Assembly (NCBI GenBank): GCA_018902385.1
Contig: JABSSW010000004.1
Location: 992,001-1,056,000 of the forward strand
Origin: Physcia stellaris
Lineage: Eukaryota > Ascomycota > Lecanoromycetes > Caliciales > Physciaceae
Direction of reading: 5' to 3'
Length of the DNA: 64,000 nt
A program made the position numbers and the translations under genes. Positions 1 through 64,000 of the stretch are shown piece by piece (positions within the stretch are counted from its first letter, which is position 1; each line of letters begins with the position of its first letter). The notes under the pieces were generated by a model. The model saw nothing but the letters and a program-made list of their open reading frames with translations. It was not told where the DNA came from and did no database searches.

Positions 1-86
1 CATTCGAAATTTTCGTTGATTACAACGAGATCGAATAATTCGTTGATTTGATTTTCGAAAAAATCACAAAAAATTTTGCGAAAAAG

Positions 87-1427
87 TCAACAATAAAACA
101 CATCATAAATTCGCATTGTTTCAAATAATTCAAATTGATAAAAACTGCTCATACGTTTCAACATTTTGTATGAATCAAATTTTTTGTCATCAAACTTGTC
201 GAATGATTTAGCGATTTTGATGTTTCGTCGATTCAAAAAAACGTAATTTTTTTCGACGTATTCGACGATTTTGCGATGTTTGTTAATTTGTGTCGTTATG
301 CGTTTTTGAATTATTTCGACGTGAACTCGTATATAATCGAAAATGTTTTGCATTGTGTTCGTGATGTTTTTCGTTTTAACGATCAAAAATCGCTTTTTTG
401 TCGTGACATACGAGATAAAATTCGATGAGAAACTTATACGTGAATGAAAATTCTTGTTGACGAAAAACGATGACAATTCAATAAATGCAAAAATCGCGTT
501 ATTGTTTGCAAATTCGATCATAAATAATCAAACGTTTCAATCGTTTTGCATGTAATTGCAATATTGTCGTAATTGTTTTTCGATGTTTTGATTGATTTTT
601 TCGATTTGATCATCAATTTCTGAATGAAAAATCGTGAAAAATTTACATTTGATGTCGAGAATTTTGCAAAAAACTTGTCATACAAAAAAAACGAATTGAA
701 AATTTCGATCAAATGTTATGAAAAAAAACAAATCATGAATACGAAACACGTATTGAATGAATATTTTTGTTGTGATTTCAACACTCGTGCTCTCGTTTTT
801 CGTTGTACATGATGCATAATGACGTTTTTTACTAAATTTGTCGATTATCGTGCAAATGACATTATGATTGTAAACGTCAAATAATTTCGTGATGAAATCA
901 ATGAATATATTCGTTCAACGTTGCAAAAATATGATCAAAAAAATGAATAATTCGTTTTTACGATTTCTGAAAACTTTAATTCGTTAACATTCGTGACAAT
1001 TACGTACGTATCGACGAATTGTTTTGCGCATGTTAAATCAATAATAATCACGACGTAAAAAATTTTTCATGCGATTAAATTCAGAATGATTCGATGCGAA
1101 AAATTCATAAATTTTTTTGAAAAAATCAACGAGCAAAAAAGCATCGACGAACACTCATAATCGATTTTTGTAATATAAAACATCGTTTTTTTCTTGACAA
1201 TCGCGTAAATTGATTTCATTCACGAAAATGAAATTTTGATTGAACGTTTCACGATATGTTTTGCAATCGTCGTTTGTCTTATTGACGACGAAAATTCGTT
1301 CGTAAATTGATTCGTCAAATTCGACGACATGAATTTCGAATCGTTCGAAAATGAACAACATTTGCTTTTTATATTGATGTCGTTCGTCGTTATCATTTTT
1401 AAATCGTGAATTCGACATGCGAATCAA
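87..1427 (-). pseudogene. Element A integrase remnant
   Basis: Pieces occur at 1,155-1,427 (linker and start of integrase), 518-712 (core) and 87-521 (C-terminal part). The 144-residue piece 87-521 has the Ty3/gypsy integrase C-terminal layout: EFANNNAIFAF, a long helix region with RITTQINKHRK, then NYVFLNRRNIKI and FDKFDDKKFDSYK. The match to 25,534-26,159 of C runs along its whole length. Integrase inserts element cDNA into the chromosome. The region 713-1,154 is strongly eroded core. Fossil. Confidence 0.85.
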
Positions 1428-1429
1428 AA

Positions 1430-1860
1430 CGTCTGTTTTAACGTTTTGAATTTCTGATTGAAACTAAATGACGATATTAAATTTCGATAAAATTTTTGCT
1501 CAACGAATTTGACGAAAAATTAATTTTTTCGAAATCATGAAAATTTTCAAATTTTTGTGATCGATGAAAATCTTGATCGATTCGTCAATGTTTTCGAATT
1601 TTGAACGTCAATGTTTTAAACAACGAATAATGATCAATAACTTTTTGTCATAAATTTCGTAATTGCATTCGATTGAAATCATGTTTCGACTGTAAAAAGC
1701 AACGAAATGTAAAATTTTTTCGTCATCGTATTGCGATAGCATTTTCGCATTAACGTAATTTGAAAAATCGATTTTCAAAATGATTTGTTTGATTTTATCG
1801 TAATAACGAAATATAAAAATTTCGATCATCGTTTTCTTAAATAAATTGAAAATTTCTTTT
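1430..1860 (-). pseudogene. Element A RNase H remnant
   Basis: The piece 1,608-1,829 reads as the RNase H domain of a Ty3/gypsy pol: the stretch IILKIDFSNYVNAKMLSQYDD corresponds to the first catalytic strand, followed by FVAFYSRNMI and CNYEIYDKKLLIIIRCL. It lies between the RT and integrase remnants as expected and is homologous to 24,417-24,638 of C. Fossil. Confidence 0.82.
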
Positions 1861-2006
1861 GTTTTTGTAATTCATTCGAATTTTACGAATTTCTTGATCA
1901 TTCGAATAAGAATTTTGATTTTTTTCGAAAAGTCACGAATGAAACGTCGATAAAAATTGACGAAATTCACGAAAATTTGTATTTTCTTGAAATTGATAAA
2001 ACGTGT

Positions 2007-3578
2007 TCAATCAATTATGATTTGTATTTTTTTTGAATTCATGCGAAAATCATTCATCGAAAATATAACGTTTAGAAAAATCATTTCTTTCTTAAAAAAC
2101 TCGTATTTCTCGATATTCATTTGTAAATCGATTTTTTTGAGTTTTTTCAATATTGTTCGAACGTACACGATATGCTTTTTTTTGAATTTGCTGTAAATGA
2201 ATATGTCATTCAAATAGACTTGACAGAATTCGTTCAAAAAATTGAACAAAAAATCATTCATGTAATGTTGTCAACTTGCAAAATCGTTGATTAATTCAAA
2301 AAATAATATTCGATATTTATACGATCTCATAAAAATGACGAACGTGATGAGTTTTTCACTTTTTTCACTCATTCGAAATTCATTGAAAATTGATATGATA
2401 TTCAACTTGATCAAATATTTGCAATTCTGAATTTTGATCAAAATTTTTTCGATCAAGAAAATAAAATATCGATTGCGTTTCGTGATGTGATTGAGTCGAC
2501 GATAATTCACACACAAACGTAATTGATCGTTGAATTTGATCGCAAATAAAACAAATGAAACGTATGTCGTTTGATTAAATACGATAAATTTCTTTTGTAA
2601 ATTTTTTTTCAAATATTTTTTCAATTTTTTAAATTTGAATTCGAATAGAAAATACATTCGATTGCGAAACAAAAAATTGTTATCGTTCAACAATTCGATC
2701 TTATGATCGTATAATTTATGAAAAAACAATTTGATAATTTTTTGAAAATCAAATACTTTTGATAAATGACGAAAATATTTTGACATTTTTTTCATTATGC
2801 GTTCGAATATCGATTTGATTTGTTCGTGTTTTAAAATTTTCTTGATCATGACGACGATTTTTAACGATTTCGAATTCGTTTGTAATGTTTTGAACGCGAA
2901 GTCGATTTGATTGATCGTAATGAAAAAACATTGAACGTTTTGTTTTCGATTTTTGACATCGATCAACAAACAAAAAAAAATTGTATCAATTATTGCGATA
3001 TTCATCGAATCGTCAAAATTCAATTCTGAAAATAGCGAGAATTTTGATTGTTGTTTTTTCGTTTTTCATCGTTTATTACGTTGATTTTTCAATTTCTTTT
3101 TTTTGACGAATGTCGTTTTCGTAACAATCGTAATATCAATTTTTGAATTATTTGATTCGATTGCTGACGACTCGTCGTCGATATCGATTTTTGAATGAAT
3201 TGAACATTCGAAACATTTCGAATCGATTATGTTTGATTCGTTTTCAACAATAAAAAATAAAAGTTTGATTTTGAAACGAAACAAAATGATATATCGAAAT
3301 CTCATCGTCGTTATGTGTTCTATATTATTTTTTTGCGATAATTTTGCATCGCGACGTCAATTAAATATATTTCATCGACGATTTGATTTGAAAATTTCTA
3401 AACGACGAATTTGCATCGTTTGATTGAATATGCTGTCGTGATGATTGCATCTGAACGATTTAAAAATCAATTTATCGTAAATTATGTTCAATATAATTTC
3501 ATGTTTGTTCATTCACGATTTTTCTAAAATTATCGAATGATTGTCGAAATCAATAATTAACAAAAAAACGATCAATTC
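2007..3578 (-). pseudogene. Element A protease-RT linker and reverse transcriptase remnant
   Basis: The minus-strand pieces at 3,066-3,305, 2,271-3,023 and 2,007-2,261 match C and F. RT landmarks are SFVLFAIKFNDQLRLCVNYRRLN (shown in part: LRLCVNYRRLN), YLIKLNIISIFNEFRM for motif A, and YLNDIFIYS where the catalytic YxDD box is expected. The last piece starts directly after the first. Reverse transcriptase copies element RNA in virus-like particles. This copy is a fossil. Confidence 0.85.
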
Positions 3579-3770
3579 TGTTGATGTATTGAATGTAAAA
3601 AGTTTGATTAATTATTTAGAAGTCAATGATCAAATATATATCATAGTAATTACATAAGTCAAGTCATTCAGTTGACTGAATGTCAATTGATTGACTAAAT
3701 GCTAAATACAGAAAATCTGTCTATTCATTTGACAATTTTCAAATTCTAATCATAATGTCAATTCATAACA
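3579..3770 (-). repeat. 3' LTR of element B
   Basis: The LTR is 192 bp with TG...CA ends, preceded by AATTC at 3,574-3,578. It is the partner of 11,191-11,382 and colinear with it without gaps. Confidence 0.95.
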
Positions 3771-3858
3771 ATTTGCTTCAATAGAAAGAAATTAACATTC
3801 GATTCGATGTTATTCATAGTCATATTATCATTCATACTTCATATTCATATCATATTTC

Positions 3859-4188
3859 TCAGTTGAATCGAGAAAAACGACGAATCAGAACGTTGAAAAA
3901 TTCGACGATGTTAAAAAAACTCGTAACTTGATCAGCTGATTTGACTAGCGAAATTGAAATGACGACGAAACTAATTAACGAAATCTTAAACGAAATGACA
4001 ACGACAAAGTTTTGCTTAGAAAATAAAATAGCTTGCGAAATTGACTCGAAATATTTTGAGAATATTGTTTTAATTGAAAAAATCGATGACATTGATAATC
4101 TTTCTTTAATTCTCGAAACTGACGTTGTTGATGATGATGAGATTGATGATGATAAGATTAATCGATCTGATAAAATAATTTGACTCAT
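3859..4188 (-). other. Element B 3' tail region
   Basis: The minus strand is open for 109 residues rich in Ser, Ile and Phe, starting MSQIILSDRLILSSSISSSS. A similar Ser-rich tail follows the chromodomain in B' (52,207-52,446, with ILSDRLILFSEFTNSSSSIS). It may be the C-terminal tail of pol. The + strand is also open here, but that looks like a shadow. Confidence 0.4.
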
Positions 4189-4194
4189 AATTGT

Positions 4195-4320
4195 TTCGTA
4201 ATCATTGATTAAATTCGTGACATTTTCGAGTTTTGAAAAGCTTCGTCATATATCATGTTCTGATTCGTAATCTTTTCATTCAACAAAATATTCAACGTTT
4301 CGTTTTTTGATCATGCGTTT
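4195..4320 (-). other. Element B chromodomain remnant
   Basis: On the minus strand the sequence after the integrase reads NIEYFVE, then KDYESEHD-like and an NxFxNDYE-like helix, the layout of a chromodomain. The B' counterpart lies at 52,147-52,255. A chromodomain at the integrase end marks chromoviruses and is known to direct integration towards heterochromatin. The call rests on pattern only. Confidence 0.5.
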
Positions 4321-4476
4321 GTTGATGATGCGTGACAACTCAAAAAATTTGACGTTAATTGTATCGTCGTTCACGAAAACGAAATCAAAATGATTTGATT
4401 TAAATCGCTTGAAAAAATCAATCGATGAAAACGAGCATTTTTTCAATTGAATTACGTTGAAAATCGAATGAATAAA

Positions 4477-5622
4477 TCAATTGCTGAAAATATTCAGTCG
4501 ATAAATCAGACGATCAATTTTTTCGATAATAATGAAAAATTCAACGAACTGTTGATCATACTTCTTGTTAATAATCGAAAATATATTATAACTCTTGTGT
4601 AACTTGATGAGCGCGACATTTTTTTGTTTCATGAACATAGATTGATGTTTTTTGTCATAATGAAATTTAGCATTCATTTGATCAAAGGCTATGACATCAT
4701 TAACATCTTAACGAGTGATAAAACGACGTTTTTTTAACGTGAACTCGAAAATATCGACGTCGATAAATTTAATCAAATCAATGACTTGAATTGAAATAAA
4801 GTCATAAACGATCTCATTTGAAAAGTTGTCAATGTTAACTGAATTGTTGAAATCTCGTTGTACTTGCGACAGAACGTCAGATCAGAAATCAAAATATTTC
4901 AGCGTAAAAATCAGAAAACGAAAAGCGATTTCAACGATTTGATTAATTCGTTTCGACAAATCGTTCGTCTGAAAATGATAAACAACTGAATACAAAAATT
5001 TAATTTCTAGTTTGATAAACATGACAGTTCACATGTTCGATAGAAATTTTCTGTCACGATTCGAAATAATAACTTTAAATAATTCTCAATCAGTCATATC
5101 TAAACGATTTAACAAGACATGATTTCATTGCGCAACTGTTCATGTGTTTTTGTTTGAAACTAACATTATACGCTTGAAATATTTACAGTTAATCGACATC
5201 ACGCAATCGAATTGATCGATTCGTGATTTTGATAAAATCAAAATGAAATCGATAATGATAATGTGAAAAAAAATATTCGAAATGAATATAAATTGCAATG
5301 AATCATAAAATTTGTGTCGACGTGTTTGATATGTTTGACATTTCGAACAATGTTTAAAAAAATTTCTGAAATATTTGAACAAGTCACGAATGTAATAGAA
5401 AGTTGCTATTTTCTCATAGTAACGAGCGAAATCTGAATGATTATCATCGTGAACGACGACTAAAATATTCTGAATAACTGAATGAAATATGCACAATCGA
5501 TGAGATTCGTAAACGTGATTGTCAATGATGAAATCATCAAATCGAAAAATTAGCTCATTAGTTTTTCGATAAAAAAGAAACTTGACGATGTTCTCGTCGT
5601 TTTTATTCTGTTGATTTAGCAC
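4477..5622 (-). pseudogene. Element B integrase remnant
   Basis: The piece 5,140-5,622 holds the HHCC zinc-binding region (HDDNHSDFARYYEKI, then FKHCSKCQTYQTRR) and the first core strand FHIIIIDFILILSKS. The piece 4,477-4,677 (MNAKFHYDKKHQ, LYKLH-like, IDRLIYRLNI) is the C-terminal part. Both match B' (50,824-51,303 and 51,571-51,969). Fossil. Confidence 0.82.
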
Positions 5623-5637
5623 TGAGCATATTTTTTT

Positions 5638-6390
5638 TCAATTCAAATCGTTGATGTAATTTGCGACAAGTTTCTTGCGAAAATCTTTTTCAATTTTCAT
5701 TAAAGTTGTCGTGAAAAGAGCATCGAACTCGTCTTTTTCGAATGTTACGTCAATATTGAAACTGATTAAACGAAAGAAAACGTCAAACACAATGTGTTGC
5801 TTGTTCGATTTATGACGCAATTCGACGTCGAATCGTTGAATATAATCAGAAACGCGAACAAGTCGAAAATTGAATTTGTCAATGAAAGCTGTAATCATGT
5901 TGATTTGTTTAATTATGTCTAAAATCGCGTCATGATTCGTGAAAATAATAATGAAACGTTGTTTCGAAAAGTCGATTAAATGTTTTATTTTTTTTAGCAC
6001 TCAGATTATATCAGCGAATTTTAATTCGATGAGTCAATATTTTGTTTTCGCGTTCGTTAAAAATCGACTAAAAAACAAAATAAATTCGATAACTTTTCTA
6101 AACGAATATTTTTTATCATTTCATTTGACGCTATTTTTCACATGATATATCATGTCAGCTAGTTCAAATTTCTTGTTAGCATCGAGATCGACGTATAGTT
6201 TTTTACGAAAATTCGAATGAACGAGATAAAAAAATTTAGCTAGCAAAAATTGTAATGTTTGAAAGAAAATTAATTCTTCAATAATGAAATTTTTAATTTT
6301 AATGTTGCGTGAATAGATTTTTCTGACATTGTCAATTACAAATTCGTCGTGAAATAGTTCAGTCTTCAACTTTTGAAACGATTTGAACAT
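5638..6390 (-). pseudogene. Element B RNase H remnant
   Basis: The pieces 6,121-6,390 and 5,638-6,000 follow RT. The second has FSKQRFIIIFTNHDAILDI, corresponding to the TDH strand of Ty3/gypsy RNase H, and VSDYIQRFDVELRHKSNKQH, matching the end of that domain before LSR. Homologous to about 50,077-50,800 of B'. Fossil. Confidence 0.72.
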
Positions 6391-6420
6391 TTCAACGTAT
6401 CAAAATACATAATCTCGTAA

Positions 6421-7600
6421 TCAACTCGTGAAACTCAAATACGTCTTCAGCAATTGCAAAATAATAGAAAAAAACAAACGTGAAATAACTTTCAACTTTT
6501 TTTCAACGATGATTAGTTCAAAAAAGTCAATTTTCTGATTTAGCAAATGAACAATGAAATAATCAATGAAAATCTTTTTCGATTTGATAAAAATGTTGTT
6601 AATTTTGAACATATCGAAAATTTGCTTGAAATGAGTTAAATGTTTTTGTAAAATGTTTGAATGAACGACGATATCGTTTACATATGTTTTAACGAAAATT
6701 CGAAACGATCGAAACAATCGATCGATTTGACGTTGTACGTAAACAGAAAAATTTTTGTAATTCATCACAATTACGTTGAAATTTTCTTGATTTTTATGTG
6801 TGATCACAATCAGCTTATGTTTATCGTCTGAATGAACTTTTCATTGATAGAAAAAAGCTAAACAATTCAGCACAATAATGTATTGACATTCTAAAACAAT
6901 TGAAATTATGTCGAATTGAAAAGATAAAGAATACACATTCGATTGAATGATAACGTTGAAATTTCGAATATTTACAACAAATCGATTTTTTTTCTTGTCG
7001 TTGATTTCTTTTCATACACAAAACACAAAATAACTAAATGAAATAAATTCGTCGATTCAATTAAATTTATCTGATTCATGTAATTTGTCAAAAGTTTCGT
7101 CGACAAACTTTCTATTCTTTTTGCTTAAAAAGTATATTTTAATCTTGTCAGATATTTTTTGTTTTCAATTCGATTTGAGCGAAATTTTCATTCAATTTTC
7201 TTGAAATAATTTGACAAAGTTTGTGTTTTTTCAAATATCTGAATAGATTGATATCAACTTTGTGATAATTTGCACGACATCGTCGCTAAATCGATGAATA
7301 ATGACGTCATTATCGAGAATGATTTTTGTCGAAAGTTTCAAATCAATTTTGATTTCGCATTTTTCAAATTTGAAATAACTGAAATTTCGCTTGTGAAAAC
7401 TAGAAATTGAAAATCGTTATAACAAATTGACGAAAACTGAACATCTAATTTTGAAAAATTTGACGTTGCGACAAAATCGAATTGTGAAAAACTTTCGAAA
7501 TTGCGACTGTAACGACGATAATTTCAGAAATGAAAAAACTATTATTTTCAACACGTTGATGACGACGTAAATCGCGACGATAATCTTTTTGAATCAGTTA
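6421..7600 (-). pseudogene. Element B reverse transcriptase remnant
   Basis: The clearest part is 6,421-6,807: a FSVYVQRQIDRLFR stretch is followed by FVKTYVNDIVVHS at the catalytic YxDD position, then HLTHFKQIFDMFKINNIFI and IHLLNQKIDF-type RT thumb sequence. Its B' counterpart is 49,678-50,025. Sequence up to about 7.6 kb holds the fingers and palm in eroded form. Fossil. Confidence 0.75.
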
Positions 7601-7668
7601 ATTTTATGTTTTTGAACAAAACGTCGTAAAATTAAATCGACGACGTGACTAGTTTCGTCGACGTGAAT

Positions 7669-8292
7669 CTAAAAAACATTGATGTAATTTATTTCGATTA
7701 TGTGATCGACGCGATAATTTCGAAATATATGAACGATTTGATTGCTTTCATTGCGAACGATAATCTGCTTAATATTGAAATTTACTAAATGAACGTAAAA
7801 TGAAAACTTCAATTCATTCGACTCAAAAAAATAATCTCGATCGAATGAAACAATTATGATTTGAAAAACTAACTCGAAACGAAAAAATACTACAGTGATT
7901 TTACGAGCATGAATCGAAATTTGAACAATTTTCTTAAACGTTCGAATCTTTAAATTAGCGATAATTTCACAATTCTCGATGTAAACTGTCTTTTTAAATA
8001 TGCTAACATCGATTTTTTTTGATTCAATAACGTCATTGCTCAATAACATGTTAATTTTGAGATTGTCGATCAAATGAATTTTTTTGATGATTTTAATTTT
8101 AACTGTGACGTCATTCTTCTGATCAGAAAAATACATAAATAAAATAGCATATTCGATTGTCATGTGTTTGTCGACATCTAGTTCACGTATTGAAATGAAT
8201 GTAATCATGATTTTAATAAACACATTCGAAATTTGTTTTTTGAAAAATTGACGATCACAAAAAGCTATTTCAACGTCGATGTCTAAACACAC
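7669..8292 (-). pseudogene. Element B aspartic protease region remnant
   Basis: The 207-residue piece starts near MCLDIDVEIAFCDRQFF, where the retroviral-type aspartic protease would have its D-x-G loop. It continues through FMYFSDQKNDV, KINMLLSNDVIESKKIDV and IVSFDRDYFFESNEL. The same order occurs in B' (48,231-48,866). Assigned from position before RT and from the general layout of chromovirus proteases. Fossil. Confidence 0.6.
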
Positions 8293-8343
8293 AAACTCGA
8301 CATCAATTGTAAAAAATAAAACTACATGAATACGTGCATAATT

Positions 8344-9057
8344 TCAGTTTCGAAAATCATGATTAATGTCGACGTTTTTGCTGAAATCGACGTCTGAAAC
8401 AATGATAAAAATCAATGCAAATTTAATTCTTTCAGAAAAGTCGAAATGAGCATCTGTGAAAAATTTCGACGTTTCTGATACAATAATTGAATCAGAATCG
8501 ATGACTTCGATTCTCGATTGCGTGATAAATGAATTCGTAAATTCGTTTGATTTTGAAATTGTCAGAAATTTTCTAATTGAATTTCGAATAATCACATTAA
8601 TGCTCTGAATAATCATAATAATAAAAAAGAACTGATTAAATACATTTGTTGAATAAATCAAACTAGTTTTGTCAAAACAATCGAAACGAAAATGTTCGTG
8701 TAATTTATTGTTGAAAAGAAAATCATTGTTACACTTTTTGCAAATAACTATTTTATTCGATTTTGACAAAAGCACTTTTGACGTGATCAAATAAACAACG
8801 TTGTCATTTTCGTCTTCGAAATCGTTGTAAAAAATTGATTGATAATATGAAATATTTTCTGAAACATGATAATCGTCAGCATTTTTTTCGTCAAAGTAAT
8901 TTTTTTCAATTTTTTCAATTTCGTTATTTTCGTTAACGTTGTAAACTTTAATCTTGTCAAACTTGTCAAACTTTCTGACGTTTGACTTGTTGAGTTTCTG
9001 ATTCGAAACGAATTCGTTTGAGAATTTTAGCAGAAAAAGCTGTTTTGCAATCGACAA
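8344..9057 (-). pseudogene. Element B linker with a C2H2-like zinc finger, between gag and protease
   Basis: The 237-residue piece is acidic and contains ICKKCNNDFLFNNKLHEHFR followed by FDC, that is C-x2-C then H-x3-H or C spacing. A similar block stands in the same place in B' (47,388-48,110). C2H2-like fingers before the protease are familiar from some fungal Ty3/gypsy polyproteins. Binding of nucleic acid is inferred from the motif. Fossil. Confidence 0.6.
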
Positions 9058-10667
9058 AACAGTTGAAAATGAATCGAAAAACTTTTGCTGATAACTTTCT
9101 GAAAACTGACGAAATTGATAACTTGATTGAAATTGATAAACTGAATTTCTATATTGATATGAATTGTAGTTCGGAGACGATCACATATACGCTTGATTTG
9201 AATAGAAAAAATTGACGTAAAATTGCTGATTAGAGTCGTTTCTATCTCGATTCTGCTTACTTGATCGATTAAATCGATCAACATTATTACTGAAATCTGA
9301 ATTGCTAGCTTGATCGCGATGACGAGTTGTTATATTCATTCATACACTTTTTTTCGCATTCAGCTGATTCAAAAATGTAGTCAAAATGATGTTTTCGAAC
9401 GATTCGAAAATTTGAATTCGAAAGTTCAACTCGAAATTACTTCAAACAATGATACATTGATGAAATACTGATGAAAAGTTTGCAATTCTGACATGTCGAA
9501 AAATATTCTGCATGTAAATTCGAAATTTGCGTTTTCGACGAGCGTCGACATAAATGTAATTTTCGATTTGTAATTTTTTCAAAACAGTCGACGTTCGTTT
9601 TTTGAATCGTTTGATAAAATGAATGCATCAACGTTCAATATTGATTTTTCGAAAAAAGTTCTTTTCAATTTCAGTTAGTTTCGCGTTATATCAAATTAAA
9701 ACATCGTTTTTTAAACAAATAGACATCAACTTCTTGATTCTAAAATCGAATGAAATTTTCTTCAGATTCTTAAGATAATCAGTGAAAGTGAAAACGTCTC
9801 GATAAAAATTGTGTCGATCAAAACTGACAATGAATTGATTTGTGCCGATTGAATTTTCATAATCAGAATCAAAATAATTCACATTTTCGACAAATTTGAA
9901 AACTGACTGTAAAATATTGTTGACAGCAAAAAATGTTTCAATTGCGAATCGAAACATCGAAACGAACGCGATAATCACGATCATAATGTCATTTCACAAA
10001 ATTTGATTCATTTCAATTGACGACGAAATTATTGAAAACATGTTGCGACGAATTTTTTCGATTTGAATGAAGAAAAATGTCTGATTATTGTCAGTTTGAA
10101 TGCTGATTGAACGACGTTCACTGTTCGTGATATTTGACTCGACAATAAATTGACGAAAAACGTTTAAATCAAAATCAAAATTAGTGATGAGCGAATAGCT
10201 AAAAACTATTAACGAAAAAATAAAATCACGAATTTCTGAATTGCTATTTCGTCGAAATCTTGAGCTAGTAGAAACTTCAGACTGAATAATTGTAAAAACT
10301 TCGAATCGAATAAAAATATCGAGTCTGAATACGAGAAACTGTTCATTCGAAAGCTGTACACGAAATATTGAAAATGACGACGAATTGTTAGCAAACGAGC
10401 TAATTACGATTTCGAATCTAATTGAGAAATTTCGAAAAACGTTTGATTATCGAAAATCGACAATGTCGATTCGAAATTGATTCAAAACGTTTTGCAGTGA
10501 AACAACGTCGTCAACTCACTGAAATGAGTAAACAACGTCGTGAACTCGTGTTCTAAAAAATCTGTAAATTTTAGCAATGAAAATTTCAATCGTACGTTTA
10601 TTTTCGTTGCTGAACAATAAATTGAAAAAGTGATCAATTTGCAAAAACTCGTGTATCGATCACGCAA
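9027..10667 (-). pseudogene. Element B gag remnant
   Basis: Minus-strand pieces at 10,482-10,667, 10,209-10,394, 9,691-9,984, 9,437-9,631 and 9,027-9,284 correspond in order to pieces of B' between about 45.7 and 47.4 kb. The best match is 9,691-9,984 with 46,467-46,673 (shared MIVII...FVSMFRF and NVNYFDSDYENS). No zinc knuckle of the CCHC type was found. Gag is assigned by position and by homology with B'. Confidence 0.55.
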
Positions 10668-11190
10668 ATTGAATAATTTGATTAAAAACTGAAATCAAAA
10701 TGTCGAAAAAGTGCTAGAAAAATGTCTGAAATTGTCTTTCTAATCAGTGATAAAATGTAAAAGACTTCTTAAATTAGTCGAAAAATTTTTTCAGTCATAA
10801 AAAACTTGCGACAAAAAGCAAATACAAATCAAAGAAATGTAATAGTAATTTATTGCAAAAAGAACAATCTGATATCAAGAAATGATTTCAAAACGAAACA
10901 ACGAACGTAAATGAAAAAAAGAAAAAACTGAAAAGAAAAAAAATTCAAATAAATGAGATTTGACTTCACTCAACGAAAAGATGCGAAATTGACAAATTAC
11001 ATCGATGACGAATCAAATGCTTCGATTGATGACGTAGTTAATCTGACTCGACGCAACGATAATGCAATGAAACACATCGAAAAAAGAAAACTGTTTTGAT
11101 GATGAGATAATACAAATTGACTGATTTCTGATTGCTGTTAACTATAATTAACGAACTGATTTGATGATGTAATAAATGATATTATCAGAT

Positions 11191-11382
11191 TGTTGATGTA
11201 TTGAATGTAAAAAATTTGATTAATTATCTAAAAATCAATGATCAGATATATATCATAATAATTACATAAATCAAATCACTCAATTGATTGAATGTCAGTT
11301 GATTGACTAAATGTTAAATACAAAAAGTTTGTTTATTCATCTGACAGTTTTCAAGTTCTAGTCATAATGTCAATTCATAACA
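11191..11382 (-). repeat. 5' LTR of element B
   Basis: The LTR is 192 bp with TG...CA ends, written on the + strand as TGTTGATGTATTG ... CAATTCATAACA. It differs from the other LTR at 21 positions, all transitions and all in CpT or ApG context. AATTC follows at 11,383. Confidence 0.95.
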
Positions 11383-11387
11383 AATTC

Positions 11388-11720
11388 GAAATATAATTTT
11401 ATCGTCAATTTGAAATATATCGCGTGAATTATAAAAAAAACATGACGATCATCGAATTCAATCAATGATTTCGATTTCAATAAAAATACGAATTTCATGT
11501 TCAACATGTTACATACAAATTGCGCGATTTTTTTATCAATGAACGTATAATCAATTGCATCAATGTTTATTAAAATTTTTAATTTATGTTTATTATCGTT
11601 GAATGATAACGTACAAATGATGATTAAAAATCGTTTGATGAAAAAATCAAACATATTATCATCGTGAATAAAAAAAATTTTTAAACATTCATCAATCGCG
11701 TTTTTGATGTGAATCGTCAA
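11388..11720 (-). pseudogene. Element A protease remnant
   Basis: The remnant is homologous to 22,371-22,736 of element C. The stretch INIDAIDYTFIDKKIAQ corresponds to the aspartic protease active-site loop and following helix of Ty3/gypsy elements, followed by FVCNMLNM. The sequence is cut at 11,387 by the AATTC duplication flanking element B and resumes beyond B at 3,578. Fossil. Confidence 0.7.
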
Positions 11721-11824
11721 TTTTTCGAATCAGATTCGTTCGAATCAATATCGAAATTCAATTGATGCATTTGTAATTTATGTCATTGACGTTTTTGAAA
11801 TTTATTGACGTTGAGACAAAATTT

Positions 11825-12739
11825 TCAAATGTGATCGAATTTTTCACACGTGAAACATTTGTTCGTGACAATCAGTTGATCGATAATCGAATCATGTTTA
11901 TAATCGTTTTTGAATTTGACAAAAAACGTCGATGTGATTGATTTGACGAACGAGATTGCAATCGAAACAACAAACGTCGATTTGAAAATCACGAAAATTG
12001 ATTTTTGAATTCGAATTCGAATTTTTTTTTTTCGAATGTTGATCAGATCGTTATACATTTGTTGAATGTCATTTTTTCACGCGAGCAAAAAAAAGTGATG
12101 ACGAAACGAATTGTTCAAAATTTGTTTTAACGATATGATGAATTTGTCAATCAAATTTTTCATCAAGATGAATTGATCGAAATTGATTTGAATATTCAGA
12201 CGATAAAAATTCGAATAAAAAAATTGAAAATTTTGAATGTCGAACATGATCAAATTTCGATATTTTCGACGTACGTTGCGTTGATGATTTGAATTTTCAT
12301 AAATGTTTTCGAAAAAGTTGATTATCATTATTTCATTTTCGAAATAATTCAGATTGTTGTATCGACGAAACTGAATATATTTAATTGTTTTTTTTTTCAA
12401 TTCAGTCAATTATTGTCGTGATCATGAATCGAACAGTTTCGTATCAATCATTGTTGATTGTGAGTTTATCGTGAACGTTGATTTTTCATGTAAATTAATC
12501 AAAATTCAAATCGTTCGTGAATTTATCGAAATTCGAATGTTTGTTCGTGTTTTTTTTTTCGAAAATTTGACAAAATTTGTAACGATCGAATCGTCAACAA
12601 CAAATTTTTTTTCGTCATTATCGATATTGTTTGAATTTTCATTTGAATCGAAATTGAAAACACGTTCAAAACGACGAATTTCATTCAATTTAATCAAATC
12701 GTTATATTCAATACGTTTGTCAATGAGTTGATTTATCAT
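11825..12739 (-). pseudogene. Element A gag remnant
   Basis: Three minus-strand reading pieces occur in gag order: an N-terminal part (12,506-12,739), a capsid-like part (12,077-12,409) whose FYRLNIQINFDQ / LIDKFIISLKQ stretch recalls the Ty3 retrotransposon gag domain, and a C-terminal part (11,825-12,058). The last piece ends in CFTCEKFDHI, the start of a CCHC zinc knuckle (C-x2-C-x4-H). Gag would form the virus-like particle. The remnant is broken and nearly lacks Pro and Gly. Confidence 0.7.
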
Positions 12740-13402
12740 TCGTTTTTTTTTTTCGAACGTTTTAAATTTGTCGCGTATTTGCTCAAAATATTATCGATAT
12801 CAAATAAGTTTTTTTTTTTTTTGAAGTTTTGAACAATTTGACGAATTGTGAAAATTCTTTAAAACGATCAAATATTTGTTTCGATCGATGCGTAAATCAT
12901 TGAACACGTTCAAAAAATCGTCGAAATGATGTTGAACTCAATATTTCAATTGACGAACGATTTTTATATTCAGAAAATGCGTGACATCGTCGTTTTGATT
13001 CGACACAACGTTTGAAATAAAAAAAAATTAACGAAACTTGTAACGAATCGTGAATTTTTCATCGATTTCGTGAATTTCGTTCAGCATTTGCTTAACGTTT
13101 TTTTGTATTTCGTCGATATTCAGATTTTGACGAAATGAATTGAATGAAATTGTTTCATGATGATTGCGAATCATCTCGAAAAAATAAAAAAAAAAGATAG
13201 AAAATCGTCGTCGTTTCGTCGTTTTTTATCGTCGAAGATTTCGTCGTTTGCGTGTAAATTCGATTTGTAATTACACGATTTTCGTCGTTTGTCTCGTCAG
13301 AAAAACTTTTCGTCGTTTGTTTTCACGAAAAATTTGATCGATTTGAAATTTTATTTTTGAACGTTCGCGTATCACGACGAGCGATAAAAATTGAAAACTT
13401 AT

Positions 13403-13641
13403 TGTAATATCATGAATCGTGTTTGTATGATTGTATTGATTGACTAACTAAACGAAAACAATAAGTTTGCAAAAACAAATAAATACAAAATGTTGAAATT
13501 GCAAGCAATGTACGACGTCAAGTTTCAAATCACGCTAATTTCGACGTGAAATTAAAACATAATTCGTTGTTCGATCATATCATATCAATTATCTATTTGT
13601 CAGACATCTGTCAAATCTATCTGTCAAACATGTTCGTAACA
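13403..13641 (-). repeat. 5' LTR of element A (239 bp)
   Basis: Read on the minus strand it starts TGTTACGAACATG and ends ATATTACA, with TG at the start and CA at the end. It matches the 229-bp LTRs of element C (13,902-14,130 and 26,878-27,106), with about 10 extra bases in a short internal repeat. The sequence just inside it also matches the start of C's internal region. Confidence 0.88.
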
Positions 13642-13901
13642 AAAACAGTTGAATTCGATCGATTTCAACGTCAAAACAAAAACAATCAAAATCGTGCAAA
13701 ATGTGTTGATTGACAAAAAATTTTTTATCGACGTGATATACAACAACAATCGACGTTTTCAACGACAATCAATCAAAATTTCGAATAACGAACGTATTCA
13801 AAAATCAGTTTCGTCGAATACACAAAATCATTCATTTCAAATATTTCAAAATTGCAACAATATTCAGAATATTTTTTTCAAAATGTTCGAAATCGATTAC
13901 A
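13642..13901 (+). other. Short segment between elements A and C, possibly part of element H
   Basis: The 260 bp separate A's 5' LTR from C's 5' LTR. A + frame is open from 13,649 into the LTR of C, with a basic, Asn- and Gln-rich translation (SSNTQNHSFQIFQNCNN). If A and C both landed in H, this would be H's gag region, just before the H piece at 27,107. No homology I can see proves it. Confidence 0.35.
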
Positions 13902-14130
13902 TGTTACGAACATGTCTGACAAATAAATTTGACAAATAAATAATTGATATGATATGTGATCGAACAACGAATTATGTTTTAATTTTACGTTGAAATTAAC
14001 GTGATTTGAAACTTGACGTCGTACATTGTTTGCAATTTCAACATTTTGTATTTATTTGTTTCTGCAAATTTATTGTTTTCGTTTAATTAATCAATAATAC
14101 GTTTATTCAAACACGATTCATGATATTACA
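13902..14130 (+). repeat. 5' LTR of element C
   Basis: The LTR is 229 bp, starts TGTTACGAACATG and ends GATATTACA. It differs from the 3' LTR by about 9 transitions, six of them at CpT/ApG and three at CpA/TpG. Confidence 0.92.
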
Positions 14131-14699
14131 ATAAATTTTCAATTTTTATCGCTCGTCGTGATACGCGAACGTTCAAAAATAAAATTTCAAATCGATTAAG
14201 CTTTTTTGACGAAACAAACGACAAAAAATTCTGTTGATCAAACAAACGATCAAAAAATTCTTTTGACGAAACATTTGACGAAAATCGTGAAATAACAAAT
14301 CGAATTTTCACGCAATCGACGATAAAAAACGAAAATTAACACGATTAATTTTGTTTTTTTATCATTTTCAATCTTTCATTTTCAATTAGAATTCGAAATC
14401 ATCACGAAACAACTTTTTTCGAATTTTCTATTTCGATGAAACAACGTTTCAAAACGTTACGCGTCAACGTGAATCGTATGTTGCATAAAATTAACGACAA
14501 TTTTTTTGACGAAAATTTCGTTAATTAATTCAAACGTCGTCGATTTGTATTAACGATCGAATTCATAAAAATGAAAAATGACGAAATCATTCATTTTTTG
14601 AATATCGTCATTATCGATTAGTTGAAATGATAAATCAATCATAAAATCGTCGATTTTTTAAAGAAATTTGATCGATTACGCATCGATCGTGACAATTAT

Positions 14700-15741
14700 T
14701 TGAACGTTTTGATTCAATATCAAAATTTGTACAATATTGTCAACGTCGATCGTGACGAATTGATCAATACGAATGTCGAATTAAATGAAATTCGTCGAGA
14801 ATTGAATATTTTGAAAAACGAATACGAAAAACAACATGATTTATTTCTGATCAAACAAAAAAATTACATTTTTTTGAAAAAAAATCACGACGTTTTGTTG
14901 ATCAAAATTCGCGATCGTGCACGAAATTTTGACGTCGACGATGAAAAAAACGACGATAAAATCAACGTAATTAATTTTTTTCAAAAAAACAAACGACGTT
15001 TCAAAATACATTCAAATTTTTTTAAATTCATCGATGAAATAAAATTCATTTAACGTGTTTGAAAAACAAAAATATACGATAAAATGACGATCAACGTTGA
15101 TTATTACGACACGAACATAATCGCAATCATTATTGTAATTAATTGAATTGAAAATGATGTCGATAATCACATACAATCGATTCGTGATATTGATATGAAT
15201 CATTTCAAAATTTGACATATGATGTTGAAATTTTTGAACATTATTTACGAAAATTTTAATTTCAAACGCAATATGCGTAATCAATTCTGAACATTGATCA
15301 TAAATATTCAAAATTTTCAATTTTTTTATTTCATTTTTTTTCGTTTTAACAATTCAATTGATTATAACGAAATCATCAAAATCGAAAAATTGATGAACAA
15401 AATTTCTTGAAATTTGAAAAAAACGATAAATGTATATTCACGTGAATTCATCACGTTCGATAAAATTCGAATCATTTTGCAACAAATATACAATCGACAA
15501 TCGAATTTTCGAAAAAAAAAAAATTGCGACACGTTAACAACGTTTTGAATTGTTTCAATTCAAATCAATTTTTGTCGTTTCGATTTCGATGTTTTTTACG
15601 AAACTTGTCATTTCGACTTTTTTCGTGAAATTTACAATTCATTTTCATTTCAACGTTGAAATTAAAATTCGTGATTCGATGATCGATATATTAATCGTTA
15701 CGAACAAATATTTCACATGTGATGAAATCGATCACGTATGA
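14700..15741 (+). pseudogene. Element C gag remnant
   Basis: The piece 14,700-15,053 (117 residues) is highly charged and looks like a coiled coil (NVELNEIRRELNILKNEYEK), as in the N-terminal part of many fungal gypsy gags. The piece 15,550-15,741 parallels A's gag C-terminus and ends in YFTCDEIDHV, at the CCHC knuckle position. Sequence between them is eroded. A minus-strand frame at 15,012-15,320 is a shadow. Element E cuts in just after 15,760. Confidence 0.65.
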
Positions 15742-15760
15742 AAAAAACGTTCGAACGTTT

Positions 15761-16074
15761 TGTAAAAAATTCAGAATTCAAAATTTGCAAAAAGTACGAA
15801 TCGCATCTCGATTGTCAAAAATTCAAATCAAATTATGCAAATTCGAAACATCGAATCATTTATATCACGAAACGATCAATTTTATCATATCAACAACACG
15901 AATCGCATAATGATTAACGCATTGATATTCATGCGCAAAAATTCAAAAATTCGTACAATTGAATAAATCGAACGTTGATATAATGAAAAATTTGAAAAAT
16001 AATTAATTTTGCAATTATTAATTTAGTCATATTATTGTTTCTGTTATACATTTCTGATGTTCAAATGTTTTACA
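15761..16074 (+). repeat. 5' LTR of element E
   Basis: The LTR is 314 bp, five bases longer than its partner because of a short repeat, and ends AAATGTTTTACA. It contains GATTAACGCATTGATATTC, shared with the 3' LTR. Confidence 0.9.
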
Positions 16075-16656
16075 TTTTAATAATTATCATAATCATTAAA
16101 TTAACATCACTCGTATATAATTAAGTATTTTCAATGATTTTTCGTGTCATTACTTTTTGTTCGATAGCGAAAACATTTTGTCAAAATCTGATCGAAAAAC
16201 AAATCAAATCGAATGATTTATAATCGACAACAAATAAATTTAATCATTAAACGTGTTAAAGTATCGCGAATTTTTGCTGTTTCGATCATTCAACGTTCGA
16301 ATAAATTTTTTCATATCAAAACGATTAATCAAATTTCAAACAAGTTCGAAAAAAACTTTTACGTCGAATGAATAATATACGTTCGAATCATGAAAAATCA
16401 ATTCGATCAAAACAATTGCGACAATTACGCATCAAATTCGAATCGTTTTAAAATTTTATATGTCGAAATCTTTTTGAAAAAAAAAACAATCGTTCAATTA
16501 TTGTGACAAACGAAACGTATTAATTATTCATCAAAAAAATATATTTGAAAAAAATTCAAGAATTTTTTCAAAATCAACATCAAGAAAATTTTCACACGAA
16601 AAAAAAACATTTACGATAAATATCTGAAATATAAACAAAATTTCAAACAATCAATC

Positions 16657-17151
16657 ATGAATTACGATGTTCATCGAATTGTTTTACGAACAAAATTGAT
16701 TTCAAAATTCAAATCAAATGCAAAAATAAATTTTTCGAATTTCATCAAAAATTTACGTGAAAATCATCGAAATTTCGTATATGATCACGATTTGAAAAAC
16801 AAAACGACAATATTGAATCGTTTCAAATTTCGCGAAAATCGAAATGTCAAAAAACGATTCAACAATAACAACAATAAATTCGATATTATCAAAAATAAAC
16901 AAACGAATAATTTTAACAAACGAAAACGAAATAACAAAAATTTCGAAAATAGCGAAAACAAAATCAATGAAACGATCAATTCGAAAAACAATAAAAACGA
17001 TAAAAAATTCAAATCAAATAATTTTAATCGAAAATCAATCAAAAACAAAAACAAAAACAACAATAAATTTTATCGTTTTATCAAAATCGAATACGAAAAC
17101 ATCAAAATTAATAACAAATGTTTCGATTGCGATCAAACAAACTGCAATTGA
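16657..17151 (+). pseudogene. Element E gag remnant
   Basis: The 164-residue piece is basic and extremely Asn/Lys-rich, ending in CFDCDQTNCN, the position of a CCHC zinc knuckle. The matching part of D is 54,228-54,716, with shared NYDVHRIVL and FNRKSIK stretches. The Asn/Lys excess and lack of Pro and Gly fit the mutation pattern of the block. Fossil. Confidence 0.65.
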
Positions 17152-17228
17152 AAAATTTGTAAAAACAAAAAATCAAATTTATATTCGAAAAAGATAACAT
17201 TTGATTCGAAAACAAAAAATTAAACGAT

Positions 17229-17621
17229 TTGATTATTTTCGATCAAATTGACATAATAAAAAATACTTTAACAAACAACAACAATGAAAACGAATTTTCG
17301 TCAACGATTTTTAATATCAAAAGCGTCAAACGACGTCAACGAAAATTACGTATAACTAAATGTAACAAACATACGATCAAAATCAATAATATCGAAATTT
17401 TTGCAATTGTCGATTCAAAAACAAAAATTAATCTGATAAATAATGTTTTCGTTAAAAAATTCAAATTAATTTCATTCAACGTTTTTACATGCGAAATTAT
17501 GATCGTAAATAATTTTCGAATCAAATCGTATGACGTTTATTTCGTACGATTAAAAGTTTCAAATGAAAACGACATCAATCGTTTTTTCAACGAAAATTTT
17601 CTAAAAGTCGATTTGTTATGA
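17229..17621 (+). pseudogene. Element E protease remnant
   Basis: The 130-residue piece contains KINNIEIFAIVDSKTKINLI, in which VDSKTKINLI is at the position of the aspartic protease loop (D-S/T-G-A), followed by FVKKFKLISFNV. The counterpart in D is 53,648-54,016. Fossil. Confidence 0.7.
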
Positions 17622-17769
17622 AATATTTCGTTGAATTTGTCATGAATGAAATTATTTGAAACAAATATGAATTGAATTTTCGACAAAATCAAATTTTGAC
17701 ATTTGTCGATTTTCAATTTTTTTTTCATCATGAATCGTATCGAAAAAATCGAATCGAAAAAACTAATCA

Positions 17770-18800
17770 TTGATGTGTTGAATGATAAAAAAAACGTTCG
17801 TTATGTTCGTACGAACATTCAACGACGAAAAAATCGATTTAAATGAAATACATATCGAACGACGAACTCAAATAAATTCAATTTTATTGAAAATAAAAAG
17901 AAATCAAATATCAAAATCACGATATTTGAAATTTTGAAGAAATTTGTCGAAATCATCGAAAAAAATAAAATTTACGAATTATCGAATCATGAATTTGACG
18001 ATCATTCAATAAATTTGAAATCGAACAAAAATTTTTTTACGATTTCATATATTTTTTATTTGAAAATGAATTAACAATATTGAAAATTTATTTTGACAAA
18101 CATTTGAAAAATAATTTCATTCGATTTTTCACGTTTTTCGTCGAAATTTTTATATTATTCGTCAAAAAAACGAAAATTTGCGATTGTGTGTGAATTATCG
18201 AAATTTGAACTTTTTAATTATTAAAAATAAATATTTTTTGTCGTTAATAAATGAAAATTTCGATCGTTTAAACAAAATTCGCATTTATACGAACATCGAT
18301 ATAATAATCGCATACAATAAATTGCGTATTTAAAAAAACGATAAGTGAAAAACGACGTTTCGAACACGATATGAACATTTTGAATATATCGTTTTATTTT
18401 TTGATTTCATTAATGCATTCGTAACGTTTCAGAATTTTGTCAATAAACTTTTTGCGAAACGATTCGATTTTTGCGTCATAATATATTTCGACGATATTGT
18501 CATTTATTTTATGAATCGCGAACAGCATATCGAAAACGTCAAATGAATTTTATAACGTTTCAAAAACAACAAATTTTTCATCAATAACGATGAATGCAAA
18601 TAATTTATCGATAATATCGACTTTTTGAATTTCATTGTTTTTTCGAAAAATGTGCAAATGCAACAAAATAAAATAAAAACAATACAACAATGATTTGTTT
18701 TCAAAAACGTATTCGAAATTCAGAATTTTTTGAGTTTGTGTAATTTCTATAAACGTTTCATTAAGAATTTCAGTAAATTGACGTTATTCTTAACATTCAT
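17770..18800 (+). pseudogene. Element E reverse transcriptase remnant
   Basis: The + strand between protease and RNase H is broken into short pieces. Homology with D's RT (52,929-53,597) supports the call, for example YELSNHEFDDHSINLKSN at about 17.98 kb against the D stretch ELFDYEFDNHAINLKLN. The RT end is the LCNFYKRFIKNFSKLT connection at 18,730. Frames on the other strand are shadows. Fossil. Confidence 0.6.
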
Positions 18801-19300
18801 GTTAAAAAAATTCGCAAAATTTCATAAAAAAAATATCAAACGCAAACGTATTTCGAATCGAAATCGAAATCGAAATAAAAAACGATCGTCAAACGATTTT
18901 TTAATTTCTGAAACATACGAAATTTTCAAACATTTGAAAAAAACGTTTTTGAAAATGTTTATTTTACAACATTTCGATTCGACAAAATTTATACGTGTAA
19001 AAATTAATGTTTCGAACAAAATCATAAATGATATTTTCGATCAATCGAACGATAAAAATTATTGACATTTTGTAATTTATTTTTCGAAAAAATTGATTTC
19101 GATCGAATGCAATTACGAAATTCACGATAAAAAATTTCTGATTATAATATTCGCATTTAAACAATGACGTTATTATTTCGAAAAAATTAAAAAACAAATT
19201 TTCGTTTTGACAAATCATCGAAATCTCAATCGCTTTATGTTGATAACAAAGTTTATTTTCAAACAAATACGATAAATTCAAAAATTGTTTCGATACAATT
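18730..19300 (+). pseudogene. Element E RT connection and RNase H remnant
   Basis: The piece 18,730-19,065 starts with the conserved LCNFYKRFIKNFS connection. It then has a basic insert rich in Arg-Asn repeats, followed by FKHLKKTFLKMFILQHFD and FIRVKINVSNKIINDI, the first RNase H strand. The basic Arg-rich insert also occurs in D (about 44.8 kb). Fossil. Confidence 0.7.
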
Positions 19301-20841
19301 TCGTCATCGATTATCGTTCAAACAACAAAAATTTTGCAAACGATTTGTTCAAACGATTTGATCATATAACGATTATTGAAAAAAAAATTGAACAAAATCG
19401 TCAAATTTTAACGCAATTGCGAAAATTTTTGCAAACAAATACGATTCAAATTTGCGTCGATGCGATACGAACAACAATGCAAAAATCAAATTATAAAAAA
19501 ATTATAATTCAAATAGAAAACTTCTATCAACGAAATGATAATTCAATAAAAAATTTCGTTTTTTTCGAAATTCTCGTTGCATCAAATGTGATCATCGACG
19601 AATAAAAAATTTTTATGTTGAATAATGTATTCGTTTTGCAATCAATAAATGAAACGATTGCGCGAAAACATATTTAAAAACATGATACAATATATGTTAT
19701 CGACGAAATCATCGACAAAATTGTTAAACGAATTCGTTCATTATTGATAAAAAATTCATGCGATACAAATAAAACAAAAATTAATTATTTTTGATTCGTC
19801 GCATTCGTTTTGAAAAAACGAAAACGAAATATTTTGACATGATGATTGTTTGTATGTGTCGTCAAATTTAAAAAAAAAACGTCATACATGCGAATCATGA
19901 CAATTTTTTGATCGAACATTTCGAAATGAAACGCACGTTCGAATTAATACGTCGAAAATATTATTGATCGAATTAAAAACGAAATGATTAACAAAACATC
20001 GAACACGATTTCAACATGCGAACACAAATCAAAAAATATTGCGAAACGTGCATTATTTGCAAACGAAACAAAACATCTCGTCATAAATCATATGAAATTT
20101 TTTTTTTTTATATTCGAATTCAAATGAATTGATTTTACAATGAATTTCGTCACAAATTTGTTCGAAAATAAAACATGAAACGAAACTGTATATGATTCAA
20201 TATTTGTAATAATAAATAAATTGACGAAAATGACACATTACATTTTCGTCACAAAAACAATAAATGCAAAAAATCTTGTCGAAATATTGATACGTGAAAT
20301 TATAAAATTTCATGATTTTTTTTCATCGATAACAACAAATCGAAATTCAATTTTCACGTTCAAATATTATGATACATTGTGTTATACATTTCGAATAAAA
20401 TTGCGAATGTCAACAACATATCATTCACAAACGAACGAACAAACAAAACGACAAAATAATACAATGAAACAATATTTTCGAACGTTCGTCAATTTCGAAC
20501 AAAACAATTGAATTGAATTGTTTTCGTTGACGAAATTCGCGTATAACAATATCAAACATGTTTTAACGCAAATGTTTTCGTTCGAAATTATGCAAAAATA
20601 TATTTCAAAAATGTCGTTCGAAAATTTTGCAAATTTCAAAATTAAATTCAAATTTGTCAATAAACATGACAAAAAATTGACGAAATTGATAAACGTATTC
20701 AAAACAAATTTGATTTATGTTCAAAAACAACAAATTAAATATAAACATATTAAAACAAAAATTCAAAAATTTAAAATCGACAATTATATCAATATTAACG
20801 ACAAAAATATTCGCATCAAACGTAATAAAAAATTCGAATGA
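19285..20841 (+). pseudogene. Element E integrase remnant
   Basis: The remnant begins after RNase H with RYNFVIDYRSNNKNFANDLF (end of RNase H). A CxxC relic of the HHCC region stands near 20,050 (ETCIICKR-like). The core follows at 20,221-20,511 (FHDFFSSITTNRNSIFT, TTYHSQTNEQTKRQNN, the strand and helix of the DDE core). The C-terminal piece 20,518-20,841 has LTKFAYNNIKHV and INDKNIRIKRNKKFE. D has the same parts on the other strand. Fossil. Confidence 0.78.
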
Positions 20842-21939
20842 AAATTTTTCGAATCATTCAAAATTTTCAAAAAAAATAAAAAATCAAAATTATCGCATAA
20901 ATATATTCAAACGTTGACGAATTTATGACGTTTTTCATGTGTCATTTTTGAAAAAAATTAAAATTAAAAGAAAAAAGAAAATTTCGTTAAAATTCACATA
21001 TCAATTTGATGACATTGACGTTAAAAAAAACGAAATTACAAATGAAATATATGACGTCGAAACAACAAAAAATAATAAAATTTTCAAAAAAAATCAAATT
21101 TCGAAAAAATCATACAGCGAATCAAATTTTTACTATTTTATTCGTTGAAAAAATTATGAAAAACGCATTTGAAAATCAATATCGATAATCAAACATCTGA
21201 AAAATATGTTACGAAAATTTCATACGAAAAATTCAAAAAAAAACGATATCAACAAATTGACAAACAAACGACGTGTTCGACGTCAAATAAATGCAATTTT
21301 TTTGTTGAAATAATTGATCAAAAAACAAAATCATTAATTCGATGTTGTTTATTATCAAAAATTTACGACGCATGAAAAGTTGAATCGTGTCAAAATTATT
21401 TTCAAAAATTATTGTTTGATTTAATTGAACGTTGAATATTGTGAATGTAAAAAAATTTCGAAATTTGATATATGCAATGCGATCGCGTTTAACGATTTCG
21501 ATATACGAAACAAAAAAATAAAAAATAAAAAAATATAAATGAATTCAAATTCAAATTTCATTGTCATTCAGTTAATTGTCAATTATCATATCGAAAATCG
21601 TAAATAATACGAAATCAAATTTTCGATATTGAAAACAACAAACAGTTGAATTATCAAATCATGTTTTTTTTGAATCATTCACGAAAATAATTTTCAGATT
21701 TTTAACGCAAATTGACTAAAAATCGAAAAAAATGACAAAATATTCGATGCGAAAATCACGATCACAATGATTTTTCAAATTATAAAATTTCTGAATGCAA
21801 AAATCGCGATCACAACGATTTTTCAAATTTGATGAATACAACATATGCGTACAAGTTTAATCATTTAACAATTAATTCAACAAATGATTTGATCGAATAT
21901 TGTTATTTCAAAAAATTTCGATTTTTAAAAAAAAACGCG
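20842..21939 (+). other. Element E 3' region with a small tandem repeat
   Basis: Between integrase and 3' LTR lie short Lys-rich open pieces (20,939-21,375) that may be the pol tail. They are followed by non-coding sequence with two copies of a roughly 36-bp unit at about 21,746-21,781 and 21,794-21,830 (shared CGATCACAAYGATTTTTCAA). D has the same two-copy repeat before its 3' LTR. Confidence 0.55.
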
Positions 21940-22248
21940 TGTAAAAAATTCAAAATTCAAAATTTGCAAAAAATACGAATCGTATTTCAATTGTCAAAAA
22001 TTCAAATTATGCAAATTCGAAACATCGAATCGATTATATTAAAAAACGATCAATTTCATTATATTAACAACACGAATCGCATAATGATTAACGCATTGAT
22101 ATTCATGCGCAAAAATTCAAAAATTCGTACAATTGTTTAATCAAAACGTTGATATAATGAAAAATTTGAAAAATAATTAATTTTGCAATTATTAATTTAA
22201 TCATATTATTGTTTTTGTTATACATTTTTGATATTTAAATGTTTTATA
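21940..22248 (+). repeat. 3' LTR of element E
   Basis: The LTR is 309 bp, starts TGTAAAAAATTC and ends AAATGTTTTATA, with terminal TA where CA is expected. It is followed by CGTTC, after which the sequence of C resumes. Confidence 0.9.
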
Positions 22249-22370
22249 CGTTCACAAACATTAAAAACATCATTGACACAAAATGCAAATGTTTTACATG
22301 AACATAATCAACGAATCGAACGAATTTGATTCGAAAAATTGATAATTCACATCAAAAACGCGATTGATGA

Positions 22371-22736
22371 ATGTTTAAAATTTTTTTTATTTATCATGAC
22401 GAATTGTTTGACTTTTTTGTCAAACGATTTTTAATTATCAATTATACGTTGTCATTCAACGATAATAAACATAAATTAAAAATTTTAATAAATATTGATG
22501 CAATTGATTATGTTTTCATTGATAAAAAAATTGCGCAATTTGTATGCAACATGTTGAACATGAATTTCGTATTTTTATTAAAATCGAAATTCATTATCGA
22601 ATTCGACGATCGTCAAATTTTTTCAATAATTTATGTCATTTATTTCAAATTGACAATTGATTTGCATTTCGAATTGACAATTTTTTTGTTTATCATCGAT
22701 TTGAATAATCATTCGATAATTCTAAAAAAATCGTGA
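22371..22736 (+). pseudogene. Element C protease remnant
   Basis: The 121-residue piece has ILINIDAIDYVFIDKKIAQ at the protease active-site loop and FVCNMLNMNFVFLLKSK after it, almost identical to A's piece at 11,388-11,720. It then runs on through the part that in A is cut by element B. Fossil. Confidence 0.75.
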
Positions 22737-23070
22737 ATGAACAAGTATGAAATTTTTTTGAATATAATTTACGATAAATTGATTTTCAAATCGTTCAAAT
22801 GTAATCATCATGACAATATATTTATCAAAACAATGCAAATTCGACGTTTGAAAATTTTTGATTCAAATCGTCGATAAAACGTATTTAATTGACGTCGCGA
22901 TGTTTTTTTATCGAAAATAAATAACGCGAAACATATTGTTGCAATAAAATTTCGATATACGATTTTATTTCGTTCGCAATTTAATTTTTCAACGTTTTAT
23001 ATACAAAACGAATCAGACGTATTCGATTCAAAATGTTTCGATTGTTTGATTCATTCGAAAATCGATCAAA

Positions 23071-24197
23071 ATGACGAATCGTTCGTCGTTGAATCAAATC
23101 ATTCAAAAATTGATATCACAACGATTACGAAAACGACATTCGTCAAAAAAAAAACTTGAAAAAACAACGCAACAAACGTTGAAAAATCAAAAAACAACAA
23201 TTCGAAATTTTTTCATTTTCGAAATTGAATTCAGACGATTCGATGAATATCGCGATAATTGATGCGATTTTTTTTTGTTTATTCGTCGATTTCAAAAATC
23301 GAAAACAAAAAATGCAATGTTTTTTCATTACGATCAATCAAATCGATTTCGCATTCAAAACATTGCGAACAAATTTTGAATCGTTGAAAATTGTCGTCAT
23401 GATCAAAAAATTTTGAAACACGAACAAATCAAATCGATTTTTGAACGTATAATGAAAAAAATATCGAAATATTTCAAACATTTGTCAAAAATATTCGATT
23501 TTCAAAAAACAATTGAATTGTCGTCGTATCGAATTTACGATCACAAAATCGAATTTCTAAACGATAACAATACATTGTTTCGAAATCGAATATATTTTTT
23601 GTTCGAATTCAAATTTCAAAAATTCAAAAAATATTTGAAAAATAATTTTCAAAAAAATTTTATCGTATTCAATCAAACAACATACGTTTCGTTCGTTTTA
23701 TTTGCAATCAAATCAAATGATCAATTACGTTTGTGTGTGAATTATCGACGATTTAATCACATCACGAAACGCAATCGATATTTCATTTTTTTGATCGAAA
23801 AACTTTTAATTAAAATGCAAAATTGCAAATATTTGATCAAACTGAATATCATATCGATTTTCAACAAATTTCGAATGAGAATGAAAAAAATGAAAAATTC
23901 ATTATATTCGTTATTTTCATGAAATCGTACAAATATCGAATATTATTTTTCGAATTGATCAACGAATTCGCGAATTGACAACATTACATGAACGATTTGT
24001 TGTTCAATTTTTTGAACGATTTTTGTCAAATTTATTTAAATGATATTTTCATTTACAACAAATTCAAAAAAAAACACATCGTTCACGTTCGTAAAATGTT
24101 GAAAAAATTCAAAAAAATCGAATTACAAATGAATATTGAAAAATGCGAATTTTTCAAAAAAAATAACATTTTTGAACGTCATATTATCGATAAATGA
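23071..24197 (+). pseudogene. Element C reverse transcriptase remnant
   Basis: Successive pieces at 23,225-23,416 (linker), 23,413-23,922 and 23,988-24,197 cover RT. Landmarks are FVLFAIKSNDQLRLCVNYRR, YLIKLNIISIFNKFRM (motif A) and IYLNDIFIYNKFKKKHIVH at the YxDD position. Colinear with A and F. Fossil. Confidence 0.85.
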
Positions 24198-24249
24198 TTT
24201 TCGCATGAATTCGAAAAAAATAAAAATCATTCTCAATTGAAAACGTTTT

Positions 24250-24810
24250 ACAAATCTGAAAAAATGCAAATTTTCGTGAATTTCGTCAATTTTTACAAAC
24301 GATTCATTCGTGATTTTTCGAAAAAAATTCGAATTTTCATTCGAATGATCAAGAAACTCGTGAATTTCGAATGAATTGTCGAAATCGAAAAAATTTTCAA
24401 TTTTTTCAAAAAAACGATGATCGAAATTTTTATATTACGACATTACGATCGAATCAAACAAATCATTTTGAAAATTGATTTTTTTGATTACGTCAATGCG
24501 AAAATATTATCTCAATACGACGACGAAAAAGTTTTGCATTTCGTTGTTTTTTATAATCGTAACATGATTTCAGTCGAATACAATTACGAAATTTATGACA
24601 AAAAATTGTTGATCATTATTCGTTGTTTAAAATATTGACGTTTTGAATTTGAAAATATTGAAAAATCGATCAAAATTTTCATCGATTACAAAAATTTGAA
24701 AATTTTCATGACGTCAAAGAAATTAACTTTTCGTCAAATTCGTTGAACAAAATTTTTTTCGAAATTCAATATTGTCATTCAATTTCAATTCGAAATTCAA
24801 AACGTTAAAA
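24250..24810 (+). pseudogene. Element C RNase H remnant
   Basis: The VNFVNFYKRFIRDF-like connection is at about 24.28 kb. The piece 24,417-24,638 holds LKIDFFDYVNAKILSQYDD, FVVFYNRNMISVEYNYE and KKLLIIIRCLKY, as in Ty3/gypsy RNase H. Fossil. Confidence 0.8.
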
Positions 24811-24818
24811 CAAATGTT

Positions 24819-26159
24819 TTGATTCGTATGTTTGATTCACGATCAAAAAACGATATTGACGAACGACATCAATATCGAAAACAAATATTGTTTATTTCAA
24901 AACGATTCGAAATTCACGCGATAAAATTTGACGAATTTATTTATGAACGAATTTTTGTTGTCAACAAAATTGACGATAATTGCACGATTTATCGTGAAAT
25001 CATCGAACAAAATTTCATTTCAATGAATGAAATTGATTTACGAAATTGCATTGAAAAAAACGACGTTTTGTATCGAAAAAATCGATTTTGAATGTTCGTC
25101 GATGTTTTTTTATTCGTTGATTTTTTCAAAAAAATTCATGAATTTTTTGTTTCGAAACATTCAAATTTTAATCGCATAAAAAATTTTATACGTCGCGATT
25201 ATTATTGATTTAACATGCGCAAAACGATTCGTCGATACGTACGTAATTGTTATAAATGTCAACGCACGAAAATTTTCAAAAATCGCAAAAACGATTTATT
25301 TATTTTTTTGATTATATTTTTGCAACGTTGAATCGACATATCAATGAATTTTATTATCGAATTGTTCGACGTTCACGATCATAATGTCATATGCACGATA
25401 ATTGACAAATTTAACAAAAAACGTCATTACGTGTTTTGTATCGTCGACGACGAAAATATCAATATTAAAATCACGATCAAAATATTCATCAATTACGTAT
25501 TTCGTACAAATGAATTATTTTTTTCGATAACGTTTGATCGAAATTCTCAATTCATATCGTTCGTTTGACAAACATTTTGTCGAATTTTCGACATCAAATG
25601 TAAATTTTTCATCGTTTTTCATTCAGAAATCGATGAACAAATCAAAAAAATCAATCAAAATATCGAAAAACAATTGCGACAATATTTCAATTACATGCAA
25701 AACGATTGAAACGTTTGATTGTTCATGATCGAATTTGCAAATAACAACGCAATATTTGCAACAACAAAATTATTTTCATTTTTTATCAATAAAAATTTTC
25801 ATTTTCGTATGAATTTTTTATCAAATTTTATTTCGTATGTTACAACGAAAAAACGATTTTTGATCGTCAAAACAAAAAATATTATCGACACGATACAAAA
25901 TATTTTCAATTACGTACGAAATCATGCAAAAATAATTCAAAAACGTATAACAATTCAAATCAACAAACATCGAAAAATCGTAAAATACGTCGAAAAAAAT
26001 TTCGTTTTTTTCGATCGACGAAACATCAAAACGATCAAATCGTTTGACAAATTCGATGACAAAAAATTAAATTTTTACAAAATATTACAACGTATGAACA
26101 ATTCATATCGATTCGAATTGTTTAAAATCATGCATATTTACGATGTGTTTCATTGTTGA
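24819..26159 (+). pseudogene. Element C integrase remnant
   Basis: The pieces are 24,819-25,091 (linker), a CYKCQRTK-like HHCC relic near 25.25 kb, 25,344-25,568 (core: FIIELFDVHDHNVICTIIDK and VFRTNELFFSITFDRNSQF, the first two strands with acidic residues), and 25,534-26,159 (core end and C-terminal part, with RITIQINKHRKIVKYVEKNF). The first core strand is preceded by QR...IDISMN, usual in this group. Fossil. Confidence 0.85.
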
Positions 26160-26877
26160 TTTTTGCGCAAAAATTTTCGTAATTTATTCGAAAATCAAAT
26201 CAATAAATTTTTTGATTTTGTCATAATCAACGAAAATTTCGAATGAAAAATGAACGATATTTTGAAATTTCGATATTATTACAATCGTTTTCAATATCGT
26301 GTCAATTGATCGAATTGATCGCATAATCGAACATAATATTATGTCGACAACGAAAAATTTGATAATGTTCGCGACGTAATGAACGATTTTTATCGCATTC
26401 ATTTTACGATTGCAAATTTAAAATCGTTCAAAACGTTGATTTCAATATTTCAAAATGTCGTCAACGAATCAAATTTTTCAGCGAATCGTCGTCGTTTTCG
26501 AAAAAAAATCGTTATGTTGACATTAATCGAAATTATATTCGATTAAAATTTGAAAATTTCGAATTCAATACATTCATTTCGATTTCATTTTCGCAACGTT
26601 TTCGCAATTTTTAGTTTTCGTTATCGTTTCGATGTTATTTACAGTCAAAATTTACGTCGCATGAAAAACTGAATCGTGTCAAAAACATTTTCAAAAAATG
26701 TTGTCAAATTTTATCGAATTTTGAAACAATAACGAAACATTTGAAAATGAAAAATGATAATCGTGAAATTTTTGAATTTTGCAAATATTCAAATCAATCA
26801 ACAAAATTTTCAACAAAATTTTTCAATTTCGAAACAACAACGAATCGTCGAGACGACGTTCGCGAAAAAAAAAATAA
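26160..26877 (+). other. Element C chromodomain relic and 3' untranslated region
   Basis: About 26,190-26,405 translates on the + strand to short stretches such as NDILKFRYYYNRFQYRVN, RTYYVDNEKFDNVRDV and MNDFYRIH. These are spaced like a chromodomain (aromatic cage strand, YxVxW-type strand, C-terminal helix). The rest up to the LTR has no recognisable coding sequence. A minus-strand frame at 26,184-26,402 is a shadow. Confidence 0.5.
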
Positions 26878-27106
26878 TGTTACGAACATGTTTGACAAAT
26901 AAATTTGACAAATAAATAATTGATATGATATGTGATCGAACAACGAATTATATTTTAATTTTACGTTGAAATTAACGTGATTTGAAATTTGACGTCGCAC
27001 ATTGTTTGCAATTTCAACATTTTGTACTTATTTGTTTTTGCAAATTTATTGTTTTCGTCTAATTAATCAATAATACGTTTATTCAAGCACGATTCATGAT
27101 ATCACA
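26878..27106 (+). repeat. 3' LTR of element C
   Basis: The LTR is 229 bp, starts TGTTACGAACATG and ends GATATCACA. It is preceded by an A-rich stretch with GCGAAAAAAAAAATAA, a plausible relic of the polypurine tract. Confidence 0.92.
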
Positions 27107-27224
27107 AATTGTTATATCATTTTTTCGTGACGAAATCAAATGAAAAAAAACAAGGTGAAAAAACAAATCGAAAATTCAACGTTCAAATTCATTTCAATCG
27201 TTTTATCAACGAAAATGTGACGTA
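27107..27224 (+). other. Piece of element H (gag) between C and F
   Basis: The 118 bp lie between C's 3' LTR and F's 5' LTR. They end in ACGTA, the TSD of F, and continue as element H at 38,026. One + frame is open to the F junction, with a basic translation, just upstream of the zinc-knuckle-like sequence found at 38,053. This supports F having inserted in H's gag. Confidence 0.5.
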
Positions 27225-27441
27225 TGTGACGAACGTGCACTAAATTCAACATCAAACAAATTTAACATCGAATTAACATCGTTATTTTATCACATCGAAT
27301 GTTAAAATCGAAATTCGTTTTGACGCATTCGAAAAATCAAATTTTTTACATATGTTTTTTCAGATTTCATGTATTTGCTTCTCATTTCGATATTTTCGTA
27401 TAATTATGTAATTAATTTATATTTTTGCATAACATTTCACA
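27225..27441 (+). repeat. 5' LTR of element F
   Basis: 217 bp, TG...CA. It differs from the 3' LTR by about 8 transitions, five at CpA/TpG and three at CpT/ApG. Confidence 0.93.
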
Positions 27442-27525
27442 TTATATCGAAATCAATTTTTTCATGCTCGTTTATGATACGCGAAAATTCAAATAAACAA
27501 AATTTCTTGTCTCAAAATTCAAGAA

Positions 27526-28880
27526 TTGATAAAGAAATATAATAAATTCGTATCGTTTGATCATTCAAAAAAAAAAACAAAACGTAACAGATTGATTGTA
27601 AATGCGAAAAAACGAAACATAATAAATTCGTTTGTCGATTCAATTGAATATTTTGACAAACGAATTTCAGCGATAATCGATGTCACGAAAATAATTTTTT
27701 CGAACGTCGATTCAAATTCGTTTCATTATTAATTGACAAAGTTTTTTTGTTTCAAAAATGATTCGATTATATCATCAAACACATATCAAATCATTTCGAA
27801 AAAATGACATTCATACAAAAAAACATCAAAAAATTAATCAGAAATTTCATTTTTAATGATATTCAATTTTTTATTATTTCGAACGACATTACATTCAATC
27901 GACTATTTAAACTTTTTATATTTCGAATTTTTTTTTCTTTTTCTTTTTAATTCAAGCATTTATTATTTTTTATTATTATGATTTTTTCAATTCGTCTGAA
28001 AGAACGTCAACGACTCAACGAAATAAAAAAGTTGAATATTTTCGATTCTAATCAGAAAATCGATGATTCTGAACGTTTTTTCGATATTTATATGATCACA
28101 ACAATGTTAAATTTTACAAAATCGAATTTCATTATGATTTTGACGTCAATTGACATATTCAATTTTTCGAAATTAAAAAAAGCGATTTTTGAACAATCTG
28201 CACGACTTTGAAAAATTCTGAAATTTTTTCGAAAAAATAAAAACAAAAACATCAATATCATTCGTGTTTGAAACAATTGCGAAAAATACATAAAAACGAA
28301 AAATTTAAAACATTTTTTAAAATTCGATGAAATCAACGTTCAACTCGAAACAAATCGAATTGAAATTTATAAATATCGTATTAAAATCAACAAACGATTC
28401 GTCGTTAATCGTAAATTAAAAAAAAAACAAAAAATTTTTTTTCGAACGATCAGATTGTCGACGTTTTCTCAAAAACTAATTATGACGAAAAAATTGATTT
28501 TTTCAAAATTCGCTGAAAAAACAAAAAATTAATTTCTAAATACATCGATTTTTCTATCTTTTATGAACACAAAAATTCAAACATTCTCGATTACATTCGA
28601 TATGATATCTGAAAAAATAAATGCGTAAATAAATTGAAAATCAATGCGAATTGATATTTTATTAAACAATAACAAATCATTGCAATCGTTTAATGATTAA
28701 AAAACAAAATCGTCGAATACGTTCATATTCGACGTAAAATTCAACGTTATTTTTTTCGATTACGAAAAAATTTTCAAATTGTTCGATATCATTTACGTCG
28801 ATACAAATCATGATCGCAATATTCGACGTCAATACGACAATTTTAAAATGAAATTTTCGAATGTATACAGCGAATTTTAT
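27526..28880 (+). pseudogene. Element F gag remnant, N-terminal part
   Basis: Pieces occur at 27,526-27,732 and 27,978-28,211 (RLKERQRLNEIKKLNIFDSN, charged helix), and eroded sequence continues to G's TSD at 28,909. The second piece resembles the gag start seen at 12,506-12,739 of A (DLIKLNEIRRFERVFNFDSN). The rest of gag resumes after G at 32,236. Fossil. Confidence 0.55.
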
Positions 28881-28913
28881 TCAAAATTTTTATTATTAAT
28901 TAATTAGTTATTC

Positions 28914-29098
28914 TGTTGAGAAGTACAGTTTTCGCAAAAAAATAATCAAGAATTCAATTGATATAATTTGACGAAAGAAAAACTAATGCGTTTTCATTGA
29001 ATTTAATGTTTTAACATCGCACACATCAAAATTTTCGATCTGTTTGTATTTAAAAATTACACGCAATTTATGCAATCATTGTTCATATCTGTTTAACA
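28914..29098. repeat. Left LTR of element G
   Basis: 185 bp, TG...CA, preceded by TATTC. Partner of 32,046-32,230. Confidence 0.9.
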
Positions 29099-29284
29099 AA
29101 TTATGAATTCGAATTCAACGTATGTTGTGTTCGTGACAATGATGTTGCAACTGTTTGACAAACAATTCGATTTGACAAGTCGTGAATGTGTGTTTTTAAA
29201 AATTTAAAATTTTTTCGTATCAACGAATTCGCATTCACAATCGCATCGATTGAATCACGATACGAATTTAAATAATCAACGATT

Positions 29285-29505
29285 AATGAAAATGCTTCAT
29301 CGATTCGATCGCGTTAAAATTGTAAAAATGCTTTACGAAATTCGAATTCGATCATCAATTTTTGCGAATGAACAAACGATTGTGAAAATGTTTTACGAAT
29401 CGAATTCGATCATCAATTCAACGAATGAACAAACGATTGTAAAAATGTTTTACAAATTCGAATTCGATTATCAATTCAACGAATAAACAAACGACAATAG
29501 AAATG
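29285..29505. repeat. Tandem array inside G, unit about 60 bp
   Basis: Three to four diverged units share AATGTTTTACGAATTCGA-like, TCATCAATTCAACGAATGAA and CAAACGATTGTAAAAATG stretches. The translation is repetitive too (EQTIVKMFYESNS), but nothing shows that it was coding. Confidence 0.75.
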
Positions 29506-29809
29506 CTTTACACGATTTTGCGTTGAAAACAAAAAAACTGAAAAATGTCAATTCAATTTATTTACATTTATTCGACAATCGATCATTCAATCAAATACGA
29601 AACGATTTCATCATGATCACACGTCAATCGTCAATTTCAACTATGTACGAAACAATTATTTTATTGACATTTGTCAATCGTCATTGATCGAAACATTTAG
29701 TCGATCGTTTCACGTGACATTTCGATTCATTTTTCGTATTTTTCGTCTTGTTCGATCACACGTCAATGAAAAAACTAAAAATAAAAACATATAACACGAG
29801 ATAAAAGCG

Positions 29810-30307
29810 ATGAATATTTCAATCAAAAGTCGAAATTTGTTGATGCAAAAAATGTCGATTGATTTATTTCATCATTTATTTTCAGATTTTCAATCAAAAT
29901 TTCATTTGATCGTGAATGATTTACATCGCATGTTCGTTGAAAATTCGAATTTATTTGATTTGCAATCACGTCAAATCAAATCGTTGTTTTCGCATATTTT
30001 CGACATATGCAATCTCAATTACGTTTTCACAATTTTGAAATCTCATACAAATTCGCGTTACGTCATATTTCAATGCGACGATTTCATTTGTTTTCGAAAC
30101 GATCGAATTCGAAATTTTCAAAATTTACACATGTTCGCGAAAGTTTTTCGCGCAAATTCTCGATTTCGATTCACGTTTTTTGATTTTCGAAAATTTTTCA
30201 TTCAATTTCAATTTGCAAACGCTGTCAAGAACATTTCGTCATTTATTTGTTTAACAATTGATTCGCATCGATCGTTTCGAAAATCGAAAACAATGAAATA
30301 TTCATGA
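29810..30307 (+). CDS. Unrecognised open piece inside G (165 aa)
   Basis: Starts MNISIKSRNLLMQKM. It contains several Cys and His residues (FDICNLNY, YVIFQCDDFICFRND) and many Phe and Arg. I do not recognise a gag, pol or host domain. It is the longest open stretch in G. It may be a gag-like or captured sequence, or chance in mutated AT-rich DNA. A ribosome-entry or promoter context cannot be judged. Confidence 0.25.
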   Translation: MNISIKSRNLLMQKMSIDLFHHLFSDFQSKFHLIVNDLHRMFVENSNLFDLQSRQIKSLFSHIFDICNLNYVFTILKSHTNSRYVIFQCDDFICFRNDRIRNFQNLHMFAKVFRANSRFRFTFFDFRKFFIQFQFANAVKNISSFICLTIDSHRSFRKSKTMKYS

Positions 30308-30317
30308 GAATTTCTGT

Positions 30318-30640
30318 TTTGAAAAAAGTATTGATTTGAAAAAATTACAAAAATTGTTTGTTTTCGAATTTCTCATTATTGATTTTTTTTCGAAAAAGTC
30401 ATTATTTTGAGAAAATTCTAGATCGTGTTTATTTGTTATTTCAACTTTTTTCGTTCGCTTTATCATTCATTTAGAAAAAACATCATGATTTGAAAAAATC
30501 TAACATGTTGTTGTTTTAATTGTTTATTCATTTTTTTTATTTTGTCATCGTTTATTTCGTTTTGCGTTTGAGAAAATCATTGATTTGAAAAAGATTAAAA
30601 GTTGTTGTTTTATTGATTTGTAAAAATTTGATTGTTTTTT
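30318..30640. repeat. Second tandem array inside G, unit about 85-115 bp
   Basis: About four diverged units each carry a GAAAAARTCATTGATTTGAA-like core followed by a T-rich spacer with TTGTTGTTTT or GTTTATT. No coding potential. Confidence 0.55.
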
Positions 30641-30759
30641 TTGTCGTTGTTTCGTTTTGATTTAACACGATAATTCATTTATTTTTTACATTTTGCGATT
30701 CGTCATCGAACGATAAATACGAAAAAAAAAAAACAAAAAAAACGATCAAACGTGACAAA

Positions 30760-31075
30760 AAAAAACAAAATGCGTGACAATACAGTTTCGAAAAAACGTA
30801 TTGTACAATTACAACAATGAGTTTGCTTCAATGATATATTTTTAGTGAATTTGTTACAACGATGTATCTTTAATGAATTTGTTACAATAATGTACAGTTT
30901 CGTGAAATTTACAGTGATACGAGTTGAAATCAAATAATATCGTTTCGAAAAAACGTATTATGCAATCACGAATACGTTTAAAAGATAAATCAACAAAAAT
31001 TTGATGTCAAATAATATCGTTTCGAAAAAACGTAAATCAGATAATATCGTTTCGAAAAAACGTATTATGCAATCA
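30760..31075. repeat. Third repeat array inside G
   Basis: A TAATATCGTTTCGAAAAAAC unit followed by GTA is repeated three times (about 30,937, 31,010 and 31,037), with a related CAGTTTCGAAAAAACGTATT at 30,782. The TTCGAA core is an inverted repeat. GAATTTGTTACAA units are mixed in near 30,840-30,900. Confidence 0.65.
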
Positions 31076-31729
31076 TATTACATTTCGATTTCGTCGATTT
31101 CGCAAATCAAAAATTCGATCAAAAAAAAATAATCAATGTTGAAAATATTTGATCTTTTCGCATACTAATCGATTTGATTTTTTGACAAATTTTAATCAAA
31201 ATCGAAAAGTTCGAATTCGCATTCGTTGCATCGATGTATGTTCGCAAAAATTTGTTTCGCATTCGATGCATTATTTTTCTTATCGATTTCTCGATCATTT
31301 TTCACTTTTTTTATTTCATTGACACATTTTTCGAATCTTTTACAGTCAAATTACATAAATATTGAATCAATAAAATCGCAATATGAAATGAAAAATTTGA
31401 AATATCTGTGAAACGTCAATGATGTTATCAAATGAATTCAAAAAATCGTTGATGCATTCGATTTTCGTTTTCATCGCAACGTTCAATCGAAAAGTACTTG
31501 TTTCATAATGTATTTTCTATTCGATTTTAAATATCAGATTGCACATCGATGTTTCATTTTATAAAAAATCATAATCAGAACGTTGCATTTTTCAAATATT
31601 CGATCAATTGTTCGATCGTACGTTTTACAAATCGACTTTACGTCATATTTGAAATCAATAAATCTATCGAATTTTCATTCGTTCGTTTTTGCATTTTTCG
31701 CATCAATGCATGATTTAATTCATCAAAAT

Positions 31730-32010
31730 TTACGTTATCGAAAAAGTTTGCTCGAAAATTTCAAACAATGCGTCGTTGAAAAAATTTCAAAAATCATTTC
31801 GTTGAAAAAACTTGTCGACAACAATGACAATCATTCATTTTTTTCAATAAATCGAAAATTTGTCGCGTTGAAAAAACTCATTCGAAAATTTCAAACAACG
31901 CATCGTTGAAAAAGTTTCAAAATTCATCGTTTTGAAGAAGTTTCAAACATCAAAATTTGCATCGTTGAAAAAGTTTGCACGAAAATTTCAAATTGATCAA
32001 AATATTTGTT
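31730..32010. repeat. Fourth repeat array inside G
   Basis: A unit with CGTTGAAAAAGTTTG and CGAAAATTTCAAA is repeated four to five times just before the right LTR, partly in the frame of an open stretch starting at 31,583 (KKLVDN, KKLIRKFQTTH). It ends near 32,010. Confidence 0.6.
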
Positions 32011-32045
32011 CTAAACAAAAAACACAAACGAATGTTGTGAAAAAA

Positions 32046-32230
32046 TGTTGAGAAATACAATTTTCGCAAAAAAATGATCAAGAATTCAATTGATATAATT
32101 TGACGAAAAAAAAACTAATGCGTTTTCATTGAATTTAATGTTTTGACATCGCACACATCAAAATTTTCGATTTGTTTGTATTTAGAAATTACACGCAATT
32201 CATGCAATTATTGTTCATGTTTGTTTAACA
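32046..32230. repeat. Right LTR of element G
   Basis: 185 bp, colinear with the left copy, followed by TATTC, after which F's gag resumes. Confidence 0.9.
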
Positions 32231-32235
32231 TATTC

Positions 32236-32640
32236 AACAAATTTGATGACGACAAAATTCATGATTTGAAAAAAAAATTTATCGTTAAATTCAAATTGAT
32301 TATGAATAATCTGAATAATTTTATTTCGTTTGATGTTTTTCATCGAAAAATTCAAACAATCGATAATCGTTATAAACGTATTTAGAATAACGACGATAAA
32401 ATTCGATTTTTTTCGAATTTTTTCAGATTTTCGAATCATAAACAAACATTTCGAATTCGTCGAAACGAGAAATATTTTGCGAAATTGATCATTAATTACA
32501 TCAATTCAATCGAAAAAAAAATTTACAAAATTGTCATAATTCGTTTTTTTGTAAAAAAAAAATGTCGTCGTTGCGATAATTTAAAACATTGATAAAAAAA
32601 TGCAAATCGAATAAATCATTATTTGAATGAATAAACGATT
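32236..32640 (+). pseudogene. Element F gag remnant, C-terminal part
   Basis: The frame picks up after G's TSD with NKFDDDKIHDLKKKFIVKF and NLNNFISFDVFHRKIQT, capsid-like. Near 32,555 is KKKCRRCDNLKH, a C-x2-C-x4-H zinc-knuckle relic that ends gag. Fossil. Confidence 0.6.
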
Positions 32641-32848
32641 TGATTAAAAAAAAATATTCAATTTTCAAAATATTGTAACAATTTTCGATTATGCAAACAG
32701 TACATTCATTGCGTTTTTTTTTCGACGAATCGAAAAATTAACAATTTTTTTCGAAAACGCGAAAAAAATTATCAAAATTTGTTCACGAAATTTTCAACAT
32801 AACATTTTTAACGAATTTTATTGTGAATTTTTAATTAAAAAAATAAAA

Positions 32849-33136
32849 TTGTTTTCGAACGATCGAAAAATCATGATTCATGATTCAATTGATATCGATG
32901 TTTCTGAATACGTTTTTATTAATGAAAAAATTGCGCAAAGAATATGTCATAAATTAAATTTGATTTCAGTATTTCTGATTCGATTTAAAAAAATTTTTAA
33001 TTTCGAAAAAATTGAAATCAAATTCATTATTTATCAGATATTGTTCAAAATGATTTTACAAAATCATTCGAAATTTTTTGTTTCGTTGTTTATCATCAAA
33101 ATAAAACAACATTCGTTGATTTTAAAAAAATTTTGA
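32849..33136 (+). pseudogene. Element F protease remnant
   Basis: The 95-residue piece aligns with the second half of the protease in A and C: YVFINEKIAQRICHKLNLISVFLIRFKK compares with YVFIDKKIAQFVCNMLNMNFVFLL. It runs to HSLILKKF, next to the following piece. Fossil. Confidence 0.7.
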
Positions 33137-34687
33137 ATGAACAAACATGAAATAATTTTCAATATGATTAACGACGAATGTTATTTCATTTCAAATCATT
33201 GTGATTACGTGAAAATTTCTTTTTTGTTATTTCGTTCGTTTATATTTCAAAAATTATTCAATTCGAACAAGCAATCGAATAAAACGTTTTATTTGTTTTT
33301 TTTTCAGCGATTTTTAACGTCGTTTTCATCAACAAGTTTGCGAAAATATCAGATTTTTCAAAAACGATCAATTTCGACACTTTCTCGAATAATTTCTTTT
33401 CGTCTCACAGTAAAAAATTCGAAAAAAAACGAACAATCAATAAAAGAATTTTTGAATTCAAATTTCAAATACGTCATTAAAAAAATAAACAAAAAATATT
33501 TTTCGATCAAATTTTTCAAAAAAAAACGACGAATGAAAATCATACGCGAAATTCAAAAATCGAATTTAATCATCGTTTCAATAAAAAAATTTGACATTGT
33601 CAAGAAATTTACGCGTCGATTTAATCGACGATTTAAAATTACAATTTCGAAAATTGAAAATGACGATCAAAATTTTGATTTTGACATATCGTTAAACGTA
33701 ATTTTCATTGACGCAACGACGTTTCAATCTTTGACAAAATTTAAAAAAAAAAAAAAAATCAAGATTTTTTCGTTGATCATGAAAAAATTAAACGAAATTA
33801 TTGACAACGTCAAAAAAAAATTGATCAAAATAAAAACTAATTCAAATTTAAATTTCAAGAACGTTTTTAAAATCATGAAAACAATCGTCGAAAAATTAAA
33901 ACGTAAAATTTCTGAATTTCTTAAGCGTTTTGAAAGTGTATTCAATTCAAAAAAAACAAACAAATTATTTTCTCATAAATTTTACGATTACAAAATCGAA
34001 TTGATCGAAAATTCGAATCAATTGTTTCGAAATCGAATTTATTTTTTATCGTTCAAAAAATTCGAAATTTTTCAAAAATATTTACACGATAATTTTCAAA
34101 AGAAATTTATTAATTCAAACAAGACGTTTTATGTTTCGTTTATTTTATTTGTCGTCAAATCGAATGAACAATTTCGTTTGTACGTGAATTATCGAAAATT
34201 GAACGTTATAATCAAGCGCAATAGTTATTCTATTTCGTTGATCGAAAAAATTTTCGCTAAAATTATCGATTGTAAATTCTTGTTTAAATTGAATATTATA
34301 TCGATTTTCAACAAGTTTCGAATGAATTCACAAAACGAAAATTTTATTATTTTCATATGTTCGTTAAACATTTACAAATATCATGTATTGTTTTTCGATT
34401 TTATCAATGATTCGATCAATTGACAACATTACATGAACGATTTGTTGTTTAAATATATTAATTATTTTTGTCAAATGTATTTGAATGATATTTTCATTTA
34501 CAACAAAATTCGAAAACAACATGAACGACATTTCATTCAAATATTTCAAAAATTGAAAAAAATTGATTTTCAAATGAATATCAAAAAATGCGAATTTTTT
34601 CAAACAAAAATTTCATTTTTAAAAATCATATTATCGACAAAAAAATTACGCATAAATTTTAAAAAAATGCAAAATATTGTCAATTGA
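33137..34687 (+). pseudogene. Element F linker and reverse transcriptase remnant, with a long open stretch
   Basis: A 428-residue open stretch (33,137-34,423) covers a basic linker and most of RT, with FILFVVKSNEQFRLYVNYRK, FLFKLNIISIFNKFRM (motif A) and ISLIEKIFAK. The next piece, 34,433-34,687, has MYLNDIFIYNKIRKQHERH at the YxDD position. It is by far the longest open piece in the AT-rich block, but its composition (hardly any Pro, Gly or Trp) shows it is mutated like the rest. Fossil. Confidence 0.85.
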
Positions 34688-34689
34688 AT

Positions 34690-35200
34690 TCGTTCAACGT
34701 GCATCAAGAAAATACAAACGTTTGTAAATTTTTGCAATTTCTATCGACGTTTCATTAAAACGTTTTCGAAATTCGTCAAATTTTTAATTCGAATAATCAA
34801 AAAAATTGATTTCGAATGAATCGATTTCGTTAACGAAACATTCGAAATTTTGAAAAAACAAAAAATCGAAATTTCAATTTTTCGACATTACGATCGCAAT
34901 CGTAAAACTATTTTAAATATCGATTTTTTAAATTGATGTTTGAGTGAAATTCTGTCTCAATACGACGACGACGAAATTTTTTATTCGATGATTTTTTTCA
35001 ACAAAAAAATGATTTCGATCGAATGCAATTACGAAATATACGACAAAAAATTTTTTGTCATTATTCGATGTTTGAAACATTGAAAATTCGAATTCGAAAA
35101 TATCGACGAATTCGTTGAAATTTACATCGATCACAAAAATTTCGAAATTTTTATAACGAATAAAAAATTCATTTTTCGTCAAATGCGTTGAACAAAAATT
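34690..35200 (+). pseudogene. Element F RNase H remnant
   Basis: + strand stretches include CNFYRRFIKTFSKF (connection), ILSQYDDDEIFYSMIFF and ISIECNYEIYDKKFF. The last two match RNase H of A (LSQYDDEKILHFVAFYSR, CNYEIYDKKLL). A minus-strand frame at 34,928-35,326 is a shadow. Fossil. Confidence 0.75.
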
Positions 35201-36448
35201 TTGATCGATTACAATATCAAAATTCAATATCAATTCGAAATCAAAAACGTCAAAACAAATATTTTGATTAAAATGTTTGAATTTCGTTTCGTCGAAAACG
35301 ACGAACGTGAATTTTATAAAAAACAAATTTTGTTGTTATTTTTTCGATTGCAATTATGTTCAATTGACGTTCAAAACGATTTATACGAACGCGTCATGCA
35401 AATCAATCGAAAAAACGAAAATTGTACGAATTATCGTCAAATTTTGATCGATGAACAAATCATTAACGAAAAAATAAATTTGCAAAATTGTTTCGATCGA
35501 AACGAAATTTTTTTCAAAAACGAAAATTTATAAATGTCAAATCGATTAAATTTCATGATTGAAATAATTCGTGACGTTCACGATTAGTTTTTTTGTGCAC
35601 ATTCGAATATGAATCGTATTGAAAAACTCATTAAACGTTATTATTATTGATTTAATATGAAATTATTCATCAAACGTTATGTTCGAAATTGTCAAAAATG
35701 TCAACGATCGAAATTTTCGCACGATAATCGTCACGAATTGTTAATTTCATTGTCGATTTTTAATCAACGTTGAATTGATATATCGATGAATTTCATAATC
35801 GAATTATTTGATTTCAAAAACAACAATGTTATTTGTATTATTATCGATCGTTTAATCAAAAAACGTCATTACGTTTTTTGCGTGATCGATGACGATGATT
35901 TAACAATGCAAATTTGTGTCAAAATATTAATACATTACGTATTTCGTATTCATGAATTATTTTTTTTCATCATTTCAAATCGAAATGATCAATTCGTAAA
36001 TCGCGTTTGAAAAATTTTTTGTAAACGATTAAAAATCAAATGTAAATTATTCATCGCTTTTCAATCAGAAATCGATAATCAAATCGAACGAACGAATCAA
36101 AATATCGAAATTCGATTGCGTTTATATTGCAATTATCGTCAAAACGATTGAATTGATTGAATAAATATCATAAAATTCGTTAACAATAACGATGTTTTAA
36201 CGATTATCGAATTCATTTTTTTCATTAATAAAAATTATCATTTTCGAATGATTTTTGAATCGAATTTAAATAATTACGAAATTATTAAAAAACGTTTGTT
36301 GATTAAACAAAACGAATTCATTGTCGAAAAAATGAATTGTATTATCGAATACGTCAAAATCAATGTTGTCGACGCGAAACAAAAAATAATTGTTCGAATC
36401 AACAAATTTCGTTTGTTTATAAATTTTGAAATAAAAAATTATTTTTGA
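35201..36448 (+). pseudogene. Element F integrase remnant
   Basis: The pieces are 35,201-35,533 (linker), the HHCC relic RNCQKCQRSKF near 35.69 kb, 35,786-36,010 (core: NFIIELFDFKNNNVICIIID, VFRIHELFFFIISNRNDQF) and 36,248-36,448 (C-terminal helix). Colinear with C. Fossil. Confidence 0.82.
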
Positions 36449-37808
36449 TTAAATCGTCGTTATATAAAAACGATTCGTTCATCAGACAAATTCGATGACA
36501 AAAAATTGAATTCATACAAAATAATCAAAAAAAAAAATTTCGTTTATGAGTTGAAATTGCTCGACGACATGCACATTCATTCAATTTTTCATTTTTGATT
36601 GTTGAAAAAAAATTCTAAAAATTCGTTGAAAAAACAACATAACGATTTTTCAAAATCAATTATTGCAAATGAAATGTCGAAATGAAAATTCGATAATATA
36701 TTAAAATTTCGATATCATTATTATCGATTACAATATCGTTGCAATTGATTCGAATGAAAATTTCACGATCGAACATAATATTACGTCGACGACGACGAAT
36801 TTCAAAATGTTTAAAACATCGTGAATGTTTTTCACGAAATTAATTCAAAGACAACAAAATCTGTTTTGCGAAATAATTAAATCATGAATTTTATTGTTTA
36901 TGATCGATTAAAAAATTGTCAACGAATTCGTTGCAATTCATTTTCAAATCGATTTCAATTATTTTTTTTGTCATTCGTTTCGTTATCATTTCGCGTTGTT
37001 TACAATCAGAATTTACGTCGCATGAAAAATTGAATCGTGTTAAAAACATTTTCAAAAATTGTCGTCAAATTTCATTGAACAATGAATAATAATATAAAAT
37101 GTTATGCAATAAAATGAATAAACGCAAATTGTCAAAAAAATTCGAATATTTACAAATTCGTCAACAAAATTCTCAATTGCTTATTAATGACACGCGAAGT
37201 TGTTTGTAAAATTCGTTCAAAATATTTGTTTTTCAAAAAATTTAATACATGCATATTTCATTAAATGCAATGTACGAATCAAATGTTATATATGCGATAA
37301 CATCAACGCGTTAATCGTGATGATAAAAATTTTATCGATTTGTTCAAATTGTTCGTCTCATGATATCAATTTGATGTTGCAAGAATTTTCAAATTTGTTA
37401 ACACGTTAATTGTTTGCTTATTAATGCTCGTCGAAATTATTTCTGACGAATTATATGAATTGATCATTTTTCAAAACATTCATTACATTCACGTTTTGTC
37501 GCATGCAATGTACACATCGATTTTCGCATACACGAAAAAATCATTGCGTTAAACATTGTTATCACGATTTTATCAACATGTTCAAATTGTTTGTTTCAAA
37601 ATATAATCACATGAATGTTTTCATTTCGACGAATCAATTTCGTTGACGAAATTCATTTCGCGACGTTTCGCGTTTGTTTTTTTGTTTTAACGATCAATCA
37701 TTCAACGTTATTCAACAACACATTTACATCGCGCAAAACGTTCATCGAAAAAAAAAACAAAAATCAATTAATCGTTTCGAAACGAAATTGAAAAAAAACG
37801 AAAAATAA
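36449..37808 (+). other. Element F chromodomain relic and 3' region with a tandem duplication
   Basis: About 36,680-36,845 reads FDNILKFRYHYYRLQYRCN and later YYVDDDEFQNV, the chromodomain layout seen in C. Downstream, two diverged copies of a roughly 235-bp unit lie at about 37,178-37,410 and 37,411-37,645 (each starts TTGCTTATTAATG and carries GCAATGTAC and TTTATCRAYNTGTTCAAATTG). No gene recognised in the remainder. Confidence 0.55.
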
Positions 37809-38025
37809 TGTGACGAACGTGCATTGAATTCAACATCAAACAAATTTAACATCGAATTAATATCGTTATTTTATCACATCGAATGTTAAAATCGAAATTC
37901 GTTTTGACGCATTCGAAAAATCAAATTTTTTACATATGTTTTTTCAAATTTTATGTATTTGCTTTTCATTTCGATATTTTCGTGTAATTATGTAATTAAT
38001 TCATATTTTTGCATAACATTTCACA
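37809..38025 (+). repeat. 3' LTR of element F
   Basis: 217 bp, ends CATAACATTTCACA, followed by the TSD ACGTA. It is preceded by an A-rich stretch (GAAATTGAAAAAAAACGAAAAA) that may be the polypurine tract relic. Confidence 0.93.
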
Positions 38026-38030
38026 ACGTA

Positions 38031-38985
38031 CAACAAAATAAAACACGATATTTGTTGTCATACATGCGACGATTGTGATCATATTTTCAAAAAATATACA
38101 TATAACGAACATCAAAAATTTATTTCGATTGCAAAACGTCGTTTACAACAAATTATTGCATACAGATTACGTGAAAAAAATTATTACAATACGATTTCTA
38201 TATAATCAAAACAATTATTTTCAGATATATTATTTGTTTTTACATTATATCAATCAAAATTATACAAATCAAACGAATCAACAATATCATTTTCGCAATC
38301 GAATGTATTTCAATTTTTTGCGAAATCAGTCACATATTATATCGAAATATTCGAAAATCATTTTTTTTGCAAATTTCGTCGCATCATTTTTTTTTATCGA
38401 TTACATGTATGAAAACGACGATATTTTTATCAATTGTTGCGAATTTGCGTTTCGTTTTTTTCATGATTGACATTTCAACGAATTACATTGCGAATATCGA
38501 TTCAGAAAACATTTTTTTTTTCGCAATTCATTTTGTTTTTTTTCAGTCAAATATTATCGATTCAATCGTTCGAATTCAACATTTTGCGATAAACGCAATC
38601 AAGAAAAAAATCAAAAAAAATAATGATAAAAAGTCGAATGAAAATTCAATCAAATTTTTCGCGAAATTTTTTGCAACAATTTCGAAACGATCGAAAAAAA
38701 AATGAAACAAAAAAACGTTAAAAAAATTCTGAAATTTATTGCGAATATGATTAATCGACAAAAAATTTCGATAAAAAAATTGTTGTTGAATCAAACGATT
38801 ATTTTGTCGACATTACATTTATTTCAAGTATTTTTTCATTTTCGCGATGAAACGAAACGTCTTATTAATGCATTTCGAAAATTTCGCAAAAAAAAAATCG
38901 AGAAAATCAATCAAACAACGACGTCAATGTTCAAAATCAATTTCATATTCATTCGTTCGAACAAAAATAAACGCGTGCAATAAAT
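38031..38985 (+). pseudogene. Element H gag C-terminal and spacer remnant
   Basis: CCHTCDDCDH (about 38,053) has the C-x2-C-x4-H spacing of a zinc knuckle. Further open pieces at 38,075-38,470, 38,367-38,705 and 38,702-38,983 lie in overlapping frames. The last two are Lys-rich and may belong to the gag-pol linker. No domain recognised in them. Fossil. Confidence 0.45.
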
Positions 38986-39007
38986 AATCAAAAAATATTA
39001 TGAAATC

Positions 39008-39244
39008 GTGAAAATCATCAATAATGCATATGAGATTTTTTGCATATTTTACAAAAATTCGAAATTTTTTCGTATCGATTTATCGTTTGAATCGATCAAA
39101 ACAAATCAAAATTCGAATTTTATTATTATCAATGCGAAATTCGCGTCGAACATGAAATTGAACATTTATTCATCGAAATTGTTAAATTTTAACGAAATGC
39201 GCATGATGATGATCAATAAAAATCGTCATAAATTGAAATTTTAA
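39008..39244 (+). pseudogene. Element H protease-like remnant
   Basis: The 78-residue piece has the stretch NSNFIIINAKFASNMKLNIY, which resembles the region just after the aspartic protease loop (xxxSNFIxxxLA). It sits between the gag knuckle and RT. The catalytic motif itself is not convincing. Fossil. Confidence 0.4.
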
Positions 39245-40674
39245 ATTATTTTGAATATCGAAATTGAAAACATTAAACGTCAAATTTGAATTTTCGTCAA
39301 TTCAAATCACAATGACAACAATACGAAATTGTTATTCGATTTATTTTGATTTTAATCGATGCACGCATAAATTGACATCAAAAACAAAAAAATTCAAATA
39401 AAAAATTTCGTTCAAATTGAAATGATCAAAAATATCAATTCGAAAATCAAGATTTCTGATTTGACAAAAATGAAACACGTTCATAATTCGAATATTTCAT
39501 TTGAACGAAAAAAAATTAACGTACAAAAAACGTTCGAACGTATTATCATCAAAAAAATCGTTTTTAATGATTTCGAATTCGAAAAAGAATTTGAGAATTC
39601 AAATAAAAAATTTAACGAATTTTTTATTTCAGATTTTGATTCAGAAAACGCGAATTTTCAATAGATTTTGCTGACGATTTTAAAGAAAATTCAACGATAA
39701 AAATGAAAAGCAAACAAAAATTTAATCGATTCAAAAAAATGATATATCAACATCTGAATTTTTGTGTAAATTATTCGAATAAAAACGTCGATACATATGA
39801 ATCGTCATTTCGTTGACACGAAACGAAAAATACAATATTCAAAATCAATAACGCAACATTACAATCGTTCAATAATTTCGATATCGAATTCGAATGCAAA
39901 TGTAAAATCAAATTCGTTTGTATATTTCATTGAAATCGTCAAAAAAAAATTCGCATTTACAAAGTTTTTGTTAATCAAACAGATAAATCAGAATGTCGTT
40001 GTTTGTTCGAATACGTTTGCATATTTCATTGAAACGAACAGCAAAATAAATTGAAATCAAAATTTTCGATGATTTATTCAAAAAACGTTTTCATAAACGA
40101 GAAATCAGATTTTGAATTTTCTATTATTCGTCGCATTATTCGTCGCATCATTGACGATACAATGTTTTTAAATTTTTTAAAAAAATAAATCAAAAATGAA
40201 AAAATCACGTTAAATGACGTCATATCGAATGCAAATATGCGATTGAAAATTTTGCAATTTATTTGAACATATCGTGATGTAAATGCGAAAAAATTGAAAA
40301 ATATATCGATTATTGATTTTATTGTACATCGAATTTATTTTCGTTTTGATTTGAAATTTTACAATGCAAAACAATATCGATTCACGTTTGAAAAAAAATG
40401 ATGATATCAAACAATTATACAAAAAATTTTTGAAATCGATATGTACGAACGTATCGTCATCGTCAATGATCGTACGTTTCAATGAAATGTTGCATTTGTT
40501 TTAATATTTAAAACAAAACAAATAAAATCAAAATTAACGTTCAATTATCATTTCGTATACGAGAAATTCGACGAAAATATGATGAAATTCGCACAACGTA
40601 TTCACGATTTTTTAAAACGTTCAAATTATCGTTGTTATTTTTCGATTAATATGAAACATGATTATTGAAACGTT
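39245..40674 (+). other. Element H protease-to-RT interval, eroded
   Basis: Short open + strand pieces (39,422-39,664, 39,797-40,054) are acidic or Ser/Asn-rich and unrecognised. They should be the pol linker and RT fingers of H by position. The minus-strand frame at 40,210-40,482 looks like a shadow. Confidence 0.35.
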
Positions 40675-41001
40675 TTGATATATTTTGAAAATCGTCATTA
40701 TTTGATTTTTCATGTATCAAATATCGATCAATTGCAATTTATTTACATGTTTCAAAAAACGAAAATTTCGTTATTTATTTTCATCGAGTTAATCAACATA
40801 ATATTCGATTTTATATCAAGTTCGAATGCAAAATCGTCACTATTACATGCATTGAAAAAAACATCGTTTTTTGACATTTTTTTTTACATTGATGACATTT
40901 TCGAAACACATCGTATTTTCGAAAAACAATACAACTTTTTGAAAAATCATTTTTTTTTCGATTATTGTGATTTCAAATGCGAATTTCTTTATTCAAATTG
41001 A
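40675..41001 (+). pseudogene. Element H reverse transcriptase remnant
   Basis: The 108-residue piece contains FDIFFYIDDIFETHRIFEKQ, the YxDD catalytic box with the following helix of Ty3/gypsy RT, then FLKNHFFFDYCDFKCEF. Upstream stretches (FIELINIIFDFI) fit the palm. The YIDDIF type differs from the YLNDIF seen in A, C and F. Fossil. Confidence 0.75.
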
Positions 41002-41409
41002 AAATCGAAATTATTGAATTTAAAACATTCGATCAATTATATCGAATCGATGAAATTTTGAATATCAAACAAAAATTCATAAATAAAATACGCAATTGAT
41101 CAATTTTTCAAAATGTTATTACAATACGAAACTTTTTAAAAACGATACAATTTATTAGACGTTGAATGTTCAATTTCGATAAAATCGCGAAATCATTACA
41201 ACGTTTTTGCGACAACAAAATCGATTGACGATAATTCGAATTCGAAAATTTGTTTTTTCAAATTTTGAAAAAATAATGTTTTAACGTAATGAACATATTT
41301 GATTATGATTTCACGTTGTTTTGTAAAATTTATATTGACGTTTTAACATACGATGATGATATTTACATCAATCAATTACAAAACGATGAAAACAAATCAA
41401 TTTTGTATG
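41002..41409 (+). pseudogene. Element H RT connection and start of RNase H
   Basis: At about 41,300-41,400 the + strand reads YDFTLFCKIYIDVLTYDDD, the first RNase H strand with its catalytic Asp position, then INQLQNDENKS. The domain is interrupted by D at 41,410 and its second half is at 55,519. Fossil. Confidence 0.6.
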
Positions 41410-41718
41410 TGTAAAATTCAAAAAATGTGACATCAAAAATGTATAACAAAAACAATTGTATGATTAGATTAATAATTGCAAAATTAATTATTTTTCAAAT
41501 TTTTGCTCATATAATCAATCAATTTGTTCAATCGTACACATATTTCGAAATCTATTCGAAAATATGAATTTGTTGAATTCAATCGAAAATTTGATATTGA
41601 CGTGATCAAATTGATCGTTTTCGTAATTTATCGAATTTCGATGATCGAATTGCTTGATATAATTTTATCGAAATTCGATTCGTAATGTTTTATTGATTTG
41701 AATTTTGAATGTTTTATA
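41410..41718 (-). repeat. 3' LTR of element D
   Basis: 309 bp, homologous to 55,205-55,513 without gaps and, in reverse complement, to the LTRs of E. Confidence 0.93.
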
Positions 41719-42837
41719 TGCGTTTTTTTTTAATATCGAAATTTCTTGAAATGATCAATATTTTTCGACATGTTTCGCAATAAAAATTGTTAAACTTGTG
41801 TAAATATGTTTTTTTTTTGAAATTTGAAAAATCGTTGTAATCGCGATTTTCGCATTCGTAAATCGTTGAATTGAAAAATTATTGTCATTGTGATTTTCGT
41901 ATCTGATTATTTTTCATTTCGATTTTTAATCAATTTGCGTTAAAAATTTGAAAATACATTTTCTTGAATGATTCAGAAAAAGCATAATTTGACGATTTTA
42001 TTGTTTGTTGTTTTCAGAATCGAAAATTTGATTTCGTACAATTCACAATTTTCGATTTGACGATTGACAACTAATTGATTGACAATGAATTTTGAATTCG
42101 AATTATTTTTTATTTTTTTGTTTTTTTTTTCGTATATCGAATTCATGAAAAGATGTTCAAACGCGCAAAACGTCGTTGTCGCGATCGCATTCGATATATC
42201 AAATTTCGAAAATTTTTTTGATTTTTTTTTTCATTTCACATTTTATTCGTCGTTCAGTCAAATCGAACAACAATTTCTGAAAATGTTTTTAACACGATTC
42301 AGTTTTTCATGCGTCGTAAATTTTAAACAATAAATAACATTGAATTACATGTGAAAATTAAACTTTTTTGTCAACGATTTCATCGTGAAAATTACATTTA
42401 TTTGACGTCGAACGCGTCAACGATTGATAATTTTATTGATATTGTTTTTTTTTTCGAATTATTCATGTGAAATTTTCGAAACATATTTTTCAAATGTTTA
42501 ATTATTGCAATTGATTTTCAAATACGTTTTTCGTAATTTTTTCATTGAATCAAATAATAAAATTCTGATTCATTGTATGATTTATTCGAAATTTGATTTT
42601 TTTTATAAATTTTGCTGTTCAGAATGATTTCAATTCAGAATTTTTCGTTCGTGAATTTTTCGTCATTTTCGATATTCGACTGATACGTAAATTTTAACGA
42701 AATTTTTTTTTTTTAGATTTGACTTTTTTCAACAACGAAACGTAAAAAACGTCATGAATTCGTCAACGTTTGAATATTTCGAATTGATATGTTTGATTTT
42801 TTATTGTTTTGAATATTTTGAATGAATCGAAAAATTT
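41719..42837 (-). other. Element D 3' region
   Basis: Non-coding or eroded tail between integrase and 3' LTR. It holds a two-copy tandem repeat at about 41,820-41,856 and 41,868-41,903, equivalent to that of E near 21.75-21.83 kb. A + strand frame at 42,079-42,333 is probably a shadow. Confidence 0.5.
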
Positions 42838-44390
42838 TCATTCGAATTTCTTATTGCGTTTGATGCGAATGTTCTTGTCATTGACGTTAACGTAATCTTT
42901 TACGTAAAAACGTTTTATTTTTGTTTTTGCATTTTTGTATTTGATTTGTTGTTTCTGTGCGAATACTAAATTGATTTTCAATATTTTTATTAATTCGATC
43001 AGTTTTTCGACATGTTTTTTCGCAAATTTTGATTTAATTTTGAAATTTGCAAATTTTTCGAAAAACATTTTTGAAATATATTTTTGCATTATCACAAAAA
43101 ACGACATTTGCGTTGACGCATGTTTATTGTTGTTGTAAACAAATTTAATTATCGACAATAATTTTATTCAATTATTTTGTTAAAAATTGACGTAAATTTT
43201 GAAATATTATTTCATAATTGAATTTTGACGTTTCGTTTGATCATTTGTTTGCGAATGATAAATCGTGAATAATTTAAATTTGATTTTTAAAATATAACAT
43301 AAAACGTCGTGATATTTCGAAATAAAAATCGATTTTTTGTTTGTTGTTATCGATGAAAAAAAATCATGAAATTTAATGATTTTTCGAATCAATATTTCGA
43401 CGAGATTTTTTGCGATCATTGTTTTTTTGATCGAAATGTAATGTGTCATTTTCGTTAAACGATTTACGACAACGAATATTGAATCGTACGTTGTTTCGTT
43501 TTATGTTTTGTTTTCAGACAAATTTGTTACGAAATTCATAATAATGTCAATTCATTTGAATTTCGATATAAAAAAAACGATAACTTTTCGTATGATTTGT
43601 GACGAGATATTTTTTTTTTTTTGCAAATTGCACATGTTTCGCAATATTTTTTTATTTGTTTTTGCATGTTTGAATCATGTTGAAAAATTTTTTTTTTTTT
43701 TTCGTTCGATCAATAATATTTTCGTCGTATTAATTTCAAAATGCGTTTTACATCGAAATGATTTGCGAAAAAATTGTCATGATTCGTTTTTATGACGTTT
43801 TTTTTCAAACTCGATGAAACGTACAAACGATTTTCGTGTCACAATATTTTTTTTTCGTCTATTCAAGACGAATGTGATTTTTCAAAAATAATTAATTTTT
43901 GTTTCATTTGAATCGTACAAAAATTTTTTTTTAATAATGAACGAATCAATTCGACAAAATTGTTAATGATTTTATTGTCGTATATTGCATCATGTTCATG
44001 AATATGTTTTCGCGCAATCATTTCGTCGATCGACTCGAAAATCGTTGCATTATTCAATATTAATGTTTTTTATTCGTTGATAATTACGTTTGATATATTT
44101 GAAACGTCAAAAAAATTATTCGAAAAATTGTTTTTTTCATTTTTTTCAAGAAATTCGCACGCGAAATTTTCATTTTCGTTGAATTTGAACATCGTTGTTT
44201 TGATTTCGTTCACATAAATCGAAAATTCGTTTGAATTCGTTTGTAAAAACTGTCGCAAACGCGTCAAAATTTGACGATTGTTTTCAATTTTTTTTTCGAT
44301 GATCGTCATGTGATCAAATCGTTTTGACAAATCGTTCGCAAAATTTTTATTGTCGAAACGATAATCGATAACATAATTGTAACGTGACAA
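42838..44390 (-). pseudogene. Element D integrase remnant
   Basis: The minus-strand pieces are 44,070-44,390 (end of RNase H and linker, YNYVIDYRFDNKNFANDLS), 43,863-44,057 (N-terminal part), 43,207-43,449 (core: DFFSSITTNKKSIFISKYHD, TIYHSQTNDQTKRQNSIMK) and 42,838-43,158 (C-terminal part: KFVYNNNKHASTQMSFF, VNDKNIRIKRNKKFE). Each matches a piece of E (19,285-20,841). Fossil. Confidence 0.8.
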
Positions 44391-45140
44391 TTTTTGTGTT
44401 CATCGTATTTGTTAAAATAATAATTTTGTTGTAATCATAAAACGATTGAGATTTCGATGATTCGTCAAAACGAAAATTTTTTTTTTTTTTTTTCAAATAA
44501 TGACGTCAATGTTTAAATGCGAAAATTATGATCAAAAATTTTTTGTCGTGAATTTCATAATTACATTTCGCGAATATTATTCTTTTAAAAAAATAAATTA
44601 TCGAATGTCAATGATTTTTGTCGTCTGATTGACAAAATATTTTTTTTATTGTTTTATTCGAAACGTCGATTTTCACACGAATAAATTCAATCGAATCGAA
44701 ATGTTGCAAAACAAAAATTTTCATAAACGTTTTGCGTAATCGTTTGAAAAATTCGAAAATTTCGAAAATCAAAAATTCGTTCGATAATCGTTTTTTATTG
44801 TGATTTCTATTTCGATTTCGTTTTTTTTTGTTTTTTTTTATGAAATTTTGTTGATTTTTTTAACATGAAAGTCAAAAATAATGTCAACTTATTAAAATTC
44901 TTGATAAATCGTTTATAGAAATTGCACAATTCGAAAATTTCGAAAATTTCGAACACGTTTTTAAATGTTGATCAGTTTTGTATAATTTCGATTTTGTTTT
45001 GTTGCATTTGCATTTTTTTCGATGAAACGATAAAATTCAAAAATTCGATATTATTTTTGAAAAATTTACACTTTTTCATGTTAAAAAAAAAAATTTGTGT
45101 TTTTTTAAACGATTCAATATTCATTTGACGTTTTCGACGT
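44391..45140 (-). pseudogene. Element D RNase H and RT connection remnant
   Basis: Minus-strand sequence matches E's 18,730-19,300, including the Arg/Lys-rich insert (about 44,800-44,840) and the NFYKRFIKNF-like connection near 44,880-44,925. It is cut by B' at 45,140. The + strand frame at 44,922-45,128 is a shadow. Fossil. Confidence 0.6.
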
Positions 45141-45311
45141 TGTTATGAATTGACATATAATTAAAATTTGAAAACAATCAAATAATTAATTAATTAACTG
45201 TATTTGACATTCAGTCAATCGAATGATTTGTTTATGTAATTACTATGATATATATTCTGATCATCGATTTCTAAATAATTAATCAAGTTTTTTACATTCA
45301 ATATATCAACA
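45141..45311 (+). repeat. 5' LTR of element B'
   Basis: 171 bp, starts TGTTATGAATTGACA and ends TATATCAACA. Homologous to B's LTR in reverse complement, without an internal duplicated stretch. Confidence 0.94.
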
Positions 45312-45374
45312 ATTTGATAACATCATTTATCACATCATCAAATCAACATTTTTGTTAATCATTCAATTAACGTA

Positions 45375-47418
45375 ATGCAATCAAAAATTTATCATTATTT
45401 AATTGTAAATGCTATTTCATCAAACAAGTTTTTCGATTTGTTTCATTGTTTTATCGTTGCGTTGATCAAAGATATTACGTCATTCGATTTCGTCATTTCG
45501 CATTTGTTCGAAAAAGTGAATTCAAATTTTATTGTTGTTATTCGGATTTTTTTTCTTTCATTTTTTTTTTTCATTTTATTTTCGTTGTTTCATTTTGAAA
45601 TCATTTTTTGATATCAGACAGCTTTTCAACATTTTGTTTTTTTTTGCTATTCAATATTGTTTTTACATTTTTGATTTACGAGTTGTTTCATTACTGTTTT
45701 CTATCATTGATTAGAAAGACAATTTCAGACATTTTTTTAATATTTCGTCGACATTTCGATTTCAGTTTCTAATCATATTATTCAGTTCGCGTGATCGTTG
45801 CACGAATTCTTGCAAACTGATCATTTTTTCATTTCACTGTTTAGCAACGTAAATCGACGTACGATCGAGATTTTTATTGTTAAAAATTACAGATTATTCA
45901 AAACACGAACTCAAGACGTTGTTTATTCATTTCAGTGAATCGACGATTTTACATTTTTACAGAACGTTTTGAATCAATTTCGAATAAACATTGAAAATTT
46001 TCGAAAATCGAACGTTTTTCAAAAATTTTTAATTAGATTTGAATTCATAATTAGTTCATTTATTAGCAATTCGTCATTTTTTTCAATGTTTCGCGTGCAG
46101 TTTTCTGTATTCAGATTCGATATTTTCATTCGATTCGAAATTTTTACAATTCAGTTTGATGTTTCGACTAGCTCAAGATTTCGACGAAATAGCAATTCAG
46201 AAATTCGTGAATTTATTTTTTCGTCAATAATTTTCAGTTATTCGTCAATCATTAATTCTGATTTCGATTTGAACATTTCACGTCAATTTATTGTCGAATC
46301 AAACATTGCAAACAACGAGCGTCGTTCAATCAACATTCAAGTTGACAATAATCAGACATTTTTTTTCAATAATCAGACATTTTTTTTCATTCAAATCGAA
46401 AAGATTCGTCGCATTATGTTTTCAATTTAATCATTATTTGAAAATCAAGTTTTTTAAAATGACATTATGATCGTAATTATCGTTTTCGTTTCAATATTTC
46501 GTTTTGTTAATGAAACATTTTTTTTTGTTGACAATAACATTTTTCAGTCAATTATCAAATCTGTTGAAAATGTGAATTATTTTGATTTTGATTACGAAAA
46601 TTCATTCGACACAAATCAACTCATCGTTAATTTAAAAACACAACTTTTATCGCGACGTTTTCATTTTCATTGATCATTTGAAAAATCTGAAAAAAACTTT
46701 TTCTGAATTCAAAATGAAAAAGTTAATATTCATTTGTTTCAAAAAGATGTTTTGATTTGATATAACACGAAACTTATTGAAATTGAAAAGAATTTTTTCA
46801 AAAAAATTAACATTGAACGTTGATGTGTTCATTTCATTAAACGTTTCAAGAAACGAATTTCAATTGTTTTGAAAAAATTACAAATCGAAATTTATATTTA
46901 TGTTGATGTTCGTCGTGATCGTAAATTACGTTTTTACATGCAAAACATTTTTCGACATGTTAAAACAACAAATTTTTCATCAATTTTTCATCAATGTATT
47001 ATTGCATGAAGCAATTTCGAGTTGAATTTTCGTGCACAAATATTTGAATCATCGAAAAACATCATTTTGTTTATTTTTTTGAGTCAATTAGACGCGAAAG
47101 AAAACGTGTGAATGAATATGACAATTCGTTATCGCGACAATTTTGATCAAGATTTCAGCAACAATGTTGATCGATTTAACAATCGTTCAAATAAACAAAA
47201 TCGAAATAAAAACGACTTTAATCAACAGTTTTACGTCAATTTTTCTCATTCAACGTATATGTGATCGTTTTCGAATTACAATTCATATCAATATAGAAAT
47301 TCAGTTTATCAATTTCAATCAAATTATCAATCTCGTCAGTTTTCAGAAAATTATCAACAAAAATTTTTCGATCAATTTTCAATTGTTTTGTCGATTGCAA
47401 AGCAATTTTTTTTGCTAA
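45375..47418 (+). pseudogene. Element B' gag remnant
   Basis: Pieces at 45,375-45,611, 45,969-46,430 (153 residues, Ser/Phe-rich, with SSRFRRNSNSEIREF and a repeated QTFFF near the end), 46,467-46,673 and 47,143-47,418 follow the order of B. NVNYFDFDYENSFDTNQ (46,467 piece) is the best shared landmark. Assigned by position and by homology with B. Fossil. Confidence 0.55.
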
Positions 47419-48110
47419 AATTTTCAAACGAATTCGTTTCGAATCAGAAATTCAACAAATCAAACGTCAAAAAATTTGAAAAATTTGACAAAATCAAAAT
47501 TTACAATGTTGACGAAAAAATCGAAAATAAATTTGAAAAAAAATTTTTCAATCAAAACGACGTCGATGTCGACGATCATTACGTTGACGATTATTATATT
47601 TCGAAAAACATTTTTTATTATCAATTTTTTTCATACAATGATTTCGAAGACGAAAATGACAATGTTGCTTATTTGATTACGTCAGAAATGTTTTTATTTG
47701 AATCAAACAAACTAATCATTTGTAAAAAATGTGACAATGATTTCACGTTCAACAATAAGTTACACGAACATTTTCGCTTCGACTATTTTAACAAAATCGA
47801 TTTTGTTTATTCTGTCGTAGTTGACAAGTTCTTTTTTATTATTATAACTATTCAAAGTTTTAAATCTATCGTGATTACGCGAAACTCAACTAGAAAATTT
47901 TCAATTAATAATTCATTTTCAATTACGTTTCGCGAATTTACGAGCTATTTTATCAAGTCGTCTGAATTTACTATTATCTTGTCAGATACGTCGAAGTCAA
48001 TCAACATTTCGACTTTTCTGAGAAAACTCAAATCTACATCGATTTTTATCATTGTTTCAGACGTCGATTTTAGCAAAAACGTCGACACTGATCATGATTT
48101 TCGAGATTGA
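47388..48110 (+). pseudogene. Element B' zinc-finger linker
   Basis: The 240-residue piece is acidic and contains ICKKCDNDFTFNNKLHEHFR near its middle, the same C2H2-like block as in B. It is preceded by an Asp/Tyr-rich stretch (DVDDHYVDDYYISKN) and followed by Ser/Thr-rich sequence up to the protease region (VSDVDFSKNVDTDHDF). Fossil. Confidence 0.6.
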
Positions 48111-48230
48111 AATTATGCACGTATTCATGTAATTTTATTTTCTACAATTGATGTCGAACTTGTTTGTTTAAACATCGACGCTAAAATAATTTTTTGTGAT
48201 CGTCAGTTTTTCAAAAAACAAACGTCGAAT

Positions 48231-48866
48231 GTGTTTATTAAAATCATGATTACATTCATTTCAATACGTGATTTAGATGTCGACAAACATATGACGATTA
48301 AATATGTTATTTTGTTTATGTATTTTTCTGATCAAAAGAATGACGTCATAATTAGAACTAAAGTCATCAGAGAAATACATTTGATTGATAATTTCAAAAC
48401 TAACATGTTGTTGAACAATGATGTTATTGAATCAAAAAAAATCGACGTTAACATATCGAATAAATCAATCTACATTGATAATTGTGAAATCATTGTTAGT
48501 TTCGAAATTCGAACGTCACGCATGATTGTTCAAATTTCAATTCACGCACGAAAAATTACAATGATATTTTCGCATAACGAGCTAATTTTTTCAATGCATT
48601 ACATTATTGTTTCATTCGATCGAAATTACTTGTTCGAATCAAACGAGTTCAATTTTTCACTTTACGCTCATTTAATAAATTTCAATTTCAAGCAAATTGT
48701 CGTTCGCAACGAAAACAATCACGCGATACACATATTTCGAAATTGTCGCGTCGATCATATGATTGAAATAAACTTTATCAATGTTTTTCAGATTCACGTC
48801 GACGACGTTAATCAAATCATCGATTTAATTTTTCGACGTTCAATTCAAATTCATAAAATTAACTGA
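48231..48866 (+). pseudogene. Element B' protease region remnant
   Basis: The 211-residue piece matches B's 7,669-8,292: ITFISIRDLDVDKHMTIKY, FMYFSDQKNDV, NMLLNNDVIESKKIDVN and IIVSFDRNYLFESNEF. It stands just before RT, where a retroviral-type aspartic protease is expected. Fossil. Confidence 0.6.
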
Positions 48867-48905
48867 TTTAAAAAAGTCATAGTTGCAATTTACGTCGTTA
48901 TCAAT

Positions 48906-50025
48906 ATGATAGTTGATATCGTTGAAACAACGTTTATTATTGTTGTTTCGATTTCGAAAATCTTTCACAGCTTCACATTGTCGCAACGTGAAATTTTCAT
49001 TCAATTAAATGTTCAGTTTTCGTCAATTTGTTACAGCGATTTTCAGTTTCTAATTTTCGCAAATGATACGTCAGAAATTTCAAATTTATCGTCTAATTTA
49101 AAATCTGAAAAGTTTGTCACAGAAATTATTTTTGAAAACGACGTTATTATTCATCGTTTTAACAAGAATGCTGTGAAGATTTTCACAGATCTAATAATTG
49201 AATATTTCGATTTATGAAAGAACATCGATTTCGTTCAGTTTTTTCAGAAAAATTGAATGAGAATTTCGCTTAAATCAGACTGAGAACAAAGAATATCTGA
49301 CAAGACTAAAATATATTCATTAGATAAAAAAAATAGAAAATTCGTCGATGAAATTTTCGACAAATTACACGAATCAAACAGATTTAGTTGAACAGACGAT
49401 TTTATTTTTTTTAATTATTTTGTCTTTTGCGTATGAAAAAAATTTAATGATCAGAAAAAAAGTCGCTCGATTGTAAATATTCGCGATTTTAATGTTATCA
49501 TTCAGTCAAACGTTTATTTTTTATTTTTACAATTCAACATTATTTTTGTTGTTATCGATTGTCAATACATCATCGTGTTGAATTGTTCGACTTTTTTATC
49601 AATGAAAAATTCATTCAGAAAATAGACATAAATTAATTGTAATCACGCATCGCGATCAAAAAAGCTTCAATGTAATTGTGATGAATTACAAAAATTCGTC
49701 AATTTATGTGCAACGTCAAATCGATCGATTTTTTCGATTTTATCGAGTTTTCGTTAAGATTTACGTGAACGATATTGTCATTCATTTATGCATTTTGCAG
49801 AAGCATTTCGAATATCTCAGAAAAATATTCGACATGTTACGTGTTAACAACATTTTCATCAAGTCGAAAAAAGTTTTCATTGATTATTTCATTGTTCATT
49901 TGCTTGATCAAAAAATCGACTCACTTGAATTAATCACGATTGAGAAAAAGCTCAAGATTATTTCACGTTTGTTTTTTTCTATCACATTTCAGCTTTTCGA
50001 AACGTATTTAGAATTTACGAGCTGA
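48906..50025 (+). pseudogene. Element B' linker and reverse transcriptase remnant
   Basis: The piece 48,906-49,217 is the linker (ends FNKNAVKIFTDLIIEYFDL, just before RT). RT proper is clearest at 49,678-50,025, with FVKIYVNDIVIHLCILQKH at the YxDD position and FDMLRVNNIFIKSKKVFID after it. Homologous to B. Sequence 49,218-49,677 is an eroded RT palm. Fossil. Confidence 0.75.
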
Positions 50026-50800
50026 TTACGTGATTACGTGTCGTGATACGTCGAAATATTCAAATCATTACAACAGTTGAAAATTGAATTATTTCACGAC
50101 GAATTTGTAATTGACAATGTCAAAAAAACTTATTCACGCAACATTAAAATCAAAAATTCTACTGCTGAGAAAGTAGTTTTCTTTCAAATTTTACAATTTT
50201 TATTAGTCAAATTCTTCTATCTTGTTCATTCGAATTCAGTTAAAAAACTATTCGTGAATTTTGATTTTAGCAAGAAATTCGAATTAACTGACATGATTTA
50301 TCATGTTAAAAACAATACTAATTGAAATGACAAAAAATATTCATTTCGCAAATTTATCGAATTTATTTTGTTTTTCAATCGACTTTTAATCGACGTCGAA
50401 ATCAGATATTGATCGATTGAGTTGAAATTAATCGACATAATTTGAATGTTTAAAAAAATAAAACATTTAATCGACTTTTTCGAACAACGCTTTATTGTCA
50501 TTTTCACGAATCACGATGCGATTTTGAAATTAATTAAACAAACAAGTTTCATTATTGCTTTTACTGATAAATTTAATTTACGTTTCATTAGAGTTTTCGA
50601 TTACATATAACGTTTCGAAATTGAATTACGTCACAAGTTAAACAAACAGCATATTGTGTCTGACGTTTTTTCACGTTTAGTCAATATCAATATCGACACA
50701 GTTTTCGAAAAAAATGAGTTGAATGTTTTGTTCACTGCTGCTTTAATGAAAATGAAAGAAAATTTTCGTTAGAAATTTGTTGTTGATTACAACATTGATT
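50026..50800 (+). pseudogene. Element B' RNase H remnant
   Basis: The piece 50,077-50,325 (KIELFHDEFVIDNVKKTYS to FELTDMIYHVKN) follows the RT connection. At about 50,480-50,720 the + strand reads QRFIVIFTNHDAI, the TDH strand, and later ELRHKLNKQHIVSDVFSRL, the end of RNase H. A minus-strand frame at 50,301-50,507 is a shadow. Fossil. Confidence 0.72.
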
Positions 50801-50823
50801 TAAATTGAAAAAAGATATTTTCA

Positions 50824-51969
50824 ATGCTTGATCAACAAAACAAAAACGACGTGAACGTCGTCAAGTTTTTTTTTTATCGAGAAAACGAATTAATTTTTCG
50901 CTTTGATGATTACATCATTGATAATTACGTTTATGAATTTCATCGCATTTGCATATTTCAATCAATTATTCAGAACATTCTCGTCGTTGTTCACGATAAT
51001 AATCATTCAGATTTTGTTCGCTGTTACGACAAAATAGCAGTTTTTTATTACATTCGCGATCTGTTCAAATATTTAAAAAAATTTTTTAAACATTGTTTTA
51101 AATGTCAAACATATCAGACACGTCGTTACAAATTCTATGATTCGTTACAATTTATATTCACATCGAATATTTTTTTTCACATTATCATTATCGATTTCAT
51201 TTTGATTTTATCAAAATCACGAATCGATCAATTCGATTGCGTGATGTCGATTAATTGTAAATATTTCAAGCGCATAATGCTAATTTCAAACAAAAGCACA
51301 TGAACAGTTGTACAATGAAATTATGTTTTGCTAAATCGTCTAAATATGATTGATTGAAAATTATTTAAAATTATTATTTCGAATCGCGACAGAAAGTTTT
51401 TGTCGAACATGTGAATTGTCATGTTTACTCGTTTAAAAAATAAATTTTTGTATTCAGCTGTCTATCATTTTCAAATTGATGATTTGTTCGAACGAATCAA
51501 TCAGATTGTCGAAATCGTTTTTCGTTTTTTAATATTTACGTTGAAATATTTTGATTTTTGACTTGAAATTTTGTCGCATGTGCAACGAGATTTCAACAAT
51601 TCAATTAATGTTGACAACTTTTCAAATGAGATCGTTTATGATTTTATTTCAGTTCAAATCATTGATTTGATTAAGTCTGTTCTCATTTTCGAACTCGCGC
51701 GATTCACATTAAAGAAACGTCGTTTCGTCATTCGTCAAAACGTCAATGACGTTATAGTTTTCGATCAAATGAATGCTAAGTTTCATTACGATAAAAAGCA
51801 TGAATTTATGTTCATGAAACAAAAAAATGTGACATTGATCAAACTGCATAAAAATTATAATATATTTTCGATTATCAGCAAAAAATATGATCAGCAATTC
51901 GTCGAATTTTTCATTATTATCGAGAAAATTGATCGTTTGATTTATCGACTGATTATTTTCAGCAATTGA
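50824..51969 (+). pseudogene. Element B' integrase remnant
   Basis: The piece 50,824-51,303 has the HHCC region (VVHDNNHSDFVRCYDK, KHCFKCQTYQTRR) and the first core strand FHIIIIDFILILSKS. The piece 51,571-51,969 (132 residues) starts SHVQRDFNNSINV and ends with FIIIEKIDRLIYRLIIFSN, as usual for the C-terminal part. Homologous to B. Fossil. Confidence 0.82.
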
Positions 51970-52139
51970 TTTATACATTCGATTTTCAACGTAATTCAAT
52001 TGAAAAAATGTTCGTCGTTTTCAATTGATTTTTTCAAGCGTTTTAAATCAAATCATTTTGATTTCGTTTTTGTGAACGACGATATAATTAACGTCAAATT
52101 TTTTGAATTGTTTCGCATCATCAACAAACGTATGATCAA

Positions 52140-52446
52140 AAAGCGAAACATTGAATATTTTGTTGAATGAAAAAATTACGAATCAGAACACGATGTATGA
52201 AAAAACTTGTCGAAACTTGACGACGTCATGAATTTCGTCGATGAATACGAAGCGACTATGACTCAAAACATTTTATCTGATCGTTTAATTTTATTTAGTG
52301 AATTTACGAACTCGTCGTCGTCAATTTCATCGTCGCTAACATCGTCGTCAGCTAAATTAGCAAAGTCAACTATTAAGATTTTTTCTGAACAGAAATTCGT
52401 CGTCGTCATTTCATCAAAGATTTTTATTGTTGACGTTTTTTTCTAA
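52140..52446 (+). other. Element B' chromodomain relic and Ser-rich tail
   Basis: At 52,147-52,255 the + strand reads NIEYFVE, KNYESEHDV and KLDDVMNFVDEYEAT, the spacing of a chromodomain: first strands, acidic turn, C-terminal helix. It is followed by a Ser-rich tail (52,257-52,446) as in B. Marks the family as chromovirus. Confidence 0.6.
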
Positions 52447-52574
52447 CGTTCTGATTCGTCGATTCTTTCGACTCGACTAAACTTTGATATGTTAAAAATA
52501 TGTGATTAGTATTGATACGAGACATGATAGAAATAAATCGAGACGAATGTTAGTTTCTTTTTATTGAAACAGAT

Positions 52575-52745
52575 TGTTATGAATTGACATGTGATTAAGA
52601 CTTGAAAACAATCAAATAATTAACTAATTAATTGTATTTAACATTCAATCAATCGAATGACTTGCTTATGTAATTATTATGATATATATTCTGATCATCG
52701 ATTTCTAAATAATTAATCAAGTTTTTTACATTCAATACATCAACA
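52575..52745 (+). repeat. 3' LTR of element B'
   Basis: 171 bp, starts TGTTATGAATTGACA and ends TACATCAACA, followed by GACGT. The G-containing, A-rich GAAACAGAT lies just upstream, near the expected polypurine tract. Confidence 0.94.
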
Positions 52746-52750
52746 GACGT

Positions 52751-53597
52751 GTTATGTTTCGTTTTTGAAATAAATAATTATATCGTTCAAATAAATTATG
52801 ATCGACAAGTTTAATCGTTCGATCAGAATGTTGTTGACGAAATTTTGAAACGTTGCAAATACATTAATGAAATCGAAAAACATAACGATATATTCAAAAT
52901 GTTCGTATCGTGTTTTGAACGTTGTTTTTCATTCATTTTCTTTTTTAATACGAAGTCGATTGTAAATCGTTATCATGTCAAAATTTGTATATTTGCGAAT
53001 TTTGTTTAGACGATTCATATTTTCATCGATTAATGATAAAAAATATTTATTTTTGATCGTTAAAAAATTAAAATTTTTGTAATTTACGCATAATCGTAAA
53101 GTTTCGTTTTTTTTTAACGAACAAGATTGAAACGTTCGCAAAAAAAATGAAAAATCGAATAAATTCGTTTTTCAAATGTTTATTCAAATATGTTCGTAAA
53201 ATTTTGAATTCGTTTTTTAACAATGCGTAAATGAATTCATACGATAATTTTTTGTTTAATTTTAAATTTATTGCATGATTATCGAATTCATAATCAAATA
53301 ATTCGTATGTTTTGTTTTCATTTGTCATGTCAACGAATTTTTTCAAAATTTCGAATAAAAAATTTTTGATTTTTTTTTCGTAAAAACAAAATCGATTTGC
53401 GATCGTCGTTCGATGTGTACGTCATTCAAATATTTTATCTCGTCAGAAATCATTTGTACGAACATGACGAAAACGTGTTTTTTTTCATTGAAAATTGCAT
53501 TGATTAATTTTTTTGATTCGATTTTTCGATACGATTTGTGATGAAAAAAAACGATTTTACAATCATTGATCACGATTCGATTTTGTCGATGTTTCAA
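52751..53597 (-). pseudogene. Element D reverse transcriptase remnant
   Basis: Minus-strand pieces are 53,343-53,597 (linker), 53,068-53,346 (YELFDYEFDNHAINLKLN, then ANVSILFVKKKRNF) and 52,929-53,141 (LRLCVNYKNFNFLTIKNKYF, YTNFDMITIYNRLRI for motif A). B' follows at 52,745. Homologous to E (17.8-18.7 kb). Fossil. Confidence 0.78.
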
Positions 53598-53647
53598 TTT
53601 ATATTGATTTCAAATAATTGTATTCAAAACAGATTTAAAATCATGTT

Positions 53648-54016
53648 TCAATTTAGATTTGTTTTTAGAAAATTATCGTTAAAAAAACGATTCACGTCGT
53701 TTTCGTTCTGTATTTCGAATTGCACGAAATAAATTTCATAAATTTTGAATGAATGATTTTTTATGATTATTGTTTCGCAATTCGATACGTTGAATGATTT
53801 TAATTCGAATCGTTTAACAAATTTATGATTTATTAAATTGATTTTGATTTTTGAATTCATAACGATTTCGAATTTCAATTTGCTTTTCTCGTCAAATGTT
53901 TTATTTATTTTGATTTTGATTTTTTTGCATTTGATCATGCGAAATTTTTTACGACGACGTTTTGCGTTTTTGATTTCGATAATGAACGTATTGAATTCGT
54001 TCGAATTTGAATTCAT
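53648..54016 (-). pseudogene. Element D protease remnant
   Basis: The 122-residue piece has FEIVMNSKIKINLINHKFVKRFE, here cut to NSKIKINLINHKFVK, matching E's VDSKTKINLINNVFVKKF at the aspartic protease loop. It ends with FVQFEIQNENDVNRFFNDNF, again as in E. Fossil. Confidence 0.7.
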
Positions 54017-54129
54017 TTGATCATTTGTTATTGAATTTTTTTTGAATCAATTTGATTGAAAATTATCAAATCGATTATTTTTTTGATTTTGATTCATGAA
54101 AAGATTTTTCGAATGAACGAATATTCGAT

Positions 54130-54716
54130 TTGATATTTTTATATTTTTTGATATTGCATTCAGATTTATCGCAATTTATACATCGATCGTTGTTCACGAT
54201 ATTTTTATATTCGATTTTGATTCAACGTCATAACTTTTTGAATTTGATTGACTTTCGATTAAAATTATCGAATTTGAATTTTTTATCGTTTTTTCGATCT
54301 TTTTGTCGATTTTTGTTAATTTGATTTTTGTTGTTTTCGTTTTCATCGAAATTATTTTCATTTTTTTTGCGTTTGTTAAAATCGTTATCAAATTTATTTT
54401 GATTGACATTGCGTTGTTTTTTGCGCTGAAAATTTTCTCGTTGTTTGAAACGTTTAAGAATTATTTTTTTGTCGTTTTCAATTTTTTGTTCGATCAGAAA
54501 GTTTTGATTATTTTGAATTAAATTCAATACGAAATTTTGTAATTTTATTGTTGATGAAAATTTCATAAACGAATGTAAATTCGAAAACAAAACGATACGA
54601 TGAACATCGTAATTTTTTATTGTTTGATTCGTTTGTTGTTTATAATTTTTATATTTTTCGAAATTATTTTTTTTTAGTGAAAATTTTTTTAGTATTTTTT
54701 TTAAAAAAGTCGACAT
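54130..54716 (-). pseudogene. Element D gag remnant
   Basis: The 162-residue minus-strand piece (54,228-54,716) starts near MSTFLKKILKKFSLKKNN and has NYDVHRIVLFSNLHSF, then a Lys/Asn-rich tail with FNRKSIKFKK, as in E's gag. Overlapping + strand frames are shadows. Sequence up to the 5' LTR is untranslated leader. Fossil. Confidence 0.65.
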
Positions 54717-55204
54717 ATTTTTTTCAAATGTAATTGATTTTCGAATTGTTTTTGACTTTAACGTTTCAAAATAATTGTGCGATAAATTTTTTTTTCAAAA
54801 AAATTACAGCAAAGAAAAATTTAATTTTGTCAAAATTTTTGACGTAATCGTTCATTTGATTCATGTCGAATTGATTTTTCATTTTTCAAACGTATTGAAT
54901 TCATTTTTTATAATTATTTTCAGCGAATAATTCTGATTTGTTTTTCATTATTTTGATGTAAAACGATTTTTTTTTAAAAACAAAAATCTGAACGATCGAA
55001 AATATAAATGCACGTTGTAATGTTTTTATTCGAACATGTTGTTATTAAATATATGTTCGATATTTTTTCATGATAACATTTGACTTTGATGAATTCAAAA
55101 TGAATTCATTTTCAAAATTCGTAAAAATATTCATATTGTTGAAAAATGTAAACATGCTGTATACACGAATAATGTTAATTTGTGAATTATGATAATTATT
55201 AAAA
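54717..55204 (-). other. Element D leader, gag N-terminus
   Basis: Between the 5' LTR and the clear gag piece there are only short open stretches on the minus strand. This should be the primer-binding site and gag N-terminus by position. Nothing recognisable remains. Confidence 0.4.
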
Positions 55205-55513
55205 TGTAAAATTCAAAAAATGTGACATCAAAAATGTATAACAGAAACGATTGTATGACTAAATTAATAATTGCAAAATTAATTATTTTTCAAATTTCTG
55301 TTCATATAATTAATCAATCTGTTCAATCGTACACATATTTCGAAATCTATTCGAAAATATGAACTTGTTGAATTCAATCGAAAATTTGATGTTGACGTGA
55401 TCAAACTAATCGTTTTCGTAATTTATCGAATTTCGATGATCGAATTGTTTGATATAATTTTATCGAAATTCGATTCGTAATGTTTTGTTGATTTGAATTC
55501 TGAATGTTTTATA
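55205..55513 (-). repeat. 5' LTR of element D
   Basis: 309 bp, written on + as TGTAAAATTC ... GAATGTTTTATA. About 15 transitions from its partner, ten at CpT/ApG, four at CpA/TpG and one at CpG. Confidence 0.93.
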
Positions 55514-55518
55514 ATATG

Positions 55519-55990
55519 ATTGCGTTTCGTTCAATTCAATTCAACGTAATTACGATATTTACAAACGAAAACTGTTCACGATTGTTCATTTTACTAAGAA
55601 ATATAAACACATTTTTGATTCGAAAAATCGAAACACAATTCACATCGATTACAAATCGTTCGTGAAATTCATGAATGCGCAAAAGCACGAAAATATTTAT
55701 GTTCGTTGAATTAACAAATTTCGAAATCACAATATTCAAATCAAATACATTGAAAACAAAAAAAATCAAATGATCGACGATTTTTCACGCGTCATTTTCA
55801 ACAAAAAAAATTGCGAATTCGATCAATTGATTAAAAATTTGCATCGTGAAATTATCAAACATAAAAACGATATTGAATGAATTTGAAAAATCGACAAAAA
55901 CGAATATCGCGATACGTTGAAAAAATTGTTTACAAAAAACGAAAAACGAAAAATCGAAAAATACGATGAGCAAATTATTGCTCGAATAAA
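55519..55990 (+). pseudogene. Element H RNase H remnant, second half
   Basis: The + strand reads RNYDIYKRKLFTIVHFTKKY, then NRNTIHIDYKSFVKFMNAQ (the TDH-type strand) and HNIQIKYIENKKNQMIDDFS (end of the domain). These are the last landmarks of Ty3/gypsy RNase H in order. Minus-strand frames at 55,536-56,018 are shadows. Fossil. Confidence 0.78.
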
Positions 55991-56389
55991 TTAAACGTTT
56001 TATTGTGTAAAAAAACAATGTTTCTTGTTCGATTTTATGTCATATGACGCAAAAAACGATTCGAAATTACATGCGATAATTCAAAATTTTCAAATCGAAA
56101 ATATAATCAGTGAAAAAAAATCGAATTATATTCAAAAAGTTTGATATTCAAATATTTATGCATATTACGCACAAAAAAAATCATCGAAAAATTTGAACAA
56201 AATAGCGATAATCGCATTTAAACGTAAAATCAACAATTATCGATGAAACGAGTCAACAAATTGATTATTGCATATTTACGTTGAAAAATGATGTATTTGT
56301 ATCACGAAAACAAAAATTGCATCGTTGTTGCAAAAAATTTATGACGAAATCGAGCATTTTTCGTCAAACATTGTTTTTAATCGCATCAA

Positions 56390-57539
56390 GAATCGAATAT
56401 ATTGATTTTTCATGATTTCAAATGTGAAATTATACATATTAAATTGTTTGCAATGTACACAATGAATCGTAATTGCACGTTAAATTTTTTTACATTCAGT
56501 TCAAACGTATCAATTTTACGATTTGTTCGACATCGATTTCATCGATTGATTTGATTTTTTTGAACACGAATACAAAAATATTTTTAATTTGATTGATTAT
56601 TTCGTTGAAATATTATTCGCGTATTCAACATTCGATATTTTTGTTTTTGACGTGAAATAAATTTTTGATTATCATCAAAATAATGAATATTTTATGTTTG
56701 CGACAGTGTATTGAAACGCGAATTCAACATTCAAATCGAAAAAAATGAAAAAAATGTTTGATAATCGTAATATTATTTGCATATTTGTTTCAAGTCAATC
56801 TCATAAATCAATTGACATAATTGAACAAAACAATAAAATATTCAAACATATCATGAACAAAATGAAAAAATCGAACGAAAATTTTTTTGATATTTTTCGA
56901 CGAACAATTTTTGTCTGTAACGATCGTTATATAAAGCATTTAAAATATATTTTCAATCAAATTTTGCATGATATCGAATTTTTCAATCTCGTCGTCGTTC
57001 GATTTGTACAATTTTTACAATTGTTCGAAAAGATAATGCTTTTCAATTTCGACGAAATGTTATCGCTGATATGAAATCATATGATTAAACGCGAAAAAAT
57101 TTATAGAAATGTGATAAAGTGCATGACGAAAATCAAACAACGTATGAAAAAACGTTACGATCGTGAAATTAAATTCAAATTATTCATGTTCGATCAATAC
57201 GTGTTTTTTCGTAACATCAATTTCATTTTTGACAAAAACGTATTTCGATGTCGTGAATCATTCGTTATCGTTAATTCGACGAACGAACACGAATTCAATT
57301 ATCATTTTTTAAAATTCGATAACAAAAAAATTTCGAATCAGTTTCACGATAATCATTTACGATTTTTTTTTGTTCGCGAAAAATATTTGCGCTCGATCAA
57401 TGAAAAAATTTTATCAATCATGAAAAATTTCAAAAAAACGAAAAAAAAAACGATGAAAAAAACGAAACAAAAACGAAAAATCAAAAAATCATTTGAACAA
57501 TTTATTCAATACAATTCGATTTCGATTAAATATCGATAA
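56390..57539 (+). pseudogene. Element H integrase remnant
   Basis: A CLQCTQ relic of the HHCC region is near 56.45 kb. The piece 56,745-57,074 holds the end of the core (SSQSHKSIDIIEQNNKIFKH, then ACNDRYI-like VCNDRYIKHL). The piece 57,081-57,539 is the C-terminal part: MKKRYDREIKFKLFMFDQYV, VFRCRESFVIVNSTNEHEF, NQFHDNHLRFFF, a Lys-rich tail. No chromodomain seen. Fossil. Confidence 0.8.
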
Positions 57540-57889
57540 AAAATTCATTTAATTGTTATACAAATCGAAATTACGTCATCGATATGTTGCAAAATTTCGA
57601 ATCGTTCAAAAACGAAATTTTCGAATCAACATACGATTTCGACATTTCGAATTTGCGAAACGATATTTCGTATGCGAAACTTGCTAACAAAATTGAATTT
57701 TTGATTATTATTTGATGTAAATTTTTTCGACGATTTTAATATTTCGAAAATTGTTAAACGATCACATATTTCATTAATTTGTTTGAAAATCGATGACAAA
57801 ATAACGATAACGTATGAATATCGACGCTGTCGTTCAAAAAAAAATTAATAAATTGTCGCTGAAAACAACGATTTGTTGTGTAAAAAAAC

Positions 57890-58088
57890 TGTTGAAAAAA
57901 AGTTACACGAAAATGATTGAAAAGTCAATTGACAAATTGCACGTGATTAGTTTTAAATGTTTGACATTCGATTTTTTACATAATCATTTGTAACATTTTT
58001 TTGTTTAATCATAATTGAAATTATTTTACATCTGTTTCATTGATTCTGATAATTGATTTCATTGAATTTCGATTTCGTACGATCTACA
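57890..58088 (+). repeat. Possible 3' LTR of element H
   Basis: After a short A-rich tract (GTAAAAAAAC) the sequence TGTTGAAAAAAAG begins, and it ends in GATCTACA just before the switch to balanced composition. That gives a TG...CA segment of about 199 bp. No partner LTR is in the window, so both ends are guesses. Confidence 0.3.
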
Positions 58089-58325
58089 TCTGTGCTAATT
58101 ATTCTCTTTTCTGCCGTGCGATTTTAGCGTCACATTTCTCAGGGTTTTGTCAGGGTTATCGCTAAAAAAAAGCGGAAACTGCGGGAGAGGGAAAAAGTTT
58201 AATTTTTTCGATGTCAAGAATTCTACAGCTTTCTGCACCCGAGTGATCATTTCTGATCAATCTAATATCAACCCTCCTGTACGACGCAAACCTACCAGGA
58301 CTTGGAGCAATCAAGATCTTCCATA
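58089..58325. other. Junction from AT-rich block to host sequence, upstream of the first host gene
   Basis: CpT, CpC, ApG and GpG become frequent at once (for example TTCTCTTTTCTGCCGTGCG at about 58,105). No coding sequence. The leader of the gene at 58,326 probably lies here. GGGTTTTGTCAGGGTTATC has two GGGTT motifs but is not a telomere repeat. Confidence 0.5.
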
Positions 58326-59151
58326 ATGACCGAAGATGCGACTTTTCTGGGGTTACCGCTAGAGTTGAGATGCGAAATCTACCGGTACTTATTAGTGGGT
58401 GTCCACGAAGTTCACACCTCTCCTCAAAAGGCACCCAGTCGTGGCTCGAACTCTGAGATGCTGAGATACGAAGCTGGGAGTCTAACAGAAGAGTCATTGG
58501 ATGCCATGATCAAAAGAGATCACGAAGAAAGAAAGGTTATGCATTCTGCATCAACACCCCATTACGTGTTGCAGTTAGCTCACCTAGGGTTAGGGCTGCA
58601 GGAAGCCCGGTGAAAACCTCAACTCCAAATCCTGTACACTTAGCATTATCATCGATATAATCAATGAACTATTCCTACTTCAACATTACGCGATTCTTCG
58701 CGTGTCTTCGCAAGTCTATCAAGAAGCATCAGCAGTACTCTACACCGAAAGCAAATTCTGGGTAAGCTACGAAGTTGGAATCCTCCGCAGACAAGGCTTT
58801 TCCGGCATCGGGCATCTCGCGCAAAAGCTACACCGCGTGTGTCATCTGGGCGTCGATATCCATCAACAAGACCCATTTGAAGGACTCAAAGAAAAGCCCG
58901 TAGACAGGCTGATATCAGAAATACTAGCATACTATGGGAGTGGTACGACTTCCCTCCGAAGCCTGGAGATCTCTCTCGACTCGGGTTATCATGTAGATCG
59001 CAGAGATAGATCTGTTTTCCTTGGGTGGGATCGCTTGCTCCAAGCAATTTATTACCACGCGGTGGTTTCAAATTTCAAGGCCAAGGGAATATCGAGATCT
59101 GTATTCGAATACCGCTATCGCTATCGACAGATCGCGACACTCGATCCTTGA
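58326..59151 (+). CDS. LPxELRxxIY (F-box-like/2EXR-like) family gene, two predicted exons, possibly degenerate
   Basis: The first exon starts at ATG 58,326 (MTEDATFLGLPLELRCEIYRYLL); a Met at 58,302 is also in frame. It runs to about 58,573. A GTTAGC...CACTTAG intron at 58,574-58,643 (70 bp) would join it in frame to a second exon ending at 59,151, giving about 251 residues with ILRVSSQVYQEASAVLY. The start resembles the 319-aa paralog at 60,168 (LPAELRNEIYRYLLAGWHEVR). Its C-terminal similarity continues past the stop in another frame (next entry), so it may be a pseudogene. It lies about 240 bp from the repeat boundary. Members are often auto-annotated F-box-like; molecular role unknown. 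The intron is prediction only. Confidence 0.5.
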
Positions 59152-59159
59152 AGTCGGGT

Positions 59160-59333
59160 CGACTTCCAGAGCTTTTGGCTTGGAATCGACATGTAGCACA
59201 CATTAAGGAGTGGTGTCGATGTGTAGCAGAGGCTAAGGATTGGGATATCTGCAACCCTGATGGCCTCAATGTGGACTGGAAGGACTCGCTATGGCAACGC
59301 TGGGTGCTCGTACCCAGGCACCAGGCACAATAA
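59160..59333 (+). pseudogene. Displaced C-terminal part of the preceding gene
   Basis: The frame reads LAWNRHVAHIKEWCRCVAEA, then KDWDICNPDGLNVDWKD. This resembles the paralog's KRYERWACRIAEERDMMVYG and SKWGLWPMDWEWL. It follows the stop at 59,151 in a different frame. I found no GT-AG pair of the right phase linking it to the upstream exon, so a frameshift is more likely than a missed intron. A further open frame (59,291-59,512, ESRWYRPQLMTTFKPCAF) overlaps its end and is of unclear meaning. Confidence 0.45.
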
Positions 59334-59519
59334 CGAAGAATATAGTCAACCCCGAAACAGTGCTTGGTCTCAAAGAATCTCGCTGGTACAGGCCACAGCT
59401 GATGACAACATTCAAGCCTTGTGCATTTGTTATGTTTGGGTACGTTATGGGCGACCACTTGTTACTTCATTCGTCCACTGACCATACTAATACCGTCAAG
59501 AAATTGTTTTAGCGCGGAG

Positions 59520-60167
59520 ATCCTTATGATTAAAATTGCCGCTAGGTTACGAACAAGTGCAATAAAGTGATAAAAGGAGCTTGGAATGAAGGAAAGGTAG
59601 AACCTCAACATTCGGGACTAAGGTTCATATTAACTCTGTTCGAGGGCATGGGATTCAGCCAGAAGTAGTGCTAGCTACAACAGCATTCTCTACCCTCAAA
59701 AACAAAATGCAAATTCTCTTTCTAATTACCTTGTCAAAATTCAAGCCACCCACAGTCAGGGACTAGATGATTATTGTACCTAGTATATGTGCTCTGTGCA
59801 TATTCTATTGGAAGGAGCCAACGGTTGAAAATAGTGCCTGTGGCGCAATGTTGAGTCGTGACTGAGAAATTTCCATCAATCGTTGAATCTCGAGTTGTTG
59901 GGATTCAACTATCAATTCTTGTATTACTAACAGACATTACTATCTATCTAGAAGAGGATCGTGATATATGGCATGCGCTGCTTTTTGACGCGGGTTGATC
60001 AGCATTTGGGATGACAACCACCTGAAGCAGGTGTGTCGAGAAGTTTAGAACACAAAAGTAATGTGCTAATTCGGTTCGCAGTATTCCAACGGATGATTAG
60101 ATATCTAAGGCTCTACCTACGTCCGCCTCTAGAGAAACCCACTACTAACAACAATATCTCCTGAAAC
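59520..60167. other. Intergenic region, no gene seen
   Basis: About 650 bp of balanced composition. No long frame, RNA gene or repeat recognised. The promoter of the gene at 60,168 should be in the last few hundred bases, which contain a CT-rich stretch near 60,109-60,135 (CTCTACCTACGTCCGCCTC), common before fungal start sites. Confidence 0.4.
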
Positions 60168-61127
60168 ATGACCGAACCCTCACCCTTCTTCAAACTGCCG
60201 GCCGAGCTGAGGAACGAGATCTACCGCTACCTGCTGGCAGGTTGGCACGAAGTCCGCGCGCCTACAGTCCTAAAAGGTGCTTTCGATAACAAATCCGTGC
60301 ATCGCAACATCGAGAGTCTCGATCTCGCCACCACAAAGGCACTCGAAGACTCCTCCTCCACGACCGAAGACCGGAGAGCCTCCAAAGACGACAACGCCCG
60401 CGCCCACGCCAAGCAAGACTGGGCCTCCATCACCCGCCTCCTGCAAGTCTCCCACCGCATATCCTCCGAAGCCTCCGCCATGCTCTACTCCTCCAGCACC
60501 TTCACTTTCAGACTCTACATCTCGCACCTCGAGGACTACCGCTTCCTGACCTTCGGCCCCTTCCGCGAAACCAGTCTCGCGCGCATGCGATACGTGAGGA
60601 TCGAGGTCTTCGAGGACGGCGACGAGCAAGCGGCGGTTTTCGAAGCGGAGCACATCCTCCGCCGTCTCGCGCGGCACCTGACATCGCTCTGGAGCCTGCG
60701 GGTGGGGTTCCTGCTCCCCGACGGCGATGGCGAGGGTGCTAACATGCTCGACGGCACGTACATGCGCGAGATCCTCGCCTGCTTCACCGTGGCGCGGTCC
60801 CTGAGGTTCAAGGTCACGCAGATACGTCCGCAGCCACGCTTGGGGCAGGTACTCCCTGAGCCGCGGTTTGATCACAAGCGCTATGAGCGCTGGGCGTGCC
60901 GTATTGCGGAGGAGAGGGATATGATGGTGTACGGCGTCAGGAAAATGAGGCGGGGGAGCAGCGGTTGGGTGGTGCATGTTAGTAAGTGGGGACTCTGGCC
61001 TATGGATTGGGAGTGGCTGAAGCGGCAACGGGTGCAGATGAGGGAGGAGCTGGGGTTTTGTACGCTGGGGAGGCTGATGTGGGTTCATGAGAGGGTTGTT
61101 GAGGAGGTGGAGGTGGGGACGCCTTGA
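60168..61127 (+). CDS. LPxELRxxIY (F-box-like/2EXR-like) family protein, 319 aa
   Basis: One uninterrupted exon; ATG with A at -3 (GAAACATGACC) and a TGA stop. Residues 7-23 carry the family motif FFKLPAELRNEIYRYLL. Residues about 90-110 carry LLQVSHRISSEASAMLYSSS, the second conserved block (xLxVSxxxxxEAxxxxY), and the C-terminal half is rich in Arg and Trp. No signal peptide or membrane segment. GC-rich third positions and strong C use contrast sharply with the neighbouring AT-rich block. Such proteins are numerous in ascomycetes and often labelled F-box-like or hypothetical. An adaptor role in ubiquitin ligases would be speculation. A 272-residue minus-strand frame (60,270-61,088) is a GC-rich shadow. 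Confidence 0.82.
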   Translation: MTEPSPFFKLPAELRNEIYRYLLAGWHEVRAPTVLKGAFDNKSVHRNIESLDLATTKALEDSSSTTEDRRASKDDNARAHAKQDWASITRLLQVSHRISSEASAMLYSSSTFTFRLYISHLEDYRFLTFGPFRETSLARMRYVRIEVFEDGDEQAAVFEAEHILRRLARHLTSLWSLRVGFLLPDGDGEGANMLDGTYMREILACFTVARSLRFKVTQIRPQPRLGQVLPEPRFDHKRYERWACRIAEERDMMVYGVRKMRRGSSGWVVHVSKWGLWPMDWEWLKRQRVQMREELGFCTLGRLMWVHERVVEEVEVGTP

Positions 61128-62183
61128 GGGTTTAGTGGGGATTGAGTCTATGGAGGTTGGTTTGGGATTGGATGCGTGAGGGTTGATGGGTTTGGGTTGT
61201 GTGGCGTTGGGGATTGCGGTTCGGGCGATAGATACGCTTTTGAGTCATTAGAATGGAATCTATATCATGGTTGTGGCTCAGGACCATAGCTGGAACTCGT
61301 AAAGGTGAGGCCTCTGAATATTTAGTGTCGGGATTACATCTTTACGATCTTTGATACGGATTGCTGTCCTGAGCCTTCCGCCATATTCTATTAGCAGCCA
61401 TCTTCTACAGTAAGGTATGATTATTAGACTTGTATCTTGTTTCATGCATGATTGTTGCGGATCCAGTCATGAATTCGGTTGATGAAGAGATTTTATACGT
61501 ATCGAAATTCGGCGATTCATCTAACCTCCAAAGATCATCATGCAAATCACTGATCGTATCTCGTGATTCAATCACATTTCTAGATCTCTAGCTTCACTTC
61601 GGGACCTTTCATAGAGCAAGGAGGGCGACACTGTAGATAGGTGAATCTTCACTGATAGTATAATATATAATATAATAAAAGGGGTACTGATTCAACTATT
61701 ATTGTTGCAAAACTCGACCCATGAAAGCCCATTCTGGTCCATAAGACATCTGAAAACCCCTCCGAGAAATGCACAAAAGCCATTTAGCGACTAGTGATGA
61801 GCTCATGGCGATATATGAGCTATATATTATTATATTACTTGTGGGAAAAATCACATCTTCGCAGATGGGTCTCGAAAAGAAATGTCTGGATTCCCTTATC
61901 AATAATATCGTGCCAATATAGTTTGGCAGCCTGTTACTGTGTGAAAGCATGATTCGTGTATATGAATTCGTTATGTAGTTTGCGCCTAGCTAGCGCTATG
62001 ATCCCTATACAATGGCGCCAAGAGGAGTTGCAGAGTTGGCTTTTGTGTTGCTTAGCCTTGTATCACTCATTACTATCGTTAAATAATGAATGCGCAGCAG
62101 CTGTAAATAGAGGATGGGTATTGATGAGGACTGAGAATTGAGAAAGGCGGGAATGGACTAGTTTGTTGTGGCATGGTGTTGGA

Positions 62184-62345
62184 GCTGTGACTGCGTGAAT
62201 AGTGTACGTAATCGGGGGTATCATGAATAAGTCGAAGAGTCATATCTGATGAGTGATAGACTTATAGCGTCTTGACCTCTGTCTAAACTACTGGTCTCTT
62301 CCGGATCTGCAGGTCTTGCCATCTTAGCAGCGTGACGTTGGAGTC
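62184..62345. repeat. Diverged direct duplicate, copy 1
   Basis: Starts GCTGTGACTGCGTGAATA, continues through TCGAAGAGTCATATCTGATG and GACTTATAGCGTCTTGACC, and ends near CATCTTAGCAGCG. Copy 2 starts 408 bp downstream. Both are non-coding. Confidence 0.5.
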
Positions 62346-62591
62346 ATATCTTTGCTCAAGATAACAAGGCCAGCGTTTACGGCTTTTATGTTGAGACAAC
62401 GCGTGAAGGAATCAAAATGCCTGGAAGATTAACGGTAGATTCTTCGTATTTATTAATTTAGCTGTCGGCGACTGTCAGGCTTTTCTCACCTACATTTACT
62501 GTTGAGAATATTCCTGAAGTGATACAAAACCTTTGGAGATCTTTATTCAGTTCCTTCACTGGAGTCGGAAGCTGGTAAGATTGTGATTAAG

Positions 62592-62775
62592 GCTGTGACT
62601 GCGTGAATAATTTTTGTTTCACTTTTTTTCGAGAGGTGAAATTTTGATGAGTCTATAATTGATAGTGTCACGAATTGACTCGAAGAGTCATACGTGATGC
62701 GTAGTAGGCTTCCGGTGTCAATTTTGGTTTGGGCGGCTTACCTCTTCTTGGATTCTTATCATTTCAGCATTGTCC
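62592..62775. repeat. Diverged direct duplicate, copy 2
   Basis: Starts GCTGTGACTGCGTGAATA exactly as copy 1. After an extra stretch of about 30 bp it has CTCGAAGAGTCATACGTGATG, GGCTTCCGGTGTC and ATCATTTCAGCATTG. It ends about 200 bp before the gene at 62,982, so its promoter region includes this copy. Confidence 0.5.
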
Positions 62776-62981
62776 TAATACCTCCATTTCTTCGAGTCAA
62801 CAGATACAGGCAACTCTCGCGTTCTTAATCTTACAACGGGTGGAGGTAAAGATCCGTTGTATTTCGGCTTTGAATATCATCAGCGACCACCAGACGTTGC
62901 GTTGACCACATCCATTTACTGCGGAGCGTATTTCTAGAACGATAGAAGCTCCCGCTGAAGCATCATAATCCAGGGCACGAC

Positions 62982-63833
62982 ATGGAGACTTGCAACTCTG
63001 GGTCCACAGCCGATGTTGCACATTCCAGGAGACCTACCTCATTCATGTCCTTACCAGTCGAGCTCCGGCTCAAAATTTACCGACATGCGCTTCTCACCGA
63101 TCAAAAAGTCCAAGCACAGTCCCTTATGTATTTGCTGTCTCCTGGACTAGGCCCTGCAGAGATCAAGAAAGACTTCAACCCTGGTATTCTCCGAGTCTCT
63201 CGAGCCGTCTACGAGGAAGCATCCACGATCTTCTACGGGGAGAATATTTTCCAGTATTACTGCCCAGCTGGCCTAAAACCCTTGGAAAACAGGTCCTCCA
63301 AAAACGGTTCCACAAAGATCAAGCATCTGGAGGTTCATTGGCAGCAGAGGGCGACGAAGCTTACAGCAGAATGCGTCTCGACAATGCTGAAATACCACGG
63401 AAATCTTGGATGCCCACTCAAGACGCTACGATTGAACTTCGATCTGAAACGCACCTATGGCCTGTCGGCAGAATCTCAAGAAGCGCTGTCAATAAGCGTC
63501 ATGTCCAGTGCCTTTGAGATGGATCGCATCTTGAATAGTATACAGGCTCTGCAGGTCCAGCAAAAGATCGAAGTGCATCTTGCTACAGAGATGGAAGAGG
63601 ATGGGCCGGGATATGAGTATCTCGTAGATGCTATTGCTGCGAGACTGCGCTGGAAGGCTGAGCTACGGCACCATGAGATACGTCAGAGCATCTTTGATTT
63701 ACCGGACCAACATAAGTGGAGTTGGGCTCTTCAACCAGACAGTAGCATCAGTAGCGTGCATGTCCATTTACAGGAGAGGCAGCTGGATGTCGATGAATCG
63801 ACAGATCATGGTTCTCGAGAGCCAGTGTCATGA
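62982..63833 (+). CDS. LPxELRxxIY (F-box-like/2EXR-like) family protein, 283 aa
   Basis: Single exon from ATG 62,982 (METCNSGSTADVAHSRR) to TGA at 63,833. A second in-frame Met at residue 22 directly precedes the motif MSLPVELRLKIYRHALL, so the true start could be there. The second family block, GILRVSRAVYEEASTIFYGEN, lies at about residues 68-88. The C-terminal half is mixed charged, without membrane segments or signal peptide. The family is shared with the two upstream genes, but sequence outside the two blocks is much diverged. Function unknown. Overlapping frames at 62,990-63,517 and 63,628-63,921 are shadows. Confidence 0.78.
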   Translation: METCNSGSTADVAHSRRPTSFMSLPVELRLKIYRHALLTDQKVQAQSLMYLLSPGLGPAEIKKDFNPGILRVSRAVYEEASTIFYGENIFQYYCPAGLKPLENRSSKNGSTKIKHLEVHWQQRATKLTAECVSTMLKYHGNLGCPLKTLRLNFDLKRTYGLSAESQEALSISVMSSAFEMDRILNSIQALQVQQKIEVHLATEMEEDGPGYEYLVDAIAARLRWKAELRHHEIRQSIFDLPDQHKWSWALQPDSSISSVHVHLQERQLDVDESTDHGSREPVS

Positions 63834-64000
63834 TACAACGTGTCAGTTGTGCTGTTGCGGCTATACTGGCAAGCTTTTGAGTATGCTGGGACAGAGCGGT
63901 GGTTCTCAGTTCGCGTACTAACAGAATGATATGAGCTCATATCCTGAGATGACCTGTTTTAAGAGAATGTTCTGAGGCATCATGTCAGTACTGTAGTTAC
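63834..64000. other. 3' flank of the last gene
   Basis: Presumed 3' untranslated region and start of the next intergenic region. No feature seen up to the window end. Confidence 0.4.

Follow-up and report, generated by a model that had tools for sequence, protein, structure and literature searches.

Near-complete C-to-T decay before pyrimidines in a 58-kb block mostly of nested LTR retrotransposons

Described repeat-mutating systems and the present block

RIP in fungi is reported to prefer CpA, CpT or CpG, and in Neurospora (RID, DIM-2) the order is CpA > CpT > CpG > CpC (PMC5496416). The statements on published systems in this report draw on excerpts of the papers cited. CpT is a main target in Magnaporthe oryzae, Botrytis and Sclerotinia, where it comes together with CpA (PMC4352252; the word CpC is absent from the main text as far as its excerpts go). 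In Basidiomycota, transposons decay by CpG/TpCpG hypermutation with CpG as the target (PMC4352252, PMC4014442). In Zymoseptoria tritici, a Dim2-dependent mitotic mutation links a methyltransferase to C-to-T changes in transposons, and more than 98% of these changes are at CpA (PMC8016269).

The block described here occupies positions 1–58,088 of a window of 64,000 nucleotides, which is the whole stretch of DNA analysed. It resembles the product of Neurospora RIP in that dense, cumulative C-to-T change has affected both strands of transposons and left neighbouring genes untouched. Its order of contexts, however, is CpC > CpT >> CpA > CpG, and this nearly inverts the preference described for the well-known repeat-mutating defence of fungi. 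CpT as a main target is shared with Magnaporthe oryzae and its like, and a non-CpA context with the Basidiomycota, but in the block CpC comes first, CpA is nearly spared, unlike in Zymoseptoria, and CpG is the most spared context of all.

No description of CpC-first repeat decay was found in those parts of the open-access PMC literature that were searched. Possible partial precedents, again from excerpts, are Stagonospora repeats depleted in CpC and GpG besides CpA, CpC-to-TpT double mutations in Monilinia, a table for Rhizoctonia solani AG8 with CpC as the densest SNP class (the text names CpG; PMC4014442), and the control fungi of an Ascomycota survey, in which CpT-to-TpT is the dominant form.

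Composition of the decayed block

Across 58 kb of transposon remains, C has been replaced by T nearly totally before C or T, and is almost intact before A or G. The plus strand retains only five CC or GG where 1,921 would be expected (1,804–2,083 in 200 mononucleotide shuffles of 1–58,088). On both strands, the observed/expected ratio is 0.00 for CC/GG, 0.26 for CT/AG, 0.44 for TA, 1.26 for CA/TG, 1.48 for TC/GA and 3.41 for CG, whereas all sixteen dinucleotides in 58,089–64,000 lie within 0.79–1.17; CpC and CpT are far under expectation in the block only. Sorted by the 3' base, C/(C+T) is 5/8,204 for CpC and 1,416/22,322 for CpT, but 6,963/14,044 for CpA and 6,554/13,516 for CpG, the latter two being near the normal flank. 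Whereas CpC has fallen to 0.06%, 6% of CpT remains, and as much as 16% in one element (3,579–11,386). Block and flank have a CpA/(CpA+TpA) of 0.50 and 0.55 and a (CpC+GpG)/(TpC+GpA) of 0.0006 and 0.72, respectively.

The initial annotation had described the surviving C as almost always preceding a purine, and 90.5% of them do. Its two examples are exact: in 16,681–16,980 CpT, CpC and GpG are absent and ApG occurs once, and 23,701–23,760 contains none of the four. The amino acid bias that it noted in the remnant proteins was likewise borne out, as eight chosen block ORFs (1,730 aa) contain no Gly, Pro or Trp (0, 0, 0) and 63 Gln.

A mutator was simulated on both strands of the flank with rates of 0.998 for CpC and 0.88 for CpT, both chosen after the block had been seen. 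The resulting GC content was 0.251 against 0.257 in the block, with a KL of 0.004. A single rule, C to T before a pyrimidine on both strands, closely approximates the block dinucleotides when applied to the flank. The fixed alternatives, with one setting each, gave a KL of 0.257 (Neurospora-like), 0.169 (all C) and 0.685 (CpG).

The misfit speaks against canonical RIP, decay of all C and CpG decay, and the CG ratio given above shows no CpG loss, which also dismisses deamination of 5mCpG. UV-type dipyrimidine damage would deplete TC, yet TC is enriched.

Elements, edge and substitution context

Most of the block consists of nested LTR retrotransposons, which are of Ty3 type judged by domain matches (Table 1). 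Six of the seven LTR pairs are flanked by 5-bp target duplications (four identical, two with one transition difference); no matching duplication was found at the two ends of F. Reverse transcriptase precedes integrase, as in Ty3-type elements, in D, the only element in which this order was seen: RVT_1 in 49678–50025 (E 9e-4, under cut-off) is followed by Integrase_H2C2 in 50824–51303 (E 2e-7). Among 18 block ORFs run against Pfam (8 at E 0.01, 10 at E 1), five have transposon domains, namely Integrase_H2C2 twice and, under the Pfam cut-off, RVT_1, RT_RNaseH_2 and SH3_Tf2-1; the remaining matches all exceed E 0.03 and are chance-like. A 428-aa open frame in G (33137–34423) matches Ty3 reverse transcriptase in a PDB search (E 5e-5), with no Pfam match at E 0.01. 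A PDB search with an integrase frame gave nothing. No relative turned up in viral_contigs for a reverse transcriptase frame and an integrase frame, or in genome_contigs for one flank protein, so that no intact outgroup element is available for comparison.

Table 1. Features of the 64-kb window. CpT survival is given per element.
Feature	Position	Strand	CpT survival	Target duplication	Remarks
AT-rich block	1..58088	.			25.7% GC; surviving C mostly before A/G, G mostly after C/T
Element E2	1..13641	-	0.060		host of E1, split at 3578/11387; one LTR (13402-13641), second end outside the window; CpC 0/903
Element E1	3579..11382	-	0.157	AATTC, 3574-3578 and 11383-11387, identical copies	nested in E2; LTR match 3579-3774 / 11191-11386; least mutated element; CpC 3/1206 (counted on 3579-11386)
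Element F	13902..27106	+	0.020		E2 family, host of C'; LTR match 13901-14131 / 26877-27107
Element C'	15761..22248	+	0.027	CGTTT 15756-15760 (C lost before the T of the LTR) / CGTTC 22249-22253 (C kept before A)	nested in F
Element G	27225..38025	+	0.035	ACGTA	host of H
Element H	28914..32230	.	0.066	TATTC, 28909-28913 and 32231-32235	short LTR element nested in G
Element C	41410..55513	-	0.036	GTATG 41405-41409 (G preserved, preceded by T) / ATATG 55514-55518 (G lost, preceded by the A of the LTR)	C' family, host of D
Element D	45141..52745	+	0.118	GACGT	E1 family, nested in C
RT fragment of D	49678..50025	+			catalytic site, aligned to Ty3 YLDD, reads Y-V-N-D: GTG, AAC (changed Asp codon), then GAT
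Decay edge	58084..58114	.			sharp; CT/AG become dense at 58084, CC/GG reappear at 58114
Unaffected flank	58115..64000	.			47.5% GC; two ORFs with Pfam matches

Within the 64-kb window, every identified piece of transposon sequence shows the decay, on both strands, and the flank beyond the edge is free of it. The flank ORFs (60168–61127 and 62982–63833) match DUF7730 over the Pfam cut-off and 2EXR at or under it. The CpT value of the flank is lowest (0.37) in its first 250 bp, the other nine of ten bins lying at 0.43–0.65. Two segments, 38026–41409 and 55514–58083, have no second copy in the window (E 1e-20), yet are decayed like the rest, a state that repeats elsewhere and spreading would explain equally well. 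A tRNA scan of the window found no tRNA, and the listing of its tandem repeats has 36 rows.

The seven LTR pairs reveal the context of the substitutions. Among sites with C left in either copy (82 sites with differing 3' bases being set apart), 60/70 CpT, 28/240 CpA and 3/109 CpG sites are discordant, the change at CpA exceeding that at CpG (p 0.007). No CpC is left, the 168 sites in that context being T in both copies. Transversions are found at 8/1,622 sites, and the purine/pyrimidine identity of the pairs is 0.98–1.00 although their CpT sites differ. The proposal that aligned copies would show a context other than CpA is upheld, as CpT dominates; the accompanying claim that CpA is spared stands only in part, CpA being weakly changed.

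Two of the five informative target duplications (C' and C) are altered, in each case only in the copy with C or G in a CpT/ApG context. The other three (E1, D and H) retain C or G in a vulnerable context and count against the rule; these elements surpass all others in CpT survival. Both copies read of the reverse transcriptase catalytic motif have lost the Asp codon that follows a purine and kept the next one, which follows C. On the sense strand, open runs of at least 80 codons stop at TGA 55 times, at TAA 18 times and at TAG three times, with an excess of TGA over TAA relative to background trinucleotides (p 0.001), as the change of Trp TGG to TGA under the rule predicts. The antisense strand has 14 TGA and 11 TAA, an apparent contrast with the sense strand that is reckoned against the proposed mutator. 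In all four nestings CpT survives better in the guest than in the host, significantly so in three (p 2e-28, 1e-31, 2e-5 and 0.09), in agreement with a cumulative mutator. With the LTR pairs, duplicated target sites and conserved codons backing its direction and context, the mutator of C before pyrimidines suggested in the initial annotation gives a quantitative account of the sequence.

The dinucleotide rule does not capture the full specificity, since CpT survival in E1 and D combined varies with the base after T (0.35 before A, 0.43 before G, 0.20–0.21 before C and T). By 5' base, relative survival in the same two elements is 0.24 after T, 0.34 after A, 0.34 after G and 0.008 after C; the last value arises because the first C of CCT is itself a CpC.

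CT and AG survive unequally in E1 (p 8e-7), D (p 1e-6), C' (p 0.02) and 38026–41409 (p 0.03), as compared by raw counts uncorrected for starting composition. Relative to orientation, the E1/D family retains more AG and the C/C' family more CT, and no common strand effect is seen.

Candidate agents of the decay

The block is mostly a pile of nested LTR retrotransposons, of Ty3 type by their domains, which a RIP-like C-to-T mutator, probably of the RID/DIM-2 type, is likely to have inactivated. The sequence itself establishes the substitution rule and its direction, the action on both strands, the nearly complete outcome and the heavier change in hosts than in guests. The mutator would be guided by the base 3' of the target C, at rates ordered CpC > CpT >> CpA > CpG, with CpT about 4-fold below CpC in E1 and D. 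Its trigger may be repetition, with a RIP-like action in the sexual cycle, and the enzyme would be a DNMT1-family protein, RID or DIM-2 in type, whose target recognition now favours a 3' pyrimidine. No choice is made between RID and DIM-2, because Neurospora DIM-2 is reported to prefer CpT (PMC13297926, in excerpt), whereas Zymoseptoria Dim2 leaves CT almost unmethylated. It is conceivable, though unlikely, that a repeat-directed mutator that is neither RID nor DIM-2, with a CpC-first specificity for 3' pyrimidines, took over genome defence in this fungus; if so, such systems would have been missed because RIP indices in common use are confined to CpA and TpA.

Canonical RIP at CpA can be practically dismissed. 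The weak CpA change in the LTR pairs, above that of CpG, is what speaks for it, but 28/240 CpA against 60/70 CpT discordant sites exclude it as the main agent, in line with the initial annotation. CpA is retained at 0.50, little below the flank. The RIP indices (TpA/ApT 0.451; (CpA+TpG)/(ApC+GpT) 1.358) do not detect the decay, and by either of two index rules 0/116 windows of 1 kb are flagged. An artefact, or a native transposon composition, has nothing in its favour beyond the oddness of the pattern and is scarcely credible, considering that LTR copies nearly identical in purines and pyrimidines differ at CpT sites, that two duplicated target sites, which are non-transposon sequence, are altered according to the rule, and that conserved catalytic codons are as well.

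Passive decay, in which a DIM-2-like enzyme methylates CpC and CpT in heterochromatin and 5mC slowly deaminates spontaneously without an active mutator, is favoured by the reported CpT preference of Neurospora DIM-2, but is improbable on other grounds. LTR copies differ by few transversions, while the hazard of loss per element is at least about 5 for CpC and 1.2–3.2 for CpT. If the elements were inserted intact, as we infer, CpC changed more than 1000 times faster than transversions arose, a ratio that to our knowledge exceeds ordinary 5mC deamination. Moreover, Dim2 of Zymoseptoria methylates CG most, followed by CA and CC, and hardly any CT, and the linked mutation falls at CA rather than at the more methylated CG (PMC8016269, in excerpt).

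A cytosine deaminase from outside the RID/DIM-2 group, whether APOBEC-like or a double-strand DNA deaminase, would explain C-to-T change in a strict short context if it edited the elements, but is rather more doubtful still. Known deaminases of both kinds read the 5' base, and APOBEC-type editing combines a 5'-base context with strand bias, a combination absent from the block. C/(C+T) follows the 3' base, CpT survival is similar (0.24–0.34) after T, A and G in E1 and D, TC is enriched, and the CT/AG asymmetries share no direction relative to orientation.

The base 3' of the target C may be regarded as a fingerprint of the mutating enzyme. If a RID/DIM-2-type protein is responsible, a fungus in which CpC is the best target and CpA nearly spared would be a natural specificity swap, which could reveal the residues reading the 3' base; according to an excerpt of a 2024 structure paper on DIM2, the influence of sequence context is still to be studied (PMC11315935). 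The block would also be an exception to the conclusion of a 2025 survey, as its excerpt states it, that a preference for CpA is common to RIP-like defences (PMC12543289), and index-based RIP scans can miss even a fully decayed block of 58 kb. This decay inactivates genes differently from CpA mutation, with fewer stops and with removal of Gly, Pro and Trp: in simulations on two flank ORFs, stops per 100 codons numbered 2.3 under this decay and 5.6 under CpA mutation.

Base composition of the block and the CpY rule

The loss of C before a pyrimidine on both strands (CpY decay) is real and extreme. The GC content is 25.7% in the AT-rich block (1-58,088) vs 47.5% in the flank (58,089-64,000), where all sixteen dinucleotides lie within 0.79-1.17 of observed/expected. 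In the block this ratio is 0.00 for CC/GG (5 on the plus strand vs 1,921 expected; 1,804-2,083 in 200 shuffles), 0.26 for CT/AG, 1.26 for CA/TG, 3.41 for CG and 0.44 for TA, and C/(C+T) by the 3' base is 5/8,204 for CpC, 1,416/22,322 for CpT, 6,963/14,044 for CpA and 6,554/13,516 for CpG. The depletion of CpT and CpC claimed in the initial annotation is thus borne out, and its two samples are reproduced exactly: 16,681-16,980 contains one ApG and no CpT, CpC or GpG, and 23,701-23,760 none of the four.

CpT survival in E1 and D, two LTR elements of one family, depends mildly on the 5' base (0.24 after T, 0.34 after A, 0.34 after G) and is 0.008 after C, because CCT starts with a CpC. The base 3' of the T has an approximately twofold effect (0.35 for A, 0.43 for G, 0.20-0.21 for C and T).

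The CpY rule leaves the purine/pyrimidine pattern unaltered, and therefore every pyrimidine-purine step escapes. On the plus strand of the block these steps (TA 3,541, TG 3,352, CA 3,611, CG 3,277) are about 50% GC, matching the flank, with 0.46-0.54 in each 2-kb bin; they probably preserve the composition of the DNA before decay. When the rule was applied to the flank (CpC 0.998, CpT 0.88, both rates picked after the block was seen), the GC content became 0.251 vs 0.257 actual, with a KL of 0.004. The worst misfits were in the dinucleotides GC (1.10 vs 0.84), CA/TG (1.43 vs 1.26) and CT/AG (0.17 vs 0.26), and an extra 8% CpA loss gave no better fit (KL 0.0045). Neurospora-like, all-C and CpG models, each run at one setting on the flank, gave KL of 0.257, 0.169 and 0.685, respectively, vs 0.004 for CpY.

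The edge of the decay is sharp (58,084-58,114), and past it only the first 250 bp are slightly low in CpT (0.37 vs 0.43-0.65 in other bins). Two neighboring ORFs in the unaffected flank match DUF7730 and 2EXR, which are fungal families; they are possibly a duplicated family spared by decay. These matches make a filamentous ascomycete the likely source of the DNA.

Direction and context of the changes

The direction of decay was tested in four ways, by LTR pairs, target duplications, reverse transcriptase (RT) codons and stop codons. Seven LTR pairs were treated as identical when inserted, and sites with C left in at least one copy were counted, excluding 82 with differing 3' bases. The copies disagree at 60/70 CpT, 28/240 CpA and 3/109 CpG; no CpC remains, with 168 such sites now T in both copies. 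Transversions number 8 in 1,622 sites. CpA change exceeds CpG change (p 0.007), and therefore weak CpA activity is present. The LTR ends of element C' differ, with CA in the 5' LTR (16073) and TA in the 3' LTR (22247); this is a CpA change, among the few signs of weak CpA activity beside CpY.

Target duplications of 5 bp flank six of the seven LTR pairs, identical in E1, D, G and H and with one transition difference in C and C'. For C', the copy whose last base abuts the T of the LTR is CGTTT, and the one whose last base abuts an A is CGTTC; for C, the copy preceded by T is GTATG, and the copy preceded by the A of the LTR is ATATG. Copies in vulnerable context are changed in 2/5 (those of E1, H and D are intact there), and copies in pyrimidine-purine context in 0/5.

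In the RT catalytic motif, whose alignment to YLDD of Ty3 is weak (E 0.02), the first Asp codon, after a purine, is now AAC (Asn), and the second, after C, is still GAT, in both copies read. The CpY rule can create just one stop, by turning Trp TGG into TGA. Among open runs of at least 80 codons, those on the sense strand end in TGA 55, TAA 18 and TAG 3 times, and those on the antisense in TGA 14 and TAA 11 times, with background trinucleotides of 3,854 TGA and 2,966 TAA (sense strand vs background, p 0.001); sense orientation was assigned by the analyst from ORFs and alignments, with 38026-41409 excluded. Block frames remain open up to 428 aa.

Relation to known RIP-like systems

CpY decay seems to resemble RIP in action but lacks the CpA preference of canonical RIP. 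Neither of two RIP index rules, one of them quoted in PMC10998396, flagged any of 116 block windows. In the portions consulted of the following sources, the order is CpA>CpT>CpG>CpC in Neurospora and different in Trichoderma, with CpC again last (PMC5496416); ten fungal genomes carry signatures at CpA, CpT or CpG (PMC4352252); and a survey of 1,239 fungi concluded that RIP-like defences have CpA preference in common (PMC12543289). Dim2-linked mitotic mutation targets CpA, and Dim2 methylation occurs at CG, CA and CC and hardly at CT (PMC8016269), while a review gives Neurospora DIM-2 a CpT preference (PMC13297926). CpC-first targeting in repeats is not described in these portions of the five sources. 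A mutating enzyme, with repetition as its trigger, would account for the decay.

Nested elements and mutation dose

The elements were resolved via self-comparison at E 1e-20 and element edges, and form four nested pairs of LTR elements (see table). Domain matches were found in 5 of the 18 block ORFs scanned (RVT_1, RT_RNaseH_2, Integrase_H2C2, SH3_Tf2-1), and block remnants also match the solved Ty3 reverse transcriptase structure. Element F shows no matching 5-bp target duplication at 13897-13901 / 27107-27111, though its LTRs are 96% alike, perhaps owing to recombination between elements.

Features of the block and flank
Feature	Interval	Remark
E1	3579-11386	inside E2; family of D
E2	1-13641	family of F
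F	13902-27106	inverted LTR of its family (from E2) about 260 bp away
C'	15761-22248	inside F; family of C
G	27225-38025	
H	28914-32230	inside G
C	41410-55513	family of C'
D	45140-52745	inside C; family of E1
Segment	38026-41409	decayed to equal degree; no second copy within the window at E 1e-20
Segment	55514-58083	as preceding segment
ORF, DUF7730/2EXR type	60168-61127	flank
ORF, DUF7730/2EXR type	62982-63833	flank

Loss hazards relative to the flank are 5.0 (CpC), 1.15 (CpT), 0.08 (CpA) and -0.03 (CpG) in E1, and 6.7, 3.2, 0.07 and -0.20 in F, the CpC values being lower limits in elements with zero CC left; the CpA hazard ranges from -0.03 to 0.18 across the eight elements. CpT survival in guest/host is 0.157/0.060 for E1/E2 (p 2e-28), 0.118/0.036 for D/C (p 1e-31), 0.066/0.035 for H/G (p 2e-5) and 0.027/0.020 for C'/F (p 0.09). 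It seems that the mutation dose rises with element age. CpT survival in E1 and D is above that in all other elements, and these two are perhaps the youngest arrivals.
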